Source: Christiangramia sp. (GTDB taxonomy: Bacteria; Bacteroidota; Bacteroidia; Flavobacteriales; Flavobacteriaceae). Taken from it: a stretch of DNA of 64,000 nucleotides. Of this stretch, positions 1-64,000 are shown in pieces (position 1 is the first letter of the stretch; each line of letters opens with the position of its first letter). A program made the position numbers and the translations under genes. Under the pieces are notes generated by a model, which saw only the letters and a list, made by a program, of their open reading frames with translations, was not told where the DNA came from and did not search any database. The DNA lies in the NCBI RefSeq assembly GCF_029937855.1, contig NZ_JAPYPC010000009.1, positions 1 to 64,000 on the forward strand. Direction: 5' to 3'.

Positions 1-156
1 TAGAAAAATTAAAATCAACTTGGCCAGTTGCATTTATCACTTGAACATGGCAATTATTATATAGACTGAAAATCGATTTTCATTTTTTTTAAATTAGAAC
101 CACAATCTTGTTTAGCAATGAATGCCAACGTGTTATATCCCACCAAATATACAGTT

Positions 157-1314
157 TTATTCGAGTAAGTTCCGGGATAAACGTAGTTTTGAGTCGCCTT
201 TACTGCGCTCCATGATCTCCTTAATACTCTCATCTAGCGGACTGCGGATCTTTGAAAGATCTTTTTGAGTTACATGCGTGTAGATCATCGTAGTCTCTGG
301 CCTGGAGTGTCCTAACAATTCCTGAATATATCTTAAATCAATTCCATTCTCAAGCATATGAGTTGCGTAACTATGCCTTAAAGTATGCGGAGTCACCCGC
401 TTTCTAATCCTCGCTCTTCGGCAGGATTCCTTTAAAAAACTTCTAATAGCCGACGCAGTATACTGCCCCGCATTAAAGCCTTCAGCAAAATAAATTTGTG
501 GCTCATAAGTTTGGAGGTAATTATAAAATATAGGAAGAAAACTTTCGGCTAACATAACATACCTGTCTTTTCTGCCTTTCGCCTGTCTTATCAGGATCTG
601 CCTGCGATCTATATCAATATCGTTCAGTTTTAAATTTATTAATTCTCCAATTCGCAGTCCCGAAGCATATATTAATGCCAGAATGCACCGGTGTTTTAAA
701 TTTCGTGTAGCACGAAGTAGATCTATAACCTCTTCTTTGCTCAACACGCCTGGCAAAAATTTGCTTTTGTGTGGTCGTTGGAGTTTTGAAGGATCTATTT
801 CCTCCTGCTCAGTTAGTTCAAAATAATGCTTTAAAGCACTAATACACTGCCGGTGTGAACTGACGGAATAATTTTTCGCCGCAATCTCTTTTTCGACAAA
901 TCTATCTACGTCACTAAAATTAAAATATTCTTTAAACAGATGAAACTTAAGAAATTTTGTAACAAAGCTCGTATAAGAATCAATGGTGCTTACGCTGTAG
1001 CGGCGGCCTTCCAAATAGTTTTTGAATCTTATTATTTCAATCCTTTCGGTTTCAATTGCAATATTTTTTATATAAGGAATTTCAGAAATATTTAATGCCG
1101 AATAATCAACATAGTAATTTGAATCATTTAAATACTTAACCACGCGATTTAAATTTTCCTTGGTGGCTTTTAAATAAAAACATCTGAAGGTGTTGGTCCA
1201 TTGTACACCGTCCAGATTTTTCAAAGCTTCAATCAGTTTACGATCATACCGAAAATTTATTCCAATTTGAACTACATTATGATGATGGAATTCATATAAT
1301 TTTATCTGTTTCAT
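157..1314 (-). CDS. Tyrosine recombinase / integrase (XerC/D-like)
   Basis: A 385-residue site-specific recombinase. Residues about 90-175 form the SAM-like core-binding domain and 190-360 the catalytic domain. The catalytic set is visible: Arg221 (ASGLRIGEL), a Lys near 246 (AKGRKD), His310 and Arg313 (HTLRHS), His336 (LGHS) and nucleophile Tyr345 (IYTHV). The first 80 residues are an extra N-terminal part often seen in Bacteroidota integrases. Such enzymes do element integration, DNA inversion or dimer resolution; which one applies here cannot be seen, because no attachment site or invertible segment was recognised next to it. It lies beside a 225-bp mobile repeat (1429-1653), so this edge may be accessory DNA. 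The catalytic residues are complete, so it is probably active. Confidence 0.9.
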   Translation of the reverse strand: MKQIKLYEFHHHNVVQIGINFRYDRKLIEALKNLDGVQWTNTFRCFYLKATKENLNRVVKYLNDSNYYVDYSALNISEIPYIKNIAIETERIEIIRFKNYLEGRRYSVSTIDSYTSFVTKFLKFHLFKEYFNFSDVDRFVEKEIAAKNYSVSSHRQCISALKHYFELTEQEEIDPSKLQRPHKSKFLPGVLSKEEVIDLLRATRNLKHRCILALIYASGLRIGELINLKLNDIDIDRRQILIRQAKGRKDRYVMLAESFLPIFYNYLQTYEPQIYFAEGFNAGQYTASAIRSFLKESCRRARIRKRVTPHTLRHSYATHMLENGIDLRYIQELLGHSRPETTMIYTHVTQKDLSKIRSPLDESIKEIMERSKGDSKLRLSRNLLE

Positions 1315-1428
1315 TTTCAGAAAATAAGGATTAAATATAGCTCAAAATTCAATAGGTAATGTGCAGCTAAGAAATAAATTCAGGTTATTATTAATTTCAT
1401 AAGACTTTGAAAATCAATGTTTAAATAT

Positions 1429-1653
1429 CAGTGGTGTCCGATTAAAACTTTAAAGAATAGACCTGAACCCAATATTTACAACAGTACAAAGCTTTTTCCT
1501 ATTATCCATACCCTGCTTTTGCAAATTTTCGAATGGGGGAATCCTTTAAAAAAATAATTTCAAAAGTACCTTGTCTATCAATTAGGTAAGCTCAAGTCTA
1601 ATTTCTTATATCTAAAATCGAAGCGGTCTAGTTTCTTTGCCCGGACATGAGTG
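1429..1653. mobile_element. MITE-like element, copy A (about 225 bp)
   Basis: First of three copies of a non-coding element (others at 5882-6103 and 45676-45902). It begins CAGTGGTGTCCG and ends CCGGACATGAGTG, which are imperfect terminal inverted repeats. It carries no transposase. The left flank GTTTAAATAT (1419-1428) recurs as GTTTAAAATAT (1654-1664), an apparent target-site duplication with one base of slippage. Copies A and C are nearly identical along their length, while B is more diverged. It fills most of the gap between the integrase and the TerB-like gene. Confidence 0.75.
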
Positions 1654-1701
1654 GTTTAAAATATTTAAAAGAAAGAATGGTGATAGATTAGATGAAGGCA
1701 A

Positions 1702-2439
1702 TTAGCTAACGAATTCTAACTCTTTATTTTTGTGATATTTGTGTAGAATAATCCTTTCAATTTGGTTGTTTGGATGATAAATGCTCAGGCCGTAATCAGA
1801 TTTTTTTGAGGGTCTGGAATCTTTTCCTAAGCTATGATTGCAAGCTCTCAGAAAACTTTTCTCTAAGCTTAACTCTACTATATCCATATGTCTTAGAGCT
1901 AATTCAACTTTATTTCCCCAGAAAGGAGTAAACCCAGTAACCTTAAAAATAGTCACAGTAAAACCATTTTTACCGTCAATCTGTGGTTCTATCTTGATAG
2001 CTTTTGGTTCACCGAGTTTGCACATTGAAGTGTCCAGCTCTTTATCATGGATAATATACTTTTTTGATTTAAAGTAAATATCTGAAATATCAAAAACAAC
2101 TGGTGGTTTGCCTGAATCTTCAATCTTAATACCTACATTTTTAAAGACACTAAATAAGATTTTAATTTCTTCTCGGCTCATGTCTCCATCAGCATACGCC
2201 ATTTCATGCAGCATTATGGCGAGTGAATGTTTTTTGGCCTCACTCATGTTCTCTAAAATTCCATTTGCCTGCTGAATATTAAATTTACGCGCTTCCTCAA
2301 CAAAATCAGAATTAAACTTTAACAGTTTCATCAATTGGCCTAAATAGATCAGTTCTCCCTTGGCAACCTTATGATCGGCCAGTATGAGCCTATCAATATC
2401 TTTTACGATGGCAAGTTTTTCAGCAAGATTAAATTCCAT
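1702..2439 (-). CDS. TerB-like domain protein of unknown function
   Basis: A 245-residue protein without signal peptide or membrane segment, so probably cytoplasmic. Residues about 5-105 are helical and resemble the TerB (tellurite-resistance) fold, including an acidic MAYADGDMSREE segment typical of TerB helices that bind metal. The C-terminal 140 residues (about 106-245) are a beta-rich region I do not recognise. It stands alone between two repeat elements, with no other ter genes nearby, so a tellurite role should not be assumed. The start is the ATG at 2439. Confidence 0.6.
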   Translation of the reverse strand: MEFNLAEKLAIVKDIDRLILADHKVAKGELIYLGQLMKLLKFNSDFVEEARKFNIQQANGILENMSEAKKHSLAIMLHEMAYADGDMSREEIKILFSVFKNVGIKIEDSGKPPVVFDISDIYFKSKKYIIHDKELDTSMCKLGEPKAIKIEPQIDGKNGFTVTIFKVTGFTPFWGNKVELALRHMDIVELSLEKSFLRACNHSLGKDSRPSKKSDYGLSIYHPNNQIERIILHKYHKNKELEFVS

Positions 2440-2621
2440 TGATACTGCTATTATTAATTAAAAAATCAATCCGTTAGCGAGTAGGGAACCTAAAGTTACT
2501 GAAAATCAACAAAATAAAAACCTGGTATTTGTTTTTAGTTATTAAAAGAATGAATAAAATCTTATAAATAATTACTGCGGTTTATCTCGGGGATAGTCGG
2601 TTTTAGAAAATTTTTAATCAA

Positions 2622-2744
2622 TAAAAAGAGACTGTCTAGAAAGTTCTTATTTCGTGAAGCTGTCCCGAAAGCTTTCAGTATTGATTCAGCTTCTAATTAT
2701 AAATTCAGGATGACGTTTTTCACAACTTTCTAGACAGCCTCTTA
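2622..2744. repeat. Palindrome-ended intergenic repeat (AGAGGCTGTCT family)
   Basis: About 120 bp flanked by inverted arms: AGAGACTGTCTAGAAAGTT at the left and AACTTTCTAGACAGCCTCTT at the right. The inside holds the short motif TTCAGGATGACG. The same family occurs at 21763-21904 and 52572-52692, with a solo hairpin at 33185-33202. It lies downstream of the aldehyde dehydrogenase gene, where the long stem could act as a terminator. Confidence 0.7.
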
Positions 2745-2764
2745 GGCACATTTTTTATTTCAAA

Positions 2765-4147
2765 TTAAGCTAACATAACCGCTTTGACGTTTACAAATTC
2801 ATGCAGACCAAAAGTGCCATGCTCTCTACCATAGCCAGAATCTTTTACTCCTCCAAAAGGCATATTTGGTTTTGCCAATCCAAAGGAATTAATAAAAACC
2901 ATACCCGTATCAAAATGATTTTGTGCTAGTTCACGTGCTTTTTCTTCATCTTTAGAAAAAATACCGCCACCAAGTCCAAATCTACTGCTGTTGGCAATTT
3001 TCATAGCATCATCTGCGTCTTTAGCTTTAATTAAAGAAGCCACGGGGCCAAAAAGCTCGTCATCATAAGCGGGCATACCGGGTTTTAGATTATCCAAAAC
3101 GGTCGCGGGATAAAAGTATCCGTCTCCCTCCGGTAATTTTCCTCCACAAAGAATTTCAGCTCCTTTCTCTACACTCTTTTCTACCTGTTCGTGTAATTGC
3201 TCTCTTAAATCTTTGCGGGCCATAGGGCCCATATCGCTTTCTTCACTCGTTGGATCTCCAGCTTTTATATTAGACATCTGTTCCACAAAGGCATCCTTGA
3301 ATTGATCATAAACTTTATCTACTACGATAAATCTTTTTGCGGCTACACAGGTTTCCCCATTATTATAAATTCTTCCCTGCACACAGGTTTTTACAGCCAG
3401 ATCTATATCAGCATCTTCCAAAACGATATAAGCATCATTACTTCCAAGTTCCAGAACAGACTTTTTAAGATTTTCACCTGCTTTTTTTCCAATTATTTTT
3501 CCAGCGTCAGGACTGCCGGTAAGAGTAACTCCCCGCACCAATTCATGCTCTATCACCTTATCACTCTGATCATGGGAGATGAGTAATACCTTAAATAAAT
3601 TTTCGGGCAATCCAGCTTCCTGATAGATTTTTTCAAGTAAAAGGGCACTTCCCGTAACACTTTCAGCATGTTTCAGTAAAACTCCGTTTCCAGCCATAAG
3701 GTTGGCAATAGAATAACGAACAACTTGATATGTTGGGAAATTCCATGGCTGAATTCCGTAGATAACTCCAATAGGGGAGTAGGTTATATAACCTTTCCCG
3801 CCTTCAGGCAGATCACGCTCTTCATCTTTAAGGCTATCTGGCCCATTCTTAGCGGTATAATCGCATATTGCTGAACATAGTTCCACTTCCTGCTCACCCT
3901 GCTTTAGCAGTTTTCCCATTTCTTCGGTCATCAATTTTACAAGTTCATCTTTATGCTCGTCCAGCTTTTTACCAATATTGGCAATTATCTGGGCGCGTTT
4001 TTCAGCAGATTTTGATTTCCATTTTAAAAAAGCTTCATGACATGATTTTACAGCATCATTCATTTCTTGCGCTGTCATCATTTTATATTCCTTGAGGTTT
4101 TTGCCGTTTGTAGGGTTAATGGTTTTCAATAATTTTTCTTCAGACAT
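2765..4147 (-). CDS. NAD(P)-dependent aldehyde dehydrogenase, succinate-semialdehyde type
   Basis: A 460-residue soluble enzyme of the aldehyde dehydrogenase superfamily, most like the short succinate-semialdehyde dehydrogenases that oxidise an aldehyde to its acid with NAD(P). Visible are the cofactor segment GIQPWNFP, the general-base Glu in LELGSNDA and the catalytic Cys in NGETCVAAKRF. The C-terminal NMPFGGVKDSGYGREHG segment is typical of the family. Length is normal (about 455-480). It is transcribed divergently from the Crp/Fnr gene across a 220-bp gap and has no GABA genes nearby, so the true substrate is uncertain. A palindromic repeat follows its stop. Confidence 0.85.
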   Translation of the reverse strand: MSEEKLLKTINPTNGKNLKEYKMMTAQEMNDAVKSCHEAFLKWKSKSAEKRAQIIANIGKKLDEHKDELVKLMTEEMGKLLKQGEQEVELCSAICDYTAKNGPDSLKDEERDLPEGGKGYITYSPIGVIYGIQPWNFPTYQVVRYSIANLMAGNGVLLKHAESVTGSALLLEKIYQEAGLPENLFKVLLISHDQSDKVIEHELVRGVTLTGSPDAGKIIGKKAGENLKKSVLELGSNDAYIVLEDADIDLAVKTCVQGRIYNNGETCVAAKRFIVVDKVYDQFKDAFVEQMSNIKAGDPTSEESDMGPMARKDLREQLHEQVEKSVEKGAEILCGGKLPEGDGYFYPATVLDNLKPGMPAYDDELFGPVASLIKAKDADDAMKIANSSRFGLGGGIFSKDEEKARELAQNHFDTGMVFINSFGLAKPNMPFGGVKDSGYGREHGTFGLHEFVNVKAVMLA

Positions 4148-4367
4148 AATTTTTTTTTTGTAATTTTTAATCCATTAAAGATAATTAGAATAGACGCTTC
4201 CTATTGATAATGGCATGTTAAACAAAGTTTGAAAACAGGTGATTACGATTAAAGTTTTAATAAAATCTGATCTGAAACTTTAAAAGAATATTTCCGATAA
4301 ACCTATAATTCCGCTAGGTTTTATTCTGAATAATTCTTCCTAATTTTAATTTATCTAAAAATAAATT

Positions 4368-5000
4368 ATGTGGAAGGAACTTGAAGAGGCCTACGGATTT
4401 CAATTTGAAAAAGAACTCTTAGCTGAAATATTAGAAACCGGAAGCATTAAAAAAGTTTCAGCCGGAAACAGAATTATTGAAATTGGTGAATACGTGACCG
4501 GAATGCCTTTACTGCTAGAGGGTGCCATTAAAATTTTACGAGAAGATAATGATGGTGATGAACTTCTTCTTTATTTTTTAGAACGTGGTGATACCTGTGC
4601 CATGACACTTAATTGCTGTTTAGGGCAAACCAAAAGCGAAATTCGCGCAGTAGCAGAGAACGATACTACCTTTATCATGATTCCCATTGCTAAAATGGAA
4701 GAGTGGACAGGAAAGTATAAGTCCTGGCGAAATTTCGTTTTTGAATCTTACCACAATCGGCTCTCTGAAATGTTAGATACTATAGATACTATTGCATTTT
4801 TAAAAATGGATGAGAGGTTGATGAGATATTTACAGGAAAAGGCTATGGTTAATGCTAACGATTTTATTCAGAGCACCCATCAGCAAATTGCGTACGATCT
4901 TCATACTTCCCGGGTGGTAATATCACGATTGCTGAAAAAGCTTGAAAATGAAGGTAAGATCTCCCTTCAGCGAAATCAAATAAAACTTAAGAACCTTTAA
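4368..5000 (+). CDS. Crp/Fnr-family transcription regulator with Cys cluster
   Basis: A 210-residue regulator: cyclic-nucleotide-binding-like sensor barrel (about 25-120), dimer helix (about 125-150) and a Crp-type winged helix (about 150-205) with recognition helix SRVVISRLLKKLE. The sensor domain holds Cys77, Cys83 and Cys84 (DTCAMTLNCC), positions that could sense oxidants or reactive sulfur; that is inference. It lacks the N-terminal Fe-S cysteines of classical FNR. It sits 69 bp upstream of the TauE/SafE exporter with a GTAAC-N4-GTAAC site between them. The same palindrome class recurs before other sulfur genes in the window, so it is the likely regulator of that set. Confidence 0.85.
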   Translation: MWKELEEAYGFQFEKELLAEILETGSIKKVSAGNRIIEIGEYVTGMPLLLEGAIKILREDNDGDELLLYFLERGDTCAMTLNCCLGQTKSEIRAVAENDTTFIMIPIAKMEEWTGKYKSWRNFVFESYHNRLSEMLDTIDTIAFLKMDERLMRYLQEKAMVNANDFIQSTHQQIAYDLHTSRVVISRLLKKLENEGKISLQRNQIKLKNL

Positions 5001-5007
5001 AATCTTT

Positions 5008-5051
5008 GTAACACTTGTAACTGCGGACATTGTAGCAACTCGATACTTTTG
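5008..5051 (+). promoter_or_regulatory. Predicted Crp/Fnr operator plus -7 element before tauE
   Basis: GTAACACTTGTAAC at 5008-5021 matches the palindrome GTAAC-N4-GTTAC with one mismatch. TACTTTTG at 5044-5051 fits the Bacteroidota -7 consensus TAnnTTTG. Its last base lies 43 bases after the operator start, exactly as at 13279-13322 and 20720-20763. With transcription starting about 5 bases after the -7 element, the operator centre falls near -41.5, the class II activator position. Confidence 0.6.
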
Positions 5052-5069
5052 TCCCAGGAAAATTTAGAT

Positions 5070-5870
5070 ATGGATATATTAGAAGTTCTCGGGTATTTAG
5101 GAGCATTATTAATAGGAGTTGTTTTAGGGTTAATAGGAGGTGGCGGTTCTATATTAACTGTTCCGGTCTTAGTATATCTAATGGCAATCAATCCCGTTAC
5201 AGCCACAGCCTATTCTTTATTTGTGGTGGGGGCTTCTTCGTTGGTGGGAGCTGTTAGAAATATTCCCAAAAATCTAATAGATTTTAGAACTGCTTTCGTA
5301 TTTGCTGTTCCGGCGTTTATCGCTGTTTATCTTACAAGAAAGTTTTTGGTTCCGGCAATTCCAGAAGAGATATTCACCGTTTTTGATTTCACGATCACCA
5401 GGAATATCGGGATTATGCTCTTTTTTGCAATTATTATGATAATTGCTTCGATCTCTATGATTAAGGAGAAAAATAATGGAAGGAATACTAATGAAGAAAA
5501 AGTACAATATAATTATATATTAATTATTGTCGAAGGTCTGGTAGTAGGTCTTCTTACAGGTATTGTGGGTGCAGGAGGGGGCTTTCTTATTATCCCCGCT
5601 TTGGTAATCTTTGCAAAACTGCCTATGAAAAAAGCAGTAGCGACCTCTCTTCTTATTATTGCGGTGAAATCCCTGATTGGTTTTATTGGAGATGTGGAGA
5701 ATATGAATATTGACTGGACTTTTCTTTTAATCTTCACCGGTATATCTATAGGTGGGATCTGGCTCGGAGTATATCTGAATAATTTTATAAATGGAAAGAA
5801 ACTAAAGAAAGGATTTGGCTGGTTTGTGCTGCTAATGGGAATTTATATTATTTGGAATGAGCTATTTTAA
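5070..5870 (+). CDS. TauE/SafE-family sulfite/organosulfonate exporter
   Basis: A 266-residue inner-membrane protein with about eight hydrophobic segments in two similar halves. The family signatures LIGGGGSILTVP (N half) and GIVGAGGGFLIIPAL (C half) are clear. TauE/SafE proteins are thought to export sulfite, sulfonates or related small anions. I start it at the ATG at 5070 rather than a TTG at 5049, because the predicted promoter element covers 5044-5051 and would otherwise be inside the gene. It is next to a Crp/Fnr regulator and probably under its control. A mobile repeat was inserted just after its stop. Confidence 0.85.
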   Translation: MDILEVLGYLGALLIGVVLGLIGGGGSILTVPVLVYLMAINPVTATAYSLFVVGASSLVGAVRNIPKNLIDFRTAFVFAVPAFIAVYLTRKFLVPAIPEEIFTVFDFTITRNIGIMLFFAIIMIIASISMIKEKNNGRNTNEEKVQYNYILIIVEGLVVGLLTGIVGAGGGFLIIPALVIFAKLPMKKAVATSLLIIAVKSLIGFIGDVENMNIDWTFLLIFTGISIGGIWLGVYLNNFINGKKLKKGFGWFVLLMGIYIIWNELF

Positions 5871-5881
5871 TCTAAAAAAAT

Positions 5882-6103
5882 CAGCGGTGTGCGATAAAAA
5901 TTTTTAAAGAGCGAACCTGAAATCAGTATTTTCATTAGATCAAAGCTTTTACTACGATCTCTATCCTGTTTTTACAAATAATGAATTTTGACATTCTTTG
6001 AAAACACATTTTAAACTTACTTTCTTTATCGTTAATTAAGTCCAGGTTTAACTTCTTATATCTAAAAGCGAAGCGGTCTAGTTTCTTTAACCGGACATGA
6101 GTC
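5882..6103. mobile_element. MITE-like element, copy B (diverged)
   Basis: Second copy of the element at 1429-1653. It starts CAGCGGTGTGCG and ends CCGGACATGAGTC. The right-hand 45 bp, including AAGCGGTCTAGTTTCTTT, are almost unchanged, whereas the middle has drifted and is AT-richer. It is flanked by a perfect 9-bp direct repeat, TAAAAAAAT at 5873-5881 and 6105-6113. The left copy begins three bases after the tauE stop codon. Confidence 0.7.
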
Positions 6104-6113
6104 ATAAAAAAAT

Positions 6114-6633
6114 ATAAATCCTTAATCCAAGATATTTTATCTTTATTGATTGTATTTCAGGTTTTTATGCTATTTTAGTGGTTGCCGAAAATTTTATTTC
6201 AATACTCCCCCCTGAAGATTTATGAAACTGCATTTTCTGATCCTAATTTCAGAAAGTTTCTTAAGTCGTGTTTTTAATTGAAATTTTTTATTAAAATTTA
6301 TCCGGATTTCTGAGCAATTTTTTTCAGGAGTTATGGTTTGGGAGAACAAAAACATGCAAACCCCATTTTGCATCCAAATTATAAACTTTGTCTTCAACTT
6401 AGAGCTGAGAATAGTTTTAGGTTACAGCTCTGTTTAGAATGGTTATACTGCTTAGATATCCGGATATTTTTACTTTACTTAATAATCAAACTTTCTCTTC
6501 CGGATTATTCAAAAAAGTTGAAATTAGCCTTTTTACTATGAGGTCATACTCCTATTTTTCTGTAAATTTATGAGCCAGAAAATATGGTGGTTTTAGGCTT
6601 ATATATTCTGAAAATCACTTAAAAATTCCCTTG
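6114..6633. other. Gene-free region upstream of cydA
   Basis: About 520 bp with no convincing coding sequence on either strand. The short open frames here have no recognisable domains and atypical composition. It presumably holds the cydAB promoter, but I could not identify a clear TAnnTTTG element or an FNR-like palindrome. Confidence 0.5.
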
Positions 6634-7935
6634 ATGGAGAACCTTGACTACGCCAGACTTCAGATGGCTTTTACCCTCGGCTTTCATATTATTTTTGCTT
6701 GTATTGGTATGGTAATGCCTTTTTTTATGGTGGTGGCTCATAAAAAATGGTTGAATACCAGAAATCTTGTTTATCTGGATCTCACTAAAGCATGGCTCAA
6801 GGGAGTAGCCATCTTTTTTGTGACTGGAGCGGTTTCGGGTACTGCGCTTTCTTTTGAACTTGGAATGCTTTGGCCCGAATTTATGAAACACGCCGGCCCC
6901 GTGATTGGAATGCCCTTTTCCCTGGAAGGAGCTGCCTTTTTTGTTGAAGCTATTGCATTAGGTTTTTATTTATATGGTTGGAAGAAACTTCCCGAAACTT
7001 TTCACTGGATCACCGGTATTATAATTGGTGTGTCAGGAGTTCTTTCGGGAATTTTAGTCGTATCGGCAAATGCCTGGATGAACGCTCCTACAGGTTTTGA
7101 TGTGATTAATGGGGAATTTGTAAATATAGATCCTGTAAAAGCATTCTTAAATGAGGCCTGGTTTACACAAGCCCTGCACATGACCCTCGCTGCTTTTGCT
7201 GCAACCGGCTTTGCCGTGGCAGGGATTCATGCCTTTCAAATATTAAGAAATAAAAGACCAGAACTACATAAAGCGGCATTTAAAATTGCTATTCTTTTTG
7301 GCGGAATAGCGGCTTTATTGCAACCTATTAGCGGAGATATTTCAGCAAAAGATGTGGCAGAACGTCAACCCATAAAACTAGCCGCAATGGAAGCTCATTA
7401 TGAAACAGAACGCGGAGCGCCCCTATTTATTGGGGGTATCGTAGACGAGGAAAATAAAGAAGTGACCAATAGAATTGAAATTCCAAAAGCGCTTTCCTTT
7501 CTGGCCTTTGGAGATTTTGATGCTGAAGTAAAAGGCCTGAATGATTTTCCTGAAGAAAACCTTCCGCCGGTTTCGATTGTACATTATGCTTTCCAAACCA
7601 TGGTGGGAATAGGTTCATTAATGATGCTTGCCGCAGTTGTTTATTTTATTAGCCTGAAGAAAAAGAGCTGGATGGAAAAACGAAAATATTGGTGGCTTTT
7701 TGCGCTGTTAAGTCCGTTAGGCTTTATAGCTGTTGAAGCCGGGTGGGTGGTAACCGAAGTTGGCCGACAACCCTGGATAGTGTATAATATTATGAGAACT
7801 TCTGAAGCCGTTACGCCAATGCCTGGATTAAAATATAGTTTTTTCCTTTATCTCGGGGTATATATTAGTCTCGCAATTACGGTTACCTGGCTTATGAGAA
7901 GACAAATTAAGGTGCTTAATAATCCAAATGATTGA
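6634..7935 (+). CDS. cydA: Cytochrome bd oxidase subunit I
   Basis: A 433-residue integral membrane subunit that carries hemes b558, b595 and d and oxidises quinol while reducing O2 to water. Seen: His18 in GFHIIF, the b558 His near residue 183 (TQALHMTL), the acidic pair in LEGAAFFVEAIALGFYLYGW and the GRQPW motif. At 433 residues it is shorter than E. coli CydA (522), so it has the short Q-loop form common outside Proteobacteria. I choose the ATG at 6634 over an in-frame TTG three bases earlier. It is two bases upstream of cydB, forming the high-affinity, stress-tolerant terminal oxidase. Confidence 0.95.
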   Translation: MENLDYARLQMAFTLGFHIIFACIGMVMPFFMVVAHKKWLNTRNLVYLDLTKAWLKGVAIFFVTGAVSGTALSFELGMLWPEFMKHAGPVIGMPFSLEGAAFFVEAIALGFYLYGWKKLPETFHWITGIIIGVSGVLSGILVVSANAWMNAPTGFDVINGEFVNIDPVKAFLNEAWFTQALHMTLAAFAATGFAVAGIHAFQILRNKRPELHKAAFKIAILFGGIAALLQPISGDISAKDVAERQPIKLAAMEAHYETERGAPLFIGGIVDEENKEVTNRIEIPKALSFLAFGDFDAEVKGLNDFPEENLPPVSIVHYAFQTMVGIGSLMMLAAVVYFISLKKKSWMEKRKYWWLFALLSPLGFIAVEAGWVVTEVGRQPWIVYNIMRTSEAVTPMPGLKYSFFLYLGVYISLAITVTWLMRRQIKVLNNPND

Positions 7936-7937
7936 GT

Positions 7938-8969
7938 ATGTTATATGTAGTTTTATTTTTTACTTTCTTCTCCCTGTTTTTATATGTGCTGCTTGGCGGT
8001 GCCGATTTTGGAGCCGGTATTGTGGAATTGTTTTCTTCCAGGGAAAATAAAAAACTGAATAGGGATACCATTTATAAAGTGATGGGGCCGGTATGGGAAG
8101 CAAATCATATCTGGTTGATCATTCTTATCGTGATTCTTTGGATAGCTTTTCCTGAATATTTCAACATCATTATAATTTACCTGCATATTCCCTTAACGCT
8201 CGTGCTCCTGGGAATTACCATGCGTGGCGTGGCTTTTATTTTCAGGCATTATGATGCGATTGTAGATAAATCACAGGACTGGTATAACAGGATGTTCAGA
8301 ATTTCAAGTTTAATAACGCCTGTATTTCTGGGAATGTCATTTGGAGCATTAATAAGCGGAGAGATTATGATCACTGATGATTTTTCTGAAACTACTTTTT
8401 CAGAGATTTTCATGCATCCATGGTTGAATGTTTTCACCTTTTTAACCGGTTTATTTTATGCGTCTCTATGTGCCTTTCTGGCTTCCACCTTATTAATAGG
8501 GGAGACCACCGGCGATGTTAGAAGAATGTATAGTAGAAAATCGGCGGTATTTACCGTTGTTTTGGTGATTATTGGCGCACTGGTACTTCTATATGGATAT
8601 CTTACAGATATGGTTTTTGTAAAAGATTTTCTTCGGAATAGTTTATCTCTCATCGCCATTGCCTTATCGGGAATATTACTTATTCCACTTTGGCGAGCGA
8701 TTAGAAAACAACATAGCATCTTTACCAGGATCTTTGCCGGAATACAAATTTTACTGGTAATATTTGCCGCTGTGAATACTCATTTCCCAAATATTATCAT
8801 TACTCAAACTTCTGAAGTGAATATGCTGGAAGGTGTAGCACCCGATGAAGTTATAAAGGTTTTGGCAATTTCGCTGATCATAGGAGGAGGATTTATTCTA
8901 CCTGGCTTATTCCACTTAATGAAATCTTTTAATATGATTAATCCGTCTAATTCTACTGAAAAACAATAA
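7938..8969 (+). CDS. cydB: Cytochrome bd oxidase subunit II
   Basis: A 343-residue subunit with about nine transmembrane segments that pairs with CydA. The N-terminal GGADFGAGIVELF and the MGPVWEANHIWLI segment are family signatures. It starts at the ATG at 7938, two bases after the cydA stop, so translation is probably coupled. No cydX-like peptide or cydCD transporter follows. Length is slightly below E. coli CydB (379), as usual for this phylum. Confidence 0.95.
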   Translation: MLYVVLFFTFFSLFLYVLLGGADFGAGIVELFSSRENKKLNRDTIYKVMGPVWEANHIWLIILIVILWIAFPEYFNIIIIYLHIPLTLVLLGITMRGVAFIFRHYDAIVDKSQDWYNRMFRISSLITPVFLGMSFGALISGEIMITDDFSETTFSEIFMHPWLNVFTFLTGLFYASLCAFLASTLLIGETTGDVRRMYSRKSAVFTVVLVIIGALVLLYGYLTDMVFVKDFLRNSLSLIAIALSGILLIPLWRAIRKQHSIFTRIFAGIQILLVIFAAVNTHFPNIIITQTSEVNMLEGVAPDEVIKVLAISLIIGGGFILPGLFHLMKSFNMINPSNSTEKQ

Positions 8970-9111
8970 TGTTTAAGAATTCTCAGAAGATTTAATAAGA
9001 GGAAAATCAATTATCTTTAATAAAAAATACATAAAAACCGGTCTTAAACTTTGGTATACCTGTATTTTTGGGTAATTTCAAAATTCAAAACTAACTTAAA
9101 TTTAGAAAATC

Positions 9112-9426
9112 ATGAGATCATTTATTAAAAAAGGATTTTTTCTTAGTGCTATACTTCTTTTTATTGCCTGTGGAGAAAGCACCGATGTGGTAGAATCTGG
9201 AACCTATCAGGGAACCATCAAAGAAGTAGAAGCTGATAAAACTGAAATCTATGTTTCTACCGACGATAATAAAACCCTGGAACTTTATTTTACTGAAAAT
9301 ACCAGCCTTACCAGAAATGGTTCTGAAGTAGAATTTTCAGAACTGAAAGAAGGCCAGAAAGTAGAAGTGGAAGTTGAGAAAAAAGGGAAAAGACTGGATC
9401 CACTTTCGGTTAAAATAATGGAATAA
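9112..9426 (+). CDS. Small lipoprotein with beta-rich domain
   Basis: A 104-residue lipoprotein. The signal peptide ends in the lipobox FIAC with Cys20, so it is probably anchored on the periplasmic side of a membrane. The rest (about 30-104) looks like a small beta-barrel (TYQGTIKEVEADKTEIYV, then KEGQKVEVEVE), similar in layout to the OB-like DUF3221/DUF5666-type folds. I do not recognise a specific family. It ends two bases before the start of the DUF2231 gene, so the two are likely cotranscribed. Confidence 0.65.
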   Translation: MRSFIKKGFFLSAILLFIACGESTDVVESGTYQGTIKEVEADKTEIYVSTDDNKTLELYFTENTSLTRNGSEVEFSELKEGQKVEVEVEKKGKRLDPLSVKIME

Positions 9427-9428
9427 AT

Positions 9429-9914
9429 ATGGTTGAATTACCAGAATTTTGGCGGACAGAGGTGTTTCATCCTCTGTCCGTTCATTTTCCAATCGTTTTG
9501 TTGCTCATGGCAACGCTTTTTAAATTGATTACTCTTGGGTCTTCAAAAATTACCTGGGATCACGGAGGAAGGGTTTTATTATTACTAGGGGTTATAGGGA
9601 TTTGGATCTCCATTTATACCGGAAATTTGGCAGATGGTATCGTTTCCCGCCAATTGTGTGACCCCACTATTCTCAAAGATCATGAGAATTTAGCTTATAC
9701 CACTGCCTGGATATTTACCATTGCTTTATTATTTGAGCTTCTAAGCAGGTATGTGGATCTTATAAAAACTAAAAGTACTTCTATAATTCTGGTCTTGCTT
9801 ATGATGGCAGGTTCAGCTACCTTAGCTTATGTTGGCCATCTCGGTGCTGAACTTGTTTACCAACAGGCAGCAGGCGTAAATGTTCCGTCCGGTGATTGTG
9901 CGGAATTTAATTAA
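9429..9914 (+). CDS. DUF2231 membrane protein
   Basis: A 161-residue inner-membrane protein with four hydrophobic segments. The N-terminal HPLSVHFPIVLLLMATLFK is the DUF2231 signature, with two conserved His that may ligate heme or metal. The family is often encoded near respiratory or heme proteins; here cydAB lies 460 bp upstream. It is tightly packed with the preceding lipoprotein gene and the following methyltransferase gene (6-bp gap). Molecular function is unknown. Confidence 0.75.
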   Translation: MVELPEFWRTEVFHPLSVHFPIVLLLMATLFKLITLGSSKITWDHGGRVLLLLGVIGIWISIYTGNLADGIVSRQLCDPTILKDHENLAYTTAWIFTIALLFELLSRYVDLIKTKSTSIILVLLMMAGSATLAYVGHLGAELVYQQAAGVNVPSGDCAEFN

Positions 9915-9920
9915 AGTTTC

Positions 9921-10535
9921 ATGAAAGATCTTAAATCCCACTGGGAGAAAATTTATAAGGATAAAAAGTTCGAAGAGACCAGTTGGTTTCAGGAAAAGCC
10001 TGAAGTTTCTATAAATATTATCCAGTCACTGGGACTTTCCAAAAATGCTCCGGTGATAGATATCGGTGGAGGAGATAGTTATTTAATAGATCATCTTTTA
10101 GAGCTTGGATATGAAAATATAAGCCTACTGGATATTTCAGGAACAGCTATAGAAAAAGCAAAAAATCGGCTTGGTGAAAAAGCTGAGAAAGTGAATTGGC
10201 TGGTAGGTGATGTCACTAAATTCGATTTTAGAGGGGAATTTGAAGTATGGCACGATCGCGCTGCTTTTCATTTCCTTACGGAAAGTTCACAGATAGAAGA
10301 TTATATTTCCAATTTGAAGGATGTATTAAAATCTGGCGGATATTTTATTCTCGGTACCTTTTCTGAAAACGGACCGGATAAATGCAGCGGAATAAAAATT
10401 AAAAAATATTCGTCTAAAAAGATGCAACAGCTTTTTGAAAAGGATTTTGATATAGTCCGCCTGGAAAATCTGGATCATACTACCCCCTGGAATTCCGTTC
10501 AAAACTTCACCTTTGGGTTATTCAGGAAGAAATAA
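9921..10535 (+). CDS. Class I SAM-dependent methyltransferase
   Basis: A 204-residue soluble methyltransferase with a Rossmann fold. Motif I appears as VIDIGGGDSYLIDHLLELGY, motif II as the acidic end of ISLLDIS, and the segment WLVGDVTKFDF follows. The N-terminal HWEKIYKDKKFEETSWFQ is typical of the family of small methyltransferases related to thiopurine and tellurite (TehB-like) methyltransferases. The substrate cannot be read from sequence. Its stop codon overlaps the start of the next gene by one base (TAATG). Confidence 0.8.
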   Translation: MKDLKSHWEKIYKDKKFEETSWFQEKPEVSINIIQSLGLSKNAPVIDIGGGDSYLIDHLLELGYENISLLDISGTAIEKAKNRLGEKAEKVNWLVGDVTKFDFRGEFEVWHDRAAFHFLTESSQIEDYISNLKDVLKSGGYFILGTFSENGPDKCSGIKIKKYSSKKMQQLFEKDFDIVRLENLDHTTPWNSVQNFTFGLFRKK

Positions 10536-11959
10536 TGCAAATTCGTTCAACCTTGAATAAAATGGAATTAACTGCCCTGCTGCATAAGCAAAAATCTGCC
10601 TTTAAAAAGAATCCTCCAAATATTAAAATGCGGCTGGATAGTTTAAAAAAACTTTCAGATCTCGTAGATCAATATAAAGAGGAGCTTATGGAAGCTGTGA
10701 ACAATGATTTTGGTCTACGTGCAAAGGAAGAAACCTTGTTCCTGGAGATATTTCCGCTACAGGATGAGATTAGACACGCCATGAAAAACCTTCGTACCTG
10801 GACAAAGAGAAGATACGTACAGGGTGCCTGGTTTTTGCTGCCTAGTTCTGCATATTATCAATATCAGGCATTAGGTTCTGTAGGCATCATGGGCGCCTGG
10901 AATTATCAGGTTTTATTAACTCTTAGTCCTTTGGTAGATGCCCTGGCAGCAGGAAATCACGCTATTTTAAAACCTTCTGAAATCGCGCCTGCTTCGGCCG
11001 AAGTAATTCAAAAAATGATCAATTCAAATTTTCCGGAAGAATATATTCATTGCGTAACAGGTGATTCAGAATTAGCTCAGGACTTTTCATCTCTTCCATT
11101 TGATCATCTTTTTTTTACGGGTTCTACCCGAATTGGAAAGAAGATCATGGCTGCAGCAGCGCCGAAACTAACTCCGGTCACGCTGGAATTGGGAGGAAAG
11201 TCACCGGCGATTATTCATAATTCCTATTCTGTAAAGCGTGCCGCCAAACGGATAATGGCTGGTAAACTCTTTAATTGCGGACAAACCTGTGTAGCCCCGG
11301 ATTACGTCATCATGTCTTCAGAATTGAATGCTGAATTTGAAGAAGAGGTGCAAAAAGCTGTGGAGAAATTTTATCCCGATATTTCTGAAAATAAGCAATA
11401 TAGCAGGATCATAAATTCAGATCATCTGGAGAGACTCAGGGGACTGCTTAAAGACGCCGAAAATAAAGGTGCGAAGATTATTGAACTGAGCAATGCTGAG
11501 GTAAATAAGCCGGATTTCATGGCGCCAAAACTGGTTTTTAATGCTTCTATGGAGATGGAATTGATGCAGGAGGAGATCTTTGGGCCTATTTTACCGGTTT
11601 TAAATCTTGAAAGCGTTGAAGAAGCCATAGAATATATAAATGATAAGCCAAAACCCCTGGCATTATATTATTTTGATAATAAAAAAAGCAGGATCAATAG
11701 ACTACTTAAAAATACTTTATCTGGCGGGGTGACTATCAATGATACCATCTATCATCTGGCCCAGCATAATTTACCTTTTGGTGGTGTTGGCGATAGTGGA
11801 ATAGGCCATTATCATGGATTTGATGGTTTTAAAACCTTTTCAAAAAAACGGGCAGTAATGCATCAGAAGAATTTTGCAGTTTCAGATTTTCTTCACCCTC
11901 CTTTTACCGATCTAAAGAAAAAACTTATTAGGTTTATGGGGAAAATTACTAAAGTTTAA
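10535..11959 (+). CDS. Class 3-type aldehyde dehydrogenase (fatty/aromatic aldehyde)
   Basis: A 474-residue aldehyde dehydrogenase of the class 3/fatty-aldehyde type, distinguished by its short N terminus and a C-terminal hydrophobic or basic tail after the core. Seen are MGAWNYQVLLTLSPLVDALAAGN (cofactor entry), catalytic Glu in TLELGGKSPAI and catalytic Cys in NCGQTCVAPDYV. LPFGGVGDSGIGHYHG ends the core. It probably oxidises medium- or long-chain aldehydes from lipid peroxidation. Its start overlaps the methyltransferase stop, so they are translationally coupled. Confidence 0.87.
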   Translation: MQIRSTLNKMELTALLHKQKSAFKKNPPNIKMRLDSLKKLSDLVDQYKEELMEAVNNDFGLRAKEETLFLEIFPLQDEIRHAMKNLRTWTKRRYVQGAWFLLPSSAYYQYQALGSVGIMGAWNYQVLLTLSPLVDALAAGNHAILKPSEIAPASAEVIQKMINSNFPEEYIHCVTGDSELAQDFSSLPFDHLFFTGSTRIGKKIMAAAAPKLTPVTLELGGKSPAIIHNSYSVKRAAKRIMAGKLFNCGQTCVAPDYVIMSSELNAEFEEEVQKAVEKFYPDISENKQYSRIINSDHLERLRGLLKDAENKGAKIIELSNAEVNKPDFMAPKLVFNASMEMELMQEEIFGPILPVLNLESVEEAIEYINDKPKPLALYYFDNKKSRINRLLKNTLSGGVTINDTIYHLAQHNLPFGGVGDSGIGHYHGFDGFKTFSKKRAVMHQKNFAVSDFLHPPFTDLKKKLIRFMGKITKV

Positions 11960-12022
11960 TATTCCTCTCAAAAGCCTTAGTAGTTTTTTGATAAATCTGA
12001 CATAAATACTAACAAATTTGAT

Positions 12023-12712
12023 ATGACCGAAAGTGGAAAGATGATCAATGGTTTTAAACACATTCCATATAAACCTAAAAGTTTTTCAGGAGAGGAAATG
12101 CTGGAAAAGACCAAAGAGTTTTATAATTCTTTAAATGATAGACGATCCGTTAGGCATTTTTCAGATAAACCGGTGCCTAAAGCAGTTATTGAAAATATTA
12201 TAAAATCTGCCGGAACAGCCCCTTCAGGAGCACATAAGCAACCCTGGAAATTTTGTGCAATATCTAATGCTGAATTAAAATCTAAAATAAGGGAAGCAGC
12301 AGAAAAAGAAGAGAAAGAAAATTATAACAATAGAATGAGCGAACGCTGGTTAAAAGACCTGGCACCTCTGGGAACAGATACCAATAAGGAATTTCTGGAG
12401 ATCGCCCCCTGGTTAATTATGGTTTTTAAAGAGGTATTTGAATTGAATGCGAAAGGGGAAAAACATAATAATTATTACGTAAATGAATCAGTGGGAATTG
12501 CCTGCGGAATGTTGATTTCTGCTATTCATAATGCCGGATTAGTAACTTTAACCCATACCCCAAGCCCAATGAACTTCCTGGCAACATTACTAAAAAGACC
12601 TAAAAATGAAAGAGCTTATCTGTTGCTTCCGGTGGGCTATGCTGCCGAAGACGCTTTAGTGCCAGATATTAGCAGAAAAGAACTATCACAAATTAGTGAC
12701 TTTTATGTATAA
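12023..12712 (+). CDS. Nitroreductase-family flavoprotein
   Basis: A 229-residue FMN-dependent oxidoreductase. The FMN-binding start NDRRSVRHFSDKPVP and APSGAHKQPW are clear, and the middle holds the segment NESVGIACGMLISAIHNAGL. The extended N terminus (about 30 residues) and overall pattern resemble the iodotyrosine-deiodinase/BluB-like subgroup, so it may reduce halogenated or quinone-like compounds rather than nitroaromatics; this is inference. A strong hairpin terminator follows immediately. Confidence 0.83.
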   Translation: MTESGKMINGFKHIPYKPKSFSGEEMLEKTKEFYNSLNDRRSVRHFSDKPVPKAVIENIIKSAGTAPSGAHKQPWKFCAISNAELKSKIREAAEKEEKENYNNRMSERWLKDLAPLGTDTNKEFLEIAPWLIMVFKEVFELNAKGEKHNNYYVNESVGIACGMLISAIHNAGLVTLTHTPSPMNFLATLLKRPKNERAYLLLPVGYAAEDALVPDISRKELSQISDFYV

Positions 12713-12743
12713 AACGCCGATCCCTGTAGGGAAGATCGGCGTT
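12713..12743 (+). terminator. Rho-independent-like hairpin after the nitroreductase gene
   Basis: Perfect 10-bp stem, AACGCCGATC (12713-12722) with GATCGGCGTT (12734-12743), beginning right at the stop codon. The tract after it is AT-rich rather than a pure U-run. Confidence 0.75.
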
Positions 12744-12827
12744 AATAATTATGAAAAAACAGTGAATTGGGGGCAAAAAAGTTGTTTTCACATATTTGCA
12801 AGATATTATTTTCATAAAATAATTTTA

Positions 12828-12841
12828 GTAACATTTGTTAC
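12828..12841 (+). promoter_or_regulatory. Predicted Crp/Fnr operator (GTAAC-N4-GTTAC)
   Basis: GTAACATTTGTTAC has two perfect 5-bp arms with a 4-bp spacer. The nearest -7-like sequence is TAGTTTAA at 12854-12861, which is one helical turn closer than at the other sites. The site may therefore act differently here, for example as a repressor site. The gene start is 21 bp downstream. Confidence 0.5.
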
Positions 12842-12862
12842 ATAGACAGTTATTAGTTTAAA

Positions 12863-13276
12863 ATGCCAAAACTCATTATCAGGAGAAATTCGGAATGGGC
12901 CAATAAAATGAGATCTTTCGATCTTTTTTTAAATGGGATAAAATTTGCCGAAATTAAAGATAAACAGGTGTTATCTTTTGAAATTCCCGAAGGTAGATAT
13001 CAATTAATAGCAAAAATAGATTGGTGCGGGAGTAAACCTTTGAAATTAGAAATAAAGGAAGGTGAGATTAAAAGGATTGAGATAAATGGTTTTATTCTTT
13101 CTACATATTTTTTACCGGTAGCTTTAGTAGCCGCATTGCTTTATTTCGGAATCTATTTCAGATACAATAACAATAGTATTTTTCTTGCTACGCTGCTAAT
13201 GATTTTTCTTGGATATCTATTTTATTTCCTCACGTTTGGACGTAACCAGTACTTGAGGCTGAATGAAATTTCATAA
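12863..13276 (+). CDS. Membrane protein of unknown function
   Basis: A 137-residue protein. Residues 1-75 are a soluble beta-rich part (about eight strands by hydrophobic alternation), and 78-125 form two closely spaced membrane segments (STYFLPVALVAALLYFGIYF and IFLATLLMIFLGYLFYFLTF). I do not recognise a family. It lies between two GTAAC-N4-GTTAC operators and just upstream of the hydroxylase gene, so it could belong to the same stress or sulfur response. A later ATG at 12908 is possible, but the first ATG gives a more complete domain. Confidence 0.6.
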   Translation: MPKLIIRRNSEWANKMRSFDLFLNGIKFAEIKDKQVLSFEIPEGRYQLIAKIDWCGSKPLKLEIKEGEIKRIEINGFILSTYFLPVALVAALLYFGIYFRYNNNSIFLATLLMIFLGYLFYFLTFGRNQYLRLNEIS

Positions 13277-13278
13277 CT

Positions 13279-13322
13279 GTAACAAAAGTTACTTCTATAA
13301 CGCTTCTATATTTATATTTTTG
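13279..13322 (+). promoter_or_regulatory. Predicted Crp/Fnr operator plus -7 element before hydroxylase operon
   Basis: GTAACAAAAGTTAC at 13279-13292 has perfect arms. TATTTTTG at 13315-13322 fits TAnnTTTG, again ending 43 bases after the operator start. There is no TTG at the -33 position, as expected if an activator replaces that contact. The predicted transcript start (about 13327) is 14 bases before the TTG start chosen for the next gene. Confidence 0.65.
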
Positions 13323-13340
13323 TTTCAGAATTTAAAGATC

Positions 13341-14237
13341 TTGGAAAAGTATATCAACATTATTCAGGAATCCTTTATCGGGTATTTTAATTATCTGGTA
13401 AGTGAGATAACCAATCCAACCTGGACCAGTTATTTCTACTGGCTTATTGGTCTGTCTCTCCTGGTATGGATTCTGGAGATCGTTATTCCATGGAGAAAAG
13501 ATCAAAAGGTTTTCAGAAAAGGATTCTGGCTGGATAGTTTTTATATAATCTTTAATTTTTTCCTTTTTTCACTCATAGGTTACAATGCCATAAGCAATGT
13601 GGGCGTGGAGTTATTCAATGATTTTCTTGGCATTTTTGGGATTGAGAATATTGTTGCCATACAAATAGAAACCCTGCCCGCCTGGTTTCAGTTATTGATC
13701 ATGTTTGTAATTGCTGATTTCGTGCAATGGAATGTTCATAGGCAACTTCATAGAAGACCCTTACTTTGGGAATTTCATAAAATTCATCATAGTGTGAAGG
13801 AAATGGGTTTTGCAGCGCAGTTCAGATTTCACTTTATGGAAACCATTATTTACAAGACCGTGCAGTATATTCCATTGGCGATGATTGGCTTTGGTATCCA
13901 GGAGTTTTTTCTGGTTCATATGTTTGCAGTGTTTGTAGGCCATTTAAATCATGCGAATCTTGGCTGGAGTTATGGGCCTTTTGGATATATTTTCAACAAC
14001 CCAAAGATGCATATCTGGCATCATTCAAAAGAATTGCCGGTTGATAGACCCTACGGAATGAATTATGGATTGAGTCTTAGTATCTGGGATTATCTCTTCG
14101 GAACAGCATATATTCCGAAGAATGGTGAAAAAATAGAATTAGGCTTCAGCGGCGATAGTGATTTCCCTGAAGATTTCAAAAATCAAACTTTATATCCTTT
14201 TCGAAAGAAAGAAAAAGTAAAACCAAACCACATTTAA
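13341..14237 (+). CDS. Sterol desaturase / fatty acid hydroxylase family protein
   Basis: A 298-residue (from TTG 13341) integral membrane di-iron enzyme. Membrane segments lie in the first 130 residues. The eight-His pattern is visible: HRQLHRR, HKIHHS, HLNHANL and HIWHHS. The family inserts oxygen into lipids or related hydrophobic substrates. I start it at the TTG at 13341, because the operator and -7 element at 13279-13322 would lie inside the gene if the earlier ATG at 13263 were used; that ATG would add 26 polar and aromatic residues. It is followed after 12 bp by the persulfide-dioxygenase-like gene, so the pair forms an operon. Confidence 0.8.
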   Translation: MEKYINIIQESFIGYFNYLVSEITNPTWTSYFYWLIGLSLLVWILEIVIPWRKDQKVFRKGFWLDSFYIIFNFFLFSLIGYNAISNVGVELFNDFLGIFGIENIVAIQIETLPAWFQLLIMFVIADFVQWNVHRQLHRRPLLWEFHKIHHSVKEMGFAAQFRFHFMETIIYKTVQYIPLAMIGFGIQEFFLVHMFAVFVGHLNHANLGWSYGPFGYIFNNPKMHIWHHSKELPVDRPYGMNYGLSLSIWDYLFGTAYIPKNGEKIELGFSGDSDFPEDFKNQTLYPFRKKEKVKPNHI

Positions 14238-14249
14238 AAATCGAATAAA

Positions 14250-15587
14250 ATGACCATAAAACAATTCAAAGATAGTCCACTGGCACATTTTTCTTATGCG
14301 ATAGTGAGCAAGGGAAAAATGGCTTTAATAGACCCGTCGCGTAATCCTATGGATTATTATTCATATGCTGAAGAGCAAAACGCAAAAATAATGGCGGTTT
14401 TTGAGACACATCCACATGCAGATTTTGTAAGCAGTCATTTACAAATTCACAAAGAAACAGGTGCAACAATTTATGTAAGCGAAAAAGTAGGTGCCGATTA
14501 TCCACATACTACTTTTGATGAGGGTGATTCCCTGAGCCTTGGAGATATAGAATTTAAAGCAATTAATACACCTGGACATTCTCCAGACAGTATTACGATT
14601 GTAGCAAAACAGAATGATGAAACAGCTTTGTTCACGGGAGATACGCTTTTTATAGGAAATGTGGGGAGGCCAGATCTTCGTGAGAAAGCGGGAAACATGA
14701 AGGCAAAAAGGATAGATCTTGCTAAACAAATGTTTAATACCATAAAAAATAAATTTACAGGTTTACCTGATGATGCTTTGGTCTATCCAGCACATGGCGC
14801 CGGTTCCCTCTGCGGAAAAAATATGAGCGATGCTTCTTCCAGCACTTTGGGAAATGAGCGACAGGGAAATTGGGCGTTTAAGGAGCAGACTGAAGATGAG
14901 TTTGTCGAAGAGATCTTAAAAGATCAGCCATTTATTCCGCATTATTTTGGCTTTAATGTGGATATTAATAAATCTGGTGCCGAGAATGTTCAAAGAACAA
15001 AATGGGCAAATAAACTTCGTTTAAATGTAGAGGAGGTTGAAAATGATGCGGTCATTGTAGATACTAGGGATGAGGAAATATTCAAAAAAGGCCATCTCCC
15101 TAAAAGTATCAATATCATGGCCCGCTCTGAAAAAGATAAATATGAAACCTGGCTTGGCGCTATCATTCAGCCCGAGGAAGAATTTTACCTTGTGATCGAT
15201 TCCGTTGATAATTTGGAAGAAATACTGGAAAGAACAGCTAAGATAGGCTACGAGAAACAAATTAAGGGATTAATTACGCTGGACTCAAAGCCTGCGAAAA
15301 AGTCTGATGATTTTGATGTAGAAGATTTCAAAAGGAATAAAGAGAATTATACTATTGTGGATATTAGAAATAATAGTGAGGTTGCAGAAGGGAAAATATT
15401 TGAAGATGCCATCGCAGTGCCGTTGAATGAATTAAGAGAAAAATCTGATGAAATCCCAACAGACAAACCGGTAGTAGTGCACTGCGCCGGAGGATATAGA
15501 TCTGCGGCCGGGAGTAGTATTCTTGATATGAAACTAAAGAATTCCAAAGTTTATGATCTTAGTGAGGCTATAAAGAATTTTAATTAA
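14250..15587 (+). CDS. MBL-fold persulfide dioxygenase-like protein with two rhodanese domains
   Basis: A 445-residue protein. Residues 1-225 are an ETHE1-type metallo-beta-lactamase domain: ETHPHADFVSSH, NTPGHSPDS, TGDTLFIGNVGRPDLR and YPAHGAGSLCGKNM. Residues about 255-350 are a first rhodanese domain (VIVDTRDEEIFKKGHLP) whose catalytic Cys loop is lost (VIDSVDNL). Residues 355-445 are a second one with an intact loop, HCAGGYRSAAG. The ETHE1 family oxidises glutathione persulfide to sulfite, and rhodanese domains move sulfane sulfur. The adjacent TauE-, YeeE- and Crp-type genes in this window point to reactive-sulfur handling. A terminator follows. Confidence 0.9.
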   Translation: MTIKQFKDSPLAHFSYAIVSKGKMALIDPSRNPMDYYSYAEEQNAKIMAVFETHPHADFVSSHLQIHKETGATIYVSEKVGADYPHTTFDEGDSLSLGDIEFKAINTPGHSPDSITIVAKQNDETALFTGDTLFIGNVGRPDLREKAGNMKAKRIDLAKQMFNTIKNKFTGLPDDALVYPAHGAGSLCGKNMSDASSSTLGNERQGNWAFKEQTEDEFVEEILKDQPFIPHYFGFNVDINKSGAENVQRTKWANKLRLNVEEVENDAVIVDTRDEEIFKKGHLPKSINIMARSEKDKYETWLGAIIQPEEEFYLVIDSVDNLEEILERTAKIGYEKQIKGLITLDSKPAKKSDDFDVEDFKRNKENYTIVDIRNNSEVAEGKIFEDAIAVPLNELREKSDEIPTDKPVVVHCAGGYRSAAGSSILDMKLKNSKVYDLSEAIKNFN

Positions 15588-15612
15588 GCTAGTCGGCATA
15601 GAAGTTATTTTT

Positions 15613-15643
15613 AAAAAGCCCGGAATATTGTTCCGGGTTTTTT
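15613..15643 (+). terminator. Rho-independent terminator
   Basis: Stem CCCGGAA (15619-15625) with TTCCGGG (15631-15637), extended by flanking A and T runs and followed by TTTTTT. It ends the hydroxylase/persulfide-dioxygenase operon. Confidence 0.85.
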
Positions 15644-15656
15644 GATTTTGAGCGTT

Positions 15657-15845
15657 GTCATCGCGAGAGAAACGAAACGATCTTCAGTGTACGTCATTGC
15701 GAGCAAAGCGAAGCAATCTCAATTATTGGATTTCGTCATAAAGTTGAGACTGCTTCAGTCGTACCTCCTTCGCAGTGACAATCCACAGAGTAATTCAGCT
15801 TGTTGAGTTTTCAATAGTCATCGCGAGAGAAACGAAGCGATCTCA
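15657..15845. repeat. REP-like palindromic cluster (GTCATTGCGAG family)
   Basis: Three or more units of GTCATCGCGAGAGAAACGAA and GTCATTGCGAGCAAAGCG, each ending GCAATCTC or GCGATCTC, plus an inverted unit (GAGACTGCTTCAGTCGTACC, then CTTCGCAGTGAC). Paired units would form long hairpins. A related cluster lies at 19554-19795, so the acyl-CoA carboxylase operon is bracketed by them. The remaining stretch to 16017 holds no gene; it probably includes the operon promoter, with a TATATTTA near 15971. Confidence 0.75.
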
Positions 15846-16017
15846 GTCTTTATCCTCAAATTTTAGTTATTCCAAATTCAGTCCGGGATTCATAACTCGT
15901 TTTTAACTTAAATACAATGAAATTATCCATATTTTGAGATTTCTTCAACACTTCAAACATCTTAATTTTTCTATATTTACGCTCAATGGTCAAAAATAAT
16001 AATACATAAAGCTTTTT

Positions 16018-16503
16018 ATGGATAAGAATTACAAGGTTAAGGTGAACGACACTCTGGAATTTGAATTTTCAAAGGAAGAGGTCAAAGCACTGGACACACA
16101 AAAAACTTCAGACAAACATTATCATCTTTTAAAAGATAACCGCTCTTACTCGGCTGAGGTCCTTAAGTCTAATTTTTTAAACAGGACTTATGATATAAAG
16201 ATCAATTCCAATATTTATTCAGTCAAGATCAATAATGATCTGGATCAGTTAATAGAAGATATGGGCCTTTCTTTGGGAACTTCCCAACAGGTCAATGATA
16301 TTAAAGCTCCTATGCCAGGCCTAATTCTGGAAGTGAATGTAAAGGAGGGAGACGAAGTAAAAGAGGGAGATTATCTTCTGGTTTTGGAAGCGATGAAAAT
16401 GGAAAACACCTTAACTGCACCAAGAGATGGGGTGGTAAAATCTGTTACTGTTTCCAAAAGCGATACGGTGGAAAAGAATCAGTTGTTGATAGAAATGGAA
16501 TAA
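16018..16503 (+). CDS. Biotin carboxyl carrier subunit of acyl-CoA carboxylase
   Basis: A 161-residue carrier protein. Residues about 95-160 are a biotinyl domain with the biotin attachment Lys127 in EAMKMEN and the preceding AP-MPG turn. The N-terminal 90 residues are a less conserved linking domain. The biotin arm carries carboxyl groups from the biotin carboxylase encoded next to the carboxyltransferase encoded third in the operon. It resembles the small carriers of three-subunit propionyl/acetyl-CoA carboxylases, not the AccB of fatty-acid synthesis, which usually stands with accC alone. Confidence 0.88.
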   Translation: MDKNYKVKVNDTLEFEFSKEEVKALDTQKTSDKHYHLLKDNRSYSAEVLKSNFLNRTYDIKINSNIYSVKINNDLDQLIEDMGLSLGTSQQVNDIKAPMPGLILEVNVKEGDEVKEGDYLLVLEAMKMENTLTAPRDGVVKSVTVSKSDTVEKNQLLIEME

Positions 16504-16546
16504 TTCGAAGTCAGAATTTAGAAGTACGAAATTAGCAGAAATTAAC

Positions 16547-17989
16547 ATGAAAAAAATATTAGTAGCCAACAGGGGAGAGATCGCTTTAAGAGTGATGAAA
16601 ACCATCAAACGTATGGGAATTGATACGGTGGCGGTATATTCTATAGCCGACAGGAATGCACCCCATGTAAAGTTTGCAGATGAAGCAGTTTGTATTGGAG
16701 AAGCACCATCCAGCGAATCTTACCTGAAAGGCGATAAAATTATAGAAGTAGCGAAAAAATTAAATGTAGACGGGATTCATCCTGGATACGGATTTCTAAG
16801 TGAAAATGCTTCTTTTGCAGAATCTGTAGAAAAAAATGGCATTACCTGGATTGGACCTGGTTCTAAGGCGATAAAAGTGATGGGAAGTAAACTTGCTGCT
16901 AAAGATGCGGTAAAAGCGTACGATATCCCCATGGTTCCAGGAATTGATGAAGCAATCACCGATACTGAAAAAGCTAAGAAAATTGCCAGAGAAATAGGCT
17001 TCCCTATTTTAATTAAAGCTTCTGCCGGTGGTGGAGGTAAAGGAATGCGTGTGGTGGAAAAAGAGAAAGAGCTGGAAGACCAGATGAAGCGTGCTATTAG
17101 TGAAGCTGAATCTGCTTTTGGTGACGGATCTGTTTTTATTGAAAAATATGTTTCCTCACCACGACATATTGAAATTCAGGTATTGGCTGATACACACGGT
17201 AATTACGTTCACCTGTTTGAAAGGGAATGCAGTATTCAGCGTAGACATCAAAAGGTAGTTGAAGAGGCTCCATCTATGGTATTAGATGAAGCATTAAGAA
17301 AAGAAATGGGTGAGGCTGCTGTTAAAGTTGCCAAAGCCTGTGACTATGTTGGTGCCGGAACGGTGGAATTTCTATTTGACGAAAATCGGAATTTCTATTT
17401 CCTGGAAATGAATACAAGACTACAGGTAGAACATCCGGTTACAGAATATATCACCGGAGTGGATCTTGTAGAACAACAAATATTGGTAGCGAGAGGGGAA
17501 AAGCTTCAGTTTTCTCAGGATGATTTGAAGATCAAAGGTCACGCCATGGAACTTCGGGTATATGCTGAAGATCCATTAGAAGATTTTATGCCTAGCACGG
17601 GAACTCTGGAGAAATATGAAGTGCCGTTAGGTGAAGGAATAAGACTGGATAACGGATTTGAAGAAGGTATGGAAGTACCTATTTATTACGATCCTATGCT
17701 TGCCAAGCTTGTGACTTACGGAAAAACGAGGGAAGAAGCAATCCAGGTTATGATCAAGGCCATTGATAAATATATTGTGGAAGGAGTAAGTACTACGCTT
17801 CCTTTCGGGAAATTTGTCTTTCAGCATGGCGCTTTCAGAAGCGGAAATTTTGATACACATTTCGTCAAAAAATATTATTCTCCGGAAGCATTAAAAGAAG
17901 AAACCGAAGAAGAAGCAAAACTGGCTGCTCTTATGGCATTGAAACAATATATGATAGACAAGGAGCAACTTAGATTACCACACAACTAA
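16547..17989 (+). CDS. accC: Biotin carboxylase subunit of acyl-CoA carboxylase
   Basis: A 480-residue ATP-grasp enzyme that carboxylates biotin with bicarbonate and ATP. Visible: N-terminal [14 protein letters not shown], the glycine loop [12 protein letters not shown], the [18 protein letters not shown] segment and the catalytic [14 protein letters not shown]. The length is slightly above free-standing AccC (about 450), with a Glu/Ala-rich helical tail (about 445-480). It lies 43 bp after the carrier gene and 16 bp before the carboxyltransferase gene. Together they make a biotin-dependent acyl-CoA carboxylase. Confidence 0.93.
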
Positions 17990-18005
17990 AATTGAGAATT
18001 TAGAG

Positions 18006-19547
18006 ATGAGTCAGAACCTCGATAAGTTAAAAGAAAAGATCGCTGAAGCCCATAAAGGTGGAGGTGAAAAACGAATAGCTAAACAGCACGAAAAGAAAAA
18101 ATTAACTGCTCGTGAAAGAGTAGAATATTTACTGGATGAAAATTCATTTGAAGAAATAGGAATTTTAGTAACACACCGTACCACAGATTTTGGGATGGAG
18201 AAGCAAAAATTCTATGGTGACGGAGTGATTACCGGCTATGGAACTATTCATGGTCGCCTGGTCTATGTTTTTGCCCAGGATTTCACCGTTTTTGGAGGGT
18301 CGCTTTCAGAAACTCATGCTGAAAAGATCTGTAAAGTAATGGATATGGCCGTAAAGGTTGGTGCGCCAATGATTGGTCTAAACGACTCTGGTGGCGCACG
18401 TATCCAGGAAGGTGTAAAGTCGCTTGGAGGATATGCAGATATCTTCCATAGAAATGTAAAAGCTTCGGGGGTAATTCCACAAATTTCGGCAATTATGGGG
18501 CCTTGTGCCGGTGGTGCCGTGTATTCTCCCGCAATGACAGATTTTACCTTGATGGTGGAGGATACTTCTTATATGTTCGTTACGGGACCAAACGTGGTGA
18601 AAACAGTTACTAATGAAAATGTAACTTCAGAAGAACTCGGTGGAGCGAGCACACACTCTACTAAATCTGGGGTGACTCATTTTACAGCGGCAAATGATAT
18701 TATCTGTCTTGAGAATATCAAGCAGTTAATAAGTTATATGCCTCAGAACAATCAAAAAGCTCCGGAAAAACTGGAATATGAGCTTGGCGATGAGCATCGT
18801 GAAGTACTGGAGAATATCGTTCCCGATAGTTCCAACAAGCCTTACGATATGCACGAGGTGATCAAAGGGATTATAGATGATGATTCTTTTTTTGAAGTTC
18901 ATAAGAACTATGCAGATAACATCATCGTAGGTTTTTCCAGAATTGGAGGAAGAAGCGTTGGGGTAATCGCTAACCAGCCGATGAGCCTTGCCGGAGTGCT
19001 GGATGTAGATTCCTCTAAAAAAGCCGCAAGATTTACCAGATTCTGTGATTGCTTTAATATTCCGCTTTTAGTACTGGTAGATGTTCCGGGATTCCTTCCA
19101 GGGACAGATCAGGAATGGAACGGGATCATTTTACATGGTGCTAAGCTGCTTTACGCACTTAGTGAAGCAACAGTACCAAAAGTGACTGTAATTACCAGAA
19201 AAGCTTACGGTGGTGCTTATGATGTGATGAATTCTAAGCATATTGGTGCCGACTTTAATTTTGCCTGGCCAACGGCAGAGATTGCTGTTATGGGAGCGAA
19301 GGGAGCTTCTGAAATTATTTTTAGGAAAGAAATTGCTCAATCTGAAGATCCGGAAAAGAAATTAGCCGAGAAAGAAGCTGAGTATGCTGAAAAATTTGCA
19401 ACTCCATTTGAAGCTGCGCAACGTGGTTTTATTGATGAAGTGATCATGCCAAAAGATACCCGAAGAAAATTAATTAGAGCTTTTAGCGCACTGGAAAACA
19501 AACACGTTCTGCGACCTAATAGAAAACACGGGAATATTCCGTTGTAG
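18006..19547 (+). CDS. Acyl-CoA carboxyltransferase beta subunit (propionyl-CoA carboxylase type)
   Basis: A 513-residue carboxyltransferase with two crotonase-fold halves (about 30-260 and 280-510). Seen are [16 protein letters not shown], the oxyanion-hole Gly motifs [12 protein letters not shown] and [12 protein letters not shown], and the second-half [11 protein letters not shown] and [12 protein letters not shown]. This fits PccB-type enzymes that transfer CO2 from biotin to propionyl-CoA or other short acyl-CoAs. Exact substrate preference depends on residues I cannot assign with confidence. It ends the operon, and a REP-like repeat cluster starts seven bases after its stop. Confidence 0.92.
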
Positions 19548-19553
19548 TATGAT

Positions 19554-19795
19554 GGGACTGCTTCAGTCGTTCCTTCTTCGCAGTAAATTTATTAAGTCAT
19601 CGCGAATGAAATGAAGCGATCTCAACTGAGGTCGTAAATTAGCGGAGACGTCGGTCGCAAGCTCTCTCGCAGTGACGTGGTTCTACTCGTGCCTTAATTC
19701 CGGTCATTGCGAGCCCAAAAGGCGAAGCAATCTCATGATAATTGCAATCAATTTCATGAGACGGCTTCGATCGTTACACTCTCTCGCAGTGACAT
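19554..19795. repeat. REP-like palindromic cluster (GTCATTGCGAG family), second array
   Basis: Alternating direct and inverted units: GGGACTGCTTCAGTCGTTCC, GTCATCGCGAATGAAATGAA, GGAGACGTCGGTCGCAAGC, CGGTCATTGCGAGC, GGCGAAGCAATCTCATG, then CTCTCGCAGTGACA. It fills nearly the whole gap between the carboxyltransferase gene and the dehydrogenase gene. The units are imperfect, which points to age. Confidence 0.75.
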
Positions 19796-19813
19796 ATCAA
19801 ATTTATTAATACT

Positions 19814-20716
19814 ATGAAATTCAACAAAATAGTCTGTGTAGATAACACTAAGCTGAATGACGAAGCCATTTCTGAATTACGGAAGCTGAGCGTAGATGAA
19901 GTTGAGGTACATACAGATTATCCTGAATCTTGTGACGAGATAATCCAAAGGATTGGAGATGCAGAAGGAGTGATCGTTTCGTGGCATACTGAGCTTAGCG
20001 AAGAAATTATCGAGGCCTGTTCAAGCCTGAAATATATCGGGATGGCCTGTAGTTTATATGATGATGAATCTGCCAATGTAGCTGTGAAATTTGCCAGAGA
20101 AAAAGGAATTACGGTAAAAGGAATTAGAGATTATGGAGATCCTGGAGTAGCAGAATTTATTATTTCTGAACTCATTCAATTACTTAACGGCTTCAAAGGG
20201 AAGCAATGGAAGAAAATGCGACGTGAACTAACAGATTTGAAGATCGGGATTGTGGGTCTGGGAGTTACCGGACAATTACTTGCCGACTGTCTTATACCTT
20301 TTGGGACCGATCTTTATTATTTCAGCAGAACAAGAAAACCTGAATATGAGGATAAGGGTGTAACCTATCTCGAGCTTGAGGAATTGATGAGCAAATGCGA
20401 GGTTATATCGTTTCATCTTCCAAAAAATACAGAACTGATAGGGGAGAAGCTTTTTAATAGAACAGGAAACGGAAAAATCCTGGTAAACACTTCTTTGGGT
20501 TTACCTTTTTCTAAAAAAGCTTTTCAGAAATGGATGCAAAACGGAGATAATTTTGCCATTTTCGATGGAGACGGAAAGAAGGAGCTTTCTTCAGAAACAT
20601 TGGAAATTGAGAACCTTATCGCTCAGAAAACCAGTGCAGGCTGGTCAACGAAAACCCTGGAAAGGCTTTCTAAAAAAGTTCTTGAGAATATTCAGGATTT
20701 TGTCACTTCTGCATAG
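19814..20716 (+). CDS. D-isomer-specific 2-hydroxyacid dehydrogenase family protein
   Basis: A 300-residue NAD(P)-dependent oxidoreductase. The split substrate domain (about 1-95 and 280-300) surrounds a Rossmann domain beginning IGIVGLGVTGQLLADCL. The family's catalytic Arg/Glu/His triad is only partly recognisable: the region after ISFHLPKNTELIGE lacks a clear catalytic His near residue 270, where AGWSTKTLER is found. It may therefore use a different substrate or be a divergent member. It is followed by the predicted operator of the YeeE gene and was probably acquired or retained independently of it. Confidence 0.75.
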   Translation: MKFNKIVCVDNTKLNDEAISELRKLSVDEVEVHTDYPESCDEIIQRIGDAEGVIVSWHTELSEEIIEACSSLKYIGMACSLYDDESANVAVKFAREKGITVKGIRDYGDPGVAEFIISELIQLLNGFKGKQWKKMRRELTDLKIGIVGLGVTGQLLADCLIPFGTDLYYFSRTRKPEYEDKGVTYLELEELMSKCEVISFHLPKNTELIGEKLFNRTGNGKILVNTSLGLPFSKKAFQKWMQNGDNFAIFDGDGKKELSSETLEIENLIAQKTSAGWSTKTLERLSKKVLENIQDFVTSA

Positions 20717-20719
20717 AAT

Positions 20720-20763
20720 GTAACTTTTGTTAGTGTTAGACGACTCTTCTTATCTTTACTTTG
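20720..20763 (+). promoter_or_regulatory. Predicted Crp/Fnr operator plus -7-like element before yeeE
   Basis: GTAACTTTTGTTAG at 20720-20733 matches GTAAC-N4-GTTAC with one mismatch. TACTTTG at 20757-20763 is a -7-like element one base short of TAnnTTTG; its final G is again 43 bases after the operator start. The predicted transcript start lies about 13 bases before the ATG at 20781. Confidence 0.55.
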
Positions 20764-20780
20764 CAGCTTAATCAGAAAAT

Positions 20781-21336
20781 ATGATTTAATTTTGCAGCCG
20801 TTGCCCTGGTATGTTGCAGGACCATTAATTGCTTTAATATGTTTCTGCTCATTTTCCTGGGGAAGCAATTTGGAATGTCCTCCAACTTAAGAACCATTTG
20901 TACCATGTGCGGAGCTGATGAAAAAGCTAATTTTTTTGATTTTAACTGGCGCGCACAAAAATGGAATTTAACGGTCATCGTAGGTGCAGCTATTGGTGGC
21001 TTTATCGCCATGAATTTTCTAACTGAAGATCCTGCCGTGGCTATTAATCCGGAGACCGTATCTATATTACAAGGACTTGGATTTCAAAGCGCTGGGGAAG
21101 CTTATCTTCCAGATGAATTATTCTGTCTGGAAGCATTAACAGATTGGAAGGCTTTACCTATCCTCATTATTGGTGGATTCCTACTTGGCTTTGGAGCTAG
21201 ATGGGCAGGAGGTTGTACGTAGGGTCATGCAATTTCAGGCTTAAGTAATTTACAAATACCGTCGTTAATCGCAGTAATTGGATTTTTTATTGGTGGTTTG
21301 GTAATGATCCATTTAATCTTTCCATTAATATTTTAA
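20781..21336 (+). pseudogene. Broken YeeE/YedE-family (thiosulfate/sulfur) transporter gene
   Basis: This would encode a membrane protein of about 184 residues of the YeeE/YedE family, which imports thiosulfate or related sulfur species. The reading frame is interrupted three times. After ATG 20781 the next codons are ATT TAA, while the expected N terminus (DLILQPLPWYVAGPLIALI) continues in another frame from 20783, as if one base were lost. A second one-base loss near 20838 moves the frame to 20839 onward (MFLLIFLGKQFGM). The third is TAG at 21220-21222 in place of Ser in the conserved AGGCTSGH motif, after which GHAISGLSNLQ continues in frame to a TAA at 21334. The longest intact part is 20839-21222. 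Confidence 0.75.
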
Positions 21337-21339
21337 AAA

Positions 21340-21756
21340 ATGAGAGTAATAGGATATTTAGTTATAGGTATATTTTTCGGGATCATAATGTTTAAATCTG
21401 AAGCAGCTTCCTGGTTTAGAATTTACGAGATGTTTCAATTCCAGGCTTTTCATATGTACGGAATTATAGGTTCAGCATTGGTGATTGGAGTTCTGGGTAT
21501 TCAGCTCATTAAAAAGAATAAAACAAAAGACATCCACGGTGAAGAGATTAAATTTGAGCCCAAAAATAAAAGCTTCAGCAGGTATATGTATGGCGGAATC
21601 ATTTTTGGACTGGGCTGGGCGCTCGCGGGTGCATGCCCGGGCCCAATATACACTTTAATTGGTGCCGGTTATGTTTCTGTGATTATTCTTTTTCTGGCAG
21701 CTTTACTGAGGACTTTTATTTATGGAGTATTGAGAGAAATTACCTCACTAATATGA
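21340..21756 (+). CDS. DUF6691 / YeeE-YedE partner membrane protein
   Basis: A 138-residue inner-membrane protein with four hydrophobic segments. The conserved LAGACPGPIYTLIGAG loop corresponds to the Cys-containing substrate path of YeeE/YedE transporters. In Bacteroidota and Proteobacteria this family is normally encoded directly after a YeeE/YedE gene, and the two halves are thought to work together. Here it starts four bases after the broken partner's final stop and is itself intact, so it may be an orphan half. A palindromic repeat follows its stop. Confidence 0.8.
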   Translation: MRVIGYLVIGIFFGIIMFKSEAASWFRIYEMFQFQAFHMYGIIGSALVIGVLGIQLIKKNKTKDIHGEEIKFEPKNKSFSRYMYGGIIFGLGWALAGACPGPIYTLIGAGYVSVIILFLAALLRTFIYGVLREITSLI

Positions 21757-21762
21757 AATATA

Positions 21763-21904
21763 AAAAAGAGGCTGTCTAAAAAGTCGAGAAGACGTCATCC
21801 TGAATTTATTTCAGGATCTTAACTAATTGAAAATCAAAATCGGTTAGAAGCTGATTCAAGTTCAGCTTGACGAAATAATGACTTTTCAGGCAGCCTCTTA
21901 TTTT
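21763..21904. repeat. Palindrome-ended intergenic repeat (AGAGGCTGTCT family)
   Basis: Arms AAGAGGCTGTCTAAAAAGTC and GACTTTTCAGGCAGCCTCTT pair imperfectly. The inside holds the nested palindrome ATCCTGAATTTATTTCAGGAT. It sits between two convergent genes, where it could terminate transcription from both sides. Confidence 0.75.
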
Positions 21905-21923
21905 GTAAGTTGATCCGCCAATT

Positions 21924-22607
21924 TCAGTTTACTTTTTCAGCCTTTAGGTATAGTTCCTGTGCCTGTATTTTTTCGAACATTTCCTTGCCTTTTTCTGCCG
22001 CAGCTTTCCATTTTTCAGATTTATGGATCTTATCATAAGTAGCTGAATCTGGCCACACACCTTCCATAAAATATGAATACTCATTATTATCATCAGTGAT
22101 CTTATAAAGATGATAACCGGCATTGGGATAGCCTTCAGTACTAATAGCCTTATTCATACTTTTAAGGAAGTCGTTTAGTTGCATTTCACTTACACCTTCT
22201 GGAAGTTTAAAAAGATGAAGGCTTTTTTTGCTGGCCGAATTTGAGTTGTTCTTTAATTCCACCTGGATCACCTCAAAAGGTTTTTCACTTGCATTACTGG
22301 GATGGTGCTCTGTATAATCGGTCCACATTACAGTTCCGGCTTTTTCATCCATTACAAAATCGTTTCCATCTTTCATTTTCATTTTTCCTTTGGAATCTGT
22401 CATAAATATGGCAACTCCTTCCGGGTGGCTATGCATCATTGATTCTTCTCCAGGAGCATAATTAATGCGGAGTACCCTTACTTTTTCATTTTCGAATTCC
22501 ACCTTATAATGTTTAGGATCTATTTTTACCGCATCCTGGGCAGATATAATTGGTATCCATATCAGAAATGATAGAGTGATACAAAATGTTATTTTTGATA
22601 TTTTCAT
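21924..22607 (-). CDS. Secreted cupin-domain protein
   Basis: A 227-residue exported protein with a signal peptide ending near SAQDA (residue 24). Residues about 35-120 form a cupin barrel whose metal-site His residues are visible (MMHSHPEG and the later TDYTEHHPSN). The C-terminal 100 residues resemble a dimeric alpha-beta ferredoxin-like domain (HLYKITDD, YFMEGVWPDSATYDKIH). Reaction unknown. It is the last of three colinear genes for small exported proteins (with the genes at 22651 and 23193), all of folds that bind small organic molecules. Confidence 0.7.
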   Translation of the reverse strand: MKISKITFCITLSFLIWIPIISAQDAVKIDPKHYKVEFENEKVRVLRINYAPGEESMMHSHPEGVAIFMTDSKGKMKMKDGNDFVMDEKAGTVMWTDYTEHHPSNASEKPFEVIQVELKNNSNSASKKSLHLFKLPEGVSEMQLNDFLKSMNKAISTEGYPNAGYHLYKITDDNNEYSYFMEGVWPDSATYDKIHKSEKWKAAAEKGKEMFEKIQAQELYLKAEKVN

Positions 22608-22650
22608 TTTTAAAATTTTTAAAATTGTTCAAAAGAAGTTATTCCTGTTC

Positions 22651-23187
22651 TTAATTCTTTGGTTTGTTTAAAGAATCCTGGTCTACCATGATGGAATCCA
22701 TTTCCTGCATCGCCATCATCATTTCAGAATTATCCCAGTAACCATATTCCCGAACAATTTTACCATCGATAAAACGTGCCGTTAGATGAACAGGAATGAT
22801 AATTTCTTTCTCATTGCTTTCAATAGTACCCTTCCATGTACCCCAATAATTCACCCAGGTTTCGTTATCATCTGTAACCACCATCTCAAAATCATCTTCT
22901 TCATCTTCGAAGCCATAAGAAGATAGATCGGCAACATTATTTTTATGGGTTTCTGCGGCCTGTTTATAGCTTAGACCTTCTGTAGTATTGTGGAAGATTT
23001 GAGCCGTATCGGCATAATATTTTTCGTAGGCCTGCCAATCGCCATCTTCATAAGTTTGAATAACAGCTTTTAAAGAGCTTATTTCCTTAGAATCCTGAGA
23101 GTATCTTATGTTTTCTTTCTCTTTGTTTCCATTATTACAGGATATTACTATTACAGAAACAGATAAAATTAGAAGTAGCTTTTTCAT
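22651..23187 (-). CDS. NTF2-like (SnoaL-type) lipoprotein
   Basis: A 178-residue lipoprotein with lipobox VISC (Cys17). The mature part matches the SnoaL/nuclear-transport-factor-2 cone fold: the helical start SSLKAVIQTYEDGDWQAYEKYYADTA, then the strands VNYWGTWKGTI, VHLTARFIDGKIVREYGYWD. These proteins often bind or isomerise small molecules, but no catalytic Asp/His pair can be assigned here. It is five bases downstream of the 23193 gene on the same strand. Confidence 0.75.
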   Translation of the reverse strand: MKKLLLILSVSVIVISCNNGNKEKENIRYSQDSKEISSLKAVIQTYEDGDWQAYEKYYADTAQIFHNTTEGLSYKQAAETHKNNVADLSSYGFEDEEDDFEMVVTDDNETWVNYWGTWKGTIESNEKEIIIPVHLTARFIDGKIVREYGYWDNSEMMMAMQEMDSIMVDQDSLNKPKN

Positions 23188-23192
23188 ATTTT

Positions 23193-23981
23193 TTATTCTT
23201 TAACAATCTTAGTTTCTTCCTGTGCTCCCTGGTAAGCAAGATCTGGTCTCATACTACCTCGTACCACTTTGTAGGCATCCACATATTCAAACATCTCATC
23301 GAATAATTTCTGTCCCTCTTCTCCCAGAACTTTATCATTTTCACTAGAAATGCGATCGTAATCCATAGCATCTTTTGCTGAAATTACTGCCACAAAAGAA
23401 TTGCCTACATTGCCGAAGCCACTTTGATAAATGCGATATTGCATTTTGGAGTTTTTGGTTGCAAAAAGATCTTTTAGTTCTCTCATCTTTGTCTGTAATT
23501 TACCCATATTACTCGGTGCTACTTCCATTCTATGCCAAACTCGGTAATCCTGCCCTGGAGTATCGGTGCTCAATCCATTTGGCATATAAGATAGCGAAGG
23601 GTTTAATATTGTAACATAATCTCCGTGTTTACTGTAACATTTATCAAAATTTTCAAACATTTTATTGAATGAATCTTCACCAACTTTTTCTTTAAGATCT
23701 TCAAAATTCATATCCTGAATATCCGCCAGGCTCTCTATAGGAGTGATCGCTAAATAAGTCCCGTCATTCATGGAGGCCACAGACCATTGCATGTTTTTTA
23801 CATTATTTTGTTTGCATGCCGTAACAAGATCCTTTGAAGCTTTTTCATATTCTGCCCTCATCGATGGTTTTACCTGATCTTCATGAACCCAAAATGCCTG
23901 ATTCTTTCCTTCCTGTGCGTACATGCTCAAGGCAAGACATAAACAGAACAGCATACCGATAATTTTCTTAGTGATTTGCAT
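23193..23981 (-). CDS. Exported protein with two ferredoxin-like (Dabb-type) repeats
   Basis: A 262-residue exported protein (signal peptide ending near MYAQEG). I start it at the ATG at 23981, because the upstream 21 residues of the longer frame are polar and destroy the signal peptide. Two alpha-beta barrel-like repeats can be seen, about residues 30-130 (AFWVHEDQVKPSMRAEYEKA) and 140-245 (WHRMEVAPSNMGKLQTKM). This layout resembles dimeric alpha-beta barrel proteins. Function unknown; it leads the three-gene cluster with the NTF2-like and cupin genes. Confidence 0.65.
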   Translation of the reverse strand: MQITKKIIGMLFCLCLALSMYAQEGKNQAFWVHEDQVKPSMRAEYEKASKDLVTACKQNNVKNMQWSVASMNDGTYLAITPIESLADIQDMNFEDLKEKVGEDSFNKMFENFDKCYSKHGDYVTILNPSLSYMPNGLSTDTPGQDYRVWHRMEVAPSNMGKLQTKMRELKDLFATKNSKMQYRIYQSGFGNVGNSFVAVISAKDAMDYDRISSENDKVLGEEGQKLFDEMFEYVDAYKVVRGSMRPDLAYQGAQEETKIVKE

Positions 23982-24182
23982 AATAATAGTTTTTAAAAAA
24001 TTAGAATTTAGTTGAACCAAATATGCATTGTAGGTGGGGTTCACTTAGATAAGGTGAAGTCACAGGACTGGAGATAATTGATCTTGACAATTTTGAAGAA
24101 TAATTCTCAACAATTCCGGTAATCCAATTTATTTTATATAAATATACAGAAAGTATTGATAATCAGGTAAATAAAAATGATA

Positions 24183-24821
24183 TTATCTCAATTTTGAACT
24201 TCCTGGAGAAGTTGGATAAAATGAAGGAAGTGAAATATGATATTTAACCACAATTATCCTAATACTAATTACGATTGATGAGGTCACCACATAAATTATA
24301 TCGGCATTAACACCCATATCATACAAAGTGACATAGGCGAAAGCACCAATTAAACAGGCCGTCGCATAGATTTCTTTTCTAAAGATAACAGGAATTTCAT
24401 TACAGAGTATATCACGAATAACTCCGCCAAATGTTCCCGTCATAGCACCAAGGGCAACAGAAACAATAGGATCCAGGTTATTTTGAATTCCTGTTTCCAC
24501 GCCGGTAATGGTGAATACCCCAAGGCCGATGGTATCAAACAGGAAAAGGGATTTTTTGAGATAATTTAGTTTATTTCTGAAGATAATTGCTAAAACTGTA
24601 ACCACACCAATGAGATAGATATAAACAATATTTTCCATCCACATAACCGGAGTGCTTCCTATTAAAATATCACGTAAGGTTCCCCCGCCAATGGCTGTCA
24701 CAAAAGCAATGATGAAAATACCGAAAAGATCCAACCTTCGGTTCATCGCTGAGAGTGCCCCGGAAATAGCGAATGCTATGGTTCCCAGAATATCAAGAAT
24801 AATAAACAAACTCAATTCCAT
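24183..24821 (-). CDS. TRIC/UPF0126-family cation channel
   Basis: A 212-residue membrane protein with about seven hydrophobic segments in two repeats. The signatures GTIAFAISGALSAMNRRLDLFG, AIGGGTLRDILIG and GTFGGVIRDILCNEIP identify the UPF0126/TRIC family. Bacterial TRIC proteins are trimeric potassium-permeable channels. I start it at the ATG at 24821, not the TTG three codons earlier. It is flanked by divergently and convergently oriented genes and probably stands alone. Confidence 0.87.
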   Translation of the reverse strand: MELSLFIILDILGTIAFAISGALSAMNRRLDLFGIFIIAFVTAIGGGTLRDILIGSTPVMWMENIVYIYLIGVVTVLAIIFRNKLNYLKKSLFLFDTIGLGVFTITGVETGIQNNLDPIVSVALGAMTGTFGGVIRDILCNEIPVIFRKEIYATACLIGAFAYVTLYDMGVNADIIYVVTSSIVISIRIIVVKYHISLPSFYPTSPGSSKLR

Positions 24822-24978
24822 ACTTGGCAAAGGTAATTTTATCTTTTAAATTTGTTTAAAGGCGGGCAGGTTTCTGTCTTTATTTTTTTAGGTTTATCAA
24901 CAAATAAACGATCTTAATAACAATAGCTGTAAGGTTTGCTTCAAACTACCTACTTTTATACAGTATAAAATAAGTACA

Positions 24979-25971
24979 ATGAGTGATACTATAGAAAGAG
25001 TAAAGTGTTTAATTATTGGTTCAGGGCCTGCAGGATATACTGCAGCAATTTACGCTTCGCGGGCAGATCTTAAGCCGGTGATGTATACCGGAATGGAACC
25101 CGGAGGACAACTGACTACCACTACAGAAGTTGATAATTTTCCTGGTTACCCTCAGGGGATCGATGGTCCTAAGATGATGATGGACCTTCAGGAACAGGCT
25201 GAAAGGTTTGGAACTGAAGTAAGGATAGGGATGATCACCGAAGTTGATTTCTCTAAACAGGTTGGTGGAATTCATAAAGCCTGTGTAGATAATTCCAAAT
25301 GGATAGAAGCAGAGTCAGTTATTATTTCTACTGGAGCTACTGCCAAATATCTTGGATTACCTAGTGAACAAAGGTTAAGAGGGGGAGGAGTTTCCGCCTG
25401 CGCTGTTTGTGATGGTTTCTTCTATAAAGGTCAGGATGTTGCTATTGTGGGTGGTGGAGATACTGCTGCAGAAGAAGCGACTTATCTCGCCAATATCTGT
25501 AATAAAGTAACTATGCTGGTTCGTAAGGATTATATGAAAGCCTCAAAAGCGATGCAGCATAGGGTTGAAAATACCAAGAATATCGATCTTAGATATAATA
25601 CTGAAGTAGACGAGATCCTAGGTGAGCAGGTTGTGGAAGGTTTGCGTATGGTGAATAACCAAACCGGAGAAAAAGAAGAAATTCCAATTACCGGATTTTT
25701 TGTTGCTATTGGTCACAAGCCAAATACAGATATTTTCAAAGATTGGTTAGACATGGATGGAACTGGTTATGTTATCACTCAGCCAAAATCTACCAAAACC
25801 AATATTCCGGGAGTATTTGCTTCAGGAGATGTCCAGGATAAGATCTATCGCCAGGCCGTGACCGCTGCAGGTACAGGTTGTATGGCGGCACTAGATGCTG
25901 AACGTTACCTTGCTGAAATTGAAACTGAAGAGGATATTCAAAAGCCACAGACCAGACCGGAAACGGTGTAA
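24979..25971 (+). CDS. trxB: Thioredoxin-disulfide reductase
   Basis: A 330-residue FAD enzyme that reduces thioredoxin with NADPH. It has the FAD Rossmann motif LIIGSGPAGYTAA, the redox pair Cys141-Cys144 (CAVCDG), the NADPH motif VAIVGGGDTAAEEATYL and the terminal FASGDVQDKIYRQAVTAAGTG. The length is typical of low-molecular-weight bacterial TrxB. It stands alone with a strong hairpin terminator following. Together with OxyR and SodC elsewhere in the window it belongs to the oxidative stress defence, but no shared promoter motif was seen. Confidence 0.95.
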   Translation: MSDTIERVKCLIIGSGPAGYTAAIYASRADLKPVMYTGMEPGGQLTTTTEVDNFPGYPQGIDGPKMMMDLQEQAERFGTEVRIGMITEVDFSKQVGGIHKACVDNSKWIEAESVIISTGATAKYLGLPSEQRLRGGGVSACAVCDGFFYKGQDVAIVGGGDTAAEEATYLANICNKVTMLVRKDYMKASKAMQHRVENTKNIDLRYNTEVDEILGEQVVEGLRMVNNQTGEKEEIPITGFFVAIGHKPNTDIFKDWLDMDGTGYVITQPKSTKTNIPGVFASGDVQDKIYRQAVTAAGTGCMAALDAERYLAEIETEEDIQKPQTRPETV

Positions 25972-25993
25972 GTGTGTTGGTATACAAAAAACT

Positions 25994-26020
25994 AAAATCC
26001 CGCTCTTGCGGGATTTTATG
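25994..26020 (+). terminator. Rho-independent terminator after trxB
   Basis: Perfect 10-bp stem AAAATCCCGC (25994-26003) and GCGGGATTTT (26008-26017) with a TCTT loop. The symmetric A/T ends allow it to work for the convergent gene as well. Confidence 0.88.
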
Positions 26021-26041
26021 TTTATAGGATGAAAGGAATTT

Positions 26042-26344
26042 TTAATTATCGGTTTTTACTTTGACCTCGCCATCATCAATTTTCACTTTAGATTCGGTGC
26101 CATCAGCTCTGTCTATTTTCTTTTTATATTCCCCATCATCTTTTTTAATCTTGATCTCATCGCCTTCAGGAGTTTCTATTTTCACCTTATCTCCTCCGTC
26201 TTTTACTTCCACTTTATTATTAGGATCTTCCATCAGTCTTTCCACTTCGGTTTTTTTATCATCTTCATTGTCGGTATTTCTGCATGAAGTAAAAACGAGA
26301 CTCAAAACAAGTATAAGAAAACTGCTTTTAAATAAATATTTCAT
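26042..26344 (-). CDS. Small charged lipoprotein with K/E-rich repeats
   Basis: A 100-residue lipoprotein with lipobox FTSC (Cys21). The mature part is almost entirely charged and made of short imperfect repeats of the type VEVKDGGDKVKIETPEGDE and VKIDDGEVKVKTD. Low complexity with alternating Lys and Asp/Glu suggests a beta-solenoid-like or disordered surface tail. No known family recognised. It is convergent with trxB and shares its terminator. Confidence 0.55.
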   Translation of the reverse strand: MKYLFKSSFLILVLSLVFTSCRNTDNEDDKKTEVERLMEDPNNKVEVKDGGDKVKIETPEGDEIKIKKDDGEYKKKIDRADGTESKVKIDDGEVKVKTDN

Positions 26345-26428
26345 AATTTCTAATATTTAAAATTCAGCAGTAAAACTATACAATAGGTTTATCATCCTGA
26401 CTTTATTTTGAAAATTTTGGGAAATAGA

Positions 26429-27271
26429 CTATTTAAAAATACTTTTACTGAATTCCTTTTTTGCAATAACCGCCTCATCTTTCAGTTCTATAAGGTTGAT
26501 TTGGGGATTATTAAAAATATGGACTTCAGAACTTCCGTTAGCCCTGATTTCAAGAGAATCTGTGGTGTTTATCTTTACTTCTGAATCTCCCTGTGCCAGA
26601 ACATTAGCTTTGATCGAAGTAAGGTTTTCACCATCAAATTTTGAGGATTGATCTGCTCGAATTATAAAATCTTGAATATCCCCATCTATCCTGGCGGAAG
26701 CCTTTTCATAGATATCCACATTGAAAACAGGGGAGTTTATCAGTGCTTCAGTTTTAGAAGACTGGTTTAACTGGCAGGAAACTTCCGAGGCAGTGACATT
26801 TAATTTAGATTCCGCATCATCACCCTGGATAAGGGTAAAAGTCTTCGCAGTTAAAGTTAAAAATGCTTTGGCGTCTTTCCTGGTTTCTAATTGAAAATCA
26901 CCTAAATAAAGATCCTGAAGAGAAGAAATTTCTACCTTTCCTGCCACGTTAATATTTTTTAAGGTATCAGAGAAAGTGATCCTTAATTCCTGCTTTTTTG
27001 TTCTGCTAAATTCCTTTATTGGTTTAATATGGAGTACGCCGTCTATAACCTCAGTTTGAATAAGATCGTGCAAATTGTCATCTGCTTCGATCTCCAGCAT
27101 AGGCCTGGAACCCTTTAAAATACCAATTTCAAATTCTCCCTTTGCCTGGATGGAATGGAATGAGGTAAGATTATATTGTTCGGTTTTTACGTTTCTGCTG
27201 CCTTTTACTTTATCCTGTGCATTACTGGAGAATAGTACAACCAACAAAATTAATGGTAGTTTCTTGATCAT
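26429..27271 (-). CDS. DUF2807 (head GIN domain) exported protein
   Basis: A 280-residue exported protein; signal peptide about residues 1-18 (LLVVLFSSNAQ). The remaining sequence consists of repeated strands (KIEISSLQDL-like, AKGEFEIGI, TLIQGDDAESK, RADQSSKFDG, AQGDSEVKI), the right-handed beta-helix pattern of DUF2807, often called the head GIN domain. These proteins are common in Bacteroidota near PspC/DUF4097-type genes, as here. Role unknown; probably cell envelope. It follows a terminator of the PspC operon, so it may be a separate unit. Confidence 0.8.
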   Translation of the reverse strand: MIKKLPLILLVVLFSSNAQDKVKGSRNVKTEQYNLTSFHSIQAKGEFEIGILKGSRPMLEIEADDNLHDLIQTEVIDGVLHIKPIKEFSRTKKQELRITFSDTLKNINVAGKVEISSLQDLYLGDFQLETRKDAKAFLTLTAKTFTLIQGDDAESKLNVTASEVSCQLNQSSKTEALINSPVFNVDIYEKASARIDGDIQDFIIRADQSSKFDGENLTSIKANVLAQGDSEVKINTTDSLEIRANGSSEVHIFNNPQINLIELKDEAVIAKKEFSKSIFK

Positions 27272-27299
27272 TTATAAATTTTAATTTTACCAAAGATAG

Positions 27300-27321
27300 A
27301 AAAAGCCTCCGATTGGAGGCT
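27300..27321 (-). terminator. Terminator of the PadR-PspC operon
   Basis: Stem AGCCTCC (27304-27310) with GGAGGCT (27315-27321) and a GATT loop. On the minus strand it is followed by TTTTTC, a U-tract. Confidence 0.82.
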
Positions 27322-27336
27322 CTAATTATAAGTAGA

Positions 27337-27492
27337 TTAGCTATCGAGTATTTTTTGCCTTACTTCGAGATGTTGAAAAATCTCAATAGACTGTTTTTTA
27401 AATTCGGTATGAGCTGTTTTGGGATTTTCCAGCTGATGGCCAAATAAGACGCCTATGATAAAACTTATTACAAGGTTGATTAGTGTGCTCAT
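27337..27492 (-). CDS. 51-residue small membrane protein, last gene of the PspC operon
   Basis: A short reading frame of 51 residues from ATG 27492 to TAA 27337-27339. Residues 3-18 (TLINLVISFIIGVLFG) form one hydrophobic segment, followed by a charged helix (HTEFKKQSIEIFQHL). It starts two bases after the PspC stop codon and ends just before the operon terminator, which supports it as a real cotranscribed gene. The single membrane helix plus amphipathic tail resembles small accessory proteins of stress-sensor complexes; function unknown. Confidence 0.55.
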   Translation of the reverse strand: MSTLINLVISFIIGVLFGHQLENPKTAHTEFKKQSIEIFQHLEVRQKILDS

Positions 27493-27494
27493 GA

Positions 27495-29255
27495 TTAGTT
27501 GTTTATTTCAATTCCGTTGCTATCAATTTTAACACGCCTCACTTTTTGATCGTTCACTTCTATACCTTGATCATCTATTCGAATGTTCATTTCTTCACCA
27601 TTCACGTTTATTCTTCCGTTAAAGTCATCAGAGGTATCCCAGTCTTCTTCTTCCTCATCCCAGGTGTCGTCATCGCTATCCCAGCTATCTGTAGGACAGT
27701 CTTCACAGATGGTTTCCCCATCTATGATTCGTAAAAAATGACCTTCCTGGCCGTTTTTCAGAATGTCTCCGTAATAATCCTGGTTGCTGTGAAATGAATA
27801 TGTATTATCATCTGCATAGAGTGTCGTACCTTCAGGAAGAAATAGCGTTACCTGTACTTCCTGGTCACGATAACCATATTTAGAGTCTGATGTGAGATAG
27901 CCATCCAGTAATAGTTCATTACCTATTAAACTAGTAGAGTAATTGATGTTTTCAGCTCTTTCTTTAGCATCTTTAAAGTTTTTACCTTCAGCAAACTTCT
28001 CGATTTTTAAAGAAGCTACGGAATCTTTAGTAGATTTTACGACCAACCTAATATCTCTTCCGTAGACAATGCGATTATCATTTTCATCATATTCTACTCT
28101 GAAATCTGAACTTCTATATAAATTGCTGGAATATTCAGGATTACTTCTCATCCTTAAAAACAGCGTATCCTTCGCGCTTATATTCAGTTTTTCTGTAGTA
28201 GCCGTTTCTCCGTCAAATGCTCTGTTAGTAGCCTGACCTATTCCTATTACTGTTAACCCGATGACGGAAATTAACCAAACTCCCAGTAAAGTTAATAAAG
28301 CAACTCTACCTATAGATTTCAGGTTTTTAACCAGGATCTTCAATCCTAACACAAAAAGGAAAAAGAACGGAATTCCTACAGCAAAAAATGCAAGTAAAGA
28401 GATTAACCATATTGGAGCTCCGCTATTTACCATGTCTATATAATCTGTCCATGGTGCGTCAATGATTCCAAAAGTTCCTACCGCAAAGAGACCTACAAAA
28501 AGGCCTATCAAAGTAGTTCCCGCAATTAGCAATAATAGAATACCTATGAATTTTACGAATAGTTTCAGACAGAACTTGATAATATCACCAAGGGTTGTAG
28601 CGGCTGAGGTGGCTCCGGCGCTTGCCTTCTTACCATATTTACCGTAGTCTACACTTTTTACACTCTCTGAAACATCATGAAAACCCTCACGTATCTTTCT
28701 TTCTATATTGCTGACGGTTACCTCCTCTCCGCGCATAGCCAGTTTATCGGCTGTTGTCTTTGCTTCCGGAACGAAAATCCAGAAAGCGATATAGATTAGT
28801 ACAAACGCTCCACTTGAAAAGATGGTAAGTAAGATCCATAGTAATCGTACCCATATTGCTTCAATTCCCAGGTAATGCCCAAGTCCTGAAGAAACACCAC
28901 CTACAAATCCGTTTTCGGTGTCACGAAATAATTGCTTTCCAACCGTTTTTGTAGATTTTGTTCTACTAGGTTCATCGTCGAAGATCTCTTCATCTACCAT
29001 ATAATCTTCAGGTTGCCCCATAATGGTGATAACTTCTTCAACTTCTTTTATGCTGATTACCTGACGGTCATCCTTTCTTTTTTCGCTAAATAATTCAGCA
29101 ATACGAGCCTCGATATCTGAGATGATCTCATCACGACCCTGTGTATTCGAAAAGGAATGCTTTATAGCCTCCAGATAACGCTGTAGTCTGGCATATGCAT
29201 CCTCATCTATATGAAAGAAAATGCCGGCAAGATTTATATTTACTGTCTTATTCAT
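27495..29255 (-). CDS. PspC-domain membrane protein
   Basis: A 586-residue membrane protein. The N-terminal 100 residues are cytoplasmic with acidic helices. Residues about 105-170 are a PspC domain (LFRDTENGFVGGVSSGLGHYLGI followed by a hydrophobic hairpin). Further membrane segments lie near 225-340. The C-terminal 240 residues are exported and end in a very acidic tail (DDDTWDEEEEDWDTSDD). PspC-type proteins sense envelope stress in other bacteria. Its start overlaps the PadR stop by eight bases, so the regulator controls its own operon with this likely effector. Confidence 0.85.
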   Translation of the reverse strand: MNKTVNINLAGIFFHIDEDAYARLQRYLEAIKHSFSNTQGRDEIISDIEARIAELFSEKRKDDRQVISIKEVEEVITIMGQPEDYMVDEEIFDDEPSRTKSTKTVGKQLFRDTENGFVGGVSSGLGHYLGIEAIWVRLLWILLTIFSSGAFVLIYIAFWIFVPEAKTTADKLAMRGEEVTVSNIERKIREGFHDVSESVKSVDYGKYGKKASAGATSAATTLGDIIKFCLKLFVKFIGILLLLIAGTTLIGLFVGLFAVGTFGIIDAPWTDYIDMVNSGAPIWLISLLAFFAVGIPFFFLFVLGLKILVKNLKSIGRVALLTLLGVWLISVIGLTVIGIGQATNRAFDGETATTEKLNISAKDTLFLRMRSNPEYSSNLYRSSDFRVEYDENDNRIVYGRDIRLVVKSTKDSVASLKIEKFAEGKNFKDAKERAENINYSTSLIGNELLLDGYLTSDSKYGYRDQEVQVTLFLPEGTTLYADDNTYSFHSNQDYYGDILKNGQEGHFLRIIDGETICEDCPTDSWDSDDDTWDEEEEDWDTSDDFNGRINVNGEEMNIRIDDQGIEVNDQKVRRVKIDSNGIEINN

Positions 29256-29592
29256 GGTTCTTCTTTTTTTGATTGGTTACGATGTTAACTGCTGTTTGCA
29301 ATTCATCCCAGGTTACGGTAAGTTCCCTAAGAAATATTTTTCCTGTTTCAGTAAGACCATAATATTTTCTTGGTGGTCCACTGGTTGACTCTTCCCAACG
29401 ATAATTGAGCAGTCCTGCGTTCTTAAGCCTGGTTAGAAGAGGGTAAATTGTGCCCTCAACAACTAACAACTTTGCGTCTTTTAAGGTATCCAGAATCTCT
29501 GCTACATAGGCATCTTCATCCCGTAGAACTGAAAGAATACAGTATTCCAATACACCCTTACGCATTTGGGCTTTGGTATTTTCAATCTTCAT
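29248..29592 (-). CDS. PadR-family transcription regulator
   Basis: A 114-residue winged-helix repressor of the short (type 2) PadR class. The N-terminal part MRKGVLEYCILSVLRD, the wing RLKNAGLLNYRWEESTSGPPRKYYGLTETG and the C-terminal dimer helix fit well. Such regulators usually repress their own operon. It overlaps both neighbours (4 bp upstream, 8 bp downstream). A palindrome placed next to the predicted operon promoter (30301-30313) is a good candidate operator. Confidence 0.88.
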   Translation of the reverse strand: MKIENTKAQMRKGVLEYCILSVLRDEDAYVAEILDTLKDAKLLVVEGTIYPLLTRLKNAGLLNYRWEESTSGPPRKYYGLTETGKIFLRELTVTWDELQTAVNIVTNQKKKNHE

Positions 29593-30125
29593 AGTGTTTG
29601 TTTTTGGGTGTCATTAAACTGTTCATTTTTTGATTGATTTTGATGATTGGTTAAATCCGGTTTTTCCGAATTCAAAAAATTGATGGTTAATGGATAATTG
29701 TAAAGTTCTCCGTCGTTCGCTTTAATACTTGCAGTAATCACCGCGAAGAGTTCCAGAACAAAAAGACCTAATAATAATATTCCTAAAATGGCTATTATAA
29801 TGATGAAAGGCAAGGCATCAGAAAACTTATCTATTACGAATGAATCCTGTTCGAAAAATAGGGGTTCTCCAATGGTAAATTTCATTCCAAAGTAAAGAAA
29901 GGTTGCAGCGCCAATAGCAAGTAAGAATATCATGTAGAGGAAAGTGCTTATCTGAAAGTTCAGAGCATTTCTTCCGTGATGATCTACAAACGGATCCTGC
30001 TTGCGCGAGAGCCATAACAGCATTGGAAATATGAAATTTCCAAGTGGAATGAAATATTTTGTGAATACCGACAGATGAAGTACGGTAGCCAGGGTTTTAT
30101 TTTGATCGACGTTTTCAGTGGTCAT
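29589..30125 (-). CDS. DUF4870 membrane protein
   Basis: A 178-residue membrane protein. The segment HLSVFTKYFIPLGNFIFPMLLW followed by DPFVDHHGRNALNFQISTFLYM is the DUF4870 (Tic20-like) signature, with three or four hydrophobic segments. Its stop overlaps the PadR start by four bases (ATGA). Gene order small protein, DUF4870, PadR, PspC, small protein indicates one envelope operon. The C-terminal tail (about 155-178) is polar and Asn/Gln-rich. Confidence 0.8.
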   Translation of the reverse strand: MTTENVDQNKTLATVLHLSVFTKYFIPLGNFIFPMLLWLSRKQDPFVDHHGRNALNFQISTFLYMIFLLAIGAATFLYFGMKFTIGEPLFFEQDSFVIDKFSDALPFIIIIAILGILLLGLFVLELFAVITASIKANDGELYNYPLTINFLNSEKPDLTNHQNQSKNEQFNDTQKQTL

Positions 30126-30147
30126 ATTGATGCGATTTAAATTCTAT

Positions 30148-30276
30148 TTATAAGAATATTGTAGTTAGAAAGTAGATATATATAAAGGCGGTTGCCAAAT
30201 ATATTTGAGTTCTTGTAATTAATGCAGCGTCTTTTTTTGGAACCGCTACAACCTGATTTTGAGATGATTTTTTCAT
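30148..30276 (-). CDS. 42-residue small membrane protein, first gene of the PadR operon
   Basis: ATG 30276 to TAA 30148-30150, 42 residues: a basic N terminus (MKKSSQNQVVAVPKKDA) followed by one hydrophobic helix (IYLATAFIYIYFLTTIFL). It is placed between the predicted operon promoter and the DUF4870 gene, 22 bp upstream of the latter. The layout suggests a real leader-proximal small membrane protein, but no family was recognised and chance cannot be excluded for such a short frame. Confidence 0.45.
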   Translation of the reverse strand: MKKSSQNQVVAVPKKDAALITRTQIYLATAFIYIYFLTTIFL

Positions 30277-30300
30277 GATAATTTAGATTGATGATTATAT

Positions 30301-30352
30301 AACCTATTAGGTTCTTATGCAAATATATGTCTAAAAGAAGGTATTATGCAAA
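30301..30352 (-). promoter_or_regulatory. Promoter with palindromic operator for the PadR operon
   Basis: On the minus strand TATATTTG (30327-30320) matches TAnnTTTG exactly, and TTTG (30352-30349) stands 21 bases upstream as the -33 element. Just downstream of the -7 element lies the perfect palindrome AACCTATTAGGTT (30301-30313), around the expected transcript start. This is a suitable site for repression by the PadR protein. Confidence 0.6.
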
Positions 30353-30441
30353 ACAAAGTACTAAAATTTAACAAATATTTAAGAATAAGCAAGTGGAACA
30401 TATTTCCTACTTTTATAAAAAACCAATCAAAAGCCTTTTAA

Positions 30442-30906
30442 ATGAAGCTCTCTCCCTCAAAATTGAATTCCTTCTTAATGTTGAAACTACCAAGTGCCTG
30501 GTTATGTGGCGTAAGGGTTAGACATATAGATCAAACTGAATGTGAAGTGGGTGTAAAACACCGGTGGATCAATCAGAATCCTTTTAATTCCATGTATTTT
30601 GCGGTACAGGCTATGGCGGCAGAGTTAAGTACAGGAGCCCTGGTAATGAATAAAATTCAGGAATCTAATGCAAAGATCTCCATGCTGGTGGCACAGAACA
30701 AAGCAAGCTTCTCTAAAAAGGCTACAGGAAAAATAAAATTTTCTTGTTATGATGGTAAAAAAGTAAACGAGGCTTTGAAGAATACGATAGAAACGGGAGA
30801 AGGGCAGACCTTCTGGATGAAATCTGTTGGATTAAATGAAGAGGGCATAGAAGTCTCTATTTTTGAATTTGAATGGACGATAAAAATGAAAAGCTCTAAG
30901 CTTTAA
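30442..30906 (+). CDS. DUF4442 hotdog-fold protein
   Basis: A 154-residue protein of the DUF4442 family, a thioesterase-like hotdog fold (NPFNSMYFAVQAMAAELSTGALV as the central helix). Family members lack a proven substrate, though PaaI-like acyl-CoA thioester hydrolysis is plausible. No signal peptide, so cytoplasmic. It is upstream of the TIGR00266 gene with a 76-bp gap that contains an inverted repeat. Confidence 0.8.
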   Translation: MKLSPSKLNSFLMLKLPSAWLCGVRVRHIDQTECEVGVKHRWINQNPFNSMYFAVQAMAAELSTGALVMNKIQESNAKISMLVAQNKASFSKKATGKIKFSCYDGKKVNEALKNTIETGEGQTFWMKSVGLNEEGIEVSIFEFEWTIKMKSSKL

Positions 30907-30952
30907 GCTTAAATTTTTATACATGAGAAGTTAACTAACCTTGCTTAGAGCT
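30891..30952. repeat. Inverted repeat between two colinear genes
   Basis: AAGCTCTAAG (30891-30900) pairs perfectly with CTTAGAGCTT (30943-30952), overlapping the end of the DUF4442 gene. The arms also contain AAGCTTTAAGCTT. The 42-base loop is large for a terminator, so its role is unclear. Confidence 0.4.
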
Positions 30953-30982
30953 TAAAGCTTTGAGCCGAAAACTATCAAAATA

Positions 30983-31783
30983 ATGAATGCACACGAAATA
31001 GACTATCGAATTTACGGAGAGGAAATGCAATATGTAGAACTGGAGCTTGATCCACAGGAAGCTGTAATTGCAGAAGCCGGTAACTTTATGATGATGGATG
31101 ACGGTATTAAAATGGATACCATATTTGGTGATGGGTCTAAGCAAAATGAAGGTTTCCTGGGAAAAGTACTTGGAGCAGGTAAACGCTTGCTTACCGGTGA
31201 GAGTCTTTTTATGACTATTTTTTCTAATGAAATTCAGGGAAAGAAAAAGATCAGTTTTGCTTCTCCTTATCCCGGTAAGGTTATTCCTATTGATCTAACA
31301 AGATTCAATGGCAAGTTTATCTGCCAAAAAGATGCTTTTCTGTGTGCTGCCAAAGGAGTTTCCATTGGTATAGAATTCAGTCGAAAACTGGGAAGAGGTT
31401 TTTTTGGTGGTGAAGGTTTTATTATGCAAAAAGTAGAAGGTGATGGGATGGCTTTTGTACATTCAGGAGGGACAATGGCTGAAAAAGAACTGCAGCCCGG
31501 AGAAAAACTAAAAGTAGATACAGGTTGTATCATTGGTTTCACGCAAACCGTAGATTATGATATTGAATTCGTAGGAGGTATTCGAAATACGCTCTTTGGG
31601 GGAGAAGGCTTATTTTTCGCAACCTTAACCGGACCAGGAACTGTTTATATTCAATCTTTACCCTTTAGCAGACTTGCCAGCAGAATCCATCAGGCGGCTC
31701 CCCAGGGCGGAGGTAAAGACAAGGGAGAAGGTAGTATTCTAGGCGGAATTGGAGATGTTATAAGTGGAGATAACAGGTTTTAA
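30983..31783 (+). CDS. TIGR00266 / AIM24-family protein
   Basis: A 266-residue protein without signal peptide. The N-terminal part YVELELDPQEAVIAEAGNFMMMD, the central SCKDAFLCAAKGVSIG-like region and LFGGEGLFFATLTGPGTVYIQSLPF define TIGR00266, a double-stranded beta-helix of the tryptophan RNA-binding attenuator-like/AIM24 type. The C-terminal 30 residues are Gly-rich. Function is unknown in bacteria; homologs occur near envelope or stress genes. Confidence 0.85.
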   Translation: MNAHEIDYRIYGEEMQYVELELDPQEAVIAEAGNFMMMDDGIKMDTIFGDGSKQNEGFLGKVLGAGKRLLTGESLFMTIFSNEIQGKKKISFASPYPGKVIPIDLTRFNGKFICQKDAFLCAAKGVSIGIEFSRKLGRGFFGGEGFIMQKVEGDGMAFVHSGGTMAEKELQPGEKLKVDTGCIIGFTQTVDYDIEFVGGIRNTLFGGEGLFFATLTGPGTVYIQSLPFSRLASRIHQAAPQGGGKDKGEGSILGGIGDVISGDNRF

Positions 31784-31916
31784 ACTATTAAATTGATAAA
31801 ACAATTGTTAAAATAAAATAGATTTACTATATTTAATCGACCATAAAATTAAAACCTATAGTAAACTTCTACGCATTTTTTTGTCAACCTAACTTTAACT
31901 TAAATCATTTCAAATT

Positions 31917-32114
31917 ATGGCGAGAGCGATGTTTGAATACACCAAGACTATACTTGATAAAGTGAGTTTTGATGCCAGTCTATTCTGCAAGGAAGTAAAA
32001 AAAGCGATTCAGAGATTGCTTCCTCACGAAATTGAGGAGTTGCGATTATGGATCATAGCTTTAACCAGGCAGAATCCTGAACTAAATCAATGTTTAATTT
32101 ATTTGAATACTTAA
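31917..32114 (+). CDS. 65-residue conserved-looking protein of unknown function
   Basis: A 65-residue, mostly helical protein (FEYTKTILDKVSFDASLFCKE, then IQRLLPHEIEELRLWI). No membrane segment or known domain. The start is an ATG 133 bp downstream of the previous gene and a strong terminator follows the stop, consistent with an independent short transcription unit. Similar short helical proteins are common in Flavobacteriia, but I do not recognise the family. Confidence 0.65.
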   Translation: MARAMFEYTKTILDKVSFDASLFCKEVKKAIQRLLPHEIEELRLWIIALTRQNPELNQCLIYLNT

Positions 32115-32117
32115 CAG

Positions 32118-32143
32118 AAAGCGGCTTAAAAGGCCGCTTTTTT
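32118..32143 (+). terminator. Rho-independent terminator between convergent genes
   Basis: Stem AAAGCGGC (32118-32125) with GCCGCTTT (32133-32140), then TTTT. It can serve the 65-residue gene and, from the other side, oxyR, whose stop is at 32142. Confidence 0.85.
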
Positions 32144-33104
32144 AATTATTTACCTGATACTCTTTCTTTTTGTTCAAAGGGCTTATAATCTTTACATTCT
32201 GAAAAGTAATTGCACCTTTTACCACACTGGCAATCGTTGAACGAAGAGCCTCAATGATCTGCATCTTTAATTCACTTCGGTTATAAATTAAACTTACTTC
32301 CCTTGCAGGAACGGGATCTTTAAACATCTTCAGATTTTTTTTCTCTGCTTCTTTCAATTCCAGAGTATGTAAATAGGGGAGCAGCGTCATCCCCATTCCC
32401 TCGTTGGCAAGCTTTATTAGCGTTTCAAAACTACCGCTTTCAAGTTGAAGCTGATCTCCCTCATAATCCCTGGAAGCTTTGCAAAGATTAATAATCCCAT
32501 CTTTAAAACAATGGCCATCTTCCAGTAGCAACATATTATTAATCTCCAGGTCGTCAATATCAATCTTTTCAGAACTTGCTTTTTCTTCGTTATTAGGAAT
32601 ATAAGGTACAAATGGTTCATAATACAATACATTCTCTTTGATACCTTCAACTTCAAGCGGAGTTGCCGCAATTGCAGCATCCAAATGACCTTCTTTTAGT
32701 TTTTCAATAATAGCCTCGGTATGCAATTCTTCTATTTTCAACTTGACCTTTGGATATTTCTTTATAAAATTTCCAATAAACATAGGTAGGAGCGTCGGCA
32801 TAATCGTGGGAATCACACCTAATCTGAAGATACCTCCTATAAATCCCTTTTGCTGATCTACTATATCCTGAATTCGATCGCTCTCATTCACGATATTCCG
32901 CGCCTGTTGAACTATTTTCTGGCCAACTTCTGTAAGCTGAATAGGTTTTTTTGTCCTGTCGAAAATTGTGACTTCCAGTTCTTCCTCAAGTTTTTGAATT
33001 TGCATACTTAAGGTAGGTTGGGTTACAAATACTTTTTGAGCGGCCTTGGTAAAGTTCTTATGTTCGGCTACTGCAAGTACGTAATGGAGCTGAGTAATGG
33101 TCAT
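32142..33104 (-). CDS. oxyR: LysR-family peroxide regulator OxyR
   Basis: A 320-residue LysR-type activator: winged helix about 1-60 (FTKAAQKVFVTQPTLSMQIQKLE) and a substrate-binding-like sensor domain about 90-300. From the ATG at 33104 the redox cysteines fall at Cys199 and Cys208 (GHCFKDGIINLC), the same numbering as E. coli OxyR, which supports this start over a GTG at 33125. In OxyR, peroxide forms a disulfide between these two and switches the activator on. No peroxidase gene adjoins it, so its targets lie elsewhere. Confidence 0.93.
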   Translation of the reverse strand: MTITQLHYVLAVAEHKNFTKAAQKVFVTQPTLSMQIQKLEEELEVTIFDRTKKPIQLTEVGQKIVQQARNIVNESDRIQDIVDQQKGFIGGIFRLGVIPTIMPTLLPMFIGNFIKKYPKVKLKIEELHTEAIIEKLKEGHLDAAIAATPLEVEGIKENVLYYEPFVPYIPNNEEKASSEKIDIDDLEINNMLLLEDGHCFKDGIINLCKASRDYEGDQLQLESGSFETLIKLANEGMGMTLLPYLHTLELKEAEKKNLKMFKDPVPAREVSLIYNRSELKMQIIEALRSTIASVVKGAITFQNVKIISPLNKKKEYQVNN

Positions 33105-33184
33105 ATAAGAATTTTTTATAACCACAAAGGTATAAGTATTTCTTATTTAAAACAGAATTTAACTTTGTTTTATCTATAAGGAAA

Positions 33185-33202
33185 AGGCTGTTTAGACAGC
33201 CT
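33185..33202. repeat. Solo hairpin of the AGAGGCTGTCT repeat family
   Basis: AGGCTGT (33185-33191) pairs with ACAGCCT (33196-33202), followed by CTTAAATAAAA. The outer arms match those of the 120-140-bp repeats with the inside deleted. It may act as a terminator for the DUF2141 gene. Confidence 0.6.
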
Positions 33203-33251
33203 CTTAAATAAAAATTCGGTTTTTGATTGATGAATTATGGTGGATGATTTT

Positions 33252-33668
33252 TTAGAACCGAATCTCCATTTCTGTAATAGAACCATCAAATGTAAATTTT
33301 GATTCTTCCCAAACGGGCGGTCCATAGCTCATAGAATTTCCACTGGATCCATAATTTTCCAGGGGCATACCATTCGTGTCGAAATCCATCTGATTATTAT
33401 CATTCTTATCATGCATTACCAGAATTGCATACACACCTTCAGGAATATCCTTAAAAGTAGCGGTAGCCTTTCCTTTTTCGATCTCCGCTTTTGCAGAAAA
33501 TTCTGGTTCGGCTTTCATAAAAGTTTCGGCGGTGTAAATTCCAAATTTCACATTCCCTTCAGTTCCGGTCACATTGGGAACAGTGGCCGTTATACTTCCT
33601 TTTTCTTCGGTTTGTCCATTTACCAGTGACCCTATGAACAGGGCGACTAAAACAGCGATTGTTTTCAT
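33252..33668 (-). CDS. DUF2141 exported protein
   Basis: A 138-residue exported protein with a signal peptide ending near LVNGQ (residue 19). The mature part matches DUF2141: VKFGIYTAETFMK, FKDIPEGVYAILVMHDKNDNNQMDFDTNG and the closing strands. It is an immunoglobulin-like beta sandwich with an acidic, EF-hand-like DKNDNNQMD loop that may bind calcium (inference). Stands alone; function unknown. Confidence 0.85.
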   Translation of the reverse strand: MKTIAVLVALFIGSLVNGQTEEKGSITATVPNVTGTEGNVKFGIYTAETFMKAEPEFSAKAEIEKGKATATFKDIPEGVYAILVMHDKNDNNQMDFDTNGMPLENYGSSGNSMSYGPPVWEESKFTFDGSITEMEIRF

Positions 33669-33766
33669 ATTATTATAATTTTTTGATGATGAAACAAACT
33701 TAGGCGCAAAGTTCAGTTTTCAGAAAATCTATTTACCGAACTGTAGAATATCGAAACCGAATTGTA

Positions 33767-35098
33767 TCAAAGAAGTCCCCTGGCCTTTATTTCAAGGTAT
33801 TTATTAATAGTGTTGATACTCAATTCTTTAGGCGGAGTTAATATAGTTTGAATGCCATGTCTCTGTAATTCTTTAGCCATGAGCAGCTTATCGTGAACAA
33901 ATTGTTCGGCAACCGTTTGATGTGCACTTTCGCTGAGGTTTTGGGGTGTGACTTTGGTAAGTTTGGACAATTCGGTATTCTCAAAGAAAATAACCACCAA
34001 CAGATGTTTTTTTGCTATCGCTTTTAAAAATGGCAATTGTCGCTGAAGCGCAGACATATGCTCAAAATTTGTATATAGCATTAACAAACTTCGGTGAGTG
34101 ATATGTTTTTTTACACGCGAATATAGAAGACTGAAGTCACTATCATAAAAACCAGTATCTACTTTATAAAGCGCTTCCATGATTCGGTTTAGCTGACTTA
34201 ATTTTGAGCTGGCTTTTTGTAATTTATCAATCTTTTTGGAGAAAGACAGCATCCCAACTTTATCTTTCTTTTTTAAAGCTACATTAGAAAAGGCGAGAGA
34301 GCTATTTATGGCATAATCCAGTAAACTTAAACCTTCAAATGGCATTTTCATCACCCTTCCGCAATCTATAACAGAATAAATGGGTTGTGATCTTTCATCC
34401 TGAAACTGGTTCACCATCAATTGACTGGTTTTTGCAGTCGCTTTCCAGTTGATGGTTCTTACATCGTCTCCGCGAACATATTCTTTGATCTGCTCAAATT
34501 CCATCGTATGTCCAATTCTACGGATACATTTTATGCCGTGAAGATTGATTTTTTGATCCAGCGCCATAAAATCTAATTTTTTCATCTGAATAAAGGACGG
34601 ATAGACTTTAACCGTTTGGTCTTTATTGAAAACATATCTTCTTTTGGCGAGTTTTAAAATACTTGAAATGTAGATATTCAGATTTCCGAAGATATATTCT
34701 CCTCTAGTTAAAGGTTTCAGTAAATAGTTAAAACCTGTTTTTTTATGAGCCTCAAGCACTACAGATTTAAGAAAATCTCTTTTTTGAAACTGTACCGGAA
34801 TTTCATCAATTACTTCCGCATAGACTTTAAAACCATAATTATTTCGAATATTCACTTCTACCTTGTTCTCATCTGAATTGGAGAATTTCCCGGTTAAAAT
34901 CCTATCGGCAGATATTGAAGATTTACTGTAGAGTGTAACTATATCAGTAAAAATTAAAATTACCAGGATAGACGCTAAAATCCAGGTTATACTGTATAGC
35001 CATTCAAACCAAAATGAAAGCAGGAAAAGCAGGGAAATACTAAACAGACTATAGAATACCCGTTTTCCAAAATATAATGATTTGATGCATTTTAGCAC
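33767..35098 (-). CDS. DUF58 protein (MoxR-associated)
   Basis: A 443-residue protein with two membrane segments near the N terminus (about 15-55) and a DUF58 core containing MEFEQIKEYVRGDDVRTINW. The region SVIDCGRVM and the following helix resemble a vWA domain. DUF58 proteins work together with MoxR ATPases, probably in assembling or activating membrane or metal-dependent enzymes. The GTG start (35098) overlaps the MoxR stop by one base (TAGTG). Last gene of the six-gene operon. Confidence 0.85.
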   Translation of the reverse strand: MLKCIKSLYFGKRVFYSLFSISLLFLLSFWFEWLYSITWILASILVILIFTDIVTLYSKSSISADRILTGKFSNSDENKVEVNIRNNYGFKVYAEVIDEIPVQFQKRDFLKSVVLEAHKKTGFNYLLKPLTRGEYIFGNLNIYISSILKLAKRRYVFNKDQTVKVYPSFIQMKKLDFMALDQKINLHGIKCIRRIGHTMEFEQIKEYVRGDDVRTINWKATAKTSQLMVNQFQDERSQPIYSVIDCGRVMKMPFEGLSLLDYAINSSLAFSNVALKKKDKVGMLSFSKKIDKLQKASSKLSQLNRIMEALYKVDTGFYDSDFSLLYSRVKKHITHRSLLMLYTNFEHMSALQRQLPFLKAIAKKHLLVVIFFENTELSKLTKVTPQNLSESAHQTVAEQFVHDKLLMAKELQRHGIQTILTPPKELSINTINKYLEIKARGLL

Positions 35099-36102
35099 TA
35101 GCGGGGAATTTCTACAGATTGGGTGATCATATCTATCACAGTACTCGCCGTCATACCTTCCATTTCCCGGTCTGGAGACAGAATTAAGCGATGCGCCAGT
35201 ACCGGTTTTAATGAATTTTTTACATCTTCAGGAATTACAAAATCACGCCCATTTACGGCTGCAAATGCTTTTGCAGCATTCATCACTGCAATAGATGCCC
35301 TGGGACTGGCCCCCAGATATAGATGTGGATGATTTCTGGTTTTGCTTATAAGTTCCGCAATATAATTCAGCAATTTTTCTTCAACGATGATTTCATGAAT
35401 CTGATTCCTTAATTCTTCGATGTTTTTGGGTTCCAGTACAGGTTCAACAGCTGTTTCTGGAAGTTTACCTTTTCGTTCATGATGAGTTTGAAGAATTTTT
35501 ACTTCGTCTTCCAGTTCCGGGTAACCAACTTCAATTTTAAATAAGAACCTATCTAATTGTGCTTCGGGCAGGGCATAGGTGCCTTCCTGTTCTATAGGGT
35601 TTTGGGTAGCCAGAACCATAAAAGGAGCCTCCATTTTATACAATTTTCCATCCATGGTGACCTGTCTTTCTTCCATCACTTCAAAAAGGGCCGCCTGTGT
35701 TTTTGCAGGGGCACGGTTTATCTCATCAATAAGGATAATGTTAGAAAATACCGGACCTTTTTTAAATTCGAATTCAGAAGTTTTAGTGTTAAAAATAGAA
35801 GTTCCCAATACATCACTGGGCATGAGGTCTGGCGTAAACTGGATTCTGCTGAAATTAGTCTTTAAACATTTCGCGAATAGTTTTGCAGTGATGGTTTTTG
35901 CCACCCCTGGAACACCTTCTATGAGCACGTGACCGTTGGCCAACAATCCCACGATCAATAATTCCACAAAATCCTGCTGTCCAACTATGACCCTGGAAAG
36001 TTGGGATTTTAAACTTTCTACAGATTCTTTAAGACCTTCAAGAGGAATTCTGTTTTCGAACTTTAATTCTTCTTTATTTTGGTTCACTTCCTGATTTTCC
36101 AT
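35098..36102 (-). CDS. MoxR-family AAA+ ATPase
   Basis: A 334-residue AAA+ chaperone-like ATPase. Walker A is GVPGVAKT, Walker B and the loop LIDEINRAPAKTQAALFEVMEE, sensor 1 ATQNPIEQEG, and the C-terminal lid begins near residue 230. MoxR proteins use ATP to mature partner proteins, usually the DUF58/vWA protein encoded next to them. Its start overlaps the DUF4350 gene by 29 bp, so translation is coupled. Confidence 0.95.
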   Translation of the reverse strand: MENQEVNQNKEELKFENRIPLEGLKESVESLKSQLSRVIVGQQDFVELLIVGLLANGHVLIEGVPGVAKTITAKLFAKCLKTNFSRIQFTPDLMPSDVLGTSIFNTKTSEFEFKKGPVFSNIILIDEINRAPAKTQAALFEVMEERQVTMDGKLYKMEAPFMVLATQNPIEQEGTYALPEAQLDRFLFKIEVGYPELEDEVKILQTHHERKGKLPETAVEPVLEPKNIEELRNQIHEIIVEEKLLNYIAELISKTRNHPHLYLGASPRASIAVMNAAKAFAAVNGRDFVIPEDVKNSLKPVLAHRLILSPDREMEGMTASTVIDMITQSVEIPR

Positions 36103-37291
36103 CCTGCTTTTTAAATGTATTTATACTTCTGCTCAACTCGAAGAATCGATCTTTATCATATTCATGTTTCTTCTGAAAATTAAAGATAATTTCGAATAGC
36201 CTTTTAGTGTCCTCTATATTATTTTCACTTTTTCGTGATAGATCCCGGTAAAAGTTTTCGTTGATATTAGAAGGATCCAACCGGTATTTATTACGAATAT
36301 TTTCCATGAACATGGAAATCTTTTTAAGTCCCAGTTCATGATATTTTTTTTGTTCCAGGTATAATTGGGAGATCGTTTGTGAAAATTCAAAGGATCTGTT
36401 TTGTGGAGGTTCCACCACTGGTATTGCTCTTTGTTTACGTTTTCCTTCGAAAAGGATAAATAGGATCGCCGCTATGATTACAAAATAATACGCCCATTTA
36501 AGCGCACGATTATTCAAAAGAATATATAAAGGAGAGGTAAAAAAACCTTTCCCTGATTTATAATAAGCATCCCAGAGAATGTTATCGTTGGCCAGGTAAG
36601 CCAATAAGGCTTCGCTGTAGCGGTAATTTTTATCCTTTAAAAGAAAATAATTACTTAAGGCCTGCGGAGTAGAATGAAGGTAGATTTTACCTTCCCCAAA
36701 GTCCCTTTTGATAAAATTAATTTTCTTCTCTTTTTTCTTGGTTCCGAAGCTGGCTGTTCCTAAAATAACATCATTTAAAGTATCAATTTCACTAAAATAG
36801 GTGGCCAGTAGATCCTGATCGAATTCTAAAGCCTGCTCAAATTTAAGTGCCGGATTTACAAAATTTAGGGAAGGCCGGGAGTGGAAGTTTTCAGAAGCGA
36901 TATAAGTGGAAATTTCAATATTGAGGGTATCTGACAATTTTTCTCCAAAACTATAAGCTGAAATGAATAAATCGTTTCCTTGTGATACCCAATCCAATAG
37001 ATCGTCCAGTTCATTATCATCAAAATCGATATAATTATTAAGAAAGAAATAAGTTCCCTTTTCAGGTTCCTTATTCAAATATTCGTAGGGCGGAATATTG
37101 ATTTGCTTAATACTATCATCAGATTTGTTATTCCAGGTTTCATAGAAAACATACGCTCCTAGCGGAATTTTATCCTGGGCAGTATAGCTCGAATTCCAGT
37201 TTATTTTTTCGGGTTCAGAACTTTCCAGCCAGGCCAGGGAAACTACCAGTAGAAGGAACAGGCCAAAAGCAATTTTATACGTATTATTCAT
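36074..37291 (-). CDS. DUF4350 membrane protein
   Basis: A 405-residue protein: an N-terminal membrane anchor (about 5-22), an exported domain to about residue 255 with the DUF4350-type core (GNDLFISAYSFGEKL), a second membrane segment near 260-280, then a cytoplasmic helical tail with two polar coiled regions. Found next to MoxR in Bacteroidota; role unknown, likely part of the same membrane complex. It overlaps the DUF4129 gene by eight bases and the MoxR gene by 29. Confidence 0.8.
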   Translation of the reverse strand: MNNTYKIAFGLFLLLVVSLAWLESSEPEKINWNSSYTAQDKIPLGAYVFYETWNNKSDDSIKQINIPPYEYLNKEPEKGTYFFLNNYIDFDDNELDDLLDWVSQGNDLFISAYSFGEKLSDTLNIEISTYIASENFHSRPSLNFVNPALKFEQALEFDQDLLATYFSEIDTLNDVILGTASFGTKKKEKKINFIKRDFGEGKIYLHSTPQALSNYFLLKDKNYRYSEALLAYLANDNILWDAYYKSGKGFFTSPLYILLNNRALKWAYYFVIIAAILFILFEGKRKQRAIPVVEPPQNRSFEFSQTISQLYLEQKKYHELGLKKISMFMENIRNKYRLDPSNINENFYRDLSRKSENNIEDTKRLFEIIFNFQKKHEYDKDRFFELSRSINTFKKQDGKSGSEPK

Positions 37292-38045
37292 GGCTTAGTT
37301 TTTTTAAGGCATCTGTCATTCTTATAAAACCTTTTTCCGCCAATCTGAAATCAGATTCGGTTACCTTGAAACTTCCATACCAGATAAATTCATAGAATTT
37401 AGAAATAGTTGAAAACTGTTGTTTTATTTCACTATTGTTTATTTCCTCTGAATAGTCCTTATTGGTTTTTTGATATTCATAATTTATCAATTCCAACTCA
37501 TCGAGTTTTCGTAATTCCTGTAAATAATAATACCGAATTGCTAGCCTGAATTGGCCATTTTTAACTGCTTCTTTAATTAGAGAAGCGAGATCTTCGTTCT
37601 TTATCAATTCTTCCTCTTCAGAAAGGAATACTTCACTGTTCCTGGGTTTTTGAAGTATTTTTCCGCCGGGATTCAACCTTGAAAATAACCACGCAATGAG
37701 GCCTAATAGAGCCAGGATTAATAAAATTGGGAGCACCCCAATAATCGCGGCCAGAATACTATTGGCTTTATAGTCTCCAAAAAGCCAGTTTATAAATGCA
37801 TTGTATTTTGCATTCAGCCATTTTTTAAAACGCGTCCACCAGTTATCCTTTTCAGCGGTAGTGAGATAATTGAACTCTTCCTGAGACTTATAATTTTCAA
37901 TTTTTTTAGAATTCAGCTTTACAGGAACCAGCGAAGAGGTCTCGTCATATTTCAGCTGCTTCACTTCCTTTAAGGAATCGTTTTCCTGCGGATAAACTAT
38001 TCCGAAGCAAAAAAATAAAAGAATGAGTAAAAACCTCTTTTTCAA
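37284..38045 (-). CDS. DUF4129 membrane protein
   Basis: A 253-residue protein with a signal peptide (about 1-18), a membrane segment around residues 92-120 (SILAAIIGVLPILLILALLG) and a C-terminal DUF4129 domain (GQFRLAIRYYYLQELRKLDELELINY, then FRLAEKGFIRM). DUF4129 is common in transglutaminase-like and MoxR clusters. It follows the membrane protein gene at 38048 after two bases and is part of the same operon. Confidence 0.83.
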   Translation of the reverse strand: MKKRFLLILLFFCFGIVYPQENDSLKEVKQLKYDETSSLVPVKLNSKKIENYKSQEEFNYLTTAEKDNWWTRFKKWLNAKYNAFINWLFGDYKANSILAAIIGVLPILLILALLGLIAWLFSRLNPGGKILQKPRNSEVFLSEEEELIKNEDLASLIKEAVKNGQFRLAIRYYYLQELRKLDELELINYEYQKTNKDYSEEINNSEIKQQFSTISKFYEFIWYGSFKVTESDFRLAEKGFIRMTDALKKLSHE

Positions 38046-38047
38046 GA

Positions 38048-38911
38048 CTATTTATTATTTCCCAGATTCTGGATTGTTTCGTAAGTGCCTGTAAAATGCT
38101 GTTTTTCGTTCAGATTAAAATAAACAAAGGCAGCTCCAATTGGAGTGATGCTATAAACAAGATATTGAAAAATGGAGGTGATAGCATTGATGATAATATA
38201 ACCTGGCCCAAACATTTCCTCGACGTTTGAAGATGCAGAACCCTCACTGGCAGAGATAAATGTCCTGATCATAAAGTAAAATATGGCGGGTAATTGAAAT
38301 ACAAGGCTTATAAAATATACTAACAAACCTATACAAAAGAGTGTTGCGAAGGTGTTCCACCAATTGTCCTTAATTAATTGAAATGAATCTGCGATACTAT
38401 CCAGAGCGCTGTTCCTTCGGAAAACAACTATGGCTGTAGCCAGGCTAACCGGAATTGCTACATAAATACCCGGAATGATAAAAAGCATCGTTCCGGCTAA
38501 AATAAGGATATAAGAAATCACTGTAGTTAATAAGATTTTACCAAAATCATTTTTCATCCCTGCAGAAACTTCAGAACCAATGATCTTCCCATTATTATTT
38601 ATATACGAAAGAATTATATGATATACCGTTCCCGTCATAGAAGTGACATAAAGCAAATATGCGAGAAAAAGGAGTCCGCCGGAAATTAGAAAATTTGAAG
38701 TATTTAAACCACCGCTGGAGATAAAGCTAACTCCCAGGGTAGACCATGTATAATAAGATACTGCAGCAATTAAAAGAATGAAAGCCGGTCCCACAAGTTT
38801 AAGGAATATTTTTCCTGCCGGTTTGTAATTCTCCCTGATAAATTTAAAGATAACACTTAAGATTTCTCCCAGCTCGCGCTGCTTTTTAAATTCAATATAT
38901 TCCTTGTTCAT
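38048..38911 (-). CDS. Multi-pass membrane protein of the SpoIIM operon
   Basis: A 287-residue protein with six hydrophobic segments. It has the layout of the DUF7847/glycerophosphodiester phosphodiesterase membrane-domain type: AFILLIAAVSYYTW, FLISGGLLFLAYLLYV and VISYILILAGTMLFIIPGIYVAIPV. Role unknown, presumably an inner-membrane partner of the DUF4129 and SpoIIM proteins. Its start overlaps the SpoIIM stop by four bases. Confidence 0.7.
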   Translation of the reverse strand: MNKEYIEFKKQRELGEILSVIFKFIRENYKPAGKIFLKLVGPAFILLIAAVSYYTWSTLGVSFISSGGLNTSNFLISGGLLFLAYLLYVTSMTGTVYHIILSYINNNGKIIGSEVSAGMKNDFGKILLTTVISYILILAGTMLFIIPGIYVAIPVSLATAIVVFRRNSALDSIADSFQLIKDNWWNTFATLFCIGLLVYFISLVFQLPAIFYFMIRTFISASEGSASSNVEEMFGPGYIIINAITSIFQYLVYSITPIGAAFVYFNLNEKQHFTGTYETIQNLGNNK

Positions 38912-39867
38912 TTATCTAATTTTTTTAATAGGTGTAAAGGGTAGTAAACGTAGTAAAATAAAATTAATGCTAGAGAGGTAGATATAATTATGACAGCCAA
39001 CCAATCTGGCATGCTGGTGATCCTGGTTACAAAACCTTCCAGGAAACCGGCAATTATAAAGAACGGAATCGTACTAATCACGATTTTTAATCCGTCTTTA
39101 ATTCCCCTGGTAAAAGATTTCAGCCTGGAAAAAGTACCTGGAAAAAGAATGCTTTTTCCAACCACCAGCCCGGCACAACCTGCAACAATAATAACCGAAA
39201 TTTCGATAGTTCCATGTATCCATATAGTTCTGGCAGATTCCCAAAGCAATCCTTTATCATAGAAAAAATATTGAAAGCTTCCCAGCATGACCGCATTCTG
39301 CATTAAGAGAAATACAGTTCCCAAACCCGCGAGCACTCCAAAGGAGAATGCCATAAGAGACACCCTTATGTTATTGATGGTGATCCCCAGGAACATATCG
39401 GTTTCAGAAGCTTTTTTATAGACAGCCATAGGATCGCTGTTTTCAATGTTCTCCAAAGTCATATTTACATATGCGTCTCCCAGGATAGACCTAACAAAAG
39501 CAGCATCTGTCGCAGCACTATATGCCCCGATGATGCTGAATACAGCGAATACCAGGAAACTTAATAAAAGCAGCTTTTGATGTTCATGAAACTGTGCCGG
39601 AAATTCTCTCGTGAAAAAAGTAAGAAACCTGTTACCGGATTCTTTTTTGGAACCATAGATCGTTTGATGTATCCCGGATGCTAATCCGTTTAGATATCTG
39701 GTGGTATTGCTTTTAGGATAAAATGTTTTGGAATAACTAAGATCGTCACTTAGTTCTATATAAATATCTGAAAGTTGTTCGGGAGAAAGGCTCCTTTTAT
39801 TTCGCAGGAGGCTTTCGTACTTTACCCATTTATCTTTATTTTGCCTGATAAAAGCAGCCTCGCGCAT
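38908..39867 (-). CDS. SpoIIM-family (stage II sporulation protein M-like) membrane protein
   Basis: A 319-residue inner-membrane protein with about five hydrophobic segments after a soluble N-terminal 100 residues (REAAFIRQNKDKWVKYESLL, a typical SpoIIM beginning). The family name comes from spore-forming Firmicutes, but in Bacteroidota the protein heads a MoxR/DUF58 operon, so no sporulation role is implied. The divergent RDD gene starts only 33 bp away. Confidence 0.85.
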   Translation of the reverse strand: MREAAFIRQNKDKWVKYESLLRNKRSLSPEQLSDIYIELSDDLSYSKTFYPKSNTTRYLNGLASGIHQTIYGSKKESGNRFLTFFTREFPAQFHEHQKLLLLSFLVFAVFSIIGAYSAATDAAFVRSILGDAYVNMTLENIENSDPMAVYKKASETDMFLGITINNIRVSLMAFSFGVLAGLGTVFLLMQNAVMLGSFQYFFYDKGLLWESARTIWIHGTIEISVIIVAGCAGLVVGKSILFPGTFSRLKSFTRGIKDGLKIVISTIPFFIIAGFLEGFVTRITSMPDWLAVIIISTSLALILFYYVYYPLHLLKKLDK

Positions 39868-39900
39868 CTTTATTGAATAAAACCCAAAGTAACATATTTA

Positions 39901-40614
39901 ATGGATAATTTTCAAATTGAAACCGCTCAAAATATCAGCATCGAACAGAATGTGGCGGGAATAGGGGACAGGATACTGGCATTCATTGTAGATATGGCAA
40001 TTATAGTGATGTATATGATATTTTCAGGCTTAATCATGACCGGGACAAGCGGGGATCGCGGTAGTGAAATAATGTACTATATGGTACTGGGGTTGCCGCC
40101 TTTTTTATATTTTCTACTATGGGAAACTTTTTGGAACGGCAGGTCACCGGGAAAGGCAGTATTACAAATAAGAGTGGTGAAAAAAGACGGTTCGCGTCCC
40201 GAATTTTCTAATTATTTAGTACGGTGGCTGTTACGTTTTATTGATATAACTCTTACCAGCGGCGGTGTTGCCGTTGTAAGTATACTCCTAAATGGAAAAG
40301 GACAGCGGTTAGGCGATCTTGCAGCTGGAACTACGGTTATCTCTGAAAAGGAAAGGCTCAGCATCCATAATACCCTGGCGGTAGATCTTCCTGAAAATTA
40401 TCAGCCCAGATATTCACAGGTGAGTGTTTTGAGCGATCATGATATTCAGGAAATCAAGAACCTGTTTAATAAGGCGCGGGTAGAGGGGCAACATCATATT
40501 ATCCTGGCCTTAAGTAAAAAAGTTTCAGATTTAATGGATGTCAAACTGGAGGAAAAACCGATGGAATTTATTCAGCGGGTTATCATGGATTATAATTACT
40601 ATACGAGACAGTAA
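39901..40614 (+). CDS. RDD-family membrane protein
   Basis: A 237-residue protein with an RDD domain (about 15-140): GIGDRILAFIVDMAIIVMYM with the Arg-Asp pair, then PPFLYFLLWETFWNGRSPGKAVL and RWLLRFIDITL. Three membrane segments. The C-terminal 90 residues are cytoplasmic. It lies divergently from the SpoIIM-MoxR operon and belongs to that conserved neighbourhood. Function unknown; some RDD proteins are linked to ion transport. Confidence 0.85.
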   Translation: MDNFQIETAQNISIEQNVAGIGDRILAFIVDMAIIVMYMIFSGLIMTGTSGDRGSEIMYYMVLGLPPFLYFLLWETFWNGRSPGKAVLQIRVVKKDGSRPEFSNYLVRWLLRFIDITLTSGGVAVVSILLNGKGQRLGDLAAGTTVISEKERLSIHNTLAVDLPENYQPRYSQVSVLSDHDIQEIKNLFNKARVEGQHHIILALSKKVSDLMDVKLEEKPMEFIQRVIMDYNYYTRQ

Positions 40615-41388
40615 TTAGTCCAGGATCTCAATATCCATTTCTACATTATCTATTGGCCATTCTGAATTGCCTGTTTGCACCCTGGCAATTTTTTCAGCCA
40701 CTTCCATTCCACTTATCACGCGGCCAAAAACAGTGTGATCATTGTTTAAATGAGGTGTACCTCCTTTATCCATCACGATAAAAAATTCAAAGGGAGAAGA
40801 AGCCTTGCTTACATTTTGTTCGGCATATTTTGCTGCTGAAAAAGCTCCGTAAGTATGGCTATGACCTGCATCGAACTCACTTGGAATCAAATAACTCCCA
40901 ACATCTCCACGGCTGCTAGCAGTGATCTGGTTGTCGGCATTTCCTCCCTGAATTACGAATCCCGGAGCAACCCGATGAAAAAAGGTATTATTGAAATAGT
41001 CATTTTTAACCAGCATAATAAAATTTGCCCTATGTAGGGGAGTATCCATATAAAGCTGTACATCTATATTCCCAAATTTCGTTTTGATCCTAATCCTGTT
41101 TTCCCGGTTCTTCTTTCCGTATTCGGTAAGGGTAGGGATGAGCTCCTCCTGAACAATAGGAAACATTGGATTTTCTTCAATTTTTGTCTTTTTTTCCTCC
41201 TGGGCGAGTTCTTTCTTACGCAATTCAAAAATACTGTCCCTTGCCCGTTGGATAGAATCTTCTTTTCTCTTTGTTTTCAATTGCTCTGCAGACCTGGATT
41301 GATTTTTTTCTGAAGAAGTTTCCTTATCTTCACAACTTGCGAAAACGAGAACTAAAAAAATTGAGAATAAAGAAAGATTTCTAAGCAT
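40615..41388 (-). CDS. Cyclophilin-type peptidyl-prolyl isomerase lipoprotein
   Basis: A 257-residue lipoprotein (lipobox FASC, Cys19) with a charged linker and a cyclophilin-like domain about residues 95-255 (FFHRVAPGFVIQGGNA, FSAAKYAEQ, NDHTVFGRVISGMEV). It should catalyse prolyl isomerisation in the periplasm or outer membrane. The start is the ATG at 41388: the upstream 53 residues of the longer open frame lack a signal peptide and run antisense to the NUDIX gene. Its start codon overlaps that of the divergent NUDIX gene (shared CATG at 41386-41389). Confidence 0.85.
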   Translation of the reverse strand: MLRNLSLFSIFLVLVFASCEDKETSSEKNQSRSAEQLKTKRKEDSIQRARDSIFELRKKELAQEEKKTKIEENPMFPIVQEELIPTLTEYGKKNRENRIRIKTKFGNIDVQLYMDTPLHRANFIMLVKNDYFNNTFFHRVAPGFVIQGGNADNQITASSRGDVGSYLIPSEFDAGHSHTYGAFSAAKYAEQNVSKASSPFEFFIVMDKGGTPHLNNDHTVFGRVISGMEVAEKIARVQTGNSEWPIDNVEMDIEILD

Positions 41389-42025
41389 GGAATTTGAAAT
41401 TTTTAGAAATAGGATTCCAAAGTTAAAAAAAATGGCGCTTCCCGGGGAAGATGCGCATAGAAAACTAGCTCCGCTTATCCGGATTAACGAATTGAACAAT
41501 CTGGATATGTCTAAGCTAACTCCTTCCCAAGCCGGCGTGATGGCCATTTTCTACCCAGGAGAAGATAAACAAACCAGGCTGGTGTTGATCCTAAGAAAGA
41601 CCTATAAGGGAGTTCATTCCAACCAGGTTGGTTTTCCTGGTGGCAGAATAGAAGTTGAAGATAAAGACCTGGAAGAAACCGCATTAAGGGAAACTGAAGA
41701 GGAAGTTGGGATTCATAGAAATGACATCGAGGTTTTAAAGAAACTGACCAAACTCTATATTCCGCCTTCTAATTTTTGGGTGCAGCCATATCTTGGTATT
41801 CTTCATAAAACGCCAAAAATGATACCTCAGGAAACCGAAGTTGAAGCGATCCTGGAAGTAAAATTGAGTGAGTTTTTAAATGATCAAAGTATGATTACCG
41901 AAAATTTGAGTACTTATTATGCAAACAATATAGAAGTTCCAGCTTATAAATTAAACGGCCATGTGGTTTGGGGTGCAACGGGAATGATGTTGAGTGAAAT
42001 AAGGGAATTATTATTGAAAATATAA
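41387..42025 (+). CDS. NUDIX hydrolase (CoA pyrophosphatase type)
   Basis: A 212-residue hydrolase. The NUDIX box is GGRIEVEDKDLEETALRETEEEVG, beginning near residue 86 and slightly extended, preceded by the NQVGFPGG segment typical of the CoA pyrophosphatase (YeaB/NudL) group. Its activity would cleave CoA or related dinucleotides. It starts at 41387 within the CATG shared with the divergent isomerase gene. Followed by a 78-bp gap and the acyltransferase gene. Confidence 0.85.
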   Translation: MEFEIFRNRIPKLKKMALPGEDAHRKLAPLIRINELNNLDMSKLTPSQAGVMAIFYPGEDKQTRLVLILRKTYKGVHSNQVGFPGGRIEVEDKDLEETALRETEEEVGIHRNDIEVLKKLTKLYIPPSNFWVQPYLGILHKTPKMIPQETEVEAILEVKLSEFLNDQSMITENLSTYYANNIEVPAYKLNGHVVWGATGMMLSEIRELLLKI

Positions 42026-42103
42026 TCTTTGGCCAATTCTTATATTTGCCGCTGGTTTAATAATAGCGGGGTATAGGGCCGATAATTAAAAAGTATATCA
42101 GCA

Positions 42104-42907
42104 ATGGGATTATTTAAAAAGAATCCATTTGGGCATTATCTGATTTTGAAAAAGTGGTTGATACGCATTTTTGGGATACTTACACATAGAAGGTACAGGG
42201 GCTTTAATGAACTTCAAATTGAAGGTTCAGAAATCATTAAGAATCTCCCTGATACCAATGTTCTTTTTGTATCTAATCACCAAACTTATTTTGCCGATGT
42301 TACGGCCATGTTTCATGTTTTTAATGCCAGCCTAAGCGGTAGGGTAGATAGCATTAAAAATGTGGGTTATATATGGCAACCTAAAATGAATATCTATTAT
42401 GTCGCCGCTAAAGAAACGATGAGAGCCGGCCTGCTGGCGAGGATCATGACTTATGCCGGAGCAGTAACCGTGGAACGAACCTGGCGTGCAAAAGGTCAGG
42501 AGGTCAAGAGGGAAGTAAACCCCAATGATACAGAAAATATAGGGATGGCCCTTAAGGATGGTTGGGTTATAACATTTCCCCAGGGGACAACCAAGCCTTT
42601 TAAACCAATTAGAAAAGGAACAGCCCATATTATTAAAAACCATAAGCCAGTGGTTATTCCCATTGTTATTGATGGTTTCAGAAGATCTTTTGATAAAAAA
42701 GGCCTCCGGATTAAAAAACGAGGAATCCTGCAAAGTTTTCAGATCAAAGAACCCCTGGATATAGATTACGAAAATGAGACTATAGAAGAGATCGTGGAAA
42801 AGCTGGAATATGCCATTGAGCAACATCCTACCTTTTTAAAGGTGATCGCTAACGACGAAATAAAGGCCATGGAAGATTTAAACGAACAACGCCGCTTTGG
42901 ATATTAG
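42104..42907 (+). CDS. PlsC-like acyltransferase with altered catalytic motifs
   Basis: A 267-residue 1-acyl-glycerol-3-phosphate acyltransferase-like protein without an obvious signal peptide. The acceptor motif normally reads NH-X4-D; here it is NHQTYFAD, with five residues between His and Asp. Motif III normally reads FPEGTR; here it is FPQGTT with Gln replacing Glu. Motif II-like VTVERTWR and motif IV-like VIPIVIDGFRR are present. Both changes are in clean reading frame. It may be a specialised Bacteroidota subfamily or have lost acyl transfer. Probable inner-membrane or peripheral enzyme of phospholipid or aminolipid synthesis. Confidence 0.8.
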   Translation: MGLFKKNPFGHYLILKKWLIRIFGILTHRRYRGFNELQIEGSEIIKNLPDTNVLFVSNHQTYFADVTAMFHVFNASLSGRVDSIKNVGYIWQPKMNIYYVAAKETMRAGLLARIMTYAGAVTVERTWRAKGQEVKREVNPNDTENIGMALKDGWVITFPQGTTKPFKPIRKGTAHIIKNHKPVVIPIVIDGFRRSFDKKGLRIKKRGILQSFQIKEPLDIDYENETIEEIVEKLEYAIEQHPTFLKVIANDEIKAMEDLNEQRRFGY

Positions 42908-42991
42908 TAGGGACGAAATATAAAATCTCAAGTACGAATCTGGTATTTTGAATTTTAACAAACATCTTAAAACTCTAGACTATAAACTCAC

Positions 42992-43630
42992 TTATTCCAT
43001 CTCCATTTTTTTCAATTCTTTATAGTTCTTTTGAAGTCTTCTAAGGAGTATTCCGTATACAACTCTATAGATCAACCAAATTGCTCCCAATAAAACAGCA
43101 AGAACCAAAAGTGTTCCACCAATAAATAAAAACCATTGAGTAGTATCGAAAGACATGTCTTTAGTGGTTGGTTCTGCAGTTAATGCATGGTTGCGCATCA
43201 TCATGTAGAAAGTTACCAGAAATAAAAATCCACTGGAAATCAAAATAAAGGATATATAGTACTTTACCGTTTTTCTTGTTCTTAAAATATTTTTCATTAA
43301 TAGCTGCGCACTATCTGTGGTTGAAATACGCTGGTAATTCTTATAAAATCTGAATATAAAATAAAATGTAATTAAATAGCTAAGCCCATAAGTTATAATG
43401 GTAAACTCGGTGAGGCTAAATTTCTCCATTTGTTGCCAGTAATCATCGTCGATAACAAAAATGCCTAGTACAACGCCTAATAAAAATTCAATAATACTAA
43501 TTACAAAAATCCATTTAACGATCGAGGAAGATCGCTTCCAAATCATTTTATAAAGTTCATCGTAGGAAAGATGGGGCAGATTCTTCTCCTGCTTTTTCCA
43601 ATCCTTTTTTAATAGATCTAAATCATCCAT
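42992..43630 (-). CDS. Membrane protein downstream of ECF sigma factor (probable anti-sigma)
   Basis: A 212-residue protein with four membrane segments (about 35-60, 75-95, 120-140 and 160-185) and a 30-residue cytoplasmic N terminus (DLLKKDWKKQEKNLPHL). It follows the sigma factor gene by six bases on the same strand. The arrangement is that of an ECF sigma factor with a membrane partner. No zinc-binding anti-sigma motif is visible, so the anti-sigma role is inferred from position only. Confidence 0.65.
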   Translation of the reverse strand: MDDLDLLKKDWKKQEKNLPHLSYDELYKMIWKRSSSIVKWIFVISIIEFLLGVVLGIFVIDDDYWQQMEKFSLTEFTIITYGLSYLITFYFIFRFYKNYQRISTTDSAQLLMKNILRTRKTVKYYISFILISSGFLFLVTFYMMMRNHALTAEPTTKDMSFDTTQWFLFIGGTLLVLAVLLGAIWLIYRVVYGILLRRLQKNYKELKKMEME

Positions 43631-43636
43631 AATATC

Positions 43637-44131
43637 TCAAGGATTAATAAGGTTCTTTAATTTGGTTTTTACCCTGTTCATTTTTACCCGTGCATTTACT
43701 TCAGTGATTCCAAGGGTATCGGAAATTTCAGCATAATTTTTATCTTCCAGATATAAAAAGACAAGGGCTTTGTCGATATCGTTTAATTGCCTTACGGCAT
43801 CATACATAAGTTTAAGGTGCTGTTCCACTTCATCATCATATTCTTCAGATTTAATCTTAAAATGTACGCTGTCATAATCCTGTGTAGGAATGCTTCTCTT
43901 TTTCTTTCGGTATAAGGTGATCGCTGTATTCAGTGCAACCCTGTACATCCAGGTACTAAATTTGGAATCTCCCCTGAATTTGGGATAGGCCTTCCATAAC
44001 TGTATCGTGATCTCCTGGAAAAGATCATTATGAGAATCTTTATCATTGGTATAGATACGGCAGATCTTGTGCGCAATATTCTGGTTTTTCTCCAGGTTGG
44101 TTACAAACTGATGTTCTAATTCTTTGTTCAC
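43637..44131 (-). CDS. ECF RNA polymerase sigma factor
   Basis: A 164-residue sigma-70 family protein. Region 2 is about 20-85 (DLFQEITIQLWKAYPKFRGDSKFSTWMYRVA) and region 4 about 110-160 (LEDKNYAEISDTLGITEVNARVKMNRVKTKLK). No region 3, so an extracytoplasmic-function sigma factor. Its probable regulator is the membrane protein gene immediately downstream. The NDH-2 gene is divergent across a 126-bp gap, but no shared regulatory motif was noticed. Confidence 0.92.
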   Translation of the reverse strand: MNKELEHQFVTNLEKNQNIAHKICRIYTNDKDSHNDLFQEITIQLWKAYPKFRGDSKFSTWMYRVALNTAITLYRKKKRSIPTQDYDSVHFKIKSEEYDDEVEQHLKLMYDAVRQLNDIDKALVFLYLEDKNYAEISDTLGITEVNARVKMNRVKTKLKNLINP

Positions 44132-44257
44132 GAATAATTGGTTGGCAATAGATAGGTAGTAAAAATACAGGCTATGTTACAAAAAACTTTAATTTAAAGT
44201 TAATCCATCTTTCATCTCTTCTATAAATAGTAAATTTGAGTAAAACCAGCCGATTTT

Positions 44258-45565
44258 ATGAATATCCCAAAAACTGACTTACCCAGAGTAGTAATTATAG
44301 GAGGTGGTTTCGCCGGTATGGCACTCGCCAGGAAAATATTAAAAGAAGATATGCAAATGGTCCTGCTGGACAGGCATAACTATCATACCTTTCAGCCATT
44401 ACTATATCAGGTATCAACTTCTGGTCTTGAACCTGATTCTATTGCCTATCCACTTCGGAAGATTACGCGATCCAGTAAAAAGTGTTTTTTTCGCCTTGCT
44501 GAAGTAAAATCTATTTCTGCAGAAAAGAATACGGTTCATACCAGCATTGGTGATCTTATTTATGATTATCTGGTCATAGCGACAGGCTCTAAAACTAATT
44601 TCTTCGGAAATGAAAGTATCGAAGAGCATGGAATGTGGATGAAAACCGTTCCGCAGGCATTGAATATTAGGAGTCTTATTCTTGAAAACCTTGAACAGGC
44701 TACAATTACCGAAGATCCAGAGCGAAGAAAAGCATTATTGAACTTTGTTTTAGTGGGTGCGGGGCCAACAGGAGTGGAATTGAGTGGTGCCATTGCAGAG
44801 TTGCGAAACCATATTGTTCCCAAAGATTATCCAGATTTGGATCCTAACGAAATGAATATTCATCTTTTGGAAGGTTTAGACCGGGTTTTGCCACCAATGA
44901 GTGAACATGCCTCTAAGAAAGCCCATGAAATGCTGGAAGAGCTTGGTGTGAAGATTCACCTCAATACCATGGTGGAAAATTATGACGGACATTTGGTTAA
45001 AACAAACACCGAACTTGCGCTAAAAACAGAAACTTTTATCTGGTCTGCCGGAGTCACAGGAGCGCCCGTAGAAGGTTTGAATGCTTCTGCTATGGTGGAA
45101 AAAGCAAATAGATATGAAGTTAATGCCTTTAACCAGGTGAACGGATATGAGAATATCTTTGCCATTGGAGATATCGCGTTAATGCAAACAGAAGAATTTC
45201 CAAAGGGACATCCCATGGTAGCCCAGCCTGCAATACAACAAGGCAAGCATTTAGCAAAAAATCTAAAACATCTTATTAGAGGAGAGAAACTGGAAGCTTT
45301 TGACTATTTTGATAAAGGAACGATGGCCACTGTGGGAAGAAACAGGGCAGTTGTAGATCTTCACAAATGGAAATTTTCAGGATTTTCTGCCTGGTTTGTA
45401 TGGATGTTTATTCATTTATGGTTTTTAATTGGTTTTAGAAATCGTATCGTAACCTTCTTTAACTGGACCTACAATTATATAAATTTTGATAAGGCAGCGC
45501 GATTAATTATTCGTCCATACAAGGGACATGAGGATGTGATGAGCATGGATAGGGATAAAGTGTAA
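44258..45565 (+). CDS. Type II NADH dehydrogenase (NDH-2)
   Basis: A 435-residue FAD protein. The FAD motif VVIIGGGFAGMALARKIL starts near residue 10, and the NADH motif FVLVGAGPTGVELSGAIAEL near 165. The quinone-site region FAIGDIALMQ and QPAIQQGKHLAKNL follow. The C-terminal 60 residues (WFVWMFIHLWFLIGFRNRI and following) form the membrane-attachment region of NDH-2 enzymes. It transfers electrons from NADH to menaquinone without proton pumping. It could feed the cytochrome bd oxidase encoded by cydAB here; this is inference. Confidence 0.9.
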   Translation: MNIPKTDLPRVVIIGGGFAGMALARKILKEDMQMVLLDRHNYHTFQPLLYQVSTSGLEPDSIAYPLRKITRSSKKCFFRLAEVKSISAEKNTVHTSIGDLIYDYLVIATGSKTNFFGNESIEEHGMWMKTVPQALNIRSLILENLEQATITEDPERRKALLNFVLVGAGPTGVELSGAIAELRNHIVPKDYPDLDPNEMNIHLLEGLDRVLPPMSEHASKKAHEMLEELGVKIHLNTMVENYDGHLVKTNTELALKTETFIWSAGVTGAPVEGLNASAMVEKANRYEVNAFNQVNGYENIFAIGDIALMQTEEFPKGHPMVAQPAIQQGKHLAKNLKHLIRGEKLEAFDYFDKGTMATVGRNRAVVDLHKWKFSGFSAWFVWMFIHLWFLIGFRNRIVTFFNWTYNYINFDKAARLIIRPYKGHEDVMSMDRDKV

Positions 45566-45598
45566 ACTAAGCTGTCTATAAAAGCAACTTTTTTGCCA

Positions 45599-45642
45599 TA
45601 GCGAACAAAGTGAAGCACTCTGTAAGCTCACTTTGTTCGTAG
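45599..45642. repeat. Short palindrome related to the GTCATTGCGAG family
   Basis: GCGAACAAAGTGA (45601-45613) pairs with TCACTTTGTTCGT (45628-45640). The unit AGCGAACAAAGTGAAGCACTC resembles a degraded GCGAGCAAAGCGAAGCAATC repeat. It lies after the NDH-2 gene and may act as its terminator. Confidence 0.55.
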
Positions 45643-45675
45643 AGACTTTAAAATTCCGCTTTTGAGTTATCTATT

Positions 45676-45902
45676 CAGTGTTGTCCCATAAAAACTTTAG
45701 AAAATAGACCTGAACCCAGTATTTACAACAGGGCAAAGCTTTTTATTACTATCCATACCCTGCTTTTGCAAATTTCTGAATGTGGGAATCCTTTAAAAAA
45801 CATAATTTCAAAAGTACCTTCTCTATCAATTAGTTAATCTCAAGTCTAAATTTCTTATATCTGAAAGCGAAGCGGTCTAATTTCTTTGCCCGGAAATGAG
45901 TG
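45676..45902. mobile_element. MITE-like element, copy C (about 227 bp)
   Basis: Third copy of the element at 1429-1653, nearly identical to it along the whole length. It begins CAGTGTTGTCCC and ends CCGGAAATGAGTG. A direct repeat TTATCTATT is found at 45667-45675 and, directly after the element, at 45903-45911, an unambiguous target-site duplication. The right copy of the duplication contains the stop codon of the hemerythrin gene, so the insertion landed within a few bases of that gene's end without breaking it. Confidence 0.8.
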
Positions 45903-46337
45903 TTATCTATTCTTACGAATTTCTTTATTATAACTATCGGCGAGATCTGTTTTTTGATTTTCTGTAAGGACTTTCCCTGCCATCTGGAACACCTCGTGTT
46001 CTTCTTCCTCTAAATGGTGAATTAACTGATGTTCCAGATCTTTTGCCAGTTTTAGCCAGTTAGAAGCATCCATTTTAGTATCCTCCATTTGTTCCACAAG
46101 CTCATCCATTTCATGGTGCTCGGCTACACTATGCCGAGCTTTTTCCTGCGTCATGTCTTTCTTCATTAAAGGAATATAGAAGTGACGCTCTTCTGCATCT
46201 TCATGGATCTTTAATTCATGTTTTAAATTTTCAAAGATTTTTTTACGGTCTTCGCTTTTGCCTTCAGTCTTAATTAATTTATCAATAAGGTGTCTCTGTA
46301 TTTCATGTTCCTGTCTTAAGGCTTCAAATATGGTCAT
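45903..46337 (-). CDS. Hemerythrin-domain protein
   Basis: A 144-residue four-helix protein with a His/Glu pattern of a non-heme di-iron hemerythrin domain: EHEIQRHLIDKL, KIHEDAEERHFYIPL, AEHHEMDELVEQ and HQLIHHLEEEEHEVF. The protein would bind O2, nitric oxide or iron. Its exact 3' end is in the target-site duplication of the copy C repeat (TTA at 45903-45905), so the coding sequence is preserved by the duplication. It stands alone. Confidence 0.87.
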   Translation of the reverse strand: MTIFEALRQEHEIQRHLIDKLIKTEGKSEDRKKIFENLKHELKIHEDAEERHFYIPLMKKDMTQEKARHSVAEHHEMDELVEQMEDTKMDASNWLKLAKDLEHQLIHHLEEEEHEVFQMAGKVLTENQKTDLADSYNKEIRKNR

Positions 46338-46517
46338 TATTTAATTTTTTGAATTTGTTTTCAAGTTATTCAATTAAATGTTAAAGAATATTTAATTTTA
46401 AGAACTAAAGGCCAAAATTTGCCAAAATGACAATTCGGAATGGAAATTCTACAATTCAGAATCTTAGATTTTATTTCTAAACCGTAAAATGACATTTTTG
46501 CTGCCTAATCAAAGCTG

Positions 46518-47843
46518 ATGAAATTATTCCTTAAAATATTGAGAATTACGGTGATTATTTGTTTGATCGTTGTATTCATAGATACCACCTTCACAGATAG
46601 GCCTTTGAAAAGACTTTTGGAACCTGAACTTTGGGGAATGTATTTTATGTACACCTTTGTTCTCACCTGTATTAATGGTTTTTATTTTTATTATTTCAGT
46701 GAGAAAATAGGCTGGGAGGGAGCAAGTTTGAAAAGGGTTTTTGGAGCGGCTGCCGGATCGATCGTTTTAACTCTAATCGGTTTTTTCTTTGTAAGAATGA
46801 TAGACGAAACAATCATCAATGATAAAACCATTAAAGAATTTCTGAGTAATGAATCTATAAAGAACTATTTCTTTCCCTTACTATTTACAGCTGTAGTATC
46901 TATGTTCTTTCACTTGGTCTATTTCTATAAAGCACTGCAGGACAAGAGGCTGAAAGAGCAGAAGATCATTGCAGGAACGGCCTCGGCCAAATTTGATGCC
47001 TTAAAGAATCAATTAGATCCTCATTTTCTTTTCAATAGTTTAAACGTACTGGCGTCTCTAATAGAGGAAAATCCTGAACAGGCACAGGGATTTACCACAG
47101 GTTTATCAAAAATTTACCGGTATGTTTTGGAACAGAAAGATAAGGATCTGGTGAACCTTACAGAGGAATTAAAATTTGCCAGCACTTATATGAAACTGCT
47201 AAAGATGCGGTTTGAGAATAGTATTTATTTTGAAATACCTGAAAATCTTTCGAACGAAGAAGCTAAGGTGGTGCCGCTTTCCCTTCAGCTATTACTAGAA
47301 AATACTATCAAACATAATATAGTGAATGAAGTTCAACCCTTGAAGATTAAAATTTATGAAACTGAAGGATACCTGGTAGTCGAAAATGATTTTCAGAAAA
47401 AAGAGGTATTAGGCGACCGTAAAGGAGTGGGGCTTCAAAATATTATAAATCGCTACCATGTTGTAACAGATAGGAAAGTGTTAATAGAACAAACAGAGGA
47501 AGTTTTCAGGGTGAAACTCCCTGTACTAACCAAACAAATTTCAATTATGGAATCAGTAGATAATAGTCAGGAAAATGCTTATTTCAAAGCAAAACAACAG
47601 GTAAAGGAAATGAAAGAGTTTTATGGCAACCTTATTTCGTATTGCGTGGTCATACCTTTTCTAATTTTCGTTAATTACTATACATACTGGGAGTTTCAGT
47701 GGTTTTGGTTTCCTCTTTTTGGATGGGGAATAGGCCTCACTATCCACGGTTTTTCCGTATTCGGATATGGGTCAGACTGGGAAGAACGAAAAATACAGGA
47801 GATCATGGATAAAGATAAGCAACAAACAAAATCATGGAGGTAA
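46518..47843 (+). CDS. LytS-type sensor histidine kinase with C-terminal 2TM domain
   Basis: A 441-residue membrane kinase. Four hydrophobic segments in the first 140 residues make the sensor part. Residues about 155-235 hold the His kinase phosphoacceptor region of the LytS/YehU class (KNQLDPHFLFNSLNVLASLIEENPEQ). Residues about 240-330 resemble a HATPase domain (LQLLLENTIKHN, GVGLQNIINRY). The last 95 residues are a 2TM domain (KEMKEFYGNLISYCVVIPFLI, FGYGSDWEERKIQEIMDKDK), a fusion rarely seen at this place. The same 2TM family is encoded alone in the next gene. The LytTR regulator gene follows. Confidence 0.88.
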   Translation: MKLFLKILRITVIICLIVVFIDTTFTDRPLKRLLEPELWGMYFMYTFVLTCINGFYFYYFSEKIGWEGASLKRVFGAAAGSIVLTLIGFFFVRMIDETIINDKTIKEFLSNESIKNYFFPLLFTAVVSMFFHLVYFYKALQDKRLKEQKIIAGTASAKFDALKNQLDPHFLFNSLNVLASLIEENPEQAQGFTTGLSKIYRYVLEQKDKDLVNLTEELKFASTYMKLLKMRFENSIYFEIPENLSNEEAKVVPLSLQLLLENTIKHNIVNEVQPLKIKIYETEGYLVVENDFQKKEVLGDRKGVGLQNIINRYHVVTDRKVLIEQTEEVFRVKLPVLTKQISIMESVDNSQENAYFKAKQQVKEMKEFYGNLISYCVVIPFLIFVNYYTYWEFQWFWFPLFGWGIGLTIHGFSVFGYGSDWEERKIQEIMDKDKQQTKSWR

Positions 47844-48112
47844 TGGAAACTAACTACAAAAAGGACATCAGTTATAAAGCAGCCCAAAAAAGGGTAAAGG
47901 ATATTAAAGGTTTTTACATCCACTTTGCGGTTTACCTTTTCGTCAACATTGCAATATTTGTGCTCCAGACCCGAGAGGAAGGTTTTATAAATGGGTTAGC
48001 TCGTCTCTCGAACTATTCTACAATCTTCTTTTGGGGTATAGGTGTTTTCGCCCATTGGGCGAGTGTATTTGGACCTAATTTTAATTTTCGGGAAGCAGTG
48101 GGAGGAGCGTAA
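47843..48112 (+). CDS. 2TM-domain protein with frameshifted C terminus
   Basis: An 89-residue protein of the 2TM family (two hydrophobic segments, about 28-48 and 60-80). I start it at the ATG at 47843, which overlaps the kinase stop (TAATG); an in-frame ATG lies at 47834. Homologous family members end in GKxWEERKIKELMEKD. Here the frame ends FNFREAVGG and TAA, while the expected C terminus (FGKQWEERKIKELMEKDKKKLWK) is intact in another frame from 48087 to the TAA at 48156-48158. One extra A around 48083 explains it. The two membrane segments are unaffected. Confidence 0.75.
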   Translation: METNYKKDISYKAAQKRVKDIKGFYIHFAVYLFVNIAIFVLQTREEGFINGLARLSNYSTIFFWGIGVFAHWASVFGPNFNFREAVGGA

Positions 48113-48182
48113 AATAAAAGAATTGATGGAAAAAGATAAAAAGAAACTCTGGAAATAATTTTTATAAAATAAAGAATCTGGC

Positions 48183-48938
48183 GTGATAAAGCTTATAATT
48201 ATTGAAGATGAAAAACCTGCTGCGAGAAGATTGCAGCGAATGCTGTCTAAAATTGATATAGACGTACAAACCATGCTACATTCGGTTGCAGAATCTATAG
48301 CATGGCTAAAGAATAATGAGCACCCAGATCTAATATTTCTGGATATCCAGTTAAGTGATGGTTTGTCTTTCGAAATATTTGATCATGTAAAAACAGATTC
48401 CTCGATTATTTTTACGACTGCTTATGATGAATATGCCTTAAGGGCATTTAAGCTGAACAGTATAGATTATTTATTAAAGCCAATAGATGAAGACGAACTG
48501 AAAGCTGCAATTAAAAAGTTTAAAAATACTCAGCAGTCTGCTGAAAATATAAATATTAATAACCTACGGTCTTTACTCAATCTTTCGGAAAAAAGAACTT
48601 ATAAAACGCGGTTCACAGCGCAGGTAGGTCAGCATTTAAAACTGGTAGACGTTTCAGATATCACCTGTTTTTATTCGGAAAATAAGGCAACTTTTCTGCA
48701 CTGCTATTCCGGCAGGAATTATCCGGTAGAAGTTTCTTTAGAACAACTTGAGGAAGAACTGGATCCTGATAAATTCTATAGAATAAATCGTAAATGCATA
48801 ATGAATATCAGTGCCATTAGCGATATTGTTTCCTATACCAATTCCAGGTTGGAAATAAAGCTGGAAAATTTTAATGAATTTCAGCTTGTTGTAAGCAGGG
48901 AAAGGGTTAAAGGCTTTAAAACATGGTTAAACAACTGA
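48183..48938 (+). CDS. LytTR-type response regulator
   Basis: A 251-residue two-component regulator. The receiver domain (1-125) has the acidic pair IIIEDEKPA, phosphorylation Asp in LIFLDIQLSDG and Lys in YLLKPID. The LytTR DNA-binding domain follows (about 145-250: QHLKLVDVSDITCFYSE, FYRINRKCIMNIS). GTG start at 48183. Its partner is the LytS-like kinase encoded 340 bp upstream, with the 2TM gene between them. LytTR proteins bind direct repeats; none was noticed in the region. Confidence 0.92.
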   Translation: MIKLIIIEDEKPAARRLQRMLSKIDIDVQTMLHSVAESIAWLKNNEHPDLIFLDIQLSDGLSFEIFDHVKTDSSIIFTTAYDEYALRAFKLNSIDYLLKPIDEDELKAAIKKFKNTQQSAENININNLRSLLNLSEKRTYKTRFTAQVGQHLKLVDVSDITCFYSENKATFLHCYSGRNYPVEVSLEQLEEELDPDKFYRINRKCIMNISAISDIVSYTNSRLEIKLENFNEFQLVVSRERVKGFKTWLNN

Positions 48939-49122
48939 TACTTAAATGTTAAATTAATCATTTTTAAAACCACCTTATATATTCTTCCGTATATCTTAAT
49001 ACATAAACTCTAAATTTGTTTGAATAATTTTTGGTCGAATTATATTGATTTGAGTTTTTGATTTTTTTGGTTGGTTAGATGCTTGGAGGTCAAATTCCCC
49101 CTGGAATTCTTCAAGTATTTAC

Positions 49123-49153
49123 AAAAATAAGCCCCGGATTTCCGGGGCTTATT
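49123..49153 (-). terminator. Bidirectional hairpin terminator
   Basis: Stem AATAAGCCCCGGA (49126-49138) with TCCGGGGCTTATT (49141-49153), one of the longest perfect stems in the window. On the minus strand it is followed by TTTTTGT. It ends the sigma/anti-sigma operon and probably the LytTR transcript as well. The rest of the gap 48939-49178 holds no gene. Confidence 0.88.
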
Positions 49154-49178
49154 GTTTATAATATTTTAATCTATGTTC

Positions 49179-49985
49179 TTAAGGTGCAGCGACGGCTCCC
49201 AGTACATATAATTGATCCATAGTTGGTGATTCACTACCACCCTGAGGCTCCAAAGTGATTCCAAATGCTTCAGATTCGTTGGCATTTTCCAACATGAAAA
49301 TTTTATTCTCATCCATAGTATATCCATCGAGTAATCCAATGCTTGTAGGAGTTAAAGGATCGAGCTTTAATGACCATACCTGGTAGACCTTTCCTCTTGG
49401 AGGCTCAGGTAAGTCTTTAGCATCTATATATGCCGTATTCTCTTTTTTGTTCCAGTATACTGCTGCAAAAGCTCCCGGATCTACATTTTGACCCTGTAAA
49501 GGAATTTTGGTTACTTCTTTATCTCTAAGTACAGCTAATAATTCTTCTGTCTTTTCAGCATCTTCTCTTGCATCAGCAATTTGCTGTTCCATTTTTGCCG
49601 AACGCGCCTTTTCTGAATTTAGCTGTTGCCTTAATTCGTTATTATCATTTAATAGAAAAAACAGCCCTACTAAAAGTAGCAGGCTGGCCGCCCATCCAAT
49701 ATAAGAAACCCAGGGAGTACTTTTTTTGCGATCTATGTGAACTACACCAGATCCAGATTTATTGCTCAATTTTTGTTTTATGCTGGCAAGTAGGGCTTCA
49801 GCATTATAGGTAGGAGCCACAGCAGAAGATAATTTCTGTAATGCTACTTCAATTTCCTCAACTTCTTTACGAATTTCAGAATGTTCCTTTAGTACTTTAG
49901 TGACTTCACGGCTTTCAGCCTCTGTTAAAGCACCATAAACGTACAGCTCAAGTATTCCAGATGATATGTATTCCTGTATATCCAT
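49179..49985 (-). CDS. RskA-type anti-sigma factor
   Basis: A 268-residue protein. The first 75 residues resemble the cytoplasmic anti-sigma domain (SGILELYVYGALTEAESREVTKVL). One membrane segment lies about 95-112 (YIGWAASLLLLVGLFFLL). A coiled coil (about 115-150) precedes an exported RskA/DUF ending in the beta-rich GKVYQVWSLKLDPLTP and SPTMDQLYVLGAVAAP. It has no CxxC zinc motif. It is four bases after the sigma gene, so the pair forms a sigma/anti-sigma module. Confidence 0.85.
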   Translation of the reverse strand: MDIQEYISSGILELYVYGALTEAESREVTKVLKEHSEIRKEVEEIEVALQKLSSAVAPTYNAEALLASIKQKLSNKSGSGVVHIDRKKSTPWVSYIGWAASLLLLVGLFFLLNDNNELRQQLNSEKARSAKMEQQIADAREDAEKTEELLAVLRDKEVTKIPLQGQNVDPGAFAAVYWNKKENTAYIDAKDLPEPPRGKVYQVWSLKLDPLTPTSIGLLDGYTMDENKIFMLENANESEAFGITLEPQGGSESPTMDQLYVLGAVAAP

Positions 49986-49989
49986 TTTT

Positions 49990-50520
49990 TTATTCTACTA
50001 ACATTTCACGAAGTTTATTGATACAGGCTCTGTTCTTTGTTTTTACAGTTCCTAAAGGCATATCAAGCTCTTCGGCAGTTTCTTTTTGGGTAAATCCTTT
50101 GAAGAATAACAGGTCTATTAATTTCTTGCAAATCGGCTTTAATACATTTATATATTTTTTTACACCAATTGCATCTGCTTTCGCCGAGAAATTAGATCCG
50201 CTCTCCAAAATATCTACGAAATTATCTGTTGTTAGGTTTTTACGCGAGTTTTTATGGCTTTTGGATCGTATTTGATCTATAGATGCATTTCGCGCAATAT
50301 TAAGCACCCAGGTAAAAAACCTTCCTTTGTCAGAATTATAGGAGGAAGAATTATTCCAAATTTTCAGAAAAACATCCTGAAGGATCTCTTCAGCGATTTT
50401 TTCATCATGTACAATACTATAGATTATTCCGTAGGTACTTTCAGAATATAATTCATAGATCCTTTCAAAGGCCCTCTGATTACCATTTTGTAATTCGAGG
50501 ATTAAACCGTCTTGCTGCAT
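49990..50520 (-). CDS. ECF RNA polymerase sigma factor
   Basis: A 176-residue ECF sigma factor. Region 2: AFERIYELYSESTYGIIYSIV, then GRFFTWVLNIARNASIDQIRSK. Region 4: LDMPLGTVKTKNRACINKL. I start it at the ATG at 50520, because the 37 preceding residues of the longer frame are unrelated aromatic residues and include the terminator of sodC. It is cotranscribed with the RskA-like anti-sigma gene. This module is typically used for envelope or oxidative stress. Confidence 0.93.
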   Translation of the reverse strand: MQQDGLILELQNGNQRAFERIYELYSESTYGIIYSIVHDEKIAEEILQDVFLKIWNNSSSYNSDKGRFFTWVLNIARNASIDQIRSKSHKNSRKNLTTDNFVDILESGSNFSAKADAIGVKKYINVLKPICKKLIDLLFFKGFTQKETAEELDMPLGTVKTKNRACINKLREMLVE

Positions 50521-50561
50521 AAATGTTATTTGAGGAAATAAATATAACTTTAAATAGTAAA

Positions 50562-50588
50562 TAAAAAAAGCGGCCCAAAAGCCGCTCT
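50562..50588 (-). terminator. Terminator of sodC
   Basis: Stem AGCGGC (50569-50574) with GCCGCT (50581-50586). On the minus strand it is followed by TTTTTTTATTT. Confidence 0.85.
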
Positions 50589-50609
50589 TATAAAAAAATA
50601 TAAATTGAT

Positions 50610-51206
50610 TTATTTTTGAATAACCCCACAACCTACACGTGTTCCGGCAGCTCCGGAAGGTTGAGAAGTATAATCATCTACTCCATCATGAACAATCACG
50701 GCTTTTCCTAAAATATCTTTTTTAGCGTCACCACATCCAATACACCATTCATCTGTGCTTAGATTAACAGTTCCATTTCCATTAGCATCTACCTCAAAGT
50801 TACCAATGTCTCCTTTGTGATATCCATCAGTGCTTCCCCATTCACCATGTTGTTCATTTGTAGGGTTCCAATGTCCGCCGGCAGATTTCCCATCGGGTGC
50901 AGAGCAGTCACCTTTTTCATGTATATGAATAGCATGAGTACCTTCAGCTAGACCAGAAATAACCGCGGTCATAGATACTTCTCCATCTTCTTCAGTAAAA
51001 ACAACATTTCCGCTTAGATCTGAATCGCTTACCGATTGAAGCGTAACTTTTACTTTCTTAGCTTCTTCCTTCTTTTTCTGGTTTTCCATATCAGAATTCA
51101 TTTTAGATTCTGACTGGTTATCCCTCTCATTTTCCTTTTTCTCATTCTTACAGCCGGTAAAAATCAGGCCTGCGCAAAGAATTAGAGATAAACTGATACG
51201 TTTCAT
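50610..51206 (-). CDS. sodC: Cu-Zn superoxide dismutase lipoprotein
   Basis: A 198-residue lipoprotein (lipobox FTGC, Cys19) with a charged linker (about 20-50) and a Cu/Zn superoxide dismutase domain. Metal ligands are seen in HAIHIHEKGDC, GGHWNP, and AVIVHDGVDDY; the conserved CSAPDGKSAGGH loop and CGVIQ end are normal. It converts superoxide to peroxide in the periplasm or outer surface. Complements OxyR and TrxB in this window, though not in one operon. Confidence 0.9.
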   Translation of the reverse strand: MKRISLSLILCAGLIFTGCKNEKKENERDNQSESKMNSDMENQKKKEEAKKVKVTLQSVSDSDLSGNVVFTEEDGEVSMTAVISGLAEGTHAIHIHEKGDCSAPDGKSAGGHWNPTNEQHGEWGSTDGYHKGDIGNFEVDANGNGTVNLSTDEWCIGCGDAKKDILGKAVIVHDGVDDYTSQPSGAAGTRVGCGVIQK

Positions 51207-51313
51207 AATTTCGATTGGTTTAAAATTTAATTATTAACTAAATTAAATTTATTCAAAGGGAGTACCAAAGATTTAAGGATAGCTTAACAAAGGATTGTTA
51301 AGCATCATCTTCT

Positions 51314-52528
51314 CTATAAATCGGTTAATTTGGAGGTGATCTGTGCCTGTGCAGAAAGGGTTTTATGAACAGGACATTTATCTGCTATTTCCATAAGTCT
51401 TTTTAGCTGCTTTTTATCAAGATCTCCCTTTATAGAGATCTCCCTTTCGAAATTATCAATTTTAGCTTTTTTGTTTTCACAGTCTGCACAATCTGTAGCA
51501 TGTTTTTTGGAATAACTTACATGGGTTTCTACATTCTCAACCGTCCATTTTTTTCTACGTGCATACATTTGTATGGTCATAGAGGTACAGGCAGCAAGTC
51601 CACTGGATACCAGTTCATATGGATTAGGACCGAGATCACTTCCTCCCATTTTTTTAGGTTCATCAGCAATAAAATGATGGTTTCCGGCAATAATCTGAGT
51701 AGTAAAACCCGTTTCTCCCAGGTTTGCCATAACCTCGTGATCGGTTTCTAATTCCGGAGCTTTGGGTTCTTTTAAATATTTTCCTGCCCAGGCTGAAATT
51801 ACAGAACCCACGTATTCAGAATCTTCTTTTGTGCTCAACATATGATCTGAACCATCCAGAGAAACAAAACTTTTAGGATGCCTGGCTGCTCTATATAGAT
51901 CTTCTGCATGTTTTATAGAAACAATTTTATCTTGCGGAGAATGCATTATCAAAAGTGATTTCTTTATCTCTTTTAATGCAGAAGCATCCTCGTTAGACTT
52001 GAGGTCTTTAATGAATTGTTTTTTTATTTTAAAGCTGCGACCACCAATTTTAATATTGGCAAATCCTGCCTGTTCTATTTCGTCTACACTGGTTTCAAAA
52101 TGCTTCTGAACATGGGACAAATTGGACGGCGCATTAATGGTGACGATACATTTGATGGAATCAATTTGTTTGGATGCAAATAGGGCAGCGGCTCCACCAA
52201 GAGAATGCCCAACGATCATTGTAGGAGCAACATACTCCTTTTTCAAAAACTCAGCTGCGGCTATTAGATCCTCTACATTACTGGAGAAATTGGTGTCTTC
52301 AAAATCACCTTCGCTATCCCCAAGTCCTGTAAAATCAAAGCGTAAAAGTCCGTAGCCTTTAGAGGCCAGGCTTTTACCTATTTTGGAAGGGGCATGAAAA
52401 TTTTTGTTGCAGGTAAAACAATGGGCAAAAAGTACGAAGTTTTTGGGTTTTTTATTGGTGGGTAATTCCAGTACTCCTTTGAGCACTTTGGAACTGGAGT
52501 TTTTAAAACTTACCTCTAACTTTTGCAT
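51314..52528 (-). CDS. Alpha/beta hydrolase fused to an OsmC-like domain
   Basis: A 404-residue fusion protein. Residues 1-250 are an alpha/beta hydrolase with nucleophile Ser in VGHSLGGAA and the later Asp and His of the triad (HSPQDKIV, GSDHML). Residues about 260-404 are an OsmC/Ohr-like domain with its two Cys (GLAACTSMTIQMYARRKK and KCPVHKTLSAQ). OsmC proteins reduce organic hydroperoxides. The fusion is known in Bacteroidota and Proteobacteria, but its substrate is unclear. A palindromic repeat lies upstream. Confidence 0.9.
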   Translation of the reverse strand: MQKLEVSFKNSSSKVLKGVLELPTNKKPKNFVLFAHCFTCNKNFHAPSKIGKSLASKGYGLLRFDFTGLGDSEGDFEDTNFSSNVEDLIAAAEFLKKEYVAPTMIVGHSLGGAAALFASKQIDSIKCIVTINAPSNLSHVQKHFETSVDEIEQAGFANIKIGGRSFKIKKQFIKDLKSNEDASALKEIKKSLLIMHSPQDKIVSIKHAEDLYRAARHPKSFVSLDGSDHMLSTKEDSEYVGSVISAWAGKYLKEPKAPELETDHEVMANLGETGFTTQIIAGNHHFIADEPKKMGGSDLGPNPYELVSSGLAACTSMTIQMYARRKKWTVENVETHVSYSKKHATDCADCENKKAKIDNFEREISIKGDLDKKQLKRLMEIADKCPVHKTLSAQAQITSKLTDL

Positions 52529-52571
52529 ATAATTAATTTTTATGTTTCAGATAGTGGCTAATATAAGTCAA

Positions 52572-52692
52572 TAAAAAGAGGCTTTCTAAAAAGCTTAAAA
52601 ACGTCTTTTGAAATTATTGATATACACAAATAATTTGATGCTGAAACAAGTTCAACCTGACGAACTAAGAACTTCTAGAAAACCTCTTTTAG
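52572..52692. repeat. Palindrome-ended intergenic repeat (AGAGGCTGTCT family)
   Basis: Arms AAGAGGCTTTCTAAAAAGCT and ACTTCTAGAAAACCTCTTTT pair imperfectly; the interior CGTCTTTTGAAATTATTGA is diverged from the other copies but has TTCAACCTGACGAACTAAGA in common. It sits between the hydrolase-OsmC gene and the end of the DUF1080 gene. Confidence 0.65.
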
Positions 52693-52702
52693 GAAACTGA
52701 AA

Positions 52703-53455
52703 TTATAATTGTTTAATTTTTATATTCCTGTACCATACCGGGTCGCTATGATCCTGCAAAGCAATATGTCCTTTCCTACTGGCGCCAAAACCTTCCCATT
52801 CGCTGAATTTTGATTTGCTCACCATTTTCTTCCATTCGTCTCCATGCACAGGAAATTCTGTCACTTTTACGCCATTCAGTTTTACCCAACCAATATTCTC
52901 CTGATGATCTATATGAATAACTTCTTTGTTCCACTCTCCTGCAGGTTTGGTGGCATCTTCTGAAGGGGGCACCATATCATATAAAGCTCCTGCAGTTCGG
53001 TTAAGGCCATTTTTCGCATCAGGGTGTTTCTCGTTATCGAGTACCTGAATCTCCGGACCTGTTAAATAAGGTTCATTATATTTTTCACTTTCCTGGACAG
53101 CCCACATAATTCCGCTATTTCCACCTTCTGAAATTTTCCACTCCAGGGATAATTCAAAATTTTCAAATTCTTCTTTAGTGATCAAATTCTCTGTTCCTTT
53201 TCTTTCTCCTTCTGAAGGTTTAAAAGCAATGGCTCCATCTTGCACTTGCCATTGATTAGAAATGGAATCACTATTAAATGCCTTCCATCCTTCCAGGTTT
53301 TTACCATTGAAAAGCTCCTGCCATTCTCCTTGTTTTTCTTCTGAATTTTCCATTTCAGTATTTTCAGCAACTTTAGTTTCCTCAGATTCCTTTTTTTCAT
53401 TTTTACAGGCAGTTAGCGCCAGTACAGAACATCCTATTAATAATAATCTCTTCAT
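52703..53455 (-). CDS. DUF1080 lipoprotein (3-keto-disaccharide hydrolase family)
   Basis: A 250-residue lipoprotein (lipobox LTAC, Cys17). The mature part is the DUF1080 jelly-roll fold (GWKAFNSDSISNQWQV, FELSLEWKISEGGNSGIMW, TGPEIQVLDNEKHPD, RKGHIALQDHSDPVWYRNI). Pfam PF06439 is now known as 3-keto-disaccharide hydrolase: members cleave glycosides oxidised at C3. It is followed on the same strand by sugar isomerase, Gfo/Idh/MocA and MFS genes, and across the divergent promoter there is a GMC oxidoreductase/gluconate-dehydrogenase-subunit pair that could carry out the C3 oxidation. Confidence 0.85.
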   Translation of the reverse strand: MKRLLLIGCSVLALTACKNEKKESEETKVAENTEMENSEEKQGEWQELFNGKNLEGWKAFNSDSISNQWQVQDGAIAFKPSEGERKGTENLITKEEFENFELSLEWKISEGGNSGIMWAVQESEKYNEPYLTGPEIQVLDNEKHPDAKNGLNRTAGALYDMVPPSEDATKPAGEWNKEVIHIDHQENIGWVKLNGVKVTEFPVHGDEWKKMVSKSKFSEWEGFGASRKGHIALQDHSDPVWYRNIKIKQL

Positions 53456-53466
53456 TGTTGATTGGT

Positions 53467-54519
53467 TTAAATTCCTAAAATTCGTTTTAGTTTATTTTTG
53501 TCTATATCAGATCCTGAGAAATCGTCAAATCTCTTCTGGGTGGCTTCAATAATATGTTTCTGTATAAATGGAGATCCTTCTTTAGCCCCCTGATCTGGAG
53601 ATTTAATACAGCATTCCCATTCCAAAACCGCCCAGACATCGCAGCCGTATTCCGTTAATTTTGAAAATATGGTTTTAAAATCTACCTGTCCGTCTCCGGG
53701 ATGGCGATACCTACCCGCCCGATCTTTCCAGTCACCATATCCACCAAACATTCCTTTTTTTCCAGTTGGATTAAATTCAGCGTCCTTTACATGAAACATT
53801 TTGATATAATCATGGTAATGGTCTATATACTCAATATAATCTAGCTGTTGCAATACAAAATGACTGGGATCGTAAAGTATATTCACCCTTTTATGATTGT
53901 TCGTGGCTTCTAGAAACCGTTCAAAAGTAACCCCATCATGCAAGTCTTCACCGGGATGAATTTCATAACAAACATCCACACCCTGCTCGTCAAATTCATT
54001 TAAGATAGGCAACCATCGTTTAGCAAGTTCACTAAAGCCTAATTCCAGAAGACCCTCTGGACGTTGAGGCCATGGATGTGCAGTATGCCACAATAATGCG
54101 CCACTAAAGGTGCCGTGTACGTCCAATCCCAGGTTTCTACTTGCTTTTGCGGCAAATTTAAGTTGGTCTATCGCCCAGTTGGTACGTTTTTCAGGATTGT
54201 TTTTATATTCGTCTGGCGCGAAATTATCGAACATAATATCATAAGCCGGATGAACCGCGACCAATTGCCCCTGAAGATGGGAACTTAGTTCGGTAATTTC
54301 TAAACCGTAAGATTCAACCTTTCCTTTAAGTTCCTCACAGTAGGTTTTGCTTTCTGCAGCTTTTTCCAAATCGATAAGCCTGGTCTCCCAGGTTGGGATC
54401 TGTATGCCTTTGTAGCCTAAATTTGAAGCCCATTCACATAATCCATCCAAAGAATTGAATGGTTCCTTATCGTCCATGAACTGAGCTAGAAATACAGCTG
54501 GTCCTTTAATAGTCTTCAT
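53467..54519 (-). CDS. Sugar phosphate isomerase/epimerase (AP endonuclease 2 TIM barrel)
   Basis: A 350-residue cytoplasmic TIM barrel of the xylose isomerase-like/IolE/IolI class. Metal-binding residues are consistent with E in YEIHPGEDLHDG, D/H in YDPSHF, H in KMFHVKDAEF and E in AVLEWECC. It would isomerise or epimerise a keto-sugar released by the DUF1080 hydrolase (inference). Separated from the Gfo/Idh gene by 11 bp, so cotranscribed. Confidence 0.87.
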   Translation of the reverse strand: MKTIKGPAVFLAQFMDDKEPFNSLDGLCEWASNLGYKGIQIPTWETRLIDLEKAAESKTYCEELKGKVESYGLEITELSSHLQGQLVAVHPAYDIMFDNFAPDEYKNNPEKRTNWAIDQLKFAAKASRNLGLDVHGTFSGALLWHTAHPWPQRPEGLLELGFSELAKRWLPILNEFDEQGVDVCYEIHPGEDLHDGVTFERFLEATNNHKRVNILYDPSHFVLQQLDYIEYIDHYHDYIKMFHVKDAEFNPTGKKGMFGGYGDWKDRAGRYRHPGDGQVDFKTIFSKLTEYGCDVWAVLEWECCIKSPDQGAKEGSPFIQKHIIEATQKRFDDFSGSDIDKNKLKRILGI

Positions 54520-54530
54520 TTGTTACTCTT

Positions 54531-55667
54531 TTATTCTTCTATATTTATCCAGATATTCCCTTTTTTATGGGAATCTACTGTTTTTTCAATAAAATTCATT
54601 CCTCTAAGGCCATCATCTAATTTTGGATAGGCTCCTTTGTGTTTGGTTTTATCTTTAATAGCCATAGCAACACCGTAATAAATATTGCCCATGGAGTCAA
54701 AAATACCTTCAGGATGTCCCGGAGGAAGTTTAGTTCCTTCCAGGGAAAATTCACTGTTATATTCATGCCCGGGTTTTAAGACCTGTAGCGCCATTCCTTC
54801 TTTCAATAAATAAAGATAATTTGGGTTTTCCTGTTCCCATTTTAATCCGCCATTATCCCCATAAATCTGGACAGTAAAATTATTTTCTTCTCCGGTGGCA
54901 ATCTGGCTGGCTCTTAGTACCCCTTTTATATTTTCCTGAAACCTTAGCAGCACAGTTCCATCGATATCCATTGGATTATCTTCATAAAGATAGTTAAGAT
55001 CGGCCAAAATTTTATCAACTTTCATTCCGGTTACATATTCAGCCATATTGTAAGCATGGGTTCCAATATCGCCAATGCAGCAGCTTATTCCAGATTTTTC
55101 AGGATCTAACCTCCAGGTGGCCGCTCGCTTTTCTTTATCGTGTATAAGCGGATTTATCCAACCCTGATAATATTGTATGTCTACCTTTTGGATTTTCCCT
55201 ATTTCACCATTAGCTATCATAGTCTTCATTTGCCTAATCATAGGATAACCTGTATAGGTATAGGTCACGGCAAATATGGTATCTTTTTTCTGCTGAATTT
55301 CATTCAGAATTTTAGCCTCTTCATAAGTGGTAGTGAGCGGTTTTTCACAAATCACATGAAAACCATTTTCCAGCAATCGTTTTGCCATGGGAAAATGAAG
55401 AAAATTGGGGGTAAGCACTGAAACTGCCTGGATCTTTTGATCTTCCGGAAGCTGGGATTCTTTCTCGATCAATTCATCCAGATCTTTATAAACCCTTGTG
55501 CTATCTAATTGAAGTTTTTCTCCAAATTTTAAACTTTTAGCATGTGCTATGTCAAAAACTCCTCCAACAATTTCAAACTGGTCAAACATATTAGCGGCTA
55601 CCCGGTGAAGGATTCCTATTAAAGAATCTTCTCCGCCACCTAAAATTCCGAGTCTTATTTTACTCAT
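54531..55667 (-). CDS. Gfo/Idh/MocA-family oxidoreductase
   Basis: A 378-residue NAD(P)-dependent dehydrogenase. The Rossmann start is LGILGGGEDSLIGILHRVA, EKPLTTTYEEA is the conserved Lys motif, and the second domain follows from about 150 (TYTGYPMIRQMKTMI). Catalytic region GDIGTHAYNMAEY contains the His. It oxidises or reduces a sugar or inositol, matching the neighbouring isomerase and transport genes. No signal peptide, so cytoplasmic. Confidence 0.9.
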   Translation of the reverse strand: MSKIRLGILGGGEDSLIGILHRVAANMFDQFEIVGGVFDIAHAKSLKFGEKLQLDSTRVYKDLDELIEKESQLPEDQKIQAVSVLTPNFLHFPMAKRLLENGFHVICEKPLTTTYEEAKILNEIQQKKDTIFAVTYTYTGYPMIRQMKTMIANGEIGKIQKVDIQYYQGWINPLIHDKEKRAATWRLDPEKSGISCCIGDIGTHAYNMAEYVTGMKVDKILADLNYLYEDNPMDIDGTVLLRFQENIKGVLRASQIATGEENNFTVQIYGDNGGLKWEQENPNYLYLLKEGMALQVLKPGHEYNSEFSLEGTKLPPGHPEGIFDSMGNIYYGVAMAIKDKTKHKGAYPKLDDGLRGMNFIEKTVDSHKKGNIWINIEE

Positions 55668-55677
55668 AAAATATAAT

Positions 55678-56916
55678 TTATATTTCTATATCTTTTTTAT
55701 CGATCTTTTCGTTTTTAAAGAATAATGCAAAAAGAAGCATTACCAAAAATGCAAATCCTGCCGGATAGATCCAGATGGTTTCCCAATCATGCATTTTTTC
55801 TCCCGTAAGATAAGCATTCGTTATAAGGCCCGCGACATAAAAGCCTATGAGCATTCCCACCCCATAAGTGGCCAGGGTAATTAATCCCTGGGCAGAACTT
55901 TTATATTTTGCACCTGCTTTAAAATCTGTATAGATCTGTCCTGAAACAAAGAAGAAATCATAACAAATCCCATGAAGGGCAATTCCCGTTAATAGCATAA
56001 AAATAAGTTCTCCCGAATCACCGTAAGCAAATAGAAGATATCTTAGCGTCCAGGCCAGCATTCCTGCAATAATAGTAAGTTTAAAGCCAAACCTCTTAAA
56101 GAAAAATGGCAATAAAAGCATAAATAAGACTTCGGAAGCCTGACCAATGGTCATAAGCCCTGTGGGATTATCCACTCCAATTTCTGAAAGGAATGGGTTC
56201 GTGTTCTGATAATAAAAGGCTAAAGGAATGCAGATTAAGACTGATGCCAGAAAGAACATGAGAAAATTACGGTCTTTCAGCAATCCCAAGGCGTCGAGCC
56301 CCAGGGTTTCTACAATGCTTACTTTTTTAGATTTATCGGCAGTTGGTGGTGTCTTAGGAAGAGTAAAACTAAACAGACCTAAAAATGCAGAAGCTATACT
56401 TACCATTAGAAAAGTATATTTGAGCATACCTTCCTGCCTGGCTTCCGGCGCATCCCAGAAGAATAAATAACTGATTACCAGTCCGGCAACAATCCAGCCT
56501 ATAGTTCCAAATACCCTGATTAGCGCAAATTCTTTGGCAGGATCTTTCATCTGGTTAAAACTAACCGAATTTACCAGAGCCAGAGTAGGCATGTATGCGA
56601 TCATGTAGCCCAAAACAAGAGGGTAGAAGGTGGTGAAATCGGTACTTTGATACATCATATATAAAAGTACAGCGCCAAATAAATGAAGGAAACCCAGGAT
56701 TCTTTCAGCATTAAAAAAGCGATCGGCAATTAATCCTATAATAAACGGGGCGATAATGGCTCCCCAGGATTGAGTAGAAAAGGCAGTGGAAATTTGAACA
56801 TCTGTGGCATCCAGATTGTATCCCAGGAAAGTTCCCAGGGTCACAAACCAACCTCCCCAAATAAAGAATTCCAGAAACATCATCAGGGAAAGTTGAAATC
56901 TAACTAATTTTGTCAT
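55678..56916 (-). CDS. MFS transporter of the nucleoside:H+ symporter (NupG-like) type
   Basis: A 412-residue permease with twelve hydrophobic segments. The start FFIWGGWFVTLGTFLG and the middle loop (about 195-210: PTADKSKKVSIVETLG) match the nucleoside permease subfamily that is common in Bacteroidota sugar catabolic loci. In such loci it is usually assumed to carry a sugar or glycoside through the inner membrane. It lies ten bases upstream of the Gfo/Idh gene and follows the TIM-barrel lipoprotein gene. Confidence 0.88.
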   Translation of the reverse strand: MTKLVRFQLSLMMFLEFFIWGGWFVTLGTFLGYNLDATDVQISTAFSTQSWGAIIAPFIIGLIADRFFNAERILGFLHLFGAVLLYMMYQSTDFTTFYPLVLGYMIAYMPTLALVNSVSFNQMKDPAKEFALIRVFGTIGWIVAGLVISYLFFWDAPEARQEGMLKYTFLMVSIASAFLGLFSFTLPKTPPTADKSKKVSIVETLGLDALGLLKDRNFLMFFLASVLICIPLAFYYQNTNPFLSEIGVDNPTGLMTIGQASEVLFMLLLPFFFKRFGFKLTIIAGMLAWTLRYLLFAYGDSGELIFMLLTGIALHGICYDFFFVSGQIYTDFKAGAKYKSSAQGLITLATYGVGMLIGFYVAGLITNAYLTGEKMHDWETIWIYPAGFAFLVMLLFALFFKNEKIDKKDIEI

Positions 56917-56935
56917 TTTAAATAGAGGCTTTGGT

Positions 56936-57934
56936 TTATAATTGTTTTCCGGCTTTTACAAGTAAATTCTTTGTGGCGAGTATACCCTCTTTTGGAGAAA
57001 CTTCATTTCCTTCAAACTCCACTCCTATATAACCAGTATATCCCGCATCTTTTACGATTTTCAGCATTTTTTTATAATCGATAATTTCTTCCTGGCCTTC
57101 TTCATCAAAAGTATAGGATTTAGCACTTACGGCTTTTGCATAAGGCATCATTTTCTCCACACCTTCGTATTTTGGATATTCTTCTATACAGGCAGCTTCC
57201 CATCTTTCACCACCTTCTCGTTTTAAACAGAAATTACCGAAGTCCGGTAGTGTCCCGCAATTCTCCATATCTACCATTTCCATAACTTCAACCAAAAGGT
57301 CTATGTTGGAAGAAAGGTAGCCGTGATTTTCTACAAGAATATTCACGTTTTTTCCTTTAGCGTATTCAGATAATTTTTTTAAGGCATCAGCCGCTGAGTT
57401 TTTCCAATCTTCGGGAACTTCAGCGCCAAAAAGGTTAACCCTTATAGAGTGGCAGCCTAAATAATTTGCGGCATCTACCCATTTTTTATGATCCTCTACC
57501 GCCTGATTCCTGGCGACAGCATCTGTAGAGGCCAGATCTCCCTCCCCATCTATCATTAAAAGAAGGTTCTCCATACCGTATTCTTCACTTTTGGCTTTAA
57601 GACCATCGAGAACCACCTGCATTTCCTCCTCTGGATCTTCGGCCTCATTTATTCTTTGGGCGTAAAACTGTGTTACATATTCTAATCCTTCAAAACCCAG
57701 ATCATTAGCTCTTTCTGCAAAATCCATAGGATCGAGTTCATCCGAAAAAATAGGTTTATTAAGTGACCATTGTGCCAGGGATAATTTAAAGAACAATGAA
57801 TCTTGAGATATTTCAGCATTCTCCTGCTGGACTATTTCAGATTTATTTTCTTTCGTTTCTTTACATGAAACCAGGAAAATAAAAAGAATGGCTAAAGCTA
57901 AGCTTGATAAGCTCTTAAGGAATTTTAGGTTCAT
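56936..57934 (-). CDS. Sugar isomerase-like TIM-barrel lipoprotein
   Basis: A 332-residue lipoprotein with lipobox LVSC (Cys24). The mature part is a xylose isomerase-like TIM barrel (SLAQWSLNKPIF, DLGFEGLEYVTQFYAQR, NILVENHGYLSS, TLPDFGNFC, YIGVEFEGNE), close to hydroxypyruvate isomerase-like proteins. Being exported, it can act on sugars in the periplasm, unlike the cytoplasmic homolog at 53467. First gene of the minus-strand sugar operon, divergent from the GMC oxidoreductase. Confidence 0.86.
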   Translation of the reverse strand: MNLKFLKSLSSLALAILFIFLVSCKETKENKSEIVQQENAEISQDSLFFKLSLAQWSLNKPIFSDELDPMDFAERANDLGFEGLEYVTQFYAQRINEAEDPEEEMQVVLDGLKAKSEEYGMENLLLMIDGEGDLASTDAVARNQAVEDHKKWVDAANYLGCHSIRVNLFGAEVPEDWKNSAADALKKLSEYAKGKNVNILVENHGYLSSNIDLLVEVMEMVDMENCGTLPDFGNFCLKREGGERWEAACIEEYPKYEGVEKMMPYAKAVSAKSYTFDEEGQEEIIDYKKMLKIVKDAGYTGYIGVEFEGNEVSPKEGILATKNLLVKAGKQL

Positions 57935-58032
57935 TGGGTTGGAATTAATTTTTAAACTGTGATTTAGTTAAGAAAAATGAAAAATAAAAGTAGGCTTTTT
58001 TTTAAACACGCAAAATTATCCGGTTAAATTTA

Positions 58033-58040
58033 TATATTTG
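58033..58040 (+). promoter_or_regulatory. Candidate -7 element for the GMC oxidoreductase gene
   Basis: TATATTTG fits TAnnTTTG exactly and lies 41 bases before the GTG start. No TTG was seen at the -33 distance, so an activator may be involved. It lies in the 147-bp divergent gap to the lipoprotein gene. Confidence 0.4.
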
Positions 58041-58081
58041 GAATACTTCAAACTAAAATTTCATCAATAAAATAATGTATT

Positions 58082-59785
58082 GTGAGTAATTATTACGAGA
58101 ATGACAATTACGACGCTATAGTTGTAGGTACAGGTATCAGCGGTGGTTGGGCTGCTAAAGAGCTTTGTGAAAAAGGTTTTAAAACACTGGTATTAGAAAG
58201 GGGAAGAATGGTAGAACATGTTAAGGATTATCCTACCATGAATGATGATCCGTGGGATTATAAATTCAAAGGACAGGTTCCCCGAGAAGAGAAAAAAAGG
58301 CAGTTTAAACAGGCAAGAACGGGATATACCGTGGCTGAACCCAGTAAACACTGGTTCGTAGATGATATAAAACACCCTTATAACGAAACTAAAAGATTTG
58401 ACTGGATGCGTGGATACCATGTAGGTGGCCGGTCTATTATGTGGGGAAGGCATAGCTATCGCTTAAGCGATATGGATTTTGAAGCAAATAAAAAGGACGG
58501 TCATGGTGTAGATTGGCCAATAAGATATAAAGATATTGCTCCGTGGTATGATCATGTGGAATCATATATAGGAGTCTGTGGTGAGAAATTAGGTTTAAGC
58601 CAATTACCAGATGGACAATTTTTACCACCGATGGATTTAAATTGTGTTGAAGATTATTTTAGAGAAAGTATCGCAGAGAATTTTGATGGTCGAGTAATGA
58701 CTTCTGGAAGAGTGGCCCATATTACTGGTGATAAGAAGTTTGAAGGAAGATCTAAATGTCAGTTTAGAAATAGATGTATACGTGGATGTCCTTATGGAGG
58801 ATATTTTAGTAGTAATGCTTCCACTTTGCCCGCTGCTGAAAGAACCGGAAATATGACCCTAAGGCCCAATTCAGTAGTTAGCCAGGTGATTTATGATCCT
58901 GAAACAAAAAAGGCATCGGGAGTTAAGGTTATAGATACGAATACCAAAGAAACTATGGAGTTCAAGGCAAATGTTATTTTCCTTTGTGCTTCTGCAGTAG
59001 CTTCAACCAGTATTTTAATGCAATCTAAATCTGATCGTTTTCCTGATGGGATGGGCAATGATTCCGGAGAACTTGGACATAACGTAATGGACCATCACTT
59101 TAAGGCGGGTGCTTCAGGTAAATATGACGGATTTAAAGATTCTTATTATAAAGGTAGAAAACCTAATGGTATTTATTTGCCACGATTCAGAAACCTGAAC
59201 GGAAGTGATAAAGATCTTGGATTTATTAGAGGATATGGCTATCAGGGTGGAGCCAGTAGAGGCAATTGGTCTGATAGCATTGCGGAAGCAGCTTATGGTG
59301 AAGACCTGAAAAAAGCGATCGTGGAGCCAGGAGGATGGACCATGGGACTAATGGGATTTGGAGAAACGCTTCCTTATCATGAAAATAAGATGACGCTGGA
59401 TTATAATAAACTGGACGAATGGGATCTCCCTACGGTGACCTTTGATGCAGAATTTAAGGAGAATGAATTGAAAATGCGTGAAGATATGGTTTCCCAGGCA
59501 GTTGAAATGCTTGAAAAAGCCGGATTTGATGAGGTGAATGGGTATGATGATATTGGAGCACCAGGGCTGGGAATCCACGAAATGGGAATGGCCAGAATGG
59601 GACGCGATCCAAAAACTTCTGTGTTAAATGGAAATAATCAGGTTCATGGAGTCCCGAATGTATATGTTACTGATGGGGCTTTTATGACCTCTGCAGGTTG
59701 CCAAAATCCATCTTTAACTTATATGGCTATGACAGCCAGGGCCGCAGATCATGCTTCAAAGAATTTTAAAAAGTCTAATGCTTAA
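58082..59785 (+). CDS. GMC-family oxidoreductase (catalytic subunit)
   Basis: A 567-residue flavoprotein. FAD motif VVGTGISGGWAAKELCEKG begins near residue 13. The middle has a Cys-containing segment (CQFRNRCIRGCPYGG), and the C-terminal GMC domain shows the catalytic His in GIHEMGMARMG and Asn in AGCQNPSLTYM. GTG start at 58082. It has no signal peptide. It is followed after eleven bases by a gluconate 2-dehydrogenase subunit 3-like gene with a twin-Arg signal, so the two are probably exported together. In this layout the complex oxidises sugars or glycosides, plausibly at C3. Confidence 0.92.
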   Translation: MSNYYENDNYDAIVVGTGISGGWAAKELCEKGFKTLVLERGRMVEHVKDYPTMNDDPWDYKFKGQVPREEKKRQFKQARTGYTVAEPSKHWFVDDIKHPYNETKRFDWMRGYHVGGRSIMWGRHSYRLSDMDFEANKKDGHGVDWPIRYKDIAPWYDHVESYIGVCGEKLGLSQLPDGQFLPPMDLNCVEDYFRESIAENFDGRVMTSGRVAHITGDKKFEGRSKCQFRNRCIRGCPYGGYFSSNASTLPAAERTGNMTLRPNSVVSQVIYDPETKKASGVKVIDTNTKETMEFKANVIFLCASAVASTSILMQSKSDRFPDGMGNDSGELGHNVMDHHFKAGASGKYDGFKDSYYKGRKPNGIYLPRFRNLNGSDKDLGFIRGYGYQGGASRGNWSDSIAEAAYGEDLKKAIVEPGGWTMGLMGFGETLPYHENKMTLDYNKLDEWDLPTVTFDAEFKENELKMREDMVSQAVEMLEKAGFDEVNGYDDIGAPGLGIHEMGMARMGRDPKTSVLNGNNQVHGVPNVYVTDGAFMTSAGCQNPSLTYMAMTARAADHASKNFKKSNA

Positions 59786-59796
59786 TATATAGAATT

Positions 59797-60441
59797 ATGA
59801 ACAGGAGACAAGTCTTAAAAAATTTAGGATTAGGTGCTGGAATATTTATAGTTGGCCCATCCACCCTTAGTTTACTTCAAAGCTGTAAGAATGAGCCAGA
59901 TTATGATTGGCAACCAACATTTTTATCTGCCTCTCATGGCTTCGCATTAAAGAACATATTGGATGTGATTTTACCCGCTACAGATACCCCAGGTGCATCA
60001 GACCTTAATATCGCCCAATTTATAGACTCTTATATGGATCAGGTCGCAGATGAAAACAGCCAAAGAAAATTTGAAGCATCTGCCGGAGCTTTTTCGAGAG
60101 CTTTTGAAGCGGAATATGATAAAGAGCAGAACGAAGGAAAGGCGGAAGATTTTGAAAATTTAATCAAGAAATATTTAAAAGCCACACCTGCAGAAAGAGA
60201 AGAGTATATTAAAAGGAATACGGAAACCCAAGATGCTCAAAATCAGGAGTCGGAAATGAAAATAGATCCGGATGCTGGATCCTACGCTTATTTAACCACA
60301 GTTCGGGAAATGGGAATTTGGGCCTGGAAAAATAGTGAGCAAATAGGGGAAAATGTATTATGGTATGACCCAATTCCTGGGGAATATATTCCTTGTGGAC
60401 CTGTTACCGATTTAGGTAATGGCAAAGCAATGGCTTTGTAA
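59797..60441 (+). CDS. Gluconate 2-dehydrogenase subunit 3-family protein with Tat-like signal
   Basis: A 214-residue exported subunit. The N terminus NRRQVLKNLGLGAGIFIVG has a twin-Arg motif followed by a hydrophobic stretch and LLQSC, a possible lipobox (Cys30). Thus it may be a Tat-exported lipoprotein. The mature part is the helical gluconate-2-DH subunit 3 domain (FALKNILDVILPATDTPGA, GPVTDLGN). Such subunits carry their cofactor-containing GMC partner across the inner membrane and chaperone it. Confidence 0.88.
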   Translation: MNRRQVLKNLGLGAGIFIVGPSTLSLLQSCKNEPDYDWQPTFLSASHGFALKNILDVILPATDTPGASDLNIAQFIDSYMDQVADENSQRKFEASAGAFSRAFEAEYDKEQNEGKAEDFENLIKKYLKATPAEREEYIKRNTETQDAQNQESEMKIDPDAGSYAYLTTVREMGIWAWKNSEQIGENVLWYDPIPGEYIPCGPVTDLGNGKAMAL

Positions 60442-60456
60442 TTAAAATAAATAAAT

Positions 60457-60487
60457 AAGCTTCAATTTCTTTATTGGAGCTTTTTAG
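60457..60487 (+). terminator. Terminator after the GMC/subunit-3 operon
   Basis: AAGCTTCAAT (60457-60466) pairs with ATTGGAGCTT (60473-60482) with one G-U pair, then TTTAG. It separates the oxidoreductase operon from the SusC gene. Confidence 0.75.
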
Positions 60488-60674
60488 CTTTTTGTGAATT
60501 ATTAGAAAATTTATAGATATTTTCAACTTTATTAAAACTTTTTAATTTTCTGCATTTATTTTCTTGAAGAATAAAAGAAGAAATAATATGATAATATTAA
60601 AGTATTATTTTAAAAATTTGAAAATTCTTAAGCTTCTACTTAAGAATTAAATGAAAAATAGAATTTAAAAACCA

Positions 60675-60688
60675 CGAAAACGTTTTCG
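60675..60688. promoter_or_regulatory. LacI-type operator upstream of susC
   Basis: CGAAAACGTTTTCG is a perfect 14-bp palindrome with the central CG of LacI/GalR-type operators. It lies 100 bp before the SusC start. The gap 60489-60787 has no gene; the leader also holds the hairpin TGGGCAGAAGCCCA (60747-60760), 27 bp before the start. Confidence 0.6.
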
Positions 60689-60787
60689 CTAATTTTAAAG
60701 GTTAAATTGCTTTATTAACATTTATTTACATAATTTTATCACGGTTTGGGCAGAAGCCCAGATGATTCCAACTAAAACTAAATATTT

Positions 60788-63700
60788 ATGAAACAAATTA
60801 CTTTCAGGAGTCTCTTGTTTGCACTAGCCTTTCTGTTTGTTAGCATGGTGAATGCTCAGGAAACAGTCTCCGGAACAGTGACTGACGAGGAAGGGCCTCT
60901 TCCGGGTGCAACCGTAGCTGTTAAAGGAACCACGAACGGAACAACGACCGATTTTGACGGAAATTATACAATCAACAATGTTCCTCCAGATGGTGTTCTA
61001 ATTTTTAGCTTTATAGGTTATCAATCCCAAGAAATTGGAGTAAATGGTAGAACAACCATCGATGTCAATTTATCAGCTGATGCATCTGAGCTTGAAGAAG
61101 TTGTGCTTATTGGTTATGGTACAACTACTGTCAAAGATGCGACAGGTTCTGTTTCTTCCGTTACTTCCGAAGAATTTAACAGAGGGATAATCTCTTCTCC
61201 GGAACAATTAATTCAGGGAAAAACAGCTGGTGTTCAGATTTCAGAAACATCTGGAGAACCGGGAGCCGGAGTAAACGTTAGAATTCGTGGTTCGAACTCG
61301 ATTCGATCAGGGAACAATCCGTTGTTTGTGGTTGATGGTGTGCCTCTGACTAGTGGATCTGCACCTGAAACAAACGTAGCTGGTATTGGAGGTTCAGGAG
61401 GAAAGAATCCTCTAAATTTCCTTAACCCAAACGATATAGAAAGTATCTCTATTTTAAAAGATGCTTCAGCAACCGCCATTTATGGTTCCAGAGGTGCGAA
61501 TGGAGTTATTATTATTCAAACCAAAGGCGGAAGAGGAAGAAAAGGAGTTTTTGAACTAAATACTACCCTTAGTATCGCTTCTCCTGCAAATGAATATGAT
61601 CTTTTAGATGCAGAGACTTTCCTTAATGCTGTTGAAAGTGTAGGAAATGACCCGGGTGAATTAGATTTTGGATCAGATTCTGACTTCCAGGATTTCTACA
61701 CTCGTACAGCTGTATCTAATACAACAGATTTAAGTTACTCTAAAAGCTATAATACAGGGAGTGTAAGAGCATCGTTTGGTTATACTGATCAAAAAGGAAT
61801 TGTTGAAAATACATCTTTAGAACGTTTGTCTGGACGTATTAATGCTCAGCAACGTCTATTTGACGATAGATTGACCCTAAGTGCTCAGGTGTCCTTATCT
61901 GGAGTAGATGAAGAGAGAGCTCCTATATCTGGGGCTGCTGGTTCTACAGGAGATTTAATCGGTGCTTCGATAACTCAAAACCCTACGGCTCCAATAGATC
62001 CTACCTTCAATCCTGGAGGGAATGTATTGAACCCTGTAAGTTTATTAAACAATTTTCAAGGTATTGCAGAATCGAATAGACTTTTAGCCAATATATCAGC
62101 AGAATATGATATTACTAATGAATTAGCTGGTAAATTGACTTTTGGATATGATGATCAGGATACTGAAACTACCTCTGTTTTTAGCTCAGACGTGATTGGA
62201 CTTAATGGTGTTTCGGGAATTGGAAGAGGTAGATATGATACTTTTGATCAGCGAAATACACTGTTCGAAGCAACCCTTAATTATATTAAAGAGTTTGATA
62301 ACTCTGTACTTGATGTAGTTGGTGGTTATTCTTATCAGAAATTTCAAAGGGATGGTTTTGGTTCTGAAGGTGCTGGATTTGATAATACCGATCTTGGTTT
62401 AATGGCAGATCAATTGATTCAGGCATATGGAAATGTAACTAATGTTATTGATGATTTTGCAGTATTTGGTTATGGTGCAGACGGTACTTATTTGAACACT
62501 ATACTGCCTGAATTTACGAGTTCAGAATTACCTGCGAACTTTGACAGGCCTTTACCGGCTTATGTAGTGAACTATAGTTTTGACAACTTTGATGAACTCC
62601 AATCCTATTTCGTTAGGGCTAATTATACACTAGCAGAAAAATATCTTTTTACCGGTACTTTTAGAGCAGATGGTTCTTCTACATTCGGTGAAAATAATCG
62701 TTACGGTTACTTCCCTTCAGGAGCAATTGCTTGGAAAATTCATGAAGAAGATTTTATAGGGGATAATATCTCATTATTAAAATTAAGAGTAGGAGCAGGT
62801 GTCGTAGGTAGCCAGGAAGGTTTGGGTTACGGACGATTTGTCCAACGTGAACGTGCTGCCGGTGGAGGAATAAGTAATGATCTTAATGTTCTTCCCGCAC
62901 CCGGAACCTTTATTGATGGTGATCCAAATCCAGACCTTAAATGGGAAGAAACCACCGATCTAAACCTTGGTATTGATTTTGGTTTTAATGCCGATCGTCT
63001 TACCGGTACTTTTAACCTTTATAGAAAAACTACCAACGATCTATTATTGCCAAGGCAAACCGCTGCTCCAAGTAACGGGGAAGTAGTGTTCAGTAATTTA
63101 TTAGATGGTAAAGTAGTAAATCAGGGTTTTGAATTTTCTCTTGATTACAATTTTGTTAATACTCAGGATTTTGGTTTTTCTGCAAGTTTCAATATTGCGT
63201 ATAATGATAATGAGGTGCAGGATACTCCTTTTGTAATCCCTACTGGGGCTATTCGAGGTAATGGATTAACGGGAGCATTTTCTCAGCAGCTATCGGCAGG
63301 ACATCCATTGTTTTCCTTCTATATGGCAGAATTTACCGGTTTTGATCAGGATGGAAATCCAACTTATCTTGATATTGATGGTAATGGAGTGGGAGATCCC
63401 GATGCAGATAAATCCTTTGTAGGAAAAGATGCAGTTCCAGATTGGAATGGTGGTCTTTCAATGAATGCACGCTATAAAGATTTTGATTTTGCAGCTTATT
63501 TTAATGGACAATTCGATTTCTACGTTTATAACGCAACTAATAATGCTTTTTTCACTAAAAGTGCATTACTTATTGGTAAAAATGTAACGGAAGATGTCTT
63601 AACAACTAATGAAAATCCTGCTTCGTCGGTAGCTGTTTCTACCAGGTTCCTTGAAAAAGGAGATTTTGTAAGGCTTACCTCTGCATCTTTGGGTTATAAT

Positions 63701-63913
63701 CTACCTTTAGACAGAGACGGATTTGTAAAATCTTTGCGACTTAGTGTGATAGGTCAAAATCTTTTTATAATTACAGATTATAGCGGATTGGATCCAGAAA
63801 TTTCAACAAATACAGGATCTTTGAATGCTTCGGCTATTCCTACAGCAGGAATAGATTATGCGTCTTATCCTAGACCAAGAACAGTTTCGTTAGGACTTAA
63901 TGCTAGCTTTTAA
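60788..63913 (+). CDS. susC: SusC/RagA-type TonB-linked outer membrane transporter
   Basis: A 1041-residue outer-membrane transporter. Signal peptide about 1-23 (SMVNAQE), carboxypeptidase-regulatory-like beta domain about 27-105 (GTVTDEEGPLPGATVAVKG), plug domain from about 115 (EEVVLIGYGTTTVKDATGSV, with ISILKDASATAIYGSRGANG), then the beta barrel to the terminal Phe. No extra N-terminal signalling domain is seen, so it is not of the transducer type. It takes up glycans or other large solutes with the SusD partner encoded 16 bases downstream. The LacI-type operator fits carbohydrate control. Confidence 0.95.
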   Translation: MKQITFRSLLFALAFLFVSMVNAQETVSGTVTDEEGPLPGATVAVKGTTNGTTTDFDGNYTINNVPPDGVLIFSFIGYQSQEIGVNGRTTIDVNLSADASELEEVVLIGYGTTTVKDATGSVSSVTSEEFNRGIISSPEQLIQGKTAGVQISETSGEPGAGVNVRIRGSNSIRSGNNPLFVVDGVPLTSGSAPETNVAGIGGSGGKNPLNFLNPNDIESISILKDASATAIYGSRGANGVIIIQTKGGRGRKGVFELNTTLSIASPANEYDLLDAETFLNAVESVGNDPGELDFGSDSDFQDFYTRTAVSNTTDLSYSKSYNTGSVRASFGYTDQKGIVENTSLERLSGRINAQQRLFDDRLTLSAQVSLSGVDEERAPISGAAGSTGDLIGASITQNPTAPIDPTFNPGGNVLNPVSLLNNFQGIAESNRLLANISAEYDITNELAGKLTFGYDDQDTETTSVFSSDVIGLNGVSGIGRGRYDTFDQRNTLFEATLNYIKEFDNSVLDVVGGYSYQKFQRDGFGSEGAGFDNTDLGLMADQLIQAYGNVTNVIDDFAVFGYGADGTYLNTILPEFTSSELPANFDRPLPAYVVNYSFDNFDELQSYFVRANYTLAEKYLFTGTFRADGSSTFGENNRYGYFPSGAIAWKIHEEDFIGDNISLLKLRVGAGVVGSQEGLGYGRFVQRERAAGGGISNDLNVLPAPGTFIDGDPNPDLKWEETTDLNLGIDFGFNADRLTGTFNLYRKTTNDLLLPRQTAAPSNGEVVFSNLLDGKVVNQGFEFSLDYNFVNTQDFGFSASFNIAYNDNEVQDTPFVIPTGAIRGNGLTGAFSQQLSAGHPLFSFYMAEFTGFDQDGNPTYLDIDGNGVGDPDADKSFVGKDAVPDWNGGLSMNARYKDFDFAAYFNGQFDFYVYNATNNAFFTKSALLIGKNVTEDVLTTNENPASSVAVSTRFLEKGDFVRLTSASLGYNLPLDRDGFVKSLRLSVIGQNLFIITDYSGLDPEISTNTGSLNASAIPTAGIDYASYPRPRTVSLGLNASF

Positions 63914-63929
63914 TTAAAGAAAATTGAAA

Positions 63930-64000
63930 ATGAAAAATATTAGGAAAACTAAAAATATGTTGAGATTGCTTCTCGGATTTATTCTGATTGGCGGTACTTT
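63930..64000 (+). CDS. susD: SusD/RagB-type lipoprotein, 5' part only
   Basis: The first 23 codons (KNIRKTKNMLRLLLGFILIGG) begin 16 bp after the SusC stop. The hydrophobic start is consistent with a lipoprotein signal. Its identity rests mainly on position, since SusD always follows SusC in such pairs. The gene runs out of the window. Confidence 0.6.
   Translation, partial: MKNIRKTKNMLRLLLGFILIGGT

Follow-up and report, generated by a model that had tools for sequence, protein, structure and literature searches.

A Crp/Fnr-family protein as the predicted class II activator of a sulfur regulon in Christiangramia and its relatives

One protein appears to activate the genes for handling sulfide and thiosulfate in a marine bacterium close to Christiangramia and in many related bacteria, and the same regulator seems to control a candidate small RNA. 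Besides being abundant degraders, marine Flavobacteriia process sulfide and thiosulfate, a task for which our literature search found no described regulator in them. The window analysed here is a 64,000-nt stretch of Christiangramia sp. (contig NZ_JAPYPC010000009.1), in which a preliminary description had noted a shared operator with fixed promoter geometry; that observation is confirmed, and the comparative data much strengthen the case. We assign a probability of roughly 0.85 to the explanation as a whole: a Crp/Fnr activator, a class II sulfur regulon with a reactive-sulfur signal, and an operator at 12828 that drives a small RNA.

The protein encoded at 4368 would act as a dimeric activator on (T)GTAAC-N4-GTTAC centred at -41.5 and recruit RNA polymerase to TAnnTTTG promoters. 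Its predicted targets would move, oxidise or transfer reduced and sulfane sulfur, and comprise TauE/SafE, persulfide-dioxygenase-like proteins, rhodaneses, YeeE/YedE, SoxB- and SoxA-like proteins and DsrE, together with DoxX, DUF302, TlpA/DsbD, SulP and SQR-like oxidoreductases. The signal would be a reactive sulfur species, and its site of action C77, joined by C83 and often by C84, at the place that the phosphate-binding cassette occupies in CRP. The operator at 12828 would drive a minus-strand small RNA in place of a protein gene.

Operators and promoter geometry

The features that define the regulator and its three protein-coding targets in the window are as follows.

4368..5000, + strand: Crp/Fnr-family regulator, 210 aa, predicted activator (Pfam cNMP_binding and HTH_Crp_2)
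5008..5021, + strand: tauE operator, one mismatch (perfect in 20 of 21 orthologous promoters)
5044..5051, + strand: tauE -7 box TACTTTTG, offset +36, predicted +1 at 5056 (TSS offset from passages of PMC9723704)
5070..5870, + strand: TauE/SafE-family exporter gene, ATG 5070 (Pfam TauE)
13279..13292, + strand: operator of the hydroxylase/dioxygenase operon, perfect (palindrome scan, orthologous promoters)
13315..13322, + strand: hydroxylase -7 box TATTTTTG, offset +36, predicted +1 at 13327 (composite scan, orthologous promoters)
13341..14237, + strand: fatty-acid-hydroxylase-superfamily membrane protein, predicted start TTG 13341 (Pfam FA_hydroxylase)
14250..15587, + strand: metallo-beta-lactamase plus two rhodanese domains, persulfide-dioxygenase-like (Pfam; no NCBIfam model reaches its cut-off)
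20720..20733, + strand: yeeE-locus operator, one mismatch (perfect in all 17 orthologous promoters that have it)
20756..20763, + strand: yeeE-locus -7 box TTACTTTG, offset +36 (composite scan)
20781..21338, + strand: broken YeeE/YedE gene, thiosulfate-transporter-like (intact copies on contigs C15 and C43)
21340..21756, + strand: second YeeE-type half, DUF6691/Sulf_transp (Pfam)

The palindrome GTAAC-N4-GTTAC lies at all four positions first reported, without mismatch at 12828 and 13279 and with one at 5008 and 20720. At up to one mismatch the window holds six copies, against 0.82 ± 0.80 per sequence across 100 dinucleotide-shuffled versions, where the count always stayed below six. The remaining two, at 16435 (within the gene at 16018-16503) and 62435, are absent from the composite matches at up to two mismatches and are treated as background. 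This composite consists of the palindrome, a 22-base gap and TAnnTTTG (box offset +36). An element ending 43 bases past the operator start is indeed present at 5008, 13279 and 20720 (composite positions 37-44), the last box carrying one mismatch.

The -33 promoter element and the details of CRP contacts are taken here as general background. Promoter mapping in F. psychrophilum puts the flavobacterial -7 box at -12 to -5 (passages of PMC9723704), and carrying this TSS offset over to the composite sets the predicted +1 at composite offset 48, which puts the operator centre at a predicted -41.5, the class II activator position. This geometry is retained in 21/21 orthologous tauE promoters, 21/22 hydroxylase promoters and 17/19 yeeE promoters; loss of the spacing among orthologous promoters, named beforehand as fatal to the predicted regulon with its shared operator and fixed geometry, was not found. 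Leaders of 13-14 bases had been described at all three genes, and the predicted +1 gives 14 nt for both tauE and the hydroxylase gene, whereas at 20720 the ATG at 20781 sits at the matching place but is followed immediately by a stop codon. The YeeE/YedE gene behind this operator is a broken copy: its homology to an intact 185-aa copy is spread over two frames, with an in-frame stop after residue 127 of the main ORF.

Across the whole genome the palindrome alone has 13 perfect occurrences, and at up to one mismatch it is not enriched (110 places, against 162 for the reversed pattern), so the palindrome alone was dropped as evidence. Joined to its box it stands out clearly, with 13 composites at up to one mismatch against none in the control, and 19 at up to two; at up to three mismatches the reversed control outnumbers the composite, 88 to 51. 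All 13 composites at up to one mismatch precede sulfur genes or operons containing them, which supports the proposed shared-operator sulfur regulon. Six composites in the genome carry two mismatches; one (C24:3460) has nothing beside it that matches reference proteins, and at another (C28:29057) no same-strand gene was seen. Three perfect palindromes (C25:82155, C28:12268 and C78:145739) were set aside, as they overlap or fall inside unrelated ORFs and none is among the composites at up to two mismatches.

The operator, its exact spacing, the gene content and the conservation are all computational results, as is the covariation of the operator with the recognition helix. In a summed table of 59 genomes there are 236 composite matches against eight for the reversed control, with at least one match in 42. 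At 80 named loci located through the regulator alone, the composite is present in 78, and 154 boxes fall at +36, against 0-12 at each other offset; the two exceptions (L212 and L275) have the regulator and no composite within reach. Among 128 loci (126 placed by the regulator alone, L130 by its dioxygenase gene, and L127 with its frame moved to take in a known site; at least five genomes are present twice, as L197/L127, L198/L131, L199/L126, L201/L132 and L202/L121), a box lies exactly at +36 on at least one side of 235/258 perfect palindromes, and shifted spacings give 1-24. We rely on these two sets and on the orthologous promoters; a set that mixes regulator-chosen with pattern-chosen loci (L139-L142, L156 and L170-L176) was left out of this basis. 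Such a one-line grammar allows regulated genes to be predicted straight from sequence, and it picked out genes outside the starting set: SQR-like, SulP, OsmC, SoxB-like, DUF302 and the small RNA.

The regulator, its operator and its cysteines

Orthologs of the regulator were found in 23/23 genomes of the genus searched. Both its cNMP-binding-type barrel and its Crp-type helix-turn-helix score above the Pfam cut-offs, which places it in the Crp/Fnr superfamily, and its AF2 model (pLDDT 85.6) matches Crp/Fnr structures. In several genera (L209, L214, L220, L221, L223, L224 and L265) the regulator gene too has an operator upstream of it, and a second regulator copy (C43) and a broken third (C15) both adjoin perfect operators. 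At least one sulfur gene kind accompanies the regulator at 140/170 loci and at least two at 102/170; at the other 30 none of the sulfur gene kinds looked for was found.

The neighbouring Crp/Fnr protein had been proposed as the binder of the shared operator, and it is the likely binder because residue 183 of its recognition helix (TSRVVISR) co-varies with operator base 3. Regulators with Val183 have 508 A and 15 G at this base among their half-sites, and those with Glu183 have 20 G and 8 A (P = 4.2e-21, with no correction for phylogeny and with the two halves of each site entered separately). No such composite was found at 21/32 Glu183 loci, and the grammar is therefore incomplete outside the Val183 group. 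With this Val/Glu switch, ideas on how Crp/Fnr specificity evolves can be tested on natural variants.

The sensor domain carries C77, C83 and C84, which had been described as a C-X5-CC cluster in the sensor barrel. Among 170 regulators C77 is invariant (170/170), but the cluster is not fully conserved as a unit, with C83 in 162 and C84 in 132; three of the eight regulators that lack C83 (L153, L159 and L161) still adjoin sulfur genes. Confidence in the predicted structure is lowest in the cysteine segment (pLDDT 71 for residues 71-80 and 59 for residues 81-90). Sulfane-sulfur sensing by these cysteines is a plausible hypothesis that can be tested; to our knowledge the Crp/Fnr fold has not been recognised as a sulfane-sulfur sensor.

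A candidate small RNA at operator 12828

The operator at 12828 had been counted among those of the hydroxylase operon. This assignment is not supported: no plus-strand -7 box accompanies it, and a conserved box lies on the minus strand instead.

12709..12793, - strand: candidate small RNA, ~85 nt (found in 19/22 loci)
12713..12743, - strand: terminator-like hairpin with CCCUAC in its loop, followed by U-rich sequence (covariation, fold z)
12798..12805, - strand: -7 box of the candidate small RNA, TATCTTGC, offset +36 (conserved across loci)
12828..12841, - strand: perfect operator facing the candidate small RNA, 35 bases upstream of ATG 12863
12863..13276, + strand: 137-aa ORF of unknown family (no match in Pfam or NCBIfam)

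The operator is only 35 bases from ATG 12863 and therefore could not drive that ORF from a class II position; the ORF is possibly repressed, not activated, through it. Among 19 sequences the minus-strand box takes the form TAnnTTGY in 14, TTTG in four and another in one, and none contains an ORF longer than 11 codons. The hairpin has a fold z of -4.17. Stems can be aligned gap-free for 13 of the 19 sequences, and in these 97.9% of cells are paired and nine of 11 pairs show two-sided changes; in the automatic alignment of all 19, several pairs are broken in 4-5 rows. With a predicted promoter of its own, a covarying structure, a terminator and no ORF, the element has the attributes of a regulatory small RNA, and we regard it as a new, previously unannotated candidate for sulfur regulation.

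Rfam returned sub-threshold matches only, none at gathering score. A covariance model recovered its own 13 building sequences (above 42 bits) and no other strong copy. The next match, at 37.9 bits, lies in genome G033. A target search for GTAGGG near start codons found it conserved nowhere except at the small RNA locus itself. The longest complementarities to neighbouring 5' regions score 5.2-7.3, only slightly above the 5.0-6.2 of mononucleotide shuffles, and AccC and the biotin carrier, which score highest, were not accepted as a target.

Alternative readings and known systems

E. coli CRP class II promoters have their operator centre at -41.5, as predicted here, but the promoter here has the Bacteroidota -7 box TAnnTTTG and not a sigma-70 -10 box; against the CRP model the regulator scores 53.7 bits (cut-off 266), with cysteines in a poorly predicted segment at the cassette region. 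The likeness to NtcA suggested earlier comes down to the GTA-N8-TAC site spacing that NtcA proteins use and a shared Crp fold (PDB 2xgx, E 5.1e-07), and was rejected on the score against NCBIfam TIGR03697 (35.7 bits, 244.95 needed). The N-terminal cluster cysteines of FNR are absent, since the protein's only cysteines are C77, C83 and C84.

We infer both activation, as opposed to repression, and the reactive-sulfur signal, and each has a competitor. A repressor that covers the -33 region until a signal releases it would suit an operator overlapping the expected place of that element, and the sulfane-sulfur sensors SqrR and BigR (ArsR family) and CstR (CsoR family) do repress; it is nonetheless improbable, as the 235/258 sites at a fixed -41.5 centre match a class II requirement, whereas repressors tolerate many positions. 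Those sensors, with OxyR, MarR and PerR, control genes for persulfide dioxygenase, rhodanese and TauE through cysteines, as proposed here, but differ from Crp/Fnr in protein fold and are mostly repressors. That the activator responds to oxygen, redox state, a metal or a small organic ligand and not to sulfane sulfur deserves serious weight, at somewhat under even odds: strict conservation extends to C77 only and the pocket is poorly predicted, while sulfur handling dominates the gene content across genera and an alignment with five plasmid homologs, of which three are proteobacterial, shows C77 and C83 retained in every one. Finally, the minus-strand RNA could be a mere terminator of the nitroreductase gene, with the 12828 operator acting on the 12863 ORF. 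Hairpin terminators can function on both strands, yet this account is rather unlikely, given that operator, minus-strand box at +36 and invariant CCCUAC loop occur together in 19/22 loci, that the three loci without an operator at the equivalent place also lack the hairpin, and that a U-run lies 3' of the hairpin on the minus strand. More tentatively, and with slightly less confidence than an even bet would express, the sulfur-responsive activator may represent a Bacteroidia-wide Crp/Fnr class with distant kin in Proteobacteria, in which the cyclic-nucleotide pocket became a cysteine sensor of reactive sulfur that turns on sulfur oxidation through a single rigid class II promoter grammar; one helix residue would naturally switch GTAAC and GTGAC with the spacing kept, and the Christiangramia small RNA would be sulfur-responsive, its promoter probably of SM5 type (TAnnTTGY).

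Operators of this class have been described before, in the HcpR2 regulon of Bacteroides, Clostridium and Thermotogales, whose regulator belongs to the same superfamily and whose consensus, as given in part of PMC1274295, is identical (GTAACnnnnGTTAC). The operators could mark a nitrosative-stress regulon of HcpR2 type that also takes in sulfur genes, and in two genomes of another family the composite, with its +36 geometry, precedes hcp (L286, Pfam Prismane 587.5 bits) and a DUF2492 gene (L285). Such a regulon is very improbable here: hcp (PF03063), the core target, occurs in 0/36 genomes of the family searched, on which ground the HcpR/NO reading was rejected despite the shared operator; the regulon consists of sulfur genes; CRP position 181 is Pro in HcpR2 (same passages of PMC1274295) and Val183 in our regulator; and the 37 matched PDB sequences include no HcpR chains. 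HcpR is moreover reported to bind heme (part of PMC12750200), whereas the sulfur regulator has sensor-domain cysteines. The HcpR-SnoA locus of Bacteroides thetaiotaomicron likewise joins a Bacteroidota Crp/Fnr regulator to a small RNA, and according to sections of a preprint (PMC13370916) SnoA overlaps and complements the hcp promoter and is induced without need of HcpR; the candidate RNA described here, in contrast, has an operator and a predicted class II box of its own.

Operator and promoter box in window and genome

All four GTAAC-N4-GTTAC palindromes in the preliminary description are present at 5008, 12828, 13279 and 20720, as are the three −7 elements it claimed. Up to one mismatch, the window holds six palindromes versus 0.82 ± 0.80 in shuffles. 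Across the 3.9-Mb genome (80 contigs; the window is C13:1-64000), the palindrome alone occurs at 13 perfect places and, at ≤1 mismatch, at 110 versus 162 for the backwards pattern; without a box it is a poor marker. The composite of operator, 22 bases and −7 box TAnnTTTG (+36 from the operator start) has 5 exact matches, 13 at ≤1 mismatch and 19 at ≤2. For the composite, the backwards control has no match at ≤1 mismatch; at ≤3 mismatches the control is commoner (88 versus 51). The extended consensus is T-GTAAC-N4-GTTAC-TG.

Within the window, composites with ≤1 mismatch lie upstream of tauE and the hydroxylase/dioxygenase operon. The remainder of the 13 head these genes, named from Pfam:

C15 and C43: yeeE copies
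End of C28: dioxygenase-like frame
C35 and C43: SoxB-like and SoxA/TsdA-like cytochrome genes
DUF302 gene
Small-protein operons running into DoxX, DsrE, TlpA and DsbD

On C35 (locus L053, 2300-2313) and C43 (L054, 6224-6237), a single 14-bp operator separates divergent SoxB-like and SoxA-like genes, with a −7 box exactly at +36 on both sides. The NCBIfam SoxB match scores 276.4 bits, under the cut-off of 550, and matches to SoxA and the thiosulfate transporter TsuA are also under cut-off. Three of the six two-mismatch composites lie upstream of tauE, yeeE and DUF302 and one points towards a candidate small RNA, while no sulfur gene was seen near those at C24:3460 and C28:29057. A multi-locus scan, checked with Pfam, added SulP, OsmC, Asp/Glu racemase, DUF983, cytochrome c and a YgaP-like membrane protein; pyridine-nucleotide-disulfide oxidoreductases, putatively SQR-like by homology, are also among the targets. 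The window YeeE/YedE gene (20781-21338) is broken into two frames with an in-frame stop, its operator and box also being off consensus, and intact 185-aa copies lie on C15 and C43; the break may be an assembly error.

The composite (≤1 mismatch) is found in 42 of 59 relative genomes, with 236 matches in total versus 8 for the control. The claimed fixed spacing is exact in orthologous promoters from 22 loci (tauE 21/21, hydroxylase 21/22, yeeE 17/19), and 19 of 21 tauE promoters are perfect in operator and box alike. By this comparison, the window operators at 5008 and 20720 are slightly decayed from perfect ones. Among 80 named Flavobacteriia loci, chosen via the regulator alone, 78 carry the composite, with 154 boxes at +36 and 0-12 at each other offset from 14 to 79. 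Likewise, 235 of 258 perfect palindromes (128 loci) are flanked by a +36 box to one or both sides, versus 1-24 when the spacing is shifted 1-6 bases in either direction. Excerpts of PMC9723704 give a mapped TAnnTTTG box at −12 to −5 in Flavobacterium psychrophilum; transferring this position predicts that the operator begins 48 bases before +1 and is centred at −41.5, in agreement with the class II position proposed. Support is good for both the sulfur regulon and its geometry.

The probable regulator and a possible ligand

The neighbouring Crp/Fnr protein (4368..5000, plus strand), suggested earlier as regulator, is strongly supported by sequence comparison as the probable binder of the operator. 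Orthologs occur in 23/23 genus genomes searched, and a second copy (C43) and a broken third (C15) each adjoin perfect operators. This third copy (L051 on G000:C15, 2002-2633) is 62% identical and interrupted by several stops; its operon retains perfect operators on both sides.

The strongest link between regulator and operator is covariation, sampled in 170 regulators from 172 loci. Position 183, equivalent to CRP Glu181, is Val in 138 and Glu in 32; the available portion of PMC1274295 lists CRP position 181 as one of three residues contacting DNA. Near Val183 regulators, half-site base 3 is A in 508 of 523 A-or-G half-sites (T or C in 19 more), and near Glu183 regulators it is G in 20 of 28 (P = 4.2e-21, a value that ignores phylogeny and pairing of half-sites). 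No such composite was found at 21 of the 32 Glu183 loci. The clearest Glu183 case is a Pontibacter plasmid (L291), where GTGAC-type operators with a box at +36 precede two rhodanese-like genes, trxB, tauE and an MBL gene. Many genomes of genus g33 share a half-and-half operator, TGTAAC-N4-GTCAC, whose box also lies at +36; in G277 (L281 1320), it is found upstream of a dioxygenase-like gene and yeeE. The regulator likely acts by activation.

Sensor-domain cysteines are conserved at C77 (170/170), C83 (162/170) and C84 (132/170), and C77 and C83 are invariant in a six-sequence alignment with plasmid homologs. In the alignment they map to the stretch that holds the phosphate-binding cassette in CRP; this stretch is the least confident part of the predicted structure. 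Three regulators lacking C83 still adjoin sulfur genes. Sulfane sulfur is accordingly the leading guess for the ligand, at about even odds.

A candidate small RNA

12828: perfect operator
12798..12805, minus strand: −7 box
12709..12793, minus strand: candidate small RNA
12863, plus strand: start of a 137-aa ORF

The 12828 operator has no plus-strand box and lies 35 bases upstream of the ATG, so it cannot drive this ORF from the class II position. Its minus-strand box, TATCTTGC in the window, lies exactly at +36; across 19 loci the box is TAnnTTGY in 14, TTTG in 4 and other in 1. There follow 55-101 nt without a meaningful ORF, then a hairpin whose loop, CCCTAC, never varies, and a U-run; alignment rows required CCTAC behind a perfect operator, and every perfect operator there had it. 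The arrangement recurs in 19 of the 22 loci with both flanking genes found, and L120, L122 and L135 have neither operator at that place nor hairpin. Pairing is kept in 97.9% of stem cells across 13 of the 19 sequences, with two-sided changes in 9 of 11 pairs; 0/500 shuffles reach four of five stem measures and 62/500 reach the fifth. For the window copy, the folding z-score is −4.17. Rfam gave no match at gathering score, and a target search found no target. TAnnTTGY equals the SM5 motif, assigned to an alternative sigma factor in PMC9723704, so the candidate may integrate two signals.

A 37.9-bit match to the hairpin model lies outside the genus (G033:C7:112426-112471). At L140 15966 (G021:C15), a composite is followed by no ORF and, after ~110 nt, by a GC-rich hairpin and T-run, possibly a second small RNA.

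Taxonomic reach and known systems

A scan of 296 phylum genomes for the composite with its leading T (≤1 mismatch) was positive in 29/29 other family genomes, 1/6 in the rest of the order, 19/37 in the rest of the class, where several hits sit inside sulfur clusters, and 16/223 elsewhere (control 6/223). Proteobacterial plasmid homologs of the regulator (30-32% identity) adjoin DUF2892 in Thioclava and Thiothrix and, on Paracoccus pAMI8, YeeE, DUF6691, an MBL protein, SulP, DsrE and OsmC. Counting against this reach, a 45% homolog on Persicobacter pPP3 lacks such sulfur neighbours.

Full-text literature searches, with subscription papers mostly outside coverage, listed no paper that ties a Crp/Fnr regulator to sulfane-sulfur control. 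The HcpR2 motif, published as GTAACnnnnGTTAC in the accessible part of PMC1274295, is common to the Christiangramia regulon, but hcp is absent from all 36 family genomes searched. Composites with identical operator and spacing lie upstream of hcp (L286 4990, G293) and a DUF2492 gene (L285 307, G285), and both are likely HcpR2 targets with identical geometry; two or more regulons of Bacteroidota thus share the grammar. A 2026 preprint (PMC13370916) reports a small RNA linked to HcpR in Bacteroides, which parallels our candidate in a different arrangement. As a kind, the Crp/Fnr class II regulon is known; a candidate small RNA within it is unexpected.
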